A stretch of DNA of 27,934 nucleotides. Source: a virus. Numbering within the stretch: position 1 is the stretch's first letter; every line of letters starts with the position of its first letter. Positions 1-27,934 of this stretch are shown in pieces. Below the pieces are notes generated by a model. It made no database searches and was not told the origin of the DNA. It saw only the letters and a list, made by a program, of their open reading frames with translations. The DNA lies in the IMG/VR virus record IMGVR_UViG_3300034402_000011, positions 1-27,934 of that record; one strand, written 5' to 3'. The translations under genes were made by a program, and so were the position numbers.

Positions 1-720
1 TTGGACGGCGACGCCTGGAACCCCGCCTCCGGCGCCGACATGTGCGACCTCGCCGAAGCCCTCCACCAAGCCGGCCACCACCGCGAAGCCGCCGAAACCG
101 CGGCCACCGCGATCCGCCTGCTGGGCGACGCCCCCTCCGTCTACCTCGACACCGCCCGCCGAATCCGCGCCGACGCCACCCTCGCCGCCGCCGGAGAATC
201 CGACCGGGTCCCCACCCTCGTCGCCCTCGCCCCGTCCAGCGGCGCCGCGTTCGCCGAGCTGGTCGAGGAGTTCGCGCCGCTGATCGCGTCGTTCATCCGC
301 GCGCACCGCCTGTACGGGGACGACGACGCCGACGTAGCGCAGCATGTGTGGGCGACGTTCGCAGCCAAGTCGGGGGAGATCACGACTCCGGCGGCTGTGG
401 CGGGCTGGCTGCGGACGACCACGCACCGGGAGTGTCTGGCGGTGTTGGAGAAGCAGGGGCGGACAGTGCCGACGGAGGGGCCGTGGGACGGCTGGTGGGA
501 GGACCCTGAGGTTCCTGACCCTCAGGAGCGGGAGGCGTTGCGGGCGGCGCTGGGCGGGCTGTCAGGCCGGGATCGGCAGTTGGCTGCCTTGCTCGCCGAC
601 GAGGTGTCGTACGACGAGATTGCCAAGCGCATGGGGATGGCTCGGGGGTCTATCGGGCCGACGCGACGGCGGATCATCGAGAAGCTGCAACGCCACCCGG
701 CGATAGCCAGACTCAGGTAG
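1..720 (+). CDS. ECF-like sigma-70 family RNA polymerase sigma factor (possibly 5'-partial)
   Basis: A sigma factor of this type binds core RNA polymerase and directs it to alternative promoters. Residues about 83-150 resemble sigma region 2 (FAELVEEFAPLIASFIRAH, then DDADVAQHVWATF and the AGWLRTTTHREC helix). Residues about 172-232 resemble region 4, with LSGRDRQLAALLADEVSYDEIAKRMGM followed by an SIGPTRRRIIEKL recognition helix; this is the usual DPEDA-like end of ECF factors. The first 65 residues are alpha-helical and look like a TPR-type helix pair (ALHQAGHHREAAETAATAIRLL), which is an addition to the minimal ECF layout. The frame is open from the first base, which is a TTG, so the true start may lie outside the window. 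It is on the opposite strand to the structural genes. Whether it is phage-encoded or a flanking host gene cannot be decided here. Family call is firm; targets are unknown. Confidence 0.82.
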   Translation: MDGDAWNPASGADMCDLAEALHQAGHHREAAETAATAIRLLGDAPSVYLDTARRIRADATLAAAGESDRVPTLVALAPSSGAAFAELVEEFAPLIASFIRAHRLYGDDDADVAQHVWATFAAKSGEITTPAAVAGWLRTTTHRECLAVLEKQGRTVPTEGPWDGWWEDPEVPDPQEREALRAALGGLSGRDRQLAALLADEVSYDEIAKRMGMARGSIGPTRRRIIEKLQRHPAIARLR

Positions 721-743
721 AGGGCGACGAGAGGGAGACTCGA

Positions 744-986
744 ATGCCGAAGCCGTTCATCTGGAAGGACCGTGAGGTGGTCACCATCGGCGACCTCACC
801 GACGCCATGTTCGCGATCCGCGACAAGGGCCGGGCGACGCGGTTCATGAACGCCTACCGCTCTGTCAACGAGCACGCCGACGCCAACGTCGGCTACGTCC
901 TCGGCTACATCGAGCCGCCCGAGAAGCGCCACCAGATGTACGACCTGTTCCGCGTCGAGCATCCGGTGTTCGGCGGCAGGCCGTGA
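744..986 (+). CDS. Hypothetical protein, 80 aa
   Basis: I do not recognise this protein. It is 80 aa, soluble and mixed in charge, starting MPKPFIWKDREVVTIGDLTDAM and ending with a short G-G-R-P tail. An AGGGAG-type ribosome binding site sits about 6-10 nt before the ATG. It begins 23 nt after the sigma factor stop and is probably co-transcribed with it. It could be a regulator or anti-sigma partner by position only; no domain supports that. No membrane segment or cysteine motif is present. Confidence 0.6.
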   Translation: MPKPFIWKDREVVTIGDLTDAMFAIRDKGRATRFMNAYRSVNEHADANVGYVLGYIEPPEKRHQMYDLFRVEHPVFGGRP

Positions 987-994
987 GATGCCGC
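973..994. terminator. Small hairpin between convergent genes (weak)
   Basis: GCGGCA (973-978) and TGCCGC (989-994) form a 6-bp stem with a 10-nt loop, spanning the stop codon of the plus-strand 80-aa gene and facing the end of the minus-strand block at 1013. No T-run follows. It is placed where a bidirectional terminator would be useful, but the stem is short and could be chance in GC-rich DNA. Confidence 0.25.
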
Positions 995-1012
995 AACCTT
1001 GACGACGACTCT

Positions 1013-1171
1013 CTACTCCTCGCCGCGTCCTACGGGGAACTCGTCGGGGCAGCCCGCCTGCACCCACTCGTCCAAACAGGCGATCAGACGCTCATCCGAA
1101 GCAGGAATGGTGAAGTTGTCGCCGGCCGAGGACGGGTCGACAAGCCCACCATTCCCGCCCGTTGCCGTCAC
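1013..1171 (-). CDS. Small hypothetical protein, 52 aa
   Basis: The GTG start at 1171 overlaps the TGA of the upstream membrane protein gene as GTGA, which strongly suggests translational coupling. The product is 52 aa with a low-complexity N-terminus and a helix with two cysteines (DERLIACLDEWVQAGCPDEF). No known domain is visible. It is the last minus-strand gene before the convergent plus-strand sigma factor unit. Confidence 0.5.
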   Translation of the reverse strand: MTATGGNGGLVDPSSAGDNFTIPASDERLIACLDEWVQAGCPDEFPVGRGEE

Positions 1172-1629
1172 GTCCGCACGCGTGGGGCGCCGATCCCGCC
1201 CGGGATCGCGGACTGGATCGCCGGGTCCGTCGTCCCCCTGTGCACCCCGAAGTAGGCGAGGACCGCCCACCCGAACGTCACCACGAACCCGACTACCGCG
1301 TCCAACGTGAACACCCCGCCGCCAGCCACCGCCCCCTCCACCAGCGCCGCAGCCGCGGCCAGCGCGACGAGGGTCAACTGCTTCACGGCGGGTGACGCGA
1401 GCTTCGCCGTCGCCACCGACACGAGCATCGGCAGCACCGTCCCGAGGACGAGGGCGAGGACGGTGAGGTCCAGGTTGAACAGGACGTAGTCGCCGCCGTC
1501 GGACACCACCTCACCGGGCGGCGCAAGCTCCTGCGCGCCGGCTGCGGGGGCGAGGAAGGCGAGGACGGCGAGTGCGGCAGCCGCGACGAGGACGAACCAT
1601 TCGCCGAGGCCGAAGCGGTGACGGGTCAT
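1168..1629 (-). CDS. Membrane protein with about four transmembrane segments, holin-like candidate
   Basis: The 153-aa product is strongly hydrophobic with likely membrane segments at about residues 8-30, 48-76, 84-103 and 110-132. The first could be a signal peptide, since AGA-QE after it resembles a signal peptidase site. The C-terminus is soluble (HRGTTDPAIQSAIPGGIG). Small polytopic proteins near an endolysin are often holins, which form the pores that let the lysin reach the wall; this is the positional argument here. However, it is separated from the amidase by several genes and by a plus-strand gene, so it may instead be a separate accessory membrane protein. The ATG at 1629 has only a weak AAGAG-type ribosome binding site. 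Confidence 0.62.
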   Translation of the reverse strand: MTRHRFGLGEWFVLVAAAALAVLAFLAPAAGAQELAPPGEVVSDGGDYVLFNLDLTVLALVLGTVLPMLVSVATAKLASPAVKQLTLVALAAAAALVEGAVAGGGVFTLDAVVGFVVTFGWAVLAYFGVHRGTTDPAIQSAIPGGIGAPRVRT

Positions 1630-1690
1630 GTGCTCTTGGGTAGCGGGCCCGGGTTTAGCGGGAACGGATGCAGGGACAGGCGGGACGTGG

Positions 1691-1696
1691 GAGAAT
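1691..1696 (+). promoter_or_regulatory. Putative -10-like element upstream of 1711-1929
   Basis: GAGAAT lies within GACGTGGGAGAATG, 14 nt before the GTG start at 1711. Nearly the same block, with C for the second G of GAGAAT, precedes the plus-strand gene at 19834. No good -35 hexamer is seen. Confidence 0.3.
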
Positions 1697-1710
1697 GAGC
1701 AGGACGGCTT

Positions 1711-1929
1711 GTGGTGAGCCCATCGTTTCCTCCTTGTAGCCGGGGCGGCGCACGTACCGAGTGGTTCCTCGTCCGGGAAGCCGAGACGGAACTGGCCGCG
1801 GTGCGCGTCGCGCAGTTGTGGGCGTCGGTCGTCGAGGAGCGCAGGCTGCTCGCCATCGCCATGGACGAGACAGCGGCCGCCCTCCGCGCCTTCGCCGAGG
1901 CGTGGAACAGCGGACCGCTCTGGAATTGA
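1711..1929 (+). CDS. Small hypothetical protein on the plus strand, 72 aa
   Basis: From about residue 16 the product is a continuous amphipathic helix (TEWFLVREAETELAAVRVAQ and onward), which is unlike the arginine- and proline-rich shadow frames around it. The N-terminal 15 residues are less convincing, and no alternative ATG or GTG is available after them in frame. The reading direction is opposite to the flanking minus-strand genes. It ends just before a strong stem-loop at 1941-1987. Function is unknown; a small helical binding protein is plausible. It belongs to the set of plus-strand genes sitting in gaps of the structural and lysis block. Confidence 0.45.
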   Translation: MVSPSFPPCSRGGARTEWFLVREAETELAAVRVAQLWASVVEERRLLAIAMDETAAALRAFAEAWNSGPLWN

Positions 1930-1940
1930 ACCGGCGCTAG

Positions 1941-1987
1941 ACGCGACGAGGCCCCGCTCACGAAGGAGCGGGGCCAGTTCGTCGCGT
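1941..1987. terminator. Long stem-loop, probable bidirectional terminator
   Basis: GGCCCCGCTC (1950-1959) pairs perfectly with GAGCGGGGCC (1966-1975) around a 6-nt loop, and the outer arms ACGCGACGA (1941-1949) and TCGTCGCGT (1979-1987) also pair perfectly. The structure lies between a plus-strand gene ending at 1929 and a minus-strand gene ending at 1958, so it can serve both. No T-run follows, which is common for actinobacterial terminators. Confidence 0.7.
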
Positions 1988-2182
1988 CAAGGGCCGTCTA
2001 CCGCCGCGACGCCGGTCCTCGTCCTCGTAGTCGACGTGGGCGGGCGGCAGCCGCCACGGCGCGTACTGACGCCGATAGGCGACCAACGAGAGCCCGAGAG
2101 CGGCGGCACGCTCCTGCTCCCACGCCTCGTCAACCTCGGCCTGCATGGCCCGACCGTAGTCGGCGACGCCTACTCGAAACAC
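1958..2182 (-). CDS. Small basic hypothetical protein, 74 aa
   Basis: The product has an acidic helical middle (MQAEVDEAWEQERAAALGLS), a WRLPP segment and an Arg-rich C-terminus. I recognise no family. The stop lies inside the 1941-1987 hairpin. The GTG at 2182 falls inside the repeat element at 2167-2221; an ATG at 2146 is an alternative that would leave the repeats upstream as a control region and give 62 aa. Neither start has a clear ribosome binding site, so the N-terminus is unsettled. Confidence 0.5.
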   Translation of the reverse strand: MFRVGVADYGRAMQAEVDEAWEQERAAALGLSLVAYRRQYAPWRLPPAHVDYEDEDRRRGGRRPLTRRTGPAPS

Positions 2183-2221
2183 TCTAAACCGAGACTCTAA
2201 ACGAGAAGTTTAGAGTAGGCG
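2167..2221. promoter_or_regulatory. AT-rich array of ACTCTAAAC boxes and inverted repeats (operator-like)
   Basis: Boxes read ACTCGAAAC (2172-2180, one mismatch), ACTCTAAAC (2181-2189), ACTCTAAAC (2194-2202) and the inverted copy GTTTAGAGT (2208-2216). The third and fourth form a perfect palindrome around GAGAA. An outer inverted repeat, CGCCTACTC (2167-2175) with GAGTAGGCG (2213-2221), encloses the group. On the minus strand each full box contains TAGAGT, which fits the TANNNT form of a -10 element. The AT content stands out from the surrounding GC-rich DNA. A repressor operator or autoregulated promoter is the most economical reading; a transcript hairpin is the alternative. Confidence 0.55.
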
Positions 2222-2224
2222 GGT

Positions 2225-2248
2225 TCAGTACCAGTGGTTGCCGCGCAT
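2225..2248 (-). other. Seven-codon mini reading frame with ribosome binding site
   Basis: ATG at 2248 opens MRGNHWY and stops at 2225. A GGGAGG motif precedes it with a 6-nt gap. It lies just after the 54-aa gene and directly before the repeat and hairpin element in the direction of transcription, as a leader peptide might. The size makes chance occurrence likely. Confidence 0.2.
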
Positions 2249-2269
2249 CAACCGCCTCCCTTCCGCCGA

Positions 2270-2434
2270 TCAGTCCTCCGGAACCGCTTCCCATCCCAGC
2301 GCGTCGAGGCCGCCCGCCTCCCGGATGGTGCGGTACACGTCCGCCGACGAGTAGGCGGCACGCGACGGGCAGCAGGGCGGCGAGCCGTAGGCCGAGCGGG
2401 TTCTGCCACAGAACAGGCACATGTCGTCAGCCAC
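2270..2434 (-). CDS. Small cysteine-rich protein, 54 aa, possible zinc knuckle
   Basis: The frame beginning at GTG 2434 encodes MADDMCLFCGRTRSAYGSPP followed by CC and an acidic helical end (VYRTIREAGGLDALGWEAVP). The CxxC near residues 6-9 and the CC pair near 21-22 could bind a metal. GGAGG with a 5-nt gap precedes the GTG; an ATG four codons later is the alternative start. It follows the 154-aa membrane protein by 10 nt. The role is unknown. Confidence 0.55.
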   Translation of the reverse strand: MADDMCLFCGRTRSAYGSPPCCPSRAAYSSADVYRTIREAGGLDALGWEAVPED

Positions 2435-2444
2435 GACAGCCTCC

Positions 2445-2909
2445 TCAACCTCCCGGTGGCGTCGGCGTCGGACACAGCAAGTCGGCCGCCAGATAGTCCT
2501 CAGCCGCCTGCTGCAACGGGACAGCGTCGCCGATCAGCTTGTCGGCCCGGTCCACCAGCGCCACCACATCGGCGTCCGCCGCGTCCGCCCGGTCAGCGAC
2601 GATCCTCACGATGCTCGCGATCAGGAAGGAGTTCCCCGCCGTCTGACGGGCGTTCAACGCCCCCACCTCGCGGGCCAGCTCCGACACGCACTCCCGGTTC
2701 TCGGCGACCGCCACCGTGTACGCCTGCTCACGGCGGGCCTGCCGGTCCCGGGCCTGAGTCGCCCGGAGATTCACCACCACCACCCCGCCCACCGCGAGCA
2801 GAAGGACGATGGCGACGGCGAGGACGGCGACGGTGAGGTGCCGCCAGAACCGCTCCTCCCGAAGCTCGTCCGTGGCGTCGGCGACCGCCCGGATCACGGG
2901 GTCAGCCAT
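2445..2909 (-). CDS. Single-pass membrane protein, 154 aa
   Basis: A short cytoplasmic-type N-terminus (MADPVIRAVADATDELREER) is followed by one strong transmembrane segment at about residues 24-47 (VAVLAVAIVLLLAVGGVVVV) and then a long, helical, mostly charged domain ending in a Pro-rich tail. The ATG at 2909 overlaps the end of the preceding 54-aa gene by 8 nt, which supports this start over the upstream in-frame ATG. It lies downstream of the amidase with other small membrane and coiled-coil proteins, so a lysis role (spanin-like or holin accessory) is possible. No lipobox is present. Function is an inference from position. Confidence 0.62.
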   Translation of the reverse strand: MADPVIRAVADATDELREERFWRHLTVAVLAVAIVLLLAVGGVVVVNLRATQARDRQARREQAYTVAVAENRECVSELAREVGALNARQTAGNSFLIASIVRIVADRADAADADVVALVDRADKLIGDAVPLQQAAEDYLAADLLCPTPTPPGG

Positions 2910-3066
2910 CTCGGCCTCGGTCAGCCTCCGTCTGCTGTCGCTCCGCCCGTTCCAGCCGCTCACGGTGCTCCTCGACCGCCCTCTGATGCTCGTCCAACAC
3001 CCGGCAGAACGCCGCCTCCAACCGGTCCAACCGGTCCGGCCGCCGCGACTGCCACGGCCACCTCAC
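2902..3066 (-). CDS. Small coiled-coil protein, 54 aa
   Basis: The GTG start overlaps the TGA of the upstream membrane protein as GTGA. The product is Arg- and Glu-rich and almost wholly predicted to be a coiled coil (RLDRLEAAFCRVLDEHQRAV and onward). There is no membrane segment. Small coiled-coil proteins of this kind sit beside holins in many actinophages, but I cannot name a family. Its end overlaps the start of the next membrane protein, so the three genes 3063-3347, 2902-3066 and 2445-2909 are tightly coupled. Confidence 0.5.
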   Translation of the reverse strand: MRWPWQSRRPDRLDRLEAAFCRVLDEHQRAVEEHRERLERAERQQTEADRGRDG

Positions 3067-3347
3067 CGGTCCTCCAGCCGCCGCTCCGCCCGCTCCAAGA
3101 AGAAGATGAGCCGGGCCACCTGCTCCGGGGAAGGAAGCGAAGTGACCCGCTCGAGGACTTTCGACGACGCCGCCAGCGCCGCTGTCGACTCGGACAACGC
3201 GGGAAGCGCCTGCTCCAACTGCTTCGCGGCCCGCTCCCGTTCCTCGCGCAGCTCCTTGCGCTGGTCGAAGAACAGCCAGAGCAGCAGCGCCAACGGCAGC
3301 GCAGCCGGCCCATAGAAGGCGACGAGGGCCGCCCAGTCGAACGACAA
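3063..3347 (-). CDS. Holin-like small membrane protein with coiled coil, 94 aa
   Basis: One transmembrane segment at about residues 6-27 (ALVAFYGPAALPLALLLWLF) is followed by a charged coiled coil (KELREERERAAKQLEQ) and a helical end. This layout, N-terminal membrane helix plus cytoplasmic coiled coil of about 90 aa, is typical of class III-like or BhlA-type phage holins and of other lysis accessory proteins. The start is TTG at 3347; a TGA two codons upstream in the same frame excludes a longer form. It lies two genes after the amidase, which makes it the best positional holin candidate in the window. The weak start may keep expression low, which suits a lysis protein, though that is inference. 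Confidence 0.6.
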   Translation of the reverse strand: MSFDWAALVAFYGPAALPLALLLWLFFDQRKELREERERAAKQLEQALPALSESTAALAASSKVLERVTSLPSPEQVARLIFFLERAERRLEDR

Positions 3348-3404
3348 CAGTCACCGTCGCTTCCCGTGGTTGTCGGCCGATCGGCCCACGTCACCTCCAC
3401 GCCG

Positions 3405-3536
3405 TCACGTATCCGGATGGTCGGCGGCGGCTCTGTCTTGTCGGGTGGGCACGCGCTCGGCGTACTCACTACGGTCGTCCATCTCCGGTTCCCTCTCAGC
3501 CAGGGGATCGGGGTACAGGCCGGGGCGTCTGTTCAC
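3405..3536 (-). CDS. Small hydrophilic hypothetical protein, 43 aa
   Basis: GTG at 3536 opens MNRRPGLYPDPLAEREPEMD and a further 23 polar residues. AAGGAGG lies 16 nt upstream, which is longer than usual; an internal ATG (codon 19) preceded by GAGAGG is an alternative. The stretch 3348-3404 after it holds no convincing gene. Support is modest. Confidence 0.35.
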   Translation of the reverse strand: MNRRPGLYPDPLAEREPEMDDRSEYAERVPTRQDRAAADHPDT

Positions 3537-3557
3537 GCAGGCGTCCCGGCCGCCTCC

Positions 3558-3761
3558 TTATTGCGTGTGGCCCCGCCGGTGGAACAGGTCGAGGTAGTCG
3601 GCGAGCACGTCGACGGTCGACTTGCCGTGCTCGATTCCGACCGACGCGCACGACGCCCGCAGGCCCGGCTCACGCAGACGCGCGAGGCAGGCGTCGCAGT
3701 CCGGCCACTGGCCGCCGAAGCCGTCGTCGTACCAGCGGAGCGCCTTCGTGGCCGTGGGCAT
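3558..3761 (-). CDS. Small cysteine-containing hypothetical protein, 67 aa
   Basis: The ATG at 3761 overlaps the TGA of the amidase gene (TGATG), so the two are probably translated together. Visible features are a WYDDGFGGQWPDCDACLARL segment with CxxC and a helical C-terminus (VDVLADYLDLFHRRG). Metal binding is possible from the cysteines. It does not resemble a holin. Function is unknown; a GTG one codon upstream is an equivalent start. Confidence 0.55.
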   Translation of the reverse strand: MPTATKALRWYDDGFGGQWPDCDACLARLREPGLRASCASVGIEHGKSTVDVLADYLDLFHRRGHTQ

Positions 3762-4684
3762 CACGCTGCCGGCACGAACTCCGGCGGGTCGCCGAACACC
3801 GACGGATCGCCGCCGGCTGAACGGAACGACGCCAGACCCTCGGCGCGCTCATGCAGGATCGCGTCGCGCTGCGGCCCCGGCGGCGTCTTGATGAGGTCGA
3901 TGTCGGCGGCGGCGATCTTCGCGCTGGCGGCGTTGCGGCGGGACAGGTTCGTCTCGGCCGCCGAGGCGGGGTCGGCGGCGAGCGCAGCCTTGACCTTGTC
4001 CTCGACGACCTGGGCGATCTGCTCGATCGTGATACCGGCCAAGGGGTCCTCCTCCTCGTTCGGGTTGACGCTCAGGTACGGCTCGGCGGCGGTGAAGTCG
4101 CCGGGGTCGCGGTGGGTGTTCTCGGTGACGTGCTCGTGGCCGCAGATGCCGTCCCAAGCGCGCCACTCGTCGGGGCTGAACCGGCGCGCCGCGGGGAGGT
4201 CCGGGTACTTCGCCCAGCCCTGCGGCGGGAACCTGAGAGTGCAGTAGCCGTGGTCGATGCACCACCACACCAGCCGGCGAAGCGTCACCTTCTGGGCGTC
4301 GGTGAGGCCCGCCCAGCCGCCGGAGGCGACGCCGACGATCTCGACCTGCACGACGTTCCAGCGGTTCGTCTCGACACCGCCCGGCGGGTTCAGGAGCGCC
4401 CGGCTGGTCCGCCTCGCGGAGCAGTGGACGTAGAGGGTGCCGTCACGGTCGAGGGTCCACGTTGGGAAGTTCGGGTGGCCGAACCCGTCGTAGGTGGTGG
4501 CGCCGTTGTTGATGTCCTCGCGGAGGGTCGGGTGGTACCAGAGGCTTTCGGTGGTGTGGAGCACGAGCCGGTTCTTGATGCCCGGCATGTCGGCGCCCGT
4601 GAGGGACAGCGAGGCGAGGTCGAGGACGGCCCACGGCGGGAACTCGTCGGCCGGGAACCCGGCCTGCTCGGCGGTTCGGCTCAT
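3761..4684 (-). CDS. Endolysin, N-acetylmuramoyl-L-alanine amidase (Amidase_2/PGRP type)
   Basis: This enzyme cuts the bond between muramic acid and L-alanine in peptidoglycan to lyse the host. Motifs fit the zinc amidase family: RLVLHTTES with His43, the VQVEIVG core strand near residue 113, and GHEHVTENTHRDPGDF near residues 182-197, where His183 and Asp193 are the likely other zinc ligands. The first 30 residues are a linker with no signal peptide, so a holin would be needed for export. After residue 205 come a Glu-rich linker and a helical C-terminal region of about 90 aa with no recognised wall-binding repeat. The ATG at 4684 overlaps the preceding TGA as ATGA, which decides the start over a longer frame. 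The 307-aa length is usual for a modular phage lysin. Confidence 0.88.
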   Translation of the reverse strand: MSRTAEQAGFPADEFPPWAVLDLASLSLTGADMPGIKNRLVLHTTESLWYHPTLREDINNGATTYDGFGHPNFPTWTLDRDGTLYVHCSARRTSRALLNPPGGVETNRWNVVQVEIVGVASGGWAGLTDAQKVTLRRLVWWCIDHGYCTLRFPPQGWAKYPDLPAARRFSPDEWRAWDGICGHEHVTENTHRDPGDFTAAEPYLSVNPNEEEDPLAGITIEQIAQVVEDKVKAALAADPASAAETNLSRRNAASAKIAAADIDLIKTPPGPQRDAILHERAEGLASFRSAGGDPSVFGDPPEFVPAA

Positions 4685-4860
4685 GCGCGCATCTCCTGCT
4701 CCCAGCGGCGGCACCACTCGTCCACCGCCTCCCCGTCGAACGGCTCACCCTTTGGCTCAACCCGACCCGCCAACCACCGAGCAGCCGACTCCACGCCCCG
4801 CAGAACGTCCGCCAACACAGCGCGGGCGACCATCAGCAGGGCACGCTCCACGGGGGTCAC
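4681..4860 (-). CDS. Small hypothetical protein upstream of the endolysin, 59 aa
   Basis: GTG at 4860 overlaps the stop of the HTH gene as GTGA, and its own stop overlaps the endolysin start as ATGA, so it is a tightly coupled link in the cassette. The product is one long amphipathic helix (VERALLMVARAVLADVLRGV), followed by a second helix with EWCRRWEQEM. No transmembrane segment. It is typical of short phage proteins of unknown role. Confidence 0.6.
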   Translation of the reverse strand: MTPVERALLMVARAVLADVLRGVESAARWLAGRVEPKGEPFDGEAVDEWCRRWEQEMRA

Positions 4861-5300
4861 GCACTCTCGCTAACCCGCCGCGAAACAGGATCATCGGATG
4901 CAGGGCGCGCCGACCCCCACCCCGCACGCGGCTTCGTCTTTCCCGACACGATGTTCCGGGCGTACGTCTCGGACACGTCGAACCGAGCGGCCAGCAGCCG
5001 GAACGGCACCCCCTTGCCGTGCAGGCGACGCATCTCGTCAGCCACCTCCACCGTCACACCCGGCGAGCGCGGCTTCCGCTTCGACGCACGCGTCGGCTCA
5101 GGTGGGCACCACGACTCGATCTCGGGCCGGCCGTCGCGGAAGTCGGCGAGCAGCCGGTACAGGTCACCGTCCGACAGGTGGTCGTAGCGGCCGCCGTGCA
5201 CCTTGCGGAGCCGGTCGTCGCACCACGCCGCCACCTCCCGTTGTGGGAGGCCGGCGAGCTTGTCGGTGAGGTGCGGGTTGCCAGGGTTCGGGTCGGGCAC
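4857..5300 (-). CDS. Helix-turn-helix DNA-binding protein, 147 aa
   Basis: Residues about 98-122 (VPFRLLAARFDVSETYARNI then VSGKTK) form a clear helix-turn-helix of the kind seen in HNH-associated and resolvase-like phage proteins. A basic segment (RASKRKPRSPG) precedes it, and the N-terminal 65 residues are a separate helical domain with one Trp-Cys. There are no HNH or nuclease residues. The GTG at 5300 has GGAGG with a 7-nt gap and is preferred over the longer open frame that runs into the hairpin region. As the first gene of the lysis and accessory unit it could regulate that unit, but targets are not known. Confidence 0.65.
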   Translation of the reverse strand: MPDPNPGNPHLTDKLAGLPQREVAAWCDDRLRKVHGGRYDHLSDGDLYRLLADFRDGRPEIESWCPPEPTRASKRKPRSPGVTVEVADEMRRLHGKGVPFRLLAARFDVSETYARNIVSGKTKPRAGWGSARPASDDPVSRRVSESA

Positions 5301-5385
5301 CGCCCAACCTCCGGGGTGCGACGGGCCGCCCTGACGGCAGCGACCGTCGCCCCAACCCCGCTCCGCGGCGAGGATGCAGGAGGCG

Positions 5386-5391
5386 TAGAAT
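5386..5391 (+). promoter_or_regulatory. Putative -10 element (TAGAAT), plus strand
   Basis: TAGAAT followed by G matches the actinobacterial TANNNT form and resembles the hexamers before the other plus-strand genes (TAGGATG, TACGATG). No -35 is evident. It lies 53 nt before the ATG at 5445. Confidence 0.3.
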
Positions 5392-5444
5392 GGTGGCCGT
5401 CCCGGGAGTGGAGACCCGGACCCCGCTAACAAAGGAGAGCCAGC

Positions 5445-5624
5445 ATGGAAGCCCCGGCCCTTCTCCACAGTGGGGCCGGGGGCACCACCCCCGTCGTATC
5501 CGACCGCGGCGTCGGCCTCTCTGATCTGACTGTCGGATGGGCGCAGGGGAGGCTCGCCGCTTCCCTACCCGGCCGCCGGCCCGGCGTGTCCCTCCAAACA
5601 GGGGCCGCCCGGCGCACCCTCTGA
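5445..5624 (+). CDS. Doubtful small plus-strand reading frame, 59 aa
   Basis: The ATG has an excellent ribosome binding site, AAAGGAG with a 7-nt gap, and a TAGAAT hexamer upstream. The translated product (MEAPALLHSGAGGTTPVVSD and onward) is low in predicted structure and its composition is not distinctly protein-like. A strong hairpin begins 7 nt after the start codon and another covers the stop, both of which would hinder translation. It may be a small gene, or the site may be a structured intergenic or small-RNA region. The remaining stretch 5301-5444 contains no other convincing gene. Confidence 0.33.
   Translation: MEAPALLHSGAGGTTPVVSDRGVGLSDLTVGWAQGRLAASLPGRRPGVSLQTGAARRTL
5452..5481. 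terminator. GC-rich stem-loop in the intergenic region
   Basis: CCCCGGCCC (5452-5460) pairs with GGGCCGGGG (5473-5481) around a 12-nt loop. On the minus strand it follows the stronger hairpin at 5601-5637 and precedes the HTH gene, so the two may act in series to separate the tail operon from the lysis unit. Confidence 0.45.
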
Positions 5625-5637
5625 GCCGGGCGGCCCC
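5601..5637 (-). terminator. Strong terminator after the tail fibre gene
   Basis: A perfect 13-bp stem, GGGGCCGCCCGGC (5601-5613) with GCCGGGCGGCCCC (5625-5637), has an 11-nt loop. Read on the minus strand it lies 36 nt after the fibre gene and is followed by TGTTTGG. This marks the likely end of the structural operon. Confidence 0.72.
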
Positions 5638-5672
5638 AGCCGGAACCTACGGCGGCATCCGGAAGCGACGGC

Positions 5673-6473
5673 CTACACGACCACCCAGACAGCGCCGTCC
5701 CACCGTTTCAGCGGCTTCGACTCCCACGCCGACCCGGTCCACACCATGAACGGTGTCGCCACCCACGCCGTACCATCCCACCGCTTCAACGCGGTGACCG
5801 TCACGGCGTCCAGGGAGCCGGTGGCGCCGACGGCGACCGCAGCCTTCCCAGCGAACGTCGTGAGTCGGGTCGCCGTCCCGGTCGCACCCGCGGCGGCGAC
5901 GGCTGAGGCAGCGAACCGGCGTCGCAACCGGAAGATCGCAGCCACCCCGGAGTCGGCGCCGTTCGCTGTGCCTCGGAGGCCTGCTGTGCGGGCGACTGTC
6001 GCCTTCGCGGCCCCCGCCGCGGGTCCACGGCTCGACAGTCCCCGCAGGAGGGTCGGCGCCGCCCTGGCCGCCCCCGCCGTCGCCGCAGCCCCGGACAGCC
6101 CGGTAGAGCGACGCAGCGTCCCCGCGGCGCCGCCAGCGGCCCCAGCGGTCGCTGACAGGCCTCTCGTCGCCACGAGGGACCCCCCCGACGACCCGGCCGC
6201 CCCGGCTGTGGCGACGACCGACCGGACGACGGACAGCGACCCGGACCCTCCCGACGCCGAACCCGACGAGCCGGACAGGTCGACAACGACTGCGGGCTGT
6301 TCGATGATGCTCGACGGCGCCGGAGCCGGGCCGGGCGGGATGACGAGCTCCTGCGGGGTATCCGCCGGGAGGATCTGGCCGTGGCCGGCCGCCCCCGCCG
6401 TGGCGCCCATGTTCGCCGACCCGGTGCGGAGGAACGTCGCAGCCGGGGCGCCGCCTAGGCGCTGATGCGGCAC
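5673..6473 (-). CDS. Repeat-rich tail fibre or tail tip protein, 266 aa
   Basis: The centre (about residues 62-222) consists of some eight diverged repeats of about 20 aa rich in Ala, Gly, Ser and Thr, such as ATRGLSATAGAAGGAAGTLR, typical of elongated phage or surface fibre shafts. The C-terminus carries three short aromatic repeats, LKRWDGTAWVATP, FMVWTGSAWESKP and LKRWDGAVWVVV, of the WDG type seen at the distal ends of phage tail proteins. It is the last gene of the tail module, right before a strong terminator, where host-recognition fibres are common. GTG at 6473 lies 3 nt after the preceding stop. A role in adsorption is inferred from repeats and position; receptor unknown. Confidence 0.7.
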   Translation of the reverse strand: MPHQRLGGAPAATFLRTGSANMGATAGAAGHGQILPADTPQELVIPPGPAPAPSSIIEQPAVVVDLSGSSGSASGGSGSLSVVRSVVATAGAAGSSGGSLVATRGLSATAGAAGGAAGTLRRSTGLSGAAATAGAARAAPTLLRGLSSRGPAAGAAKATVARTAGLRGTANGADSGVAAIFRLRRRFAASAVAAAGATGTATRLTTFAGKAAVAVGATGSLDAVTVTALKRWDGTAWVATPFMVWTGSAWESKPLKRWDGAVWVVV

Positions 6474-6476
6474 GGT

Positions 6477-6944
6477 CTACGCCTGGATCTCGGACCAGAC
6501 CACCGTCGTGAAGATCTGGGCGGCACCGGCGATCACCGGCGTGACGAGGATGACCGACGTGGAGCGGGGCACGTCCAACCCCTCAGGGAACACCCAGTGG
6601 AGGCCGGCGCCGATCGCGGCGGGGAGCGCCTGCCGGCGGAGCCGGCTCGCCGCGGTGAAGGTCGGGGCGGCGGTGAACGCGTTGGAGAAGACGCCGGTGA
6701 GACCCGAGTTCGCTATGTTCGGGTTCTCCTTGTTCGCCGCCCCGAGCGTCGGCGCGTTCGACCCGCCGGTCCCCTGAGCGGTCGCCCGGTGAAGCTCGAC
6801 GTTCGTCGCTGTCGCCGCGCCGAGCGTGACGATCAGCTCGTGGATTTTCGCGACGACTGACGCGCCGTTGCGGAACTCGAAGAACGGGGTGTCGAGCGCC
6901 GGGGCGGCGGACGTGAGCGTCGCTGCTGAGTAGCGGTCGGCCAT
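6477..6944 (-). CDS. Minor tail or virion protein, 155 aa
   Basis: The product starts MADRYSAATLTSAAPALDTP and is rich in Ala, Thr and Asn with short beta-prone segments (SVVAKIHELIVTLGAATATN). Such proteins occur next to tail fibre genes in actinophages and in phage-derived elements, but I cannot give a defined family. The ATG at 6944 overlaps the previous TGA (TGATG), which decides the start. It lies between a Gp80-like protein and the repeat fibre, so a tail-tip or fibre-accessory role is probable. Confidence 0.6.
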   Translation of the reverse strand: MADRYSAATLTSAAPALDTPFFEFRNGASVVAKIHELIVTLGAATATNVELHRATAQGTGGSNAPTLGAANKENPNIANSGLTGVFSNAFTAAPTFTAASRLRRQALPAAIGAGLHWVFPEGLDVPRSTSVILVTPVIAGAAQIFTTVVWSEIQA

Positions 6945-7369
6945 CAGAACGTGTCCGTCGGGTCGCCGAGCTGGATCGTCAACCCGGACGCGGCGAACGA
7001 GGCGGTGTCGCCGGAGGTGATCGACTTCGACGTGGTCAGCGCCCCCCAAATCTGGACGGTGCCACCCGACGACGCGGCGAACAGGCCGAAGTGGGTGATC
7101 GTGCCCCACGACCCGGTCGCCGCCGGGAAGGTGATGGCGTTGGCGTTCGACTTCGTCGCCGGGGCCGTCCCCGTGGCGGCGGCCCAGTCGGCGGCCGCGG
7201 TGGAGACCCGGGCGTAGCCGTTGCCGGACGGTTCCGTGAAGTTCCCGCCCGCGTCGGTCGGGGTGGTCGTGGAGAGGGCCACGAACCAGTTGGCCGGCGG
7301 GGTGTAGGTGCCGTCGTTGAGGACGTGGTCGAGGATCGCCTGTTCGAGAGTGTCGATGAACCCTGCCAT
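6944..7369 (-). CDS. Phage tail fibre-associated protein (Gp80-like), 141 aa
   Basis: The pattern WFVALSTTTPTDAGGNFTEP, GYARVSTAAADW, then ITFPAATGSWGTITHFGLFA is characteristic of a small structural family widely annotated as phage tail fibre protein or Gp80-like. The start ATG is 1 nt beyond the stop of the downstream 52-aa gene's neighbour in the operon, and MAGFIDTLEQAILDHVLNDG forms an N-terminal helix. The beta-rich body suggests an oligomeric virion component. Its place between the tail hub genes and the fibre fits the distal tail. Confidence 0.75.
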   Translation of the reverse strand: MAGFIDTLEQAILDHVLNDGTYTPPANWFVALSTTTPTDAGGNFTEPSGNGYARVSTAAADWAAATGTAPATKSNANAITFPAATGSWGTITHFGLFAASSGGTVQIWGALTTSKSITSGDTASFAASGLTIQLGDPTDTF

Positions 7370-7370
7370 G

Positions 7371-7529
7371 TCAGCCGTCCGTGAAGTGGTCGTCGCAGAG
7401 CTGCGCGAGTTCCGACGGGGGGAGGTCCGAGCGGCGGGTGCCTGCGTCGAGCCGCTTGAGCGGCGATCCGGGCGGGTCGCCGTCGCCGGCCACCATCACC
7501 GGCTTGGCGAGCACCTTCGGCTTGGTCAT
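7371..7529 (-). CDS. Small hypothetical protein, 52 aa
   Basis: MTKPKVLAKPVMVAGDGDPP leads into a helical end (LPPSELAQLCDDHFTDG). It starts at ATG 7529, 11 nt after the preceding gene, and stops 1 nt before the Gp80-like gene. Short soluble proteins of this kind are common between tail-tip genes; no function is evident. Confidence 0.55.
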   Translation of the reverse strand: MTKPKVLAKPVMVAGDGDPPGSPLKRLDAGTRRSDLPPSELAQLCDDHFTDG

Positions 7530-7540
7530 GGCTGCTCCTA

Positions 7541-7933
7541 CTATGAGGTGTCGACCCAGAGGTCGTTGACGGCCGGGGATACCGGGGCGGTAGGGCCGAC
7601 GGTGAGCGAGGCGGCGTTCGACGTGAGGAACCCGGTGAAGTCGGGGGCGGCTGCGACGGTGCCGGGGACGCCGACGGGGACGAAGTCGGTTCCGCCATCC
7701 ATCGTCGGCGCCAACGCGATCCGCGCCCCCACCTCCGGCAGATCGGTCCCGAACCACGGCACCACATACCCGTCCACCGCCGACCCGATCGACACCGTCA
7801 CCGTCGACGCGTCCGAGTCGACCGCGGTGACGGTGCCGTAGACGAACCGGCGGCGCGGCGGGCGGGACGCCTCGACATCCTTTGCGAGCCGTGAGGTGAC
7901 GGCCCGGGCGGCGCGCTCGGCGGCGCTGCTCAC
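7541..7933 (-). CDS. OB-fold-like tail or baseplate protein, 130 aa
   Basis: After a helical N-terminus (SAAERAARAVTSRLAKDVEA) the strand pattern FVYGTVTAVDSDASTVTVSI, then VPWFGTDLPEVGARIALAP and DFVPVGVPG resembles the OB-fold domain found in tail-hub and spike-associated proteins. The GTG at 7933 overlaps the stop of the DUF5047-like gene as GTGA. A tail-tip location fits both the fold guess and the neighbours. The fold assignment is by pattern and not certain. Confidence 0.6.
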   Translation of the reverse strand: MSSAAERAARAVTSRLAKDVEASRPPRRRFVYGTVTAVDSDASTVTVSIGSAVDGYVVPWFGTDLPEVGARIALAPTMDGGTDFVPVGVPGTVAAAPDFTGFLTSNAASLTVGPTAPVSPAVNDLWVDTS

Positions 7934-9033
7934 CCGGTCACCACCCGCCGCCGGCAGCCCACCCGCATCGGCTCCGCCGGATCCGTCGAGAAGTCCAGCT
8001 CGTCGATCACGTACTCACCGTCGATCCCGCGGGACGGGTAGCGGACCCGGATCACGTCGCCCACGTCGTGCGCCGGGTTCACCGGAGCGGACATCGTCAG
8101 CCGATGCTGCGAGCCGAGCGCCTCGCGGAGCAGGCCCCGGGCGGCGGCCTCGGCTTGCAGGTTCGTCATGACCTTGTCGTCCGACTCGGTCTGAGCGTGG
8201 TTCCCGTACGGCCCGTCGCGCCTCGTCGGGGAGGTCGGGTCCTCGTCCCACGCTTGGCCGATCACGTCGGCCGTCAGCCGGCTGTTCGTGCCCTCCACGA
8301 TGATCCCGTTGGGCACTTGGCGGGGGTCGGCGGCGAGTTCCCGGACCACGTCGAACACGACGTTGTCCACTCCTTCCACGTATTCGAGGATGCGGGTGGC
8401 GTCCTCTTGGGTGTCGCGCAACTGGAATTGGCCGGCGGCGTTGACGGCGAGGTCGTGGCCGCCGGATTCGGCGAGGTCGAGGAGGAGCGACCAGTGGTCC
8501 TCGCCGTAGGGGAACACCATCGGAGGGACGGTCCACGGGGAGGTGATGGCGACGAGTTCGGCGGCCTCGTAGCGGGCGGTGAGGACGCGTCGTACGGCTT
8601 CGTCGATGGTGATGCCGGAGGGGATCACGTAGGGGTAGGGGGCGCCGGGCTGGACGTTGACGGAGCGGTCTTCGCCTTCGGTGGGGATGGAGCCGAGGCC
8701 GTCGTCGTCCATGCTGACGAGGCGGTAGATGCCGGCGGGGGCGAGTTCTTCGGTGCCGTCGTCGTAGGCGAAGCCGATGCGGACGCGTATCTCGGTTCCC
8801 CATGGGGAGAAGCGGGCGCCCGCGGCGGTGGGCCAGAGGGTGCCGTCGGGGTCGAGGGCGGTGAAGGTGACGGAGCGGCGGGTGGCGTCGCTGAGGCGGA
8901 CGTTGATCTCTGCGGAGGTGAAGGGGATGGGGTCGCCGACGGTGTTGCCGCCGGTGACCACGTCGACGTAGGCGACCTGCTTGGCGGTGCCGGTCCTCGC
9001 CGTGGTGAGGAACAGGTCGGACACGGGCCACAT
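7930..9033 (-). CDS. DUF5047-like minor tail protein (tail hub), 367 aa
   Basis: The N-terminus with VTGGNTVGDPIPFTSAEINV, the SDATRRSVTFTALDPDGTLW segment and the PWGTEIRVRIGF strand match the DUF5047 family of actinophage minor tail proteins, which are thought to build part of the distal tail hub. The C-terminal third (HRLTMSAPVNPAHDVGDVIR, IDELDFSTDPAEPMRVGCRR) resembles the closing domain of gpD-like hub proteins. A 505-bp gap holding two opposite-strand genes separates it from the upstream 1472-aa tail protein, breaking what would otherwise be a continuous tail operon. The ATG lies at 9033. Confidence 0.75.
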   Translation of the reverse strand: MWPVSDLFLTTARTGTAKQVAYVDVVTGGNTVGDPIPFTSAEINVRLSDATRRSVTFTALDPDGTLWPTAAGARFSPWGTEIRVRIGFAYDDGTEELAPAGIYRLVSMDDDGLGSIPTEGEDRSVNVQPGAPYPYVIPSGITIDEAVRRVLTARYEAAELVAITSPWTVPPMVFPYGEDHWSLLLDLAESGGHDLAVNAAGQFQLRDTQEDATRILEYVEGVDNVVFDVVRELAADPRQVPNGIIVEGTNSRLTADVIGQAWDEDPTSPTRRDGPYGNHAQTESDDKVMTNLQAEAAARGLLREALGSQHRLTMSAPVNPAHDVGDVIRVRYPSRGIDGEYVIDELDFSTDPAEPMRVGCRRRVVTG

Positions 9034-9051
9034 CAGAGGACCGTGTCGTCG

Positions 9052-9057
9052 TAGGAT
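9052..9057 (+). promoter_or_regulatory. Putative -10 element (TAGGAT) for a leaderless gene
   Basis: TAGGAT ends 6 nt before the ATG at 9064, the spacing expected if transcription begins at or next to the start codon. No ribosome binding site lies in between. The -35 region is not recognisable. Confidence 0.45.
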
Positions 9058-9063
9058 GGGCGC

Positions 9064-9375
9064 ATGGCTGAGCCGGTTGGTCCGCGTCGCGAGGGTGAGA
9101 CGGTCGAGGAGTGGCAGCGACGGGTCGGGGAGGCGTGGGGCGACGTGGTCGCCGCCCAGCCGCCTCTACGGGAGCGGCCGTTCTGGCCGGCGGACACGCA
9201 CGACCACGGACTCGCCGTCGACGTGCTGACCGAGACCGCTGAGGCCAACGCCGCCGACATGCGGGACTTCGTGAAGAGCTGGCAGTTCCCCGGCGTCGAG
9301 AGCGCCGAAGAGGCCGGGCGGCGCATCGGTGAACTGATCAGAAGCGGACGCTTCGGCGAGGCGTCCGCCGAGTGA
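9064..9375 (+). CDS. Plus-strand hypothetical protein, 103 aa (cargo gene)
   Basis: The product has no membrane segment; its first half is Trp- and Arg-rich (EEWQRRVGEAWGDVVAAQPP) and the second half is two acidic helices (LAVDVLTETAEANAADMRDF, SAEEAGRRIGELIRSGRFGE). It runs against the flanking tail genes, with its own TAGGAT element and probable leaderless start. Its stop is overlapped by the next plus-strand gene (GTGA), so the two form a small operon. No known domain is visible. As an independent unit inserted among tail genes it fits the moron pattern, a gene useful to the host or phage but not needed for assembly. Confidence 0.62.
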   Translation: MAEPVGPRREGETVEEWQRRVGEAWGDVVAAQPPLRERPFWPADTHDHGLAVDVLTETAEANAADMRDFVKSWQFPGVESAEEAGRRIGELIRSGRFGEASAE

Positions 9376-9533
9376 GCGACCTGCACCCCCCGTTCGTTGC
9401 CGCCTTCGACCAGTACCAGGCAGCCGTGCGGGACACTGGTGGCCCCACGATCCGCTCGTCGTACCGCACGCAGATGAGCGTCGCCGTGCGCTGGATCGCG
9501 CAGTGGCTCTCCCGTGGCGGCTCGCTGAATTAG
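9372..9533 (+). CDS. Plus-strand small protein, 53 aa, second gene of the pair
   Basis: GTG at 9372 overlaps the preceding TGA (GTGA). The product, beginning MSDLHPPFVAAFDQYQAAVR, has two helices with Trp and Arg (SVAVRWIAQWLSRG). It stops 5 nt before the stop codon of the opposite-strand 1472-aa tail gene, so the two units converge with almost no spacer and no obvious terminator. Function unknown. Confidence 0.55.
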   Translation: MSDLHPPFVAAFDQYQAAVRDTGGPTIRSSYRTQMSVAVRWIAQWLSRGGSLN

Positions 9534-9538
9534 ACCCA

Positions 9539-12500
9539 TCAGGGCCTCGCCACTTCGACGTAGTCGACGGTGTGCTCGTAGAAGTGGCGGGTCGGGAACG
9601 GCTCGTCCAGCCGGGGTGCGGCCCGCACCTGCCGGCGTGACCGGTCGAGCGGCACGAAGTAGGTGTTCTCCCCGAGGACGTGCCGGAGGAGGAGCGGGCG
9701 GCCGTCGGCGGTCAACGCTCTGAGCGCGTCGTGGGCGGCCTTGTCGAGCGTGCGGAACGGGAACGTGCCGGTCGCCGCCTGGCGGGTGGCGACCCGGACG
9801 ATCGGGTCGGGGCGGCCGTCGGCGTAGAACACTCCTGCGGGGAGGGCGTCGGCGTCTTCCATGTCGATCGGGGCGACGGGGACCGCTGAGCCGCGGGTGG
9901 TGGGGTCGGACAGCCAGGCGTCGGTGACGCCGAGCAGGGTGAACCCCGTGGACGGTCCCCATTCGCTGCTCACGTAGCCGGGGGTTTCCCGCCAGACGCG
10001 GAGCCGGTAGAGCCGCTGACGGTTGGCGGGGAGTTCCTCGTCGGTGGCGGCGCCGAACAGGTTCTCGGAGAGGGGGAGGACGGTGGCGTCGCGGACCGGC
10101 TGCCAGGTGACGCCGTCGTCGTCGGAGAACTGGATTTCGGCGTAGTGGGGGACTTCGACGGTGAGGTCGGCGGCGGCGAGGGCTTGCACGTCGGTGAGGG
10201 ACGCGAAGGCGGGGGGGTTGGCGCCGATGGAGAACAGCCACGCCTGCTGCGGCGGGCCGGTCGTCTCGACGTACGGCACCCACGCGTAGCCGCGGGCGGA
10301 GGCGAGGGCGATGCCGCCGACGGCGGGTGAGCCGGACGAGGCGAGAGCGCCGACGTTGAGGTCGATGTAGTCGTGGGGGGTGACCGGGGCGACGCGCAGG
10401 GAGGCGAGGTCGACGGCGATCTGGTCGCCGTTCGTGGCGCCGCGGAAGCGGACGACGACCTTCGCCTGCGTGGCCGTCGACGGCGACAGGGTGGCGGCGT
10501 GGACGCGGTGCGGGTCGACGGTGTCGGCCGGCCGCCACGGTCCCGTTCCGGTGCCAGCCGGGGCTAGCGCGTCGGTGAGGGGGACGACTTCGATCCGCAC
10601 GTCCCTGGCGACGGTGACCGCAGTGACATCGGCGTAAGCGCCGATCGTGTACCTGCCGGTCCGGAACTCGGCGGGGATCGGCACGACATCCGACTCCCAC
10701 TCCGCTTCGCTACCGGCCCCGGCTTTCGTGGCGACCAAACGGCCGCCGTTGTCCGTGGAGTGGTCGATGCCGGCGGTGCCATCGGGGGACGACCAGCCGG
10801 TCACGTCGACAACGAAGGTGGGGTTGTCGAGCAGTTCCGGTCGGGCGAGAAGCGGCGACTCGGGGGTGTAGACGTTGACGTAGCCGCCGAGCTGGACTTC
10901 CCACACCCGGCCGGACGCAGAGTCCACAGCGATGTCGGCGGTGGCGCTGTTCGTCCCTGATCGTGGCGGGAGGGCGAGTGTGTCGGGCGTCGGCTGCACC
11001 CCGGCCCGGTTCTCCCATCCTGACGACGCCTCGGCTTCGGTGTACAGCGCGCCGGCGGGGCAGTAGACGTGCGTGTCGCTCGCGAACGTCGGTGTGACAC
11101 CGGCGGCACCCTTCGAGGTGAGCCACAGGGTTCCGTCCACCCACCAGACGGCGCGGCCGAACTGCCGGTCGAAGTCGGCGTCGTACGTCTCGGCGCCGGT
11201 GAGGAAGTCGTTGACCGGAAGGAACGCCGCGGTCAGCGGCTCCACCGTCCCGGCTTCGCGGTCGAAGGTGAACACCTGCGCCATGTTCGGCCAGTCGTCG
11301 GCGCCTACCGCCGTGTCGTACACGACCGAGAACCGCTGGCCGTCGTCGGCGTCGATCACCGGGGACGCGGCGACGTGGATCGGCGGCTGCTCCAGCAGGT
11401 CGCCGCCGTCGGTCTCCATGTCCGGCAGTTGGTAGTAGGCGACCGCCGTGCCGGGGTCGTCGGCCACGTCGAACACGGCCAGCGCGCCGGACCGGCCGCC
11501 CGCCGGGAAGTCCTGCACTGCGACGACGACGTGTCGGCCGTCGGCCAGCAGGGCGCTGTTCACGAACGTTCGTACCGCCCGGTACGTCTCGCCGTGGCTG
11601 TTCGTCGCCTCGGGGAACAAGGCGTCGGCGTCGGTGGCGCCCAACGAGACGACCGCCTTGTCGTACAGGTCGGCCGCGGTGAACGTCAGCTTCGGGTCGG
11701 CCACCAGCCGGCCGGTCGCCACCTTCTTCCTCAACCCGGCCATCACCGGGAGGTGGCCGTCGGCGGCGACGTTCTGCCCCGAGTACGGCTGCGGGGAGAA
11801 CGCGACGAGCCGCTGACCGAGCGGGGACCGGATGCGGTGCCACCGGCCGATCGGGGCGCCGCCGTTGCCGGTCGTCCCCGACACGGAGAGGTCGCCGGTC
11901 GTCGTCGGGAACTCCACCGTGTAGGGCGTGTCGCTGCTCGGGTCGAACACGGGGGCTGACATCCGCGACGGGGCGCCCGACGTGGCTCGCACGACCTGCC
12001 CGTCGGGTGCGACCGTCGGCGGCCCGGCCCCCGCGCTGTCGGGCTGCGCCAACCCTGCGACCGCGTGCGTCTCCCCGATGTGGGCGCGGGGCAGCGGCGA
12101 CGCCCACGTCCCGAACGACCCGGACGCCCCGTACACGGTTACGTCGACCGGGTCCACTTCCGGCACCGCCGCCATCAACGCCACCCCTGGCGCCGACAAC
12201 GCCGCGGTTGCCGGGGCGAAGAACGCGAGCAGCACCGCTGCCTGCACCGCTCGCCCCTCGTCCAACAGGTGGCACGAGGTCTCCTGCACCAGCCGGGCCT
12301 CCACAAGCGGCATCACCGGCCCCACCAGACACCCCTCGTCGGCGACCAGATGGGCGACGATCCGCTCGGTGATCTGCACCGACTCGTCGTCCACCGAACA
12401 GCGGGTGCCCTCCTCGTAGTAGGGCATCGGCGACACGTAGATGGGCACGTCGTACAGGCCCCGCATCGCCGTGACGAGGTCGTCGGCGAACCCGGCCAGC

Positions 12501-13957
12501 TGCGACTCGGTGTAGAGGAGCACGTCGTCCTGGTGGAGCAGCACCTGGAACCACCACACCACCGGCTCCGGCGTTGTCGCCTCATACGACACGAGCGCCG
12601 CCCACCGGTCGGCGAACTCCTCGTGCCAGTTGCCGAGCGTGCCGCCGTCGTACACCGGCACCCCAGCCACGCTGTCCGGGTACCGCAAGTCCCACCCTGA
12701 GTCGGGCTGCTCGCGGCCCGCCTCGTTCGCCGCGTGCCGGGTCAACGACCCGCCCATGATCGCCTTCCGGCCCGCGCCCACCCCGACCGGCGTACCGATC
12801 GTCAGTCGTGCCGCCGGCCCCGGCACCGACCCGTCCTCCACGACCACCAGCGGCGGCGCCGACGGGTACACGACCGCCTGCTGCCAGTCGATCTCGTACC
12901 ACTCGGACACGCGCCCGGCGGCGTCCGTCGCCCGCCCGACGATGATGTACCGGCCGTTCGGCAGGTCGACCGTGAGGTCGTAGTACAGGACCGGCCCGAG
13001 GACCGTCGCCTCCACGAGCGCCGGAGAGGTGGCAGCGTCCCACCCGGCGATGAGCCGCTGCGCCTTCGTGAAGATGCGGAACTCCCACGACGCCAGCGGG
13101 TCGCCCTCCGCGTCCAAGTAACGGGGTATCACACGGGGGCGGGTCGTGTCGGTCACCGTGTGCCGCGGGGCGACGATCTGGAACTCGGGTGGCGACGACG
13201 CCACCACCAGATGCGGCACCCCGTACAAGTCCAGCGCCCGGTAGATCAGCGGGTCCGGGTCGGCGGAGCGGACGACGAGGTCGCGGTACTGGCCGGCCTC
13301 GTCGTGCAACTGGATCGACGACGGATCCATCCCCCCGAACGGGAACAGCGTCCCGTACCGGTCGAGGAGATAGCCGCGCTGGCCGGCCGGGTCCGACCAG
13401 GACGCCGGGTCCACCCACATGCCGACGATCCGGTCCCAGCCCTCGGTGACCTTCGGCAGCGGGCCGGCGGCGATGCGGGAGCCCGCCCGGGCGAACAGCG
13501 TCCCGTTCCCCGACGCCACGATGTGCTTCTTCGACGTGTAGTCCATCGCGAAGCAGCGGGCGAAGCCGCCCGGCGTCAGCACGTCCGACTGGCCCGTGAT
13601 CGCCGGGGCGCCGCCGATGTTCTCAACCTGGCCGAACCAGTTCATCCGGTACCCGGCACCGGTGGCTGCGCCGGACCACGCGAAGTCCCGCCACTGCTGG
13701 TCCGCCGTGATCGTCGGGTCAGCCTCTGTCGCCGCGCCGAACGCCCGGGCGTGGCCCCGCGCCGTCCCCACATACCCCGACGTGGTCAACCAGTCGGTCA
13801 CCTGCAACGACACCGCCCGGTCGTCGTCCGACGGGAACCAGTCGATCGGCTCCGGAGACACCATCCCGCCCCGAGGCCGGACGACCGCGTCGGACCACAG
13901 GGTGAGCATCTGCTCGCCGTCGGTCGGGTGAATGTCGAACGCGACGGCTTCGGCCAT
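9539..13957 (-). CDS. Very large tail tip protein, 1472 aa, with an SGNH-hydrolase-like region
   Basis: Position right after the tape measure and a 1472-aa size suit a distal tail or central tip protein. The N-terminal third has Trp- and Gly-rich strands suggestive of a propeller (TEGWDRIVGMWVDPASWSDP, RYGTLFPFGGMD). Two fibronectin-like stretches follow, one around residues 280-390 (YIIVGRATDAAGRVSEWYEI) and one near the C-terminus (AEIQFSDDDGVTWQPVRDA). Between about residues 395 and 580 lies a segment ordered like an SGNH/GDSL esterase: IMGGSLT with Ser404, LLHQDDVLL near residue 475, PIYVSPMP, and TSCHLLDEGR with His563. The usual GDS Asp, the block III Asn and the DxxH Asp are not conserved, so activity is doubtful. 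The ATG at 13957 overlaps the tape measure stop (TGATG). The C-terminus (RHFYEHTVDYVEVARP) is a compact closing domain. Confidence 0.72.
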   Translation of the reverse strand: MAEAVAFDIHPTDGEQMLTLWSDAVVRPRGGMVSPEPIDWFPSDDDRAVSLQVTDWLTTSGYVGTARGHARAFGAATEADPTITADQQWRDFAWSGAATGAGYRMNWFGQVENIGGAPAITGQSDVLTPGGFARCFAMDYTSKKHIVASGNGTLFARAGSRIAAGPLPKVTEGWDRIVGMWVDPASWSDPAGQRGYLLDRYGTLFPFGGMDPSSIQLHDEAGQYRDLVVRSADPDPLIYRALDLYGVPHLVVASSPPEFQIVAPRHTVTDTTRPRVIPRYLDAEGDPLASWEFRIFTKAQRLIAGWDAATSPALVEATVLGPVLYYDLTVDLPNGRYIIVGRATDAAGRVSEWYEIDWQQAVVYPSAPPLVVVEDGSVPGPAARLTIGTPVGVGAGRKAIMGGSLTRHAANEAGREQPDSGWDLRYPDSVAGVPVYDGGTLGNWHEEFADRWAALVSYEATTPEPVVWWFQVLLHQDDVLLYTESQLAGFADDLVTAMRGLYDVPIYVSPMPYYEEGTRCSVDDESVQITERIVAHLVADEGCLVGPVMPLVEARLVQETSCHLLDEGRAVQAAVLLAFFAPATAALSAPGVALMAAVPEVDPVDVTVYGASGSFGTWASPLPRAHIGETHAVAGLAQPDSAGAGPPTVAPDGQVVRATSGAPSRMSAPVFDPSSDTPYTVEFPTTTGDLSVSGTTGNGGAPIGRWHRIRSPLGQRLVAFSPQPYSGQNVAADGHLPVMAGLRKKVATGRLVADPKLTFTAADLYDKAVVSLGATDADALFPEATNSHGETYRAVRTFVNSALLADGRHVVVAVQDFPAGGRSGALAVFDVADDPGTAVAYYQLPDMETDGGDLLEQPPIHVAASPVIDADDGQRFSVVYDTAVGADDWPNMAQVFTFDREAGTVEPLTAAFLPVNDFLTGAETYDADFDRQFGRAVWWVDGTLWLTSKGAAGVTPTFASDTHVYCPAGALYTEAEASSGWENRAGVQPTPDTLALPPRSGTNSATADIAVDSASGRVWEVQLGGYVNVYTPESPLLARPELLDNPTFVVDVTGWSSPDGTAGIDHSTDNGGRLVATKAGAGSEAEWESDVVPIPAEFRTGRYTIGAYADVTAVTVARDVRIEVVPLTDALAPAGTGTGPWRPADTVDPHRVHAATLSPSTATQAKVVVRFRGATNGDQIAVDLASLRVAPVTPHDYIDLNVGALASSGSPAVGGIALASARGYAWVPYVETTGPPQQAWLFSIGANPPAFASLTDVQALAAADLTVEVPHYAEIQFSDDDGVTWQPVRDATVLPLSENLFGAATDEELPANRQRLYRLRVWRETPGYVSSEWGPSTGFTLLGVTDAWLSDPTTRGSAVPVAPIDMEDADALPAGVFYADGRPDPIVRVATRQAATGTFPFRTLDKAAHDALRALTADGRPLLLRHVLGENTYFVPLDRSRRQVRAAPRLDEPFPTRHFYEHTVDYVEVARP

Positions 13958-16900
13958 CAGCGCGGCCTCCTCGTGAACCCGCGGCGCATCCGGTTCACCC
14001 CGTCGACCATGACCTCGGACGCCACCACCCGCGACTCGACCCGGACGATATCGGTGATCTCCCGGTCCCCCATGAACACCCGCGCTTCGACGTTCACGTT
14101 GACGTTCGGCATCCCGACCGGCTCCGGCGCGCCCGTCCCGTTGTACGCCAACGACAGGCCCTGAGGGAGCCAGCCGCCCTGGTCGTAGGAGAACGGGGTG
14201 AACGATCGCGGCATCCCGACGACCTCCATGTGCCACGGCTCCCGCGGCACCGGCCAGTGAACACCGAGCGCGTAGCCGACCGGCCGGTCATAGGCCGTCG
14301 AATCGGGGGCGTGGTCGATCGCGAGACCCAGCTGGTGGTTCGACGACCCCGGCGGGGCGACCAACGTCAGCGACGGGTCGCCGGCCAGGTACCTCGCGTA
14401 CAGGGCGGCCTGCTCGGCGTACGACCGGTAGCCGGACACGATGTAGTGCCCGCCGCCGGTCAGCGCGTTCCACAGGTTGAACTTGCCGAGCAGGATCGGG
14501 TTGAGTCCACCGGCGTCACCGGCGAACGACGTGGCCGCCAACGTCCGGTCGATCCACGCCCCCACCTCGCCGCGCATGTACTCCCAGCCGGCCTTGTAGC
14601 CGGTCTCCAACGGGAACGCGAGCGGGTCGAACTCGGGGGTCGGCGGCAGGTCGGCGGACGACATGAACATGTTCGCGAAGTCGCCGGTCAGCACCCCACC
14701 CGTCGCGAACCGGCGCACCCGGAACTCGTCGGGCACCCGGTCCTTCGGGAGGACCGCCATGTCGTACCAGTCGGCCGCCACGTTGAGGATGGCTCGGCCA
14801 CGGGACCGGTCGCCGAACTTGGGAAGGTACGCCTCCCCACCGGTCTCGGGCTCGTTCCACAGCCGGACCACCCGGCCGTCGCCGATCTGCGGCGAATGAT
14901 CTTCGAACACCGCCCCCCGAGCGTTGGCGTACACCGTCACCCGTGATGCCCCGACCGCACCCAAGAGAGGGTTGATCCCTTCTTGGAGTTCAAGGCCCGC
15001 CGCACGCGTCACGTCGCGGACGATCCCAGGGGTCACACCGAGCCGGGTAGCGATCGCCCACACCGTCGCCGCGGCGCCGAGGTCGGCTGCGGCAGTCATG
15101 ATCCGCATGCCGGTCGTCTGCTCGGCCCCGGCGTTCGCCATGATCGTACGAACCTCGGCCGGCGTCAGACCCAGTTCGTCGGCGACCGACCGGTAGGTGG
15201 CGTGTGCCCCTTGACGGGCGATCTCGTTCATCACCCCCATCTGCAACCCGAGCAAGCCGTTCGCCTCCGAGATGATCCGCTGCACCTCCTGCGGCGTGAC
15301 CCCGGTCTCCTCAGAAATCGCTTCGGCAGTGGCTCGACCGCCCTGTCGGCCATAGGCAGCCATCACCTGCATCTCCGTGTCCACGGCTCCGGCTGCGTTC
15401 GCCATCTGCGGCTTGACCACGTCGTTGACGAACGCCTGCAATTCGGCGTCGGACGCCTTCGCCATTTCAGCGATCAGACCGGCCGCTTCCGGACCCCACC
15501 CGGCCATCTCGGACGCGACATCCTCGCCGGCCCGCATGGCGATGATCCCGAGGTTCGTGCGCCACTCGGTCTGCGCCTGCACCTGCTCGCGCAGCTTGTC
15601 CATGTACTCGTCGATCGCGGGCACCGCCCGGTCGCGGAAGTCCTCCCACGACGTGGCCGCCTTGTCAGCACCGTCGTGGGTGGCGTTCCACCACGAGATC
15701 ACCTCGTTGGCGTTGTCCGACAACTCCTGAGCGTTGTCCTGCAACAGGTCGTTCCACGTGCCGACCGGGTCGAGGAACGAGTCGTTGATCCCCTCCAACG
15801 ACTCCAGCCACTTCTCATGCGCGTCCCGGGCCGCCTTCGCCGCCTCCGTCTCGCCGCCCAACTGCTCCTCAAGGTCGCCCACGTCCTCGCCGAGATCGCC
15901 GGTAGCGTCGCTCAGATGGCCGGTCGTCTCCACGCTGGCCTGCTGCTCCGCCTTCACGGCCTGCAACGCGGGGAGCAGGTCCCGGTAGGCGCCCGACAGG
16001 TCGATGTCGTACCGGTCGGCGAGTTCGCGTACCGCCTCCTCGGACAGGCCGAGAGCGGCGGTGAGGCCGGGCATCGACTCCTTCCAGCCGGTCAGGTTCC
16101 TCTGGACGACTTCGGCTTCGGCGCCGGCCATCCGCATGCGGAACACAAGCCGGTCGAGGGCTTCGCCCATCTCGTTGGCTTCGCGCTGCGACTCGGAGGT
16201 CTCCCACCACGGCTGGATGTTCCAGAAGCCGGGGTCGGCGGCCTGCTGCGCTTCCCGCACCTGCTCGCTGAGACGCTCGACGGCGGTGCCGAGGTCTTCC
16301 ATGTTCGTGAGGTCGAGGTCGGCGGTCGCTGACGCGACGACTTCGGCGACTTCGGCGTCGATCCGACCGAGTTCGGCGGCGACGACGCCGAGTCCCACTG
16401 CGGCAATCGCCGCGGCCGGCCCGACCTTGCCGAGAACGGTGTTCGCCGTGGCGCCAGCGGTGCCCATCGCGGCAAGCGCCTCTCGGGCGGCGTCGACCTT
16501 CGGCTTCAAGTAGGCGATGCCGCCGCCGAGGAACAGGAGGCCGCCGCCGAGGCCGGACACCGCGGTGGCGGTCGTCTGGATGGGGGCGGGGAGGCCGCCG
16601 AGGCCGTTGACGAGGTCGGTGGCCGTCTGAACCATCGTCCGCATCACGCCGTTCGCCTGCGAACCGGCGCCGATCAGGGTCGTCTCCAGCGACCCGCGCA
16701 GCGACTCCAGGTCGCCGGCCAGGTTGTCGAGCTTCTCGGCGGCGAGGTCCGCCGCGTACCCCTGGTCGGTGACGTTCTCGGTCCACCGGCCGACCGCCTC
16801 GGCGCCGCCCTCCATGAGGATCGTCGCGCCACGGACCGCGTCGGCGCCGAACAGGGTGGAGAGGGCGGTAGCGCGCTGCTCGTCGGACAGGCTCCCGAGC

Positions 16901-17733
16901 CGGTCCTGGAGCTGCTCGGCGACGCTCGCGATCCCGGTGAAAGCGCCCTCCGAGTCGAAGAACTGGAGGTTCAGTTCGTGCATCATCGACGCCGCCTCGA
17001 CCGACTGCGGCACGAGGCGTTGCAGCATCGTCTTGAACGACGTGCCGGCGTCGGACCCGTTGAGGCCCGCCTGGGAGAACATGGCGAGGATGCCGCTCGT
17101 CTCCTCGATGGTCAGCCCGAACTGGTCGGCGACAAGGCCCGACTGCTGGAGGGCCATGCCGATGTCCTCCACGTCGGCGGCGCTCTTGTTCGCCGCGGCG
17201 GCGAGGGTGTCGGCGATGCGGGGCACATCGGAACCGGCGAGGCCGAACGTGTTCATCCCCGCCGCGGCGATCTCGGCGGCCCTGGCGAGGCTCAGGTTCC
17301 CGGCGGCGGCGAGGTTCAGCGCGCCGGTCAGGCCGCCGCCGAGGATGTCCGCGGTGGACACGCCGGCCTTCGCCAGTTCGGTGGCGCCCTGAGCGGCCTC
17401 ACCGGCGGAGAACACGGTCGCCGCGCCGGCCTCCAGCACCGCGGCCCGCAGCCGGCCCATTTCCGACGACGACGCCCCCGATACGGCGCCCAGCTCGGAA
17501 AGCTGCCGCTCGAACTGGGCGGACGCGTTCACCGCCAACCCGAACCCGGCGACCATCGCCCCGCCGACGACCATCGCCCCCTGGCCGAGTTGTTGCATGT
17601 TGGCGCGGGACTTGGTGACCGCCTGCTCCTGCTCGGTGCGGAACCGTCGGGTCGTGTCCGACGACCGCTTCATCCCCTGCTCGTAGTTGGAGGTGTCGGC
17701 CCGCAACGCGATGTCGATGTTTCTCCATGCCAT
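13957..17733 (-). CDS. Tape measure protein with C-terminal VanY/M15 peptidase-like domain, 1258 aa
   Basis: The tape measure sets tail length and is ejected into the host envelope at infection. Residues 1-350 match the phage tail tape measure family (TP901 type: FERQLSELGAVSGASSSEMG, ATELAKAGVSTADILGG, LTIEETSGILAMFSQAG). Hydrophobic stretches lie at about 49-68, 388-410 and 438-456. Residues 788-919 contain three 44-aa tandem repeats. Near the C-terminus SGYRSYAEQAALYARYLAG, SSNHQLGLAIDH and EPWHME form a complete M15B/VanY signature: His1133, Asp1140 and His1168 as zinc ligands and Glu1165 as catalytic base. It could open peptidoglycan cross-links during entry. At about 0.15 nm per residue the length implies a tail near 190 nm. 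A perfect anti-Shine-Dalgarno match precedes the ATG. Confidence 0.92.
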   Translation of the reverse strand: MAWRNIDIALRADTSNYEQGMKRSSDTTRRFRTEQEQAVTKSRANMQQLGQGAMVVGGAMVAGFGLAVNASAQFERQLSELGAVSGASSSEMGRLRAAVLEAGAATVFSAGEAAQGATELAKAGVSTADILGGGLTGALNLAAAGNLSLARAAEIAAAGMNTFGLAGSDVPRIADTLAAAANKSAADVEDIGMALQQSGLVADQFGLTIEETSGILAMFSQAGLNGSDAGTSFKTMLQRLVPQSVEAASMMHELNLQFFDSEGAFTGIASVAEQLQDRLGSLSDEQRATALSTLFGADAVRGATILMEGGAEAVGRWTENVTDQGYAADLAAEKLDNLAGDLESLRGSLETTLIGAGSQANGVMRTMVQTATDLVNGLGGLPAPIQTTATAVSGLGGGLLFLGGGIAYLKPKVDAAREALAAMGTAGATANTVLGKVGPAAAIAAVGLGVVAAELGRIDAEVAEVVASATADLDLTNMEDLGTAVERLSEQVREAQQAADPGFWNIQPWWETSESQREANEMGEALDRLVFRMRMAGAEAEVVQRNLTGWKESMPGLTAALGLSEEAVRELADRYDIDLSGAYRDLLPALQAVKAEQQASVETTGHLSDATGDLGEDVGDLEEQLGGETEAAKAARDAHEKWLESLEGINDSFLDPVGTWNDLLQDNAQELSDNANEVISWWNATHDGADKAATSWEDFRDRAVPAIDEYMDKLREQVQAQTEWRTNLGIIAMRAGEDVASEMAGWGPEAAGLIAEMAKASDAELQAFVNDVVKPQMANAAGAVDTEMQVMAAYGRQGGRATAEAISEETGVTPQEVQRIISEANGLLGLQMGVMNEIARQGAHATYRSVADELGLTPAEVRTIMANAGAEQTTGMRIMTAAADLGAAATVWAIATRLGVTPGIVRDVTRAAGLELQEGINPLLGAVGASRVTVYANARGAVFEDHSPQIGDGRVVRLWNEPETGGEAYLPKFGDRSRGRAILNVAADWYDMAVLPKDRVPDEFRVRRFATGGVLTGDFANMFMSSADLPPTPEFDPLAFPLETGYKAGWEYMRGEVGAWIDRTLAATSFAGDAGGLNPILLGKFNLWNALTGGGHYIVSGYRSYAEQAALYARYLAGDPSLTLVAPPGSSNHQLGLAIDHAPDSTAYDRPVGYALGVHWPVPREPWHMEVVGMPRSFTPFSYDQGGWLPQGLSLAYNGTGAPEPVGMPNVNVNVEARVFMGDREITDIVRVESRVVASEVMVDGVNRMRRGFTRRPR
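14977..15372 (-). repeat. Three tandem 44-aa (132-bp) repeats in the tape measure
   Basis: Units start at MQVMAAYGRQGGRATAEAIS, MGVMNEIARQGAHATYRSVA and MRIMTAAADLGAAATVWAIA, and each contains a G-[VL]-T-P-x-x-V turn 24-30 residues in. All are exactly 44 residues, four times the 11-residue spacing often seen in tape measure repeats. At DNA level they have diverged, so they are old duplications. Confidence 0.7.
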
Positions 17734-17740
17734 TTCGGGT

Positions 17741-17752
17741 GATCACCTCCTT
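17741..17752 (-). promoter_or_regulatory. Extended ribosome binding site for the tape measure
   Basis: AAGGAGGTGATC, a full-length match to the 16S rRNA 3' end complement, lies 7 nt before the ATG of the tape measure. It is much longer than other sites in the window and should give very strong initiation after the 214-bp gap. Confidence 0.7.
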
Positions 17753-17782
17753 CGCGTATCTGCGAGGGTGCTGCGAGCCTCT

Positions 17783-17788
17783 TACGAT
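17783..17788 (+). promoter_or_regulatory. Putative -10 element (TACGAT) for a leaderless gene
   Basis: TACGAT ends 8 nt before GTG 17797, with no ribosome binding site between. The arrangement repeats that at 9052 and 19821. Confidence 0.4.
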
Positions 17789-17796
17789 GCGTGTCC

Positions 17797-17943
17797 GTGT
17801 CGAACCGTCGAGCGCCGTCCACCAACCCGTGGCTGGTGGTGATCGTCTGCCTGGCCGTGGTGATCGCCGCCGCGATGTGGCAGCGGGCGCAGACCGACGC
17901 ACGGGTTCACGACGAGGTGTGCGAGATCACCTCCGACTGCTGA
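17797..17943 (+). CDS. Plus-strand small membrane protein, 48 aa
   Basis: MSNRRAPSTNPWLVVIVCLA leads into a single transmembrane helix (about residues 12-27, ending IAAAMW) and a charged tail with two cysteines (VCEITSDC). It is encoded on the strand opposite to all flanking tail genes, filling the gap between the chaperone extension (ends 17948) and the tape measure (starts 17733). A GTG two codons upstream is an alternative start. The N-in, cysteine-bearing outside tail is what the positive-inside rule suggests. It may be a cargo protein acting at the host membrane, for instance in exclusion of other phages; that is inference. Confidence 0.6.
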   Translation: MSNRRAPSTNPWLVVIVCLAVVIAAAMWQRAQTDARVHDEVCEITSDC

Positions 17944-17947
17944 ACGG

Positions 17948-18882
17948 CTACTCGTCGTCCTCCGGGCGGCGGCGTCTCAGGAACACCTTCGGCGGCACCC
18001 TTCGCTCCTCGTCCCGCAGTTCCTCGGCGAGCGCGTAACGGAGGCGGCACCCCTCGCATTCGACGGCGTCGGCGACGAACGGGGGGTCCGGCAGAGGCCG
18101 CCCGGTGACCGGGTCGCGGAGCATGTCGTCGTGCGCGCTACACGACGGGCAGCGGGTCCGCTTGTCGATCAGCCAGGCGAGCGACTTCGCCCGCTCAAGC
18201 TCCGGCCAGTCAAGCCACTCCCGATGCTGGATGCGCAGTTCGCCGAAACAGAGGTCGAGTTCGAGGCGAAAGTCGTCGTCCTCCCTCAGTCTTTTCCCAG
18301 GTCACCGACACTGGTGTTGACCTTGGACAGCGCCTCGGCGTTCTGGAACAGCAGGTCGAGGTCACCTTCCGGCCACGCCCGAGACGCCCACATCTGCTCC
18401 GCCTCAGCCGGATGAAGCGAGTCGGCAACCTCGCCGTCGCCGAACTCGATACGCGCCACAGCGGCCGCCACAAGGGCGGCCGGGAACGTGTCCGTGTTGT
18501 ATCGCAGCGGAGCCGGGACCGCCTTGCCGTTCCCGACGGCGGCGAGAGCCTCGGCCATCGCCCGCTTGTACTCGGCCTTCTGCTGGTCAGTCGGCGGGTG
18601 CTCCGCCTCCAACGCGTCCCAGACCTTCGGGTCGACCGGCTCGAGAGTAAACCGGATCAGCCGGCCCTTCAACATCGCCTGGAAGGCCGCCAACTCGGCT
18701 TCGGCGTCGGCGACCTCAACCGGGTTGACCGGAACCCCTCGCGGCGGGTTCTGCGCCCGCAGGACCCGTCCCTGAAGGACGCGCAGACGGTCAGCGTCCG
18801 CCGGGTTCTCGGCGAACGCGACGATCTCCTGGCGGACCGGCCGGTTGAGGAGGCGGGCGACGACCTCGTCGCGCCCGCTCAC
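17948..18882 (-). CDS. Tail assembly chaperone, long -1 frameshift product (gpG-T like), 311 aa
   Basis: Ribosomes that slip back one base on G GGA AAA (18292-18298) continue past the short product's stop and add 114 residues, from RLREDDDFRLELDL to RRRRPEDDE. The extension contains two CxxC pairs, RCPSC and CEGC, about 31 residues apart, a zinc-ribbon layout. In siphoviruses the long and short chaperone forms bind the tape measure and recruit the tail tube protein, and the tape measure gene follows here as expected. The extension frame has no good start of its own and no other assignment. The product is 197 aa of the common part plus 114 aa. Confidence 0.85.
18286..18882 (-). CDS. Tail assembly chaperone, short product (gpG like), 198 aa
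   Basis: This protein sits between the major tail protein and the tape measure, the standard place for the tail assembly chaperone. It is mostly helical and charged, with VARLLNRPVRQEIVAFAENP near the start and LIRFTLEPVDPKVWDALEAE in the middle; the latter motif recurs in actinophage chaperones. The GTG at 18882 overlaps the major tail protein stop (GTGA). It ends in SVGDLGKD, with the slippery heptamer coding for the last three codons before the stop. Confidence 0.85.
   Translation of the reverse strand: MSGRDEVVARLLNRPVRQEIVAFAENPADADRLRVLQGRVLRAQNPPRGVPVNPVEVADAEAELAAFQAMLKGRLIRFTLEPVDPKVWDALEAEHPPTDQQKAEYKRAMAEALAAVGNGKAVPAPLRYNTDTFPAALVAAAVARIEFGDGEVADSLHPAEAEQMWASRAWPEGDLDLLFQNAEALSKVNTSVGDLGKD
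18292..18298 (-). promoter_or_regulatory. -1 ribosomal frameshift site, GGGAAAA
   Basis: On the minus strand the zero-frame codons are CTG GGA AAA GAC TGA, so the heptamer is in the canonical X XXY YYZ register as G GGA AAA. Slippage leads into AGA CTG AGG and an open frame of 114 codons. I see no clear downstream pseudoknot by eye. Confidence 0.85.
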
Positions 18883-19376
18883 GCTGCGACGGTGCCGTCG
18901 AGGGTCGGGACCTGCGGCGCGAAGTTCACCCGGAACTGCGCCGGCCCGTTCAGCGCTCGCAGCTTCGTCCGCGTCGAGATGCGCGCCGGCCAGGTGTCGA
19001 TGTCGTTGCCGGCGGCGATCGCTGCGGACGGCGACGCGGCCTCCACGAACGACACCCACACCGACAGGCCCGGGTCCGACGCGTCGTAGATCACCGTGCT
19101 CGCCGTGCCCCGCCAGAACTCCAGCGACGACTCGGCGTAGGTCTCCTCACCGGGGATCGTCCCTGTGCGGTAGGAGAGCGCGTCGGGGGTCGGGTCGTTG
19201 GCGACGTTGACCTCCCAGCCGTTGATCCCGTCGGCGGCGAGCGCCTCGTCGTTCTCGACGCCGCGGAGGTCGACACCGGCGGCCAACTCGGCGATGGTCG
19301 GGGCTTCCAGGTCGGCGGGGGCGACGGTCATCATGATCACCCGGAGGCGGCCGTCGCGGAGCGAGTAGCGGGACAT
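18879..19376 (-). CDS. Major tail (tube) protein, 165 aa
   Basis: The beta-rich sequence with IAELAAGVDLRGVENDEALA, INGWEVNVANDPTPDALSYR, the ETYAESSLEFWRG segment and VYDASDPG-type turns followed by WVSFVEA matches the actinophage tail tube fold. It lies immediately before the chaperone and tape measure, the canonical order. The ATG at 19376 is 3 nt after the previous stop. Its product would polymerise as rings around the tape measure. Confidence 0.82.
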   Translation of the reverse strand: MSRYSLRDGRLRVIMMTVAPADLEAPTIAELAAGVDLRGVENDEALAADGINGWEVNVANDPTPDALSYRTGTIPGEETYAESSLEFWRGTASTVIYDASDPGLSVWVSFVEAASPSAAIAAGNDIDTWPARISTRTKLRALNGPAQFRVNFAPQVPTLDGTVAA

Positions 19377-19379
19377 GGG

Positions 19380-19649
19380 TCAGCCCTCCTTGGGGCGATC
19401 GTCGGGCAGGGACGGCATCGGCGGGGGGTAGTCGACGGCTTCGACGAGAGCCTCGGCGACGGCCGCCTTGGTGGAGCCGCGGGTCCGGGTCACCCCGGCG
19501 GCTGCGGCTGCCACTTCCAGCTGGTCGCGCTTGAGGTCGCCGACTTCGACGAAGCCTCGGGACTGGTACTTGGTGGTGAACGAGGATCGGAGCGTCCGGA
19601 AGGTGCGCTCCGGGTTGTCGGGGTGGGCTATGACGACGGTGTCGGCCAT
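19380..19649 (-). CDS. Small protein with SAP-like helical motif, 89 aa
   Basis: After a beta-prone start (TVVIAHPDNPERTFRTLRSS) the segment DLKRDQLEVAAAAAGVTRTR followed by GSTKAAVAEALVEA has the look of a SAP or Rho N-terminal-type helix-extended loop-helix, often fused to or beside phage tail and head proteins. The ATG at 19649 overlaps the preceding TGA. It directly precedes the major tail protein, so a structural or assembly role is likely. Confidence 0.6.
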   Translation of the reverse strand: MADTVVIAHPDNPERTFRTLRSSFTTKYQSRGFVEVGDLKRDQLEVAAAAAGVTRTRGSTKAAVAEALVEAVDYPPPMPSLPDDRPKEG

Positions 19650-19789
19650 CAGGAGTCCTCGGCGATGCGCTCAGCATCGAGTTCGTCAGCGCACGCCTGG
19701 GCGTGCTTGGCGATGATGCGCAGCGTCCGAACGAGGCGCGTCGTGTCGCTCCCCACTCGGATCGACACATCGGTGTTGGTGTAGGACAC
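19649..19789 (-). CDS. Small helical hypothetical protein, 46 aa
   Basis: GTG at 19789 has GGAGG with a 6-nt gap; an ATG five codons upstream is possible but would overlap that site. The product runs SYTNTDVSIRVGSDTTRLVR then a helix (TLRIIAKHAQACADELDAER). It starts back-to-back with the plus-strand gene at 19834, 44 nt away. No function is visible. Confidence 0.55.
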   Translation of the reverse strand: MSYTNTDVSIRVGSDTTRLVRTLRIIAKHAQACADELDAERIAEDS

Positions 19790-19820
19790 GACGGGCCTCC
19801 TCATGGACGGTCAGACGTGG

Positions 19821-19826
19821 GACAAT
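19821..19826 (+). promoter_or_regulatory. Putative -10-like element before 19834
   Basis: GACAAT within GACGTGGGACAATG ends 7 nt before GTG 19834. The same block with one change occurs at 1684-1697 upstream of another plus-strand gene. Confidence 0.35.
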
Positions 19827-19833
19827 GGAGGAC

Positions 19834-20133
19834 GTGTGGGACGACGAGACGCCCCGGTGGGAGTTGGAGGCACGACTGGTGACGGCGCTCAGCCTCCACG
19901 CACGGGTGTCATGGGACAACGAGCCGACGTACTGCTGGGAGTGCATGCAGGCTTGGCCGTGCGACACGGTCCGCGCCCTGAACGGCGTTCCGTTGTCCGA
20001 GCCGCGCCTAGCGGTTAGGCCGGGGTCGTGCGCAGCACGTAGCGGTCGCCGATGGAGACCAGCGCCCCCTCACGGATCGGAGCGCCCTGCGCGTACTCGT
20101 CCCGCTCGAACACCACCACCCCATCGACGGTGA
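19834..20133 (+). CDS. Plus-strand cysteine-containing protein, up to 99 aa
   Basis: The first 60 residues look like a real soluble domain: MWDDETPRWELEARLVTALS, then a Trp- and Cys-rich part with YCWECMQAWPC that may bind zinc. After about residue 61 the frame runs antisense through the end of the minus-strand tail terminator gene (20015 onward) and becomes Arg- and Pro-rich, as a shadow would. Either the original stop was lost or the long tail is real. ATG 19825, three codons upstream in frame, is an alternative that overlaps the -10-like hexamer. It lies alone in a gap between neck and tail genes. Confidence 0.5.
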   Translation: MWDDETPRWELEARLVTALSLHARVSWDNEPTYCWECMQAWPCDTVRALNGVPLSEPRLAVRPGSCAARSGRRWRPAPPHGSERPARTRPARTPPPHRR

Positions 20134-20425
20134 TCGGGTTCACGTAGGCGCCGTTCCCGTTCCGGCCGAGGATCGCGGCGCGGACCTTGTCGGCCATCCA
20201 CTCCGCCTGCCACCGGTCCTTCCCGACCGACGACACCTGGTAGACGCGGTCCACGTCGGCATGCGGCCACTGCGCCGGCCCGTCCGACGAACCCCCTGGG
20301 ATCGGGTACACCACGGCGAACGGTTCCACGCCGGCCGGGGGGCGGTCGAGGTCGCCGACGGGGCGGGTGGTGGCAGCGGCGAGCATGTCGATCAGCGCCT
20401 GCGTCACCTTCCGCCGGTCGTTCAC
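20015..20425 (-). CDS. Tail terminator or tail completion protein, 136 aa
   Basis: The protein opens with a helix (DRRKVTQALIDMLAAATTRP) and continues with strands including FAVVYPIPGGSS, DRVYQVSSVGKDRWQAEWMA and KVRAAILGRNGNGAYVNPIT. This resembles the tail terminator (lambda gpU type) family, which caps the finished tail tube for joining to the head. Order between an HK97 gp10-like gene and the major tail protein agrees. GTG 20425 overlaps the previous TGA. Confidence 0.68.
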   Translation of the reverse strand: MNDRRKVTQALIDMLAAATTRPVGDLDRPPAGVEPFAVVYPIPGGSSDGPAQWPHADVDRVYQVSSVGKDRWQAEWMADKVRAAILGRNGNGAYVNPITVDGVVVFERDEYAQGAPIREGALVSIGDRYVLRTTPA

Positions 20426-20799
20426 GGCAGCCCCAGCTCGCCGACGGCTTCGGCGAAGTCGTCCCACACGGCATCGGCAGCAGGCCCCCAATGCGGACGG
20501 GGAGGCTGGTCGATCTTCGCTCCCCGCTTGTCGGTCCCGTGGAACCCCTGCTCCGACCGGAACCCGCCCGGATGGTGCGTCCCCACCGTCGCCCCCACGA
20601 ACTTCGCCCGGATCGGCTGGATGCCCATCGAACCGTGGTAGTCCGGCATCCCCGGGTCCGAGCCGAGCGCCTGCCGGGCGTTCCCCTCCACCTCGCCGAG
20701 CAGGCGCTGCGCGTACGCCCCGACCAGGCCGACGGCGCCGCTCTTCGCCTTGGAAGCCAGCCCGGCGATGTCCCGGGCGACCTCGTCGGCCGACGCCAT
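20422..20799 (-). CDS. HK97 gp10-like neck protein, 125 aa
   Basis: Helical N-terminus (MASADEVARDIAGLASKAKS), a central beta region with GTHHPGGFRSEQGFHGTDKR, then a conserved-looking PPRPHWGPAADAVWDDFAEA end fit the HK97 gp10-like group of head-tail joining proteins. The ATG overlaps the preceding TGA. It follows the connector genes and precedes the tail terminator, as in other HK97-like phages. Confidence 0.65.
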   Translation of the reverse strand: MASADEVARDIAGLASKAKSGAVGLVGAYAQRLLGEVEGNARQALGSDPGMPDYHGSMGIQPIRAKFVGATVGTHHPGGFRSEQGFHGTDKRGAKIDQPPRPHWGPAADAVWDDFAEAVGELGLP

Positions 20800-21134
20800 C
20801 AGGCCCCCGGGATGCGGATCACCGCAACCGTCAGCGACGTGACCCCCGAGTAGGACACGTCGGCGAGACCGCCGGCACCGGCGAACCGGCCCGGGTCGAA
20901 CGGGCCGATCATCCGTTCCTGCCCCGCCGGCACCGCCACGGCGATGTTCACGTCCGTCCCGTAGTCCGACGGCCGCTTCGAGTCCACCGTCACCGTGATC
21001 GACCCTCCGGAGCCGTTCACCACGTGGAGGAACGTGTCGGGCCGCGGCCGGAACTTGTCGCCACCACCCGCCGCCGTCGTGTAGGCGGGGCTCAGGCCGG
21101 TGAGGGAGACGTTCTGGGTTGCGAGGGTCGCCAT
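20799..21134 (-). CDS. Beta-rich small structural protein, 111 aa
   Basis: MATLATQNVSLTGLSPAYTT, GGGDKFRPRPDTFLHVVNGS, SITVTVDSKRPSDYG, VAVPAGQERMIGPFDPGRFA and LADVSYSGVTSLTVAVIRIP describe a compact beta-sandwich. Similar proteins recur among actinophage head-tail genes, probably as decoration or neck components. The ATG at 21134 is preferred over the longer frame because it follows the previous stop by 13 nt and has GGAGG upstream. Confidence 0.65.
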   Translation of the reverse strand: MATLATQNVSLTGLSPAYTTAAGGGDKFRPRPDTFLHVVNGSGGSITVTVDSKRPSDYGTDVNIAVAVPAGQERMIGPFDPGRFAGAGGLADVSYSGVTSLTVAVIRIPGA

Positions 21135-21147
21135 CGGAGGCTCCTTG

Positions 21148-21579
21148 TCAGACTCGGGGGCCGCGCTCGGCCTCGTACAGCGACAGACGCCGGGCGACGG
21201 TCTTCGACACACGCTCGACGCCGACAACGACCAACGGCCGGTCGATCAGCGACTCGTCTCCATCCGGCCCCACCGCTGTCACGGTCACCACGTCGCCACG
21301 CTCGACCACCGGTGCCGAGAGGGGGATGCGGCAGTCGTACTCCACCGGGTACACCGCGGCACCGCCCTGCTCCTCGTCGCGGCTCTGACGCGTCCGGGAC
21401 GCCGCCACGAACAGGCACGGCCCCGTGTATACAGTCGTCGTGTCCGGGGCTGGCGGTTCGAGGGCGCCGGTCTCCTCGTTGCGTACGTCGTCGCCGACGC
21501 CTTCGCGGTCGCGGGTGATCGTGCAGGCGTCGAGCATCTCGGCTTCGACGAGAGCGCGGAGGTCGGCGAGGTCGGTCAC
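21148..21579 (-). CDS. Head-tail joining protein, DUF6093-like, 143 aa
   Basis: The sequence begins with a helix (TDLADLRALVEAEMLDACTI) leading to TRDREGVGDDVRNEETGALE, then TVYTGPCLFVAASR and YDCRIPLSAPVVERGDVVTV. This is the pattern of the DUF6093 family found between connector and tail genes of actinophages. GTG 21579 overlaps the TGA of the connector gene. A role in the stopper or neck is inferred from the position. Confidence 0.68.
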   Translation of the reverse strand: MTDLADLRALVEAEMLDACTITRDREGVGDDVRNEETGALEPPAPDTTTVYTGPCLFVAASRTRQSRDEEQGGAAVYPVEYDCRIPLSAPVVERGDVVTVTAVGPDGDESLIDRPLVVVGVERVSKTVARRLSLYEAERGPRV

Positions 21580-22112
21580 GGCGCCACCGGCAGCATGAAC
21601 CGGGCGAGCAGCTCGGCCTCGTCGAACCGCAGCCCGTCGGTGGCGGTGGTGTCGTAGGTGACGGAGTAGTCGGCGACCGACTTCGCCTTCACCGCTCCGG
21701 ACGGTGCCGGGTCGCCGGAGCGGAGCATCCGGTAGGCGATGCGGCACACGACGCCGACCAACTCGGCAGGCACATCTTCGTAGCCGTGCGAGTAGGTGAC
21801 GGTCACGATCCGGCCGCCGGTCGGCCACCTTCCCGGCCGCCACAGCCCTCCGGCCGTGTCCCACGTGTACTCGCCGGCCAGCAAGGACCGCCCGTCGACC
21901 GCGACGGCGGTCACGTCGACCACGGGAAGCTGCGGGAGTTGCAGCCTGCGGCGGCCGTAGGAGTCGAGGGTGGCCGTGTCGCCCTCGACAAGCTCGATGG
22001 TCTGACCGGTGACGGCCTTGACGATGGCGTCGGCTTCGGCCAGGTACACCTCGGCCCGGTCGGTGTCGGTGATCGTGAACCGGGCTTGGAGGTCGGCGAG
22101 GGAGGCGAGCAT
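21576..22112 (-). CDS. Head-tail connector (gp6-like adaptor), 178 aa
   Basis: MLASLADLQARFTITDTDRA followed by an AEADAIVKAVTGQTIELVEG helix-strand pair, then RLQLPQLPVVDVTAVAVDG and VTVTYSHGYEDVPAELVGVV with a late helix, match the gp6-like adaptor family. Its product would form a ring below the portal. It starts 1 nt after the stop of the minor head protein gene and is followed by the DUF6093-like gene. Confidence 0.75.
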   Translation of the reverse strand: MLASLADLQARFTITDTDRAEVYLAEADAIVKAVTGQTIELVEGDTATLDSYGRRRLQLPQLPVVDVTAVAVDGRSLLAGEYTWDTAGGLWRPGRWPTGGRIVTVTYSHGYEDVPAELVGVVCRIAYRMLRSGDPAPSGAVKAKSVADYSVTYDTTATDGLRFDEAELLARFMLPVAP

Positions 22113-22113
22113 G

Positions 22114-22764
22114 TCAGTCGTCCCCCTCGAAGGTCATGGAGCACTGACAGTTGGCGTTGTTGTCGGCGCCGCCGATCGGGTCGCCCGGGTAGTCCATCCC
22201 GTTGCCGAACCGGGAGCCGAGCGGGACGGCGGAGCCGTTCATCGCCGCGTGCTTCGCCCGGGGGTTCCCGGAGTTCACCACCCAACGCTTCACACCGCGG
22301 CCCGCCTGGCGGGCGCCGATGAGCGACCCGAAGTTCGACGTGGTCGTCACCGACGACGACGCCACCTGATCCAGCCGGACGCCGAGCAGCACGCCGAGCA
22401 CTCGGGCCAGTTCGGCGTCCGGCTCGTCGGCTGTCAGCGCCTCGTCGAGCGCCGCCTCGGTGGTGCCGTTGATGTTCTCGGCCGACAGGCCAGCGGACGA
22501 GATGAGGAACCCGTCGAGGTCGCCGGGGTTCAGCCGGTCGCCTGCTTCGTCGGCGGCGAAGTCGACGGCGGTGAGCTTGTTACGGAGCAGCAGCCGGTCC
22601 CGCAGGACCCCATCCCAGCGGGACCGGTCGAACACGCTGCCCACCGTCGTCGCGCCGGTCGCCTCGTGGAGCGACGTGACGGTGACGGCGATGTCCTCGA
22701 ACACCTCCCCCAAGTCGGCGCGGTGGGCGGCGACGTAGGGGGCGCGGCGTTCGAGGTAGCCCAT
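22114..22764 (-). CDS. Minor head protein, Mu gpF/SPP1 gp7-like, 216 aa
   Basis: The C-terminus RWVVNSGNPRAKHAAMNGSA, then FGNGMDYPGDPIGG and NANCQCSMTF, is the hallmark of the phage head morphogenesis family (W...R..H...G and a terminal NCxC). The N-terminal 110 residues are helical and less conserved. In many phages this gene follows the portal; here it lies after the capsid gene. The ATG is directly adjacent to the previous TAG. Confidence 0.75.
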   Translation of the reverse strand: MGYLERRAPYVAAHRADLGEVFEDIAVTVTSLHEATGATTVGSVFDRSRWDGVLRDRLLLRNKLTAVDFAADEAGDRLNPGDLDGFLISSAGLSAENINGTTEAALDEALTADEPDAELARVLGVLLGVRLDQVASSSVTTTSNFGSLIGARQAGRGVKRWVVNSGNPRAKHAAMNGSAVPLGSRFGNGMDYPGDPIGGADNNANCQCSMTFEGDD

Positions 22765-23082
22765 CTACTTCTTGTCGGGGGCCTTGCCGGCCTTGGCGAC
22801 GCCGTCCTTCACGACGGCCGCGGGGGCGTCGGGGTCGGACAGCGAGTTCGCCTCCGCCATCGCCGGGTCGTTCCGCTCGCCGGTGAACTCGCCGGAGTTG
22901 GCCTTCTCGCGCTCCTCGACCACGTCGCGGCCGAGGTTGCCGGCCTCAGCGGCCTTCGGGCCGCCGGCCAGGTTCTGGCCCTTCTCGTCGGCGTCGTCGG
23001 CGACGACACCGGCGGCGGGCTGGAGCGGGGCGAACGGCGACGCGGGGGACCGCTCGTCCTCGGGGGGGTACATGTGGGGCAT
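22765..23082 (-). CDS. Acidic low-complexity hypothetical protein, 105 aa
   Basis: AAGGAG lies 7 nt before ATG 23082, which is favoured over an ATG 13 codons upstream (TGATG overlap). The protein is rich in Ala, Asp, Glu, Pro and Lys (PPEDERSPASPFAP, VADDADEKGQNLAGGPKAAE) and is probably largely unstructured. It could be a linker or chaperone-type head protein; nothing in the sequence decides this. Confidence 0.5.
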   Translation of the reverse strand: MPHMYPPEDERSPASPFAPLQPAAGVVADDADEKGQNLAGGPKAAEAGNLGRDVVEEREKANSGEFTGERNDPAMAEANSLSDPDAPAAVVKDGVAKAGKAPDKK

Positions 23083-23120
23083 CGGGCTTCTCCTTGGGAG
23101 GTTCGACGACGACAGCGCCA

Positions 23121-23351
23121 TCAGGCGGCCGGGTCGGGAGGCAGGGGGATGTTGCGGCGCTCGCCCGGCCCGCTGGTCGCCTGCTCCATCACCTCGTCCA
23201 CCGGCTGCAACAGGTGGGCGTGGGTGGCGACGAGCGGGTCGTCCGCCGAGATGAGCCGCCCCGCCGGGTACACCCGCGGGAAGCCCTCGTGTGGGACGGC
23301 GAACGACTCGCGGACGCGGTAGGCGGCGGGCTTGAAAGCGGACCGGGCCAT
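23121..23351 (-). CDS. Small head-region hypothetical protein, 76 aa
   Basis: MARSAFKPAAYRVRESFAVP is followed by RVYPAGRLISADDPLVATHA and a segment ending ERRNIPLPPDPAA. Short proteins of this style (a YPAG-type beta strand near the middle) follow the capsid gene in many actinophages. GGAGG with a 6-nt gap selects ATG 23351 over a GTG two codons earlier. The function is unknown. Confidence 0.6.
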   Translation of the reverse strand: MARSAFKPAAYRVRESFAVPHEGFPRVYPAGRLISADDPLVATHAHLLQPVDEVMEQATSGPGERRNIPLPPDPAA

Positions 23352-23366
23352 GAGCACCCTCCAGGG

Positions 23367-24875
23367 TCAGGTGACGTTGAGGAGCCGGAACGCCGCGGTG
23401 TTCACCACGTCGGCGCCGTTCCGGTAGTAGGCGAACCAGCCGCGCTGGCCGGTCGGCCGGCGGTTGGCGCCCATCAGGTGGGGGATGAACTCGACGGTCA
23501 TGCCGACCCGGTCGGCGATCACGTAGTTCGAGAAGTCCCCGAACAGCAGCACGTAGTTGTCGCTGGCGGCGGTGATCGTGCCGTCCATCGCCTCCGCCTC
23601 GTACACCGGCTTGCCGATCAGCCCGTCGGGCCGGTCCTGGCCGAGGGTGGCCCACAGGCCGGCGCCGCCCTGGGTGTCGAACTGGCGGGCGAGGGAGTAG
23701 ATGCTGTTGTTCGACAGCCACGACGCCCTCGCCCGGTACCGGGCGGGGAGGGCGTTGTACAGCCGGTACAGGTCGCCGATGGCGAAGGTGTCGGTCGTGG
23801 TCGAGTCGACGGTGCGGTCCGGGGAGCCGCCGTCGGTCGCCGAGATCGCCGACAGCACCCCCACCGGCTGGTTGGACGCGGCGACGCCGGTGACGAACAC
23901 CTGCGACTCCAGGTCCTCTCGGCCCTGCGCGAGGAGCCGGCCGACCTCGTCCGCGACGTTCGCGGCGTCCATGTACGCCTCAAGCGAGATCGGGACGAAG
24001 CCGCGGGCGGTGCGGATCGTGATCGACGGCTGAGCGAAGGTCGGGGTGTCGTCCGACACCTCCGCCGCCTCCGCGTCGTACGACCACGACACGGCGCCGG
24101 CCGACACGCCGTTCCACACGTCGCCGGTGGCGACGACGGTCCGGGCGATCTGCCGGACCTGGTTGAACGACCCGTCGGAGGTGATGATCACCGTCGGGTC
24201 GAGCTGGAACGGGACGAGGAACCCGCCGGCCGCGTCGGTGAGCGACATGGCCCGGTCGACGGCGGCCCGCTCCTCCTCGTTGAGCACCTCGGAGCGGCCC
24301 TGGGAGCGGGCGAGCTTCGTGAACGCCCGCAGGTACGCCGGGGACGACGTGGCGAGCACCAGCTCGGACAGCTCGCCCTTCTCGTTGTCCCACCGCTCGA
24401 TGATCTGCGTCGCGCCCTCGCGACGCCGATCGGTGGTGCCCTGCATCTTCTCGATGGCGGACTTGGCGCGGGCGCGCAGCTCGGCGCCCCGGGCGGTCGG
24501 GGTGAGACCCATGCGCATCTCGGAGATGTCCCACGGGTTGTTGAACCGGCCCTCCTCGATGGAGTCCGGCTCGCCGAGAGGGTCGGCGTCGAAGTCGTCG
24601 GAGCCGCGCTCGGTGCGGCCCCCGCGGGCGGCGGTCGCCGACACCCGCTCCCGCTTGACGCGGAGGAGGTCGGCCTGCCGCTCCAGGCGGCGCTTCTCGG
24701 CGGTCAGCTCGTCGAACTCGGCGGTCAGCTCGCCCCAGCGCTTCTCGTCCTCGTCGAGCAGCGACCCCTCCTTCTCGGCGCGGACGTTGAGCCGCTCCAG
24801 GTGGTCGCCGATGTCGTCGAGTCGGCCGCAGATCTGCTTGTAGGTCAACGTGGGCCTGGTGTCCGTTTCGGACAT
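23367..24875 (-). CDS. Major capsid protein, HK97 fold with delta-domain, 502 aa
   Basis: Residues about 15-77 form a coiled coil (CGRLDDIGDHLERLNVRAEK, ELTAEFDELTAEKRRLERQA) corresponding to the scaffold-like delta-domain removed by the protease. The rest has HK97 capsid features: GGFLVPFQLDPTVI, the TARGFVPISLEAYMD segment, GREDLESQVFVTG, and the C-terminal IADRVGMTVEFIPHLMGANR. ATG 24875 is preceded by GAGAGGT and lies inside the end of the protease frame (31-nt overlap). Larger than HK97 gp5 (385 aa). No separate scaffold gene is seen, in line with the delta-domain. Confidence 0.93.
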   Translation of the reverse strand: MSETDTRPTLTYKQICGRLDDIGDHLERLNVRAEKEGSLLDEDEKRWGELTAEFDELTAEKRRLERQADLLRVKRERVSATAARGGRTERGSDDFDADPLGEPDSIEEGRFNNPWDISEMRMGLTPTARGAELRARAKSAIEKMQGTTDRRREGATQIIERWDNEKGELSELVLATSSPAYLRAFTKLARSQGRSEVLNEEERAAVDRAMSLTDAAGGFLVPFQLDPTVIITSDGSFNQVRQIARTVVATGDVWNGVSAGAVSWSYDAEAAEVSDDTPTFAQPSITIRTARGFVPISLEAYMDAANVADEVGRLLAQGREDLESQVFVTGVAASNQPVGVLSAISATDGGSPDRTVDSTTTDTFAIGDLYRLYNALPARYRARASWLSNNSIYSLARQFDTQGGAGLWATLGQDRPDGLIGKPVYEAEAMDGTITAASDNYVLLFGDFSNYVIADRVGMTVEFIPHLMGANRRPTGQRGWFAYYRNGADVVNTAAFRLLNVT

Positions 24876-25744
24876 GTCACACCTCTCCGTGTGCGGTCGC
24901 CTCGTACTCTTCGCCATTCGCGTCGGGCGTCGGCTGACAACCGGCGGAACTCGCGGGTGAGGCGGGGGCGCGGGGGGTGCGACGGGTGCCCTTCGTCGGG
25001 CGGCGCGTCGGCTGCTGATTCGCGACGAGTGGCCTCGGGGGCCGGCGCGTCGGGTGCCGGAGCCTCCGGCGGGGGCGGCGTAGCACCGCGGGTGGTGCCT
25101 TCGAGCAGCTTGGCGCGCTGCTCGGGTGGGGTGTTCTGCCAGAGGCGGAACGCGTCCCTCGACCGGATGCCGAGGGTGGTCGCCTCGTAGGCCGGGTAGG
25201 TGACCGGGCCGAACTCGTACAGCCTGATCTCCTTGATCGTCCGTTCCGGGAGCCGATCGGGGTTGTCGGCCGTGGCGGCCTTCGGTTCGTTCCACTCCTC
25301 GCGAACGACCGAGAACCGGAACGACTGGCCGTAGAGGGCGCCGTCGTCGATGAGGGCGCGCAGGTCCCGGTTGTAGGACGTGTCCGACAGGGGGACCTCG
25401 GCGTACATGCCGCGGCTCCGGGGTTCCATCAGCGACGGGCGGCCGAGGGGCTTGTCGCCGATCTGGGGGTCGAAGCCGTGGTTGAACAGGACGACGACCC
25501 GGTCGCCGCGCTCCTCCAGCGTCTTGCTCACCGCACCGGAGGAGACGCGTTCCAGGAACCGGCCTTCCCACGAGTCGATCTCGGTCCACGCGTTGAAGAC
25601 GATCGGGTAGCCGACCATTGTCCCCAAGCCCTGCTCGTCGTCGCCGTCGGCGCGCAGCAGGCCGGCGACGACGGCGTCCCCGTCGACGCGGGCGACGCGC
25701 AGCGGCGTCGATCGGATGAGGTCGTCGCGGGGCGCGTCGGGCAT
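24845..25744 (-). CDS. HK97-type prohead protease (peptidase U35), 299 aa
   Basis: The catalytic core has VVLFNHGFDPQIGDKPLG with His89, GALYGQSFRFSV with Ser141, and EIRLYEFGPVTYPAYEA near 172-187. These match the serine prohead protease family that trims the capsid delta-domain before expansion. After residue 215 the sequence becomes Pro-, Ala- and Arg-rich and runs 31 nt into the capsid gene, a disordered tail typical of these proteases. It lies between portal and capsid as usual. Confidence 0.92.
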   Translation of the reverse strand: MPDAPRDDLIRSTPLRVARVDGDAVVAGLLRADGDDEQGLGTMVGYPIVFNAWTEIDSWEGRFLERVSSGAVSKTLEERGDRVVVLFNHGFDPQIGDKPLGRPSLMEPRSRGMYAEVPLSDTSYNRDLRALIDDGALYGQSFRFSVVREEWNEPKAATADNPDRLPERTIKEIRLYEFGPVTYPAYEATTLGIRSRDAFRLWQNTPPEQRAKLLEGTTRGATPPPPEAPAPDAPAPEATRRESAADAPPDEGHPSHPPRPRLTREFRRLSADARREWRRVRGDRTRRGVTCPKRTPGPR

Positions 25745-25780
25745 CAGGGCGGTTCCCCTCGGGAGATGAACGGGGTCGTG

Positions 25781-27121
25781 CTAAGCGGCCGGTGCGGCCG
25801 GTTGGGCGGCGTCGCTGCCCGGCTCCTTGAGCTGCACCGACACCTTGCCGGTGTGCTTGAGGAGCGAGAAGTCCTCGGCCAGCACCGCCTTGACGACGGA
25901 GTCCGGGTCGAAGCCTTCCTGCACCAGCGCCCGGATCGTTTCAGCCCGGGTCTGCTGAATCCTCGCCGCCGCCTCCTGATCCTCTTGGAGGGCGGGGATG
26001 TCACGGTCGTCGTACCAGAGCCGCGCCCGCTCCGGGACGCTCACCACGGTTGACAAGGCGGCGGAGCAGGAGCGCCACAGCGGCCGGATCGTCATGTCGG
26101 CGAACCGGCGCTTCGCCTGCCCGTAGTTCGAGTACGTCGCCGACTCCAACCCCTCGGACAGGCCGACGATGATCGGCGGCGTCCCCGCCGCGGCGGCGAT
26201 GCGAGTCTCCCCGGCGGCCTGGATCGACCGGTAGTCCATGTCCTTGAAGCTCGACCCGACCACCGTGGCGTCGGCGCCGCCGCCGAGGTACAGCGTCTTC
26301 CACGCGTTGATGAAGCTGCGGTGCTCCCCTTCGAGCATCGCCTTGAACTTCTCGGCCTTCTCGGGGGCGATGCTGGCGTCGAACTTGACGACCATGTTCG
26401 GGGTGGCGGCGTGGTCGAAGAACGCGATCTTGTGGTCCGTCGACGCCGAATCTCCCCGCACCTCCCGCAGGACCGGGGTCATCCACGACATGCCCCGGTA
26501 CGTCGCCGTCGGGTCGGGGATCGGCGCCCAGTGGGCGACTTCCTCGCGGGCCATCACGATCGGGTCGCGTCCCGACCCGGGGCCGCCCGGCTCGTACAGG
26601 TAGCCGACCACCTCAGAGTTGATGAGGTCGTCGTTCGACCCGAGGATGATCGTCGTCCAGTCGGGTCGGAGCCGTTCAAGGGCGGCCGTCCGCGCTGTCG
26701 GGTCGGTGCGGCGGATGTAGGCGTTGCCGGCGAGGTCAACATCTTGGATCATGCGGGCCAGCAGTTCGCCGGTAGAGCCGTTCACCCACGGCGTTTCGAG
26801 CAGCAGCAGTTCCGGCGTCCAGAACAGATCCTGCGGCCGGCCGGCGCGGAGCTGCTGCCACATGAACCGGGCTTCGGTGAACACCATGAGCCTGGCCGCC
26901 TGCACGGCGAACACGACCCCGTTGCGCTTGTAGATCGACGACACCCGGCCGGCGAACCCGTCGTCGGACTTCTCGCCCGGCTTCCCGTAGGTCTGGATGG
27001 GCTGGCCGGTGTAACCGGCGCCGCCGAAGTACAGCGACGCGGTCACGTCCTGCGCGTAGTCCTCCAACGAGTACCGCTGCTCATCGCCGCCGCTGGAGCG
27101 CAGCCGCTGGAGGAGGTTCAC
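25781..27121 (-). CDS. Phage portal protein, HK97 type, 446 aa
   Basis: The portal forms the 12-mer ring through which DNA enters and leaves the head. Recognisable segments are VVFAVQAARLMVFTEARFMW, LLLLETPWVNGSTGELLARM, IQDVDLAGNAYIRR, EEVAHWAPIPDPTATYRGMS and GTPPIIVGLSEGLESATYSN followed by AKRRFADMTIRPLW. This is the complete order of the Phage_portal family. GTG 27121 is 9 nt past the previous stop, with a weak ribosome binding site. The C-terminus is Ala- and Pro-rich. Confidence 0.93.
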   Translation of the reverse strand: MNLLQRLRSSGGDEQRYSLEDYAQDVTASLYFGGAGYTGQPIQTYGKPGEKSDDGFAGRVSSIYKRNGVVFAVQAARLMVFTEARFMWQQLRAGRPQDLFWTPELLLLETPWVNGSTGELLARMIQDVDLAGNAYIRRTDPTARTAALERLRPDWTTIILGSNDDLINSEVVGYLYEPGGPGSGRDPIVMAREEVAHWAPIPDPTATYRGMSWMTPVLREVRGDSASTDHKIAFFDHAATPNMVVKFDASIAPEKAEKFKAMLEGEHRSFINAWKTLYLGGGADATVVGSSFKDMDYRSIQAAGETRIAAAAGTPPIIVGLSEGLESATYSNYGQAKRRFADMTIRPLWRSCSAALSTVVSVPERARLWYDDRDIPALQEDQEAAARIQQTRAETIRALVQEGFDPDSVVKAVLAEDFSLLKHTGKVSVQLKEPGSDAAQPAAPAA

Positions 27122-27130
27122 CCCGGTCAG

Positions 27131-27361
27131 CTACGGCGTCAACGACAGCCGGGTCGGGACACCGGACCGGGGGTCGTCCGACAGGACTTCGATGTCGGCG
27201 CCGGGGCCGAGGATCAGCGCCTTCCGGCCGGGGAACACGTCGGCGAGCCGCTCGCGGAGGTGCCACGCCTCCTCCGGCGACGGCCGGTGAGGCAGGCGGA
27301 CGACGAGAACGTCACCCGGGTCGAGATGGAGGCGTCGAACGTCCTCTAGTTCGATGGTCAC
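27131..27361 (-). CDS. Small hypothetical protein before the portal, 76 aa
   Basis: The sequence MTIELEDVRRLHLDPGDVLV, then VRLPHRPSPEEAWHLRERLA and ALILGPGADIEVLS, has alternating strands and one helix, and recurs between terminase and portal genes in actinophages. GGAGG with a 5-nt gap selects GTG 27361. It overlaps the end of the membrane protein gene by 50 nt. The role is unknown. Confidence 0.62.
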   Translation of the reverse strand: MTIELEDVRRLHLDPGDVLVVRLPHRPSPEEAWHLRERLADVFPGRKALILGPGADIEVLSDDPRSGVPTRLSLTP

Positions 27362-27521
27362 GGTCACCTCCAACGTCGACGAGCAGCAGACCACCGGCAC
27401 CAGCACCGACCCCGGCGACGATCAGCGCCGCAGGGACGGACCACATCGCGACGCCAGCCACCACGGCCGCCGCGCCGACGGCGACGAGCGCGACGGCGGC
27501 GATCAGCCGAACGCGAACCAC
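27312..27521 (-). CDS. Small membrane protein with two transmembrane segments, 69 aa
   Basis: Starting at GTG 27521 the product has two hydrophobic helices, about residues 4-25 (LIAAVALVAVGAAAVVAGVA) and 28-50 (ALIVAGVGAGAGGLLLVDVG), then a basic tail. It overlaps the terminase end by 19 nt. GGAGG lies 10 nt upstream. Small membrane proteins at this place are seen in other actinophage packaging modules; the function is not known. Confidence 0.55.
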   Translation of the reverse strand: MVRVRLIAAVALVAVGAAAVVAGVAMWSVPAALIVAGVGAGAGGLLLVDVGGDRDHRTRGRSTPPSRPG

Positions 27522-27934
27522 GGGTCGCTCGCCTCCCCGGCCGTCCGCCACAGGTAGTAGGCAATGGTCGCTGCCACCAGCGGCGAGATGTCCACCTCCG
27601 AATCCCGCCGCGACCACTTCCACGCGTCGCCCGACTGCCGGCGGCGCGCCCCCACCACTGCCAGGTTCAGCGCCTGCTGGTCCCGGTGGACGAACTGTCG
27701 TTCCACCACCGCGTCGACCAGGTCGGCGCACGCCCTCTGCGAACGGGGGCCGTCCAACAGCACCACGTCGACGTTCGGGTCGTCCGGGTCGGCGCCGACG
27801 GTCAGGCCGGCGTCGATCAGGTCGTTGACGAGCACACCGGCCGGCCCGGCGGGGTCCAACCCGACCGCCTTCGGACGGTGACGCGCCCGGAGTTCCAACA
27901 GCCGGGGGACCACCCACGCGGTTCCCCGGCGGTG
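27503..27934 (-). CDS. Large terminase subunit, C-terminal part (cut by the window edge)
   Basis: The frame is open to the last base, so the ATPase part lies outside. The visible 143 residues belong to the nuclease domain: AVGLDPAGPAGVLVNDLIDA, a VVERQFVHRDQQALNLAVVG segment, and the closing WSRRDSEVDISPLVAATIAY, where the Asp of DISP is the conserved late acidic residue of these nucleases. The protein drives DNA packaging and cuts concatemers. It is the first gene of the structural row, before the portal. Confidence 0.82.
   Translation of the reverse strand, partial: HRRGTAWVVPRLLELRARHRPKAVGLDPAGPAGVLVNDLIDAGLTVGADPDDPNVDVVLLDGPRSQRACADLVDAVVERQFVHRDQQALNLAVVGARRRQSGDAWKWSRRDSEVDISPLVAATIAYYLWRTAGEASDPWFAFG

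Follow-up and report, generated by a model that had tools for sequence, protein, structure and literature searches.

Reverse-oriented gene islands in the virion operon of a likely actinophage resemble self-promoted morons

Introduction

A minus-strand virion operon interrupted by gaps that hold plus-strand reading frames raises the question of whether these frames are genes, how they might be expressed against the direction of the operon, and how they came to be there. We studied this in the 27,934-base IMG/VR virus record IMGVR_UViG_3300034402_000011, the whole of which is called the window hereafter. Read leftwards from the right end, its minus strand encodes the portal, the protease/major capsid protein, connector genes, the tail terminator, the major tail protein, the tail assembly chaperone, the tape measure protein (TMP), minor tail genes, and an amidase-type endolysin. 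No near match to its DNA was found among deposited phages or plasmids. The host is likely a high-GC actinobacterium, because the portal protein is about 46%–50% identical to the portals of Rhodococcus, Gordonia, and Mycobacterium phages.

Some other features of the window were noted. At the left end, the plus-strand ORF 1-720 is convergent with the late block and sigma-factor-like (phrog_1740, E 1e-7), with sub-threshold matches to the Pfam sigma regions 2 and 4. The tail-assembly-chaperone frame at 18286-18882 is followed by another of its kind that lacks an obvious start (17948-18285), a pair arrangement in which some phages use a programmed frameshift. The AT-rich stretch 2158-2221 has GTTTAGAGT direct and inverted repeats within a CGCCTACTC...GAGTAGGCG palindrome. 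Of the 10 TANNNT boxes on the minus strand of the window, 5 lie here, accompanied by an ATG of the leaderless type at 2146 on that strand; the stretch is likely a regulated minus-strand promoter. A plus-strand gene call at 27354-27557 was discarded as an apparent shadow of the small membrane-protein frame upstream of the portal.

Results

Gaps, frames, and coding signal

An independent gene call based on codon usage places gaps in the minus-strand block at 1630-1957, 5301-5672, 9034-9538, 17734-17947, and 19790-20014, to the base where the initial annotation had them. Two more gaps of at least 150 bp, outside its list (2183-2444 and 3348-3557), hold small minus-strand frames and not plus islands; the first seems empty and contains a 54-residue minus-strand frame with cysteine pairs (2270-2434). 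The islands in the five gaps (I1 to I5, with I3 made of I3a and I3b) have the following features:

1691..1696, plus strand: -10-like box GAGAAT of I1, part of the GTGGGA[C/G]AATG shared with I5
1711..1929, plus strand: I1, up to 72 aa, from GTG 1711 or 1714; codon-usage z 3.0–3.9
1932..1996, no strand: terminator-like hairpin after I1, with inverted repeats; -54.6 kcal/mol, z -7.3
5386..5391, plus strand: -10-like box TAGAAT of I2, of the TASRATG form
5445..5624, plus strand: I2 frame, 59 aa, AAAGGAG upstream of ATG 5445; codon-usage z 1.8, p 0.04
5601..5637, no strand: hairpin at the end of I2, 13-bp G+C stem; -38 kcal/mol, z -4.4
9052..9057, plus strand: -10-like box TAGGAT of I3, 6 nt before ATG 9064; flanking sequence conserved in L091 (see below) upstream of the homologous gene
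9064..9375, plus strand: I3a, 103-aa soluble protein; codon-usage z 5.3, GC3 0.85
9372..9533, plus strand: I3b, 53 aa, no family match; codon-usage z 3.8
17783..17788, plus strand: -10-like box TACGAT of I4, 8 nt before GTG 17797
17797..17943, plus strand: I4, 48 aa, apparently with one membrane-spanning segment; codon-usage z 3.4, GC3 0.92
19821..19826, plus strand: -10-like box GACAAT of I5, 7 nt before GTG 19834
19834..20133, plus strand: I5 frame, coding-like to about 20013 (codon-usage z 2.6 for 19834-20013), with the cysteine motif CWECMQAWPC

The presence of a plus-strand frame in each gap, put forward in the initial annotation, is by itself weak evidence because shuffled gaps, being G+C-rich, yield equally long frames: the longest plus frame per gap is not longer than expected by chance (p 0.19–0.82), and we dropped frame length as proof of the islands. 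Codon usage, scored against dinucleotide-preserving shuffles, is more telling. By this measure, I1, I3a, I3b, and I4 are protein-coding, I5 is fairly so, and I2 is marginal. The last 119 bp of the I5 frame are antisense to the tail-terminator gene and have non-coding codon usage (z -3.7 for 20014-20130), so the protein actually made may be shorter, or the frame may have suffered damage.

The islands occupy precise positions between virion genes. I3a sits in reverse orientation between two minor tail genes; its stop is overlapped by the start codon of I3b (GTGA), whose own stop and that of a convergent minus-strand tail gene are 5 bp apart. I4 lies between a tail-assembly-chaperone frame and the tape measure gene. 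The hairpins after I1 and I2 are strong and lack a T run, the former being shared with the convergent minus frame 1958-2182, and no terminator is recognisable after I3, I4, or I5. If I2 is a gene, it is Shine-Dalgarno-led; alternatively, it could be a structured RNA, the region 5396-5660 folding more stably than its shuffles (z -3.15). On the minus strand of the I1 gap (1654-1736), an AAGGAGG ribosome site (AAGGAGGAAACG-ATG) precedes a 22-residue frame starting at ATG 1722, which may encode a leader peptide for the late operon.

Names for the island proteins were sought in Pfam, PHROGs, NCBIfam, and PADLOC and with tblastn against phages, with nothing firm found. I3a has no Pfam, PHROG, NCBIfam, or PADLOC family at threshold, and its AlphaFold model is of low confidence (pLDDT 63, pTM 0.33). 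I5 weakly matches the zinc-finger family phrog_14169 (E 0.008), and I1 matches QslA below threshold (20 bits for a cut-off of 25).

Promoter-like boxes upstream of the islands

The five hexamer blocks described in the initial annotation are all present on the plus strand (GAGAATG at 1691, TAGAATG at 5386, TAGGATG at 9052, TACGATG at 17783, and GACAATG at 19821), and the starts of I3, I4, and I5 do follow them at 6, 8, and 7 nt. The degenerate pattern KASRATG by which the blocks had been described is only mildly enriched (22 copies observed for 14 expected, with 3 of 100 shuffles as high). Since 16 of the 22 copies fall elsewhere than in these gaps, we rejected the exact KASRATG as too loose for a promoter signal. 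Narrower forms are more specific: TASRATG occurs in the window exclusively at I2, I3, and I4, and three of the 21 TANNNT copies on the two strands stand at the heads of the same islands. The check on hexamer frequency set in the initial annotation is passed by these narrower forms, but weakly by the degenerate one. TANNNT-N6-RTG occurs twice in the window, one being the I3 box, and a plus frame of at least 45 codons with such a box, spacing, and start arises in 1.2% and 0.55% of the shuffled I3 and I4 gaps, respectively.

These boxes are of a type known in the presumed hosts. Mycobacterial promoters have a -10 box TANNNT without a conserved -35 (PMC3898074), and in Actinobacteria a TANNNT about 12 bp before the start marks leaderless genes (PMC3160421). 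The first T is 12 nt upstream of the start in I3 and 14 nt in I4, a placement not seen in I1, I2, or I5, and no two-hexamer promoter of the sigma-70 type was matched at the islands. A putative promoter signal is apparent at I2, I3, and I4. The candidate boxes of I1 and I5 (GAGAAT and GACAAT) are weaker, as they are not TANNNT; they belong to a common GTGGGA[C/G]AATG whose sole copies in the window are at 1687 and 19817. The proposed leaderless arrangement suits I3 and I4 well, is less convincing for I5, and is loosely matched by I1, whose start comes 14 nt behind its hexamer; it does not suit the I2 frame, which would be Shine-Dalgarno-led.

Empty sites in related viruses

The sole syntenic relative found, IMGVR_UViG_3300034402_000002 (loci L091 and L172), covers the region from the tail terminator through the minor tail genes. 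It shares the tail terminator, the major tail protein, the chaperone, the tape measure, and both minor tail genes with the window, at 39%–63% amino-acid identity. At the places of the I3, I4, and I5 gaps, it has 2, 3, and 34 nt, respectively, and the flanking genes are intact, so these three islands pass the comparison of presence and absence that the initial annotation had proposed. The window also has an extra minus-strand gene, 19649-19789, between the tail terminator and 19380-19649. The sites of I1 and I2 have no recognisable coverage in any syntenic relative found. Searches for further close relatives, in which the portal, the tape measure protein, minor tail proteins, I3a, and I5 served as queries, gave IMGVR_UViG_3300034402_000002 as the only syntenic one.

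More distant relatives tell the same story. At the I3 junction, before the mt7930 homologue, none of the 59 relatives with a gene called there has a gap above 94 bp; two apparent reverse genes at this place were rejected, both coming from the same miscalled REQ1 genome, whose deposited annotation is continuous. At the junction before TMP, none of 22 relatives has a reverse gene or a gap above 150 bp. At these places, the modules of Shagrat, REQ1, Nesbitt, VWB, and Sbash run along one strand without interruption. Because the sites are empty in L172 and uninterrupted in the more distant relatives, a gain of the islands in the lineage of the window would be the simpler reading.

A displaced homologue of I3a

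I3a is the only island protein with a homologue in the searched collections (76%–80% identity over about 54 residues), so the conservation of the frames among relatives holds for it but not for the others. The homologue is encoded in the same relative (L091:14905-14591, reverse strand), at a different place. There, the I3a promoter block and the first 55 or so codons (about 14926-14750) are again reverse-oriented, behind the lysis genes and adjoining a gene for a TadA-like ATPase, which may belong to host DNA past a prophage end. The promoter block reads GTCGTCGTAGG[A/G]TG, and one substitution and one 1-base indel are the sole differences in the first 59 or so aligned bases. Over 51 aligned codons, the block has 83% nucleotide and 76% four-fold-site identity, and the well-aligned virion genes of the window and L172 have 55%–70% and 40%–52%. 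The conserved block starts at the -10 region and ends near codon 55, beyond which the C-terminal halves are unrelated; the L091 homologue possibly has a frameshift near this point. A search of viral contigs for the DNA pattern of the I3 promoter gave no match.

These data strongly suggest that I3a and its promoter are mobile between sites, as expected if I3 is a moron. At the promoter of the homologue, a palindrome CCTACGACGAC-N7-GTCGTCGTAGG (L091:14930-14976), then followed by the TadA-like ATPase gene, is possibly an operator or a prophage end.

Nested reverse genes in related loci

We fetched about 125 non-redundant related loci by portal or tail-protein similarity. In this set, window excluded, a TANNNT stands 5–8 nt before a start in 8 of 46 nested reverse genes and 14 of 1,289 co-directional ones (Fisher p 2e-7). 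The 46 are an upper bound because the gene caller makes shadow errors (e.g., in L003, L004, and L043), some of which remain after an antisense filter; some of the 46 are also not in virion modules. Since promoters are not expected for co-directional genes within an operon, the enrichment supports self-promotion of reverse genes and does not define a special class.

Three cases are clear examples inside virion modules. L106:6514-6690, a reverse gene with TAGGGT-N6-ATG, has the same position as I4, directly before TMP, but its 58-aa membrane-type peptide is unrelated. L061:7305-7547 is a reverse gene among those after the head-tail connectors (TAAAGT-N6-ATG), and L019:7647-7907 lies ahead of the portal gene. 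Other reverse genes are nested near head or tail genes (L110:756-1076, L144:645-968, and L027:4393-4767); those of L110 and L027 match DUF4429, the latter below the Pfam cut-off, without the TANNNT signal, and that of L144 resembles that of L110. Deposited phages contain no homologues of the L106, L061, and L110 reverse genes.

Discussion

Probable morons with putative promoters of their own

We consider it probable, from the sequence comparisons above, that the islands are self-promoted, reverse-oriented morons, that is, small accessory genes that entered the late operon singly or in pairs. They appear to be mobile cargo and not components of the virion. The evidence is strong for I3, good for I4, and moderate for I5 and I1. 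The initial proposal of morons is partly supported: I3, I4, and I5 are absent from the relative with intact flanks, and the proposal is unproven for I2, whose coding is not established.

On transcription, leaderless translation, lysogenic expression, and function of the islands, we infer the following. A reverse gene needs its own promoter because the late promoter is unusable from the opposite strand, and a host-type -10 box combined with leaderless initiation would be the most compact one. Each island probably has such a box without a recognisable -35; RNA polymerase would start at the start codon or within a few bases of it, giving a leaderless mRNA with no Shine-Dalgarno site. The opposite orientation precludes co-transcription with the late genes. 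In a prophage, where the late operon stays silent, the lysogen could express a reverse gene from a host-type promoter without the virion genes, and late transcription would oppose its expression during lytic growth. By analogy with other phage genes, the islands likely have a lysogenic role in the putative prophage, in which they would protect or modify the host, for instance by superinfection exclusion, defence, or, for I3a/I3b, toxin-antitoxin activity. The last is of first interest because of the GTGA overlap and because leaderless mRNAs predominate among the toxin-antitoxin pairs of M. tuberculosis (PMC3898074).

Other explanations

The plus-strand frames might instead have arisen by chance in gaps that hold control elements of the late operon, such as RNA hairpins, ribosome sites, or processing sites. 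We find this unlikely for the islands as a whole. The chance-like frame lengths agree with it, as do the strong hairpins at 1932-1996 and 5601-5637 and the minus-strand ribosome sites in some gaps (AAGGAGGTGATCACC before TMP in the I4 gap, GAGGAGG before 19789, and AAGGAGGAAACG-ATG), but it leaves unexplained the coding-like codon usage of I1, I3a, I3b, and I4 (z 3.0–5.3), the conservation of I3a as a protein, and the fact that relatives do without a spacer at the I3 and I4 junctions. For I2, it is the leading explanation.

It is quite improbable that the islands are lytic-phase genes (early host-takeover or regulatory genes, or antisense RNAs tuning the late genes, possibly through the sigma-like protein of ORF 1-720): that protein, the GTGGGA[C/G]AATG unique to I1 and I5 in the window, and the antisense end of the I5 frame are in line with such a role, but the most convincing boxes belong to the common TANNNT class of the host, the islands are scattered and differ in sequence, and their absence from relatives with the same late genes argues against a control role.

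A possible wider pattern

Morons are an ordinary kind of gene, and the part worth following is the pattern of leaderless reverse cassettes in actinophage virion modules, where small genes in unlabelled operon gaps are easily overlooked by annotation. If it holds, a reverse frame, a TANNNT 6–8 nt before its start, and an empty site in relatives would find many prophage-expressed genes, and defence, exclusion, and toxin-antitoxin functions would be likely among these uncharacterised genes. A bolder extension, which we advance tentatively and with some doubt, is that the virion operons of actinophages offer recurrent slots for cargo (after the connectors, before TMP, and between large minor tail genes) that take reverse leaderless cassettes of promoter plus gene, in which the promoter and the N-terminal codons travel as a block and the orientation keeps the gene on in the prophage and off late.

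Comparison with known systems

The leaderless TANNNT genes of Actinobacteria (PMC3160421, PMC3898074) resemble I3 and I4, which have the box without a -35 and its first T 12–14 nt before the start; I5 and I1 differ in carrying GACAAT and GAGAAT. The toxin-antitoxin pair gp90/gp91 of Adephagia offers a likeness in a lysogenically expressed small phage gene with a predicted leaderless promoter (PMC11373665), but it is outside the virion operon, and I3a/I3b have no similarity to toxin-antitoxin families in the libraries searched. Two-gene, lysogenically expressed defence units are known in phages from Sbash gp30/gp31 and CarolAnn gp44/gp43 (PMC6426596, PMC6426606). Sbash, whose portal is 45.7% identical to that of the window, has gp30/gp31 with their own promoter beside the late genes, but these come after the virion genes, not within them, and in the same direction. 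The island proteins have no PADLOC defence match up to E 1.

The islands also resemble the morons of P22-like phages (e.g., ant; PMC2629481, PMC3029335), which are inserted between genes contiguous in relatives, are dispensable for morphogenesis, are apparently expressed independently, and differ between phages. The morphogenetic cluster of P22-like phages has them at a single location (PMC2629481). The window differs in that most islands are without a recognisable terminator, and in having several one- or two-gene units at several places of the virion module, all in reverse orientation and some with leaderless-type signals.
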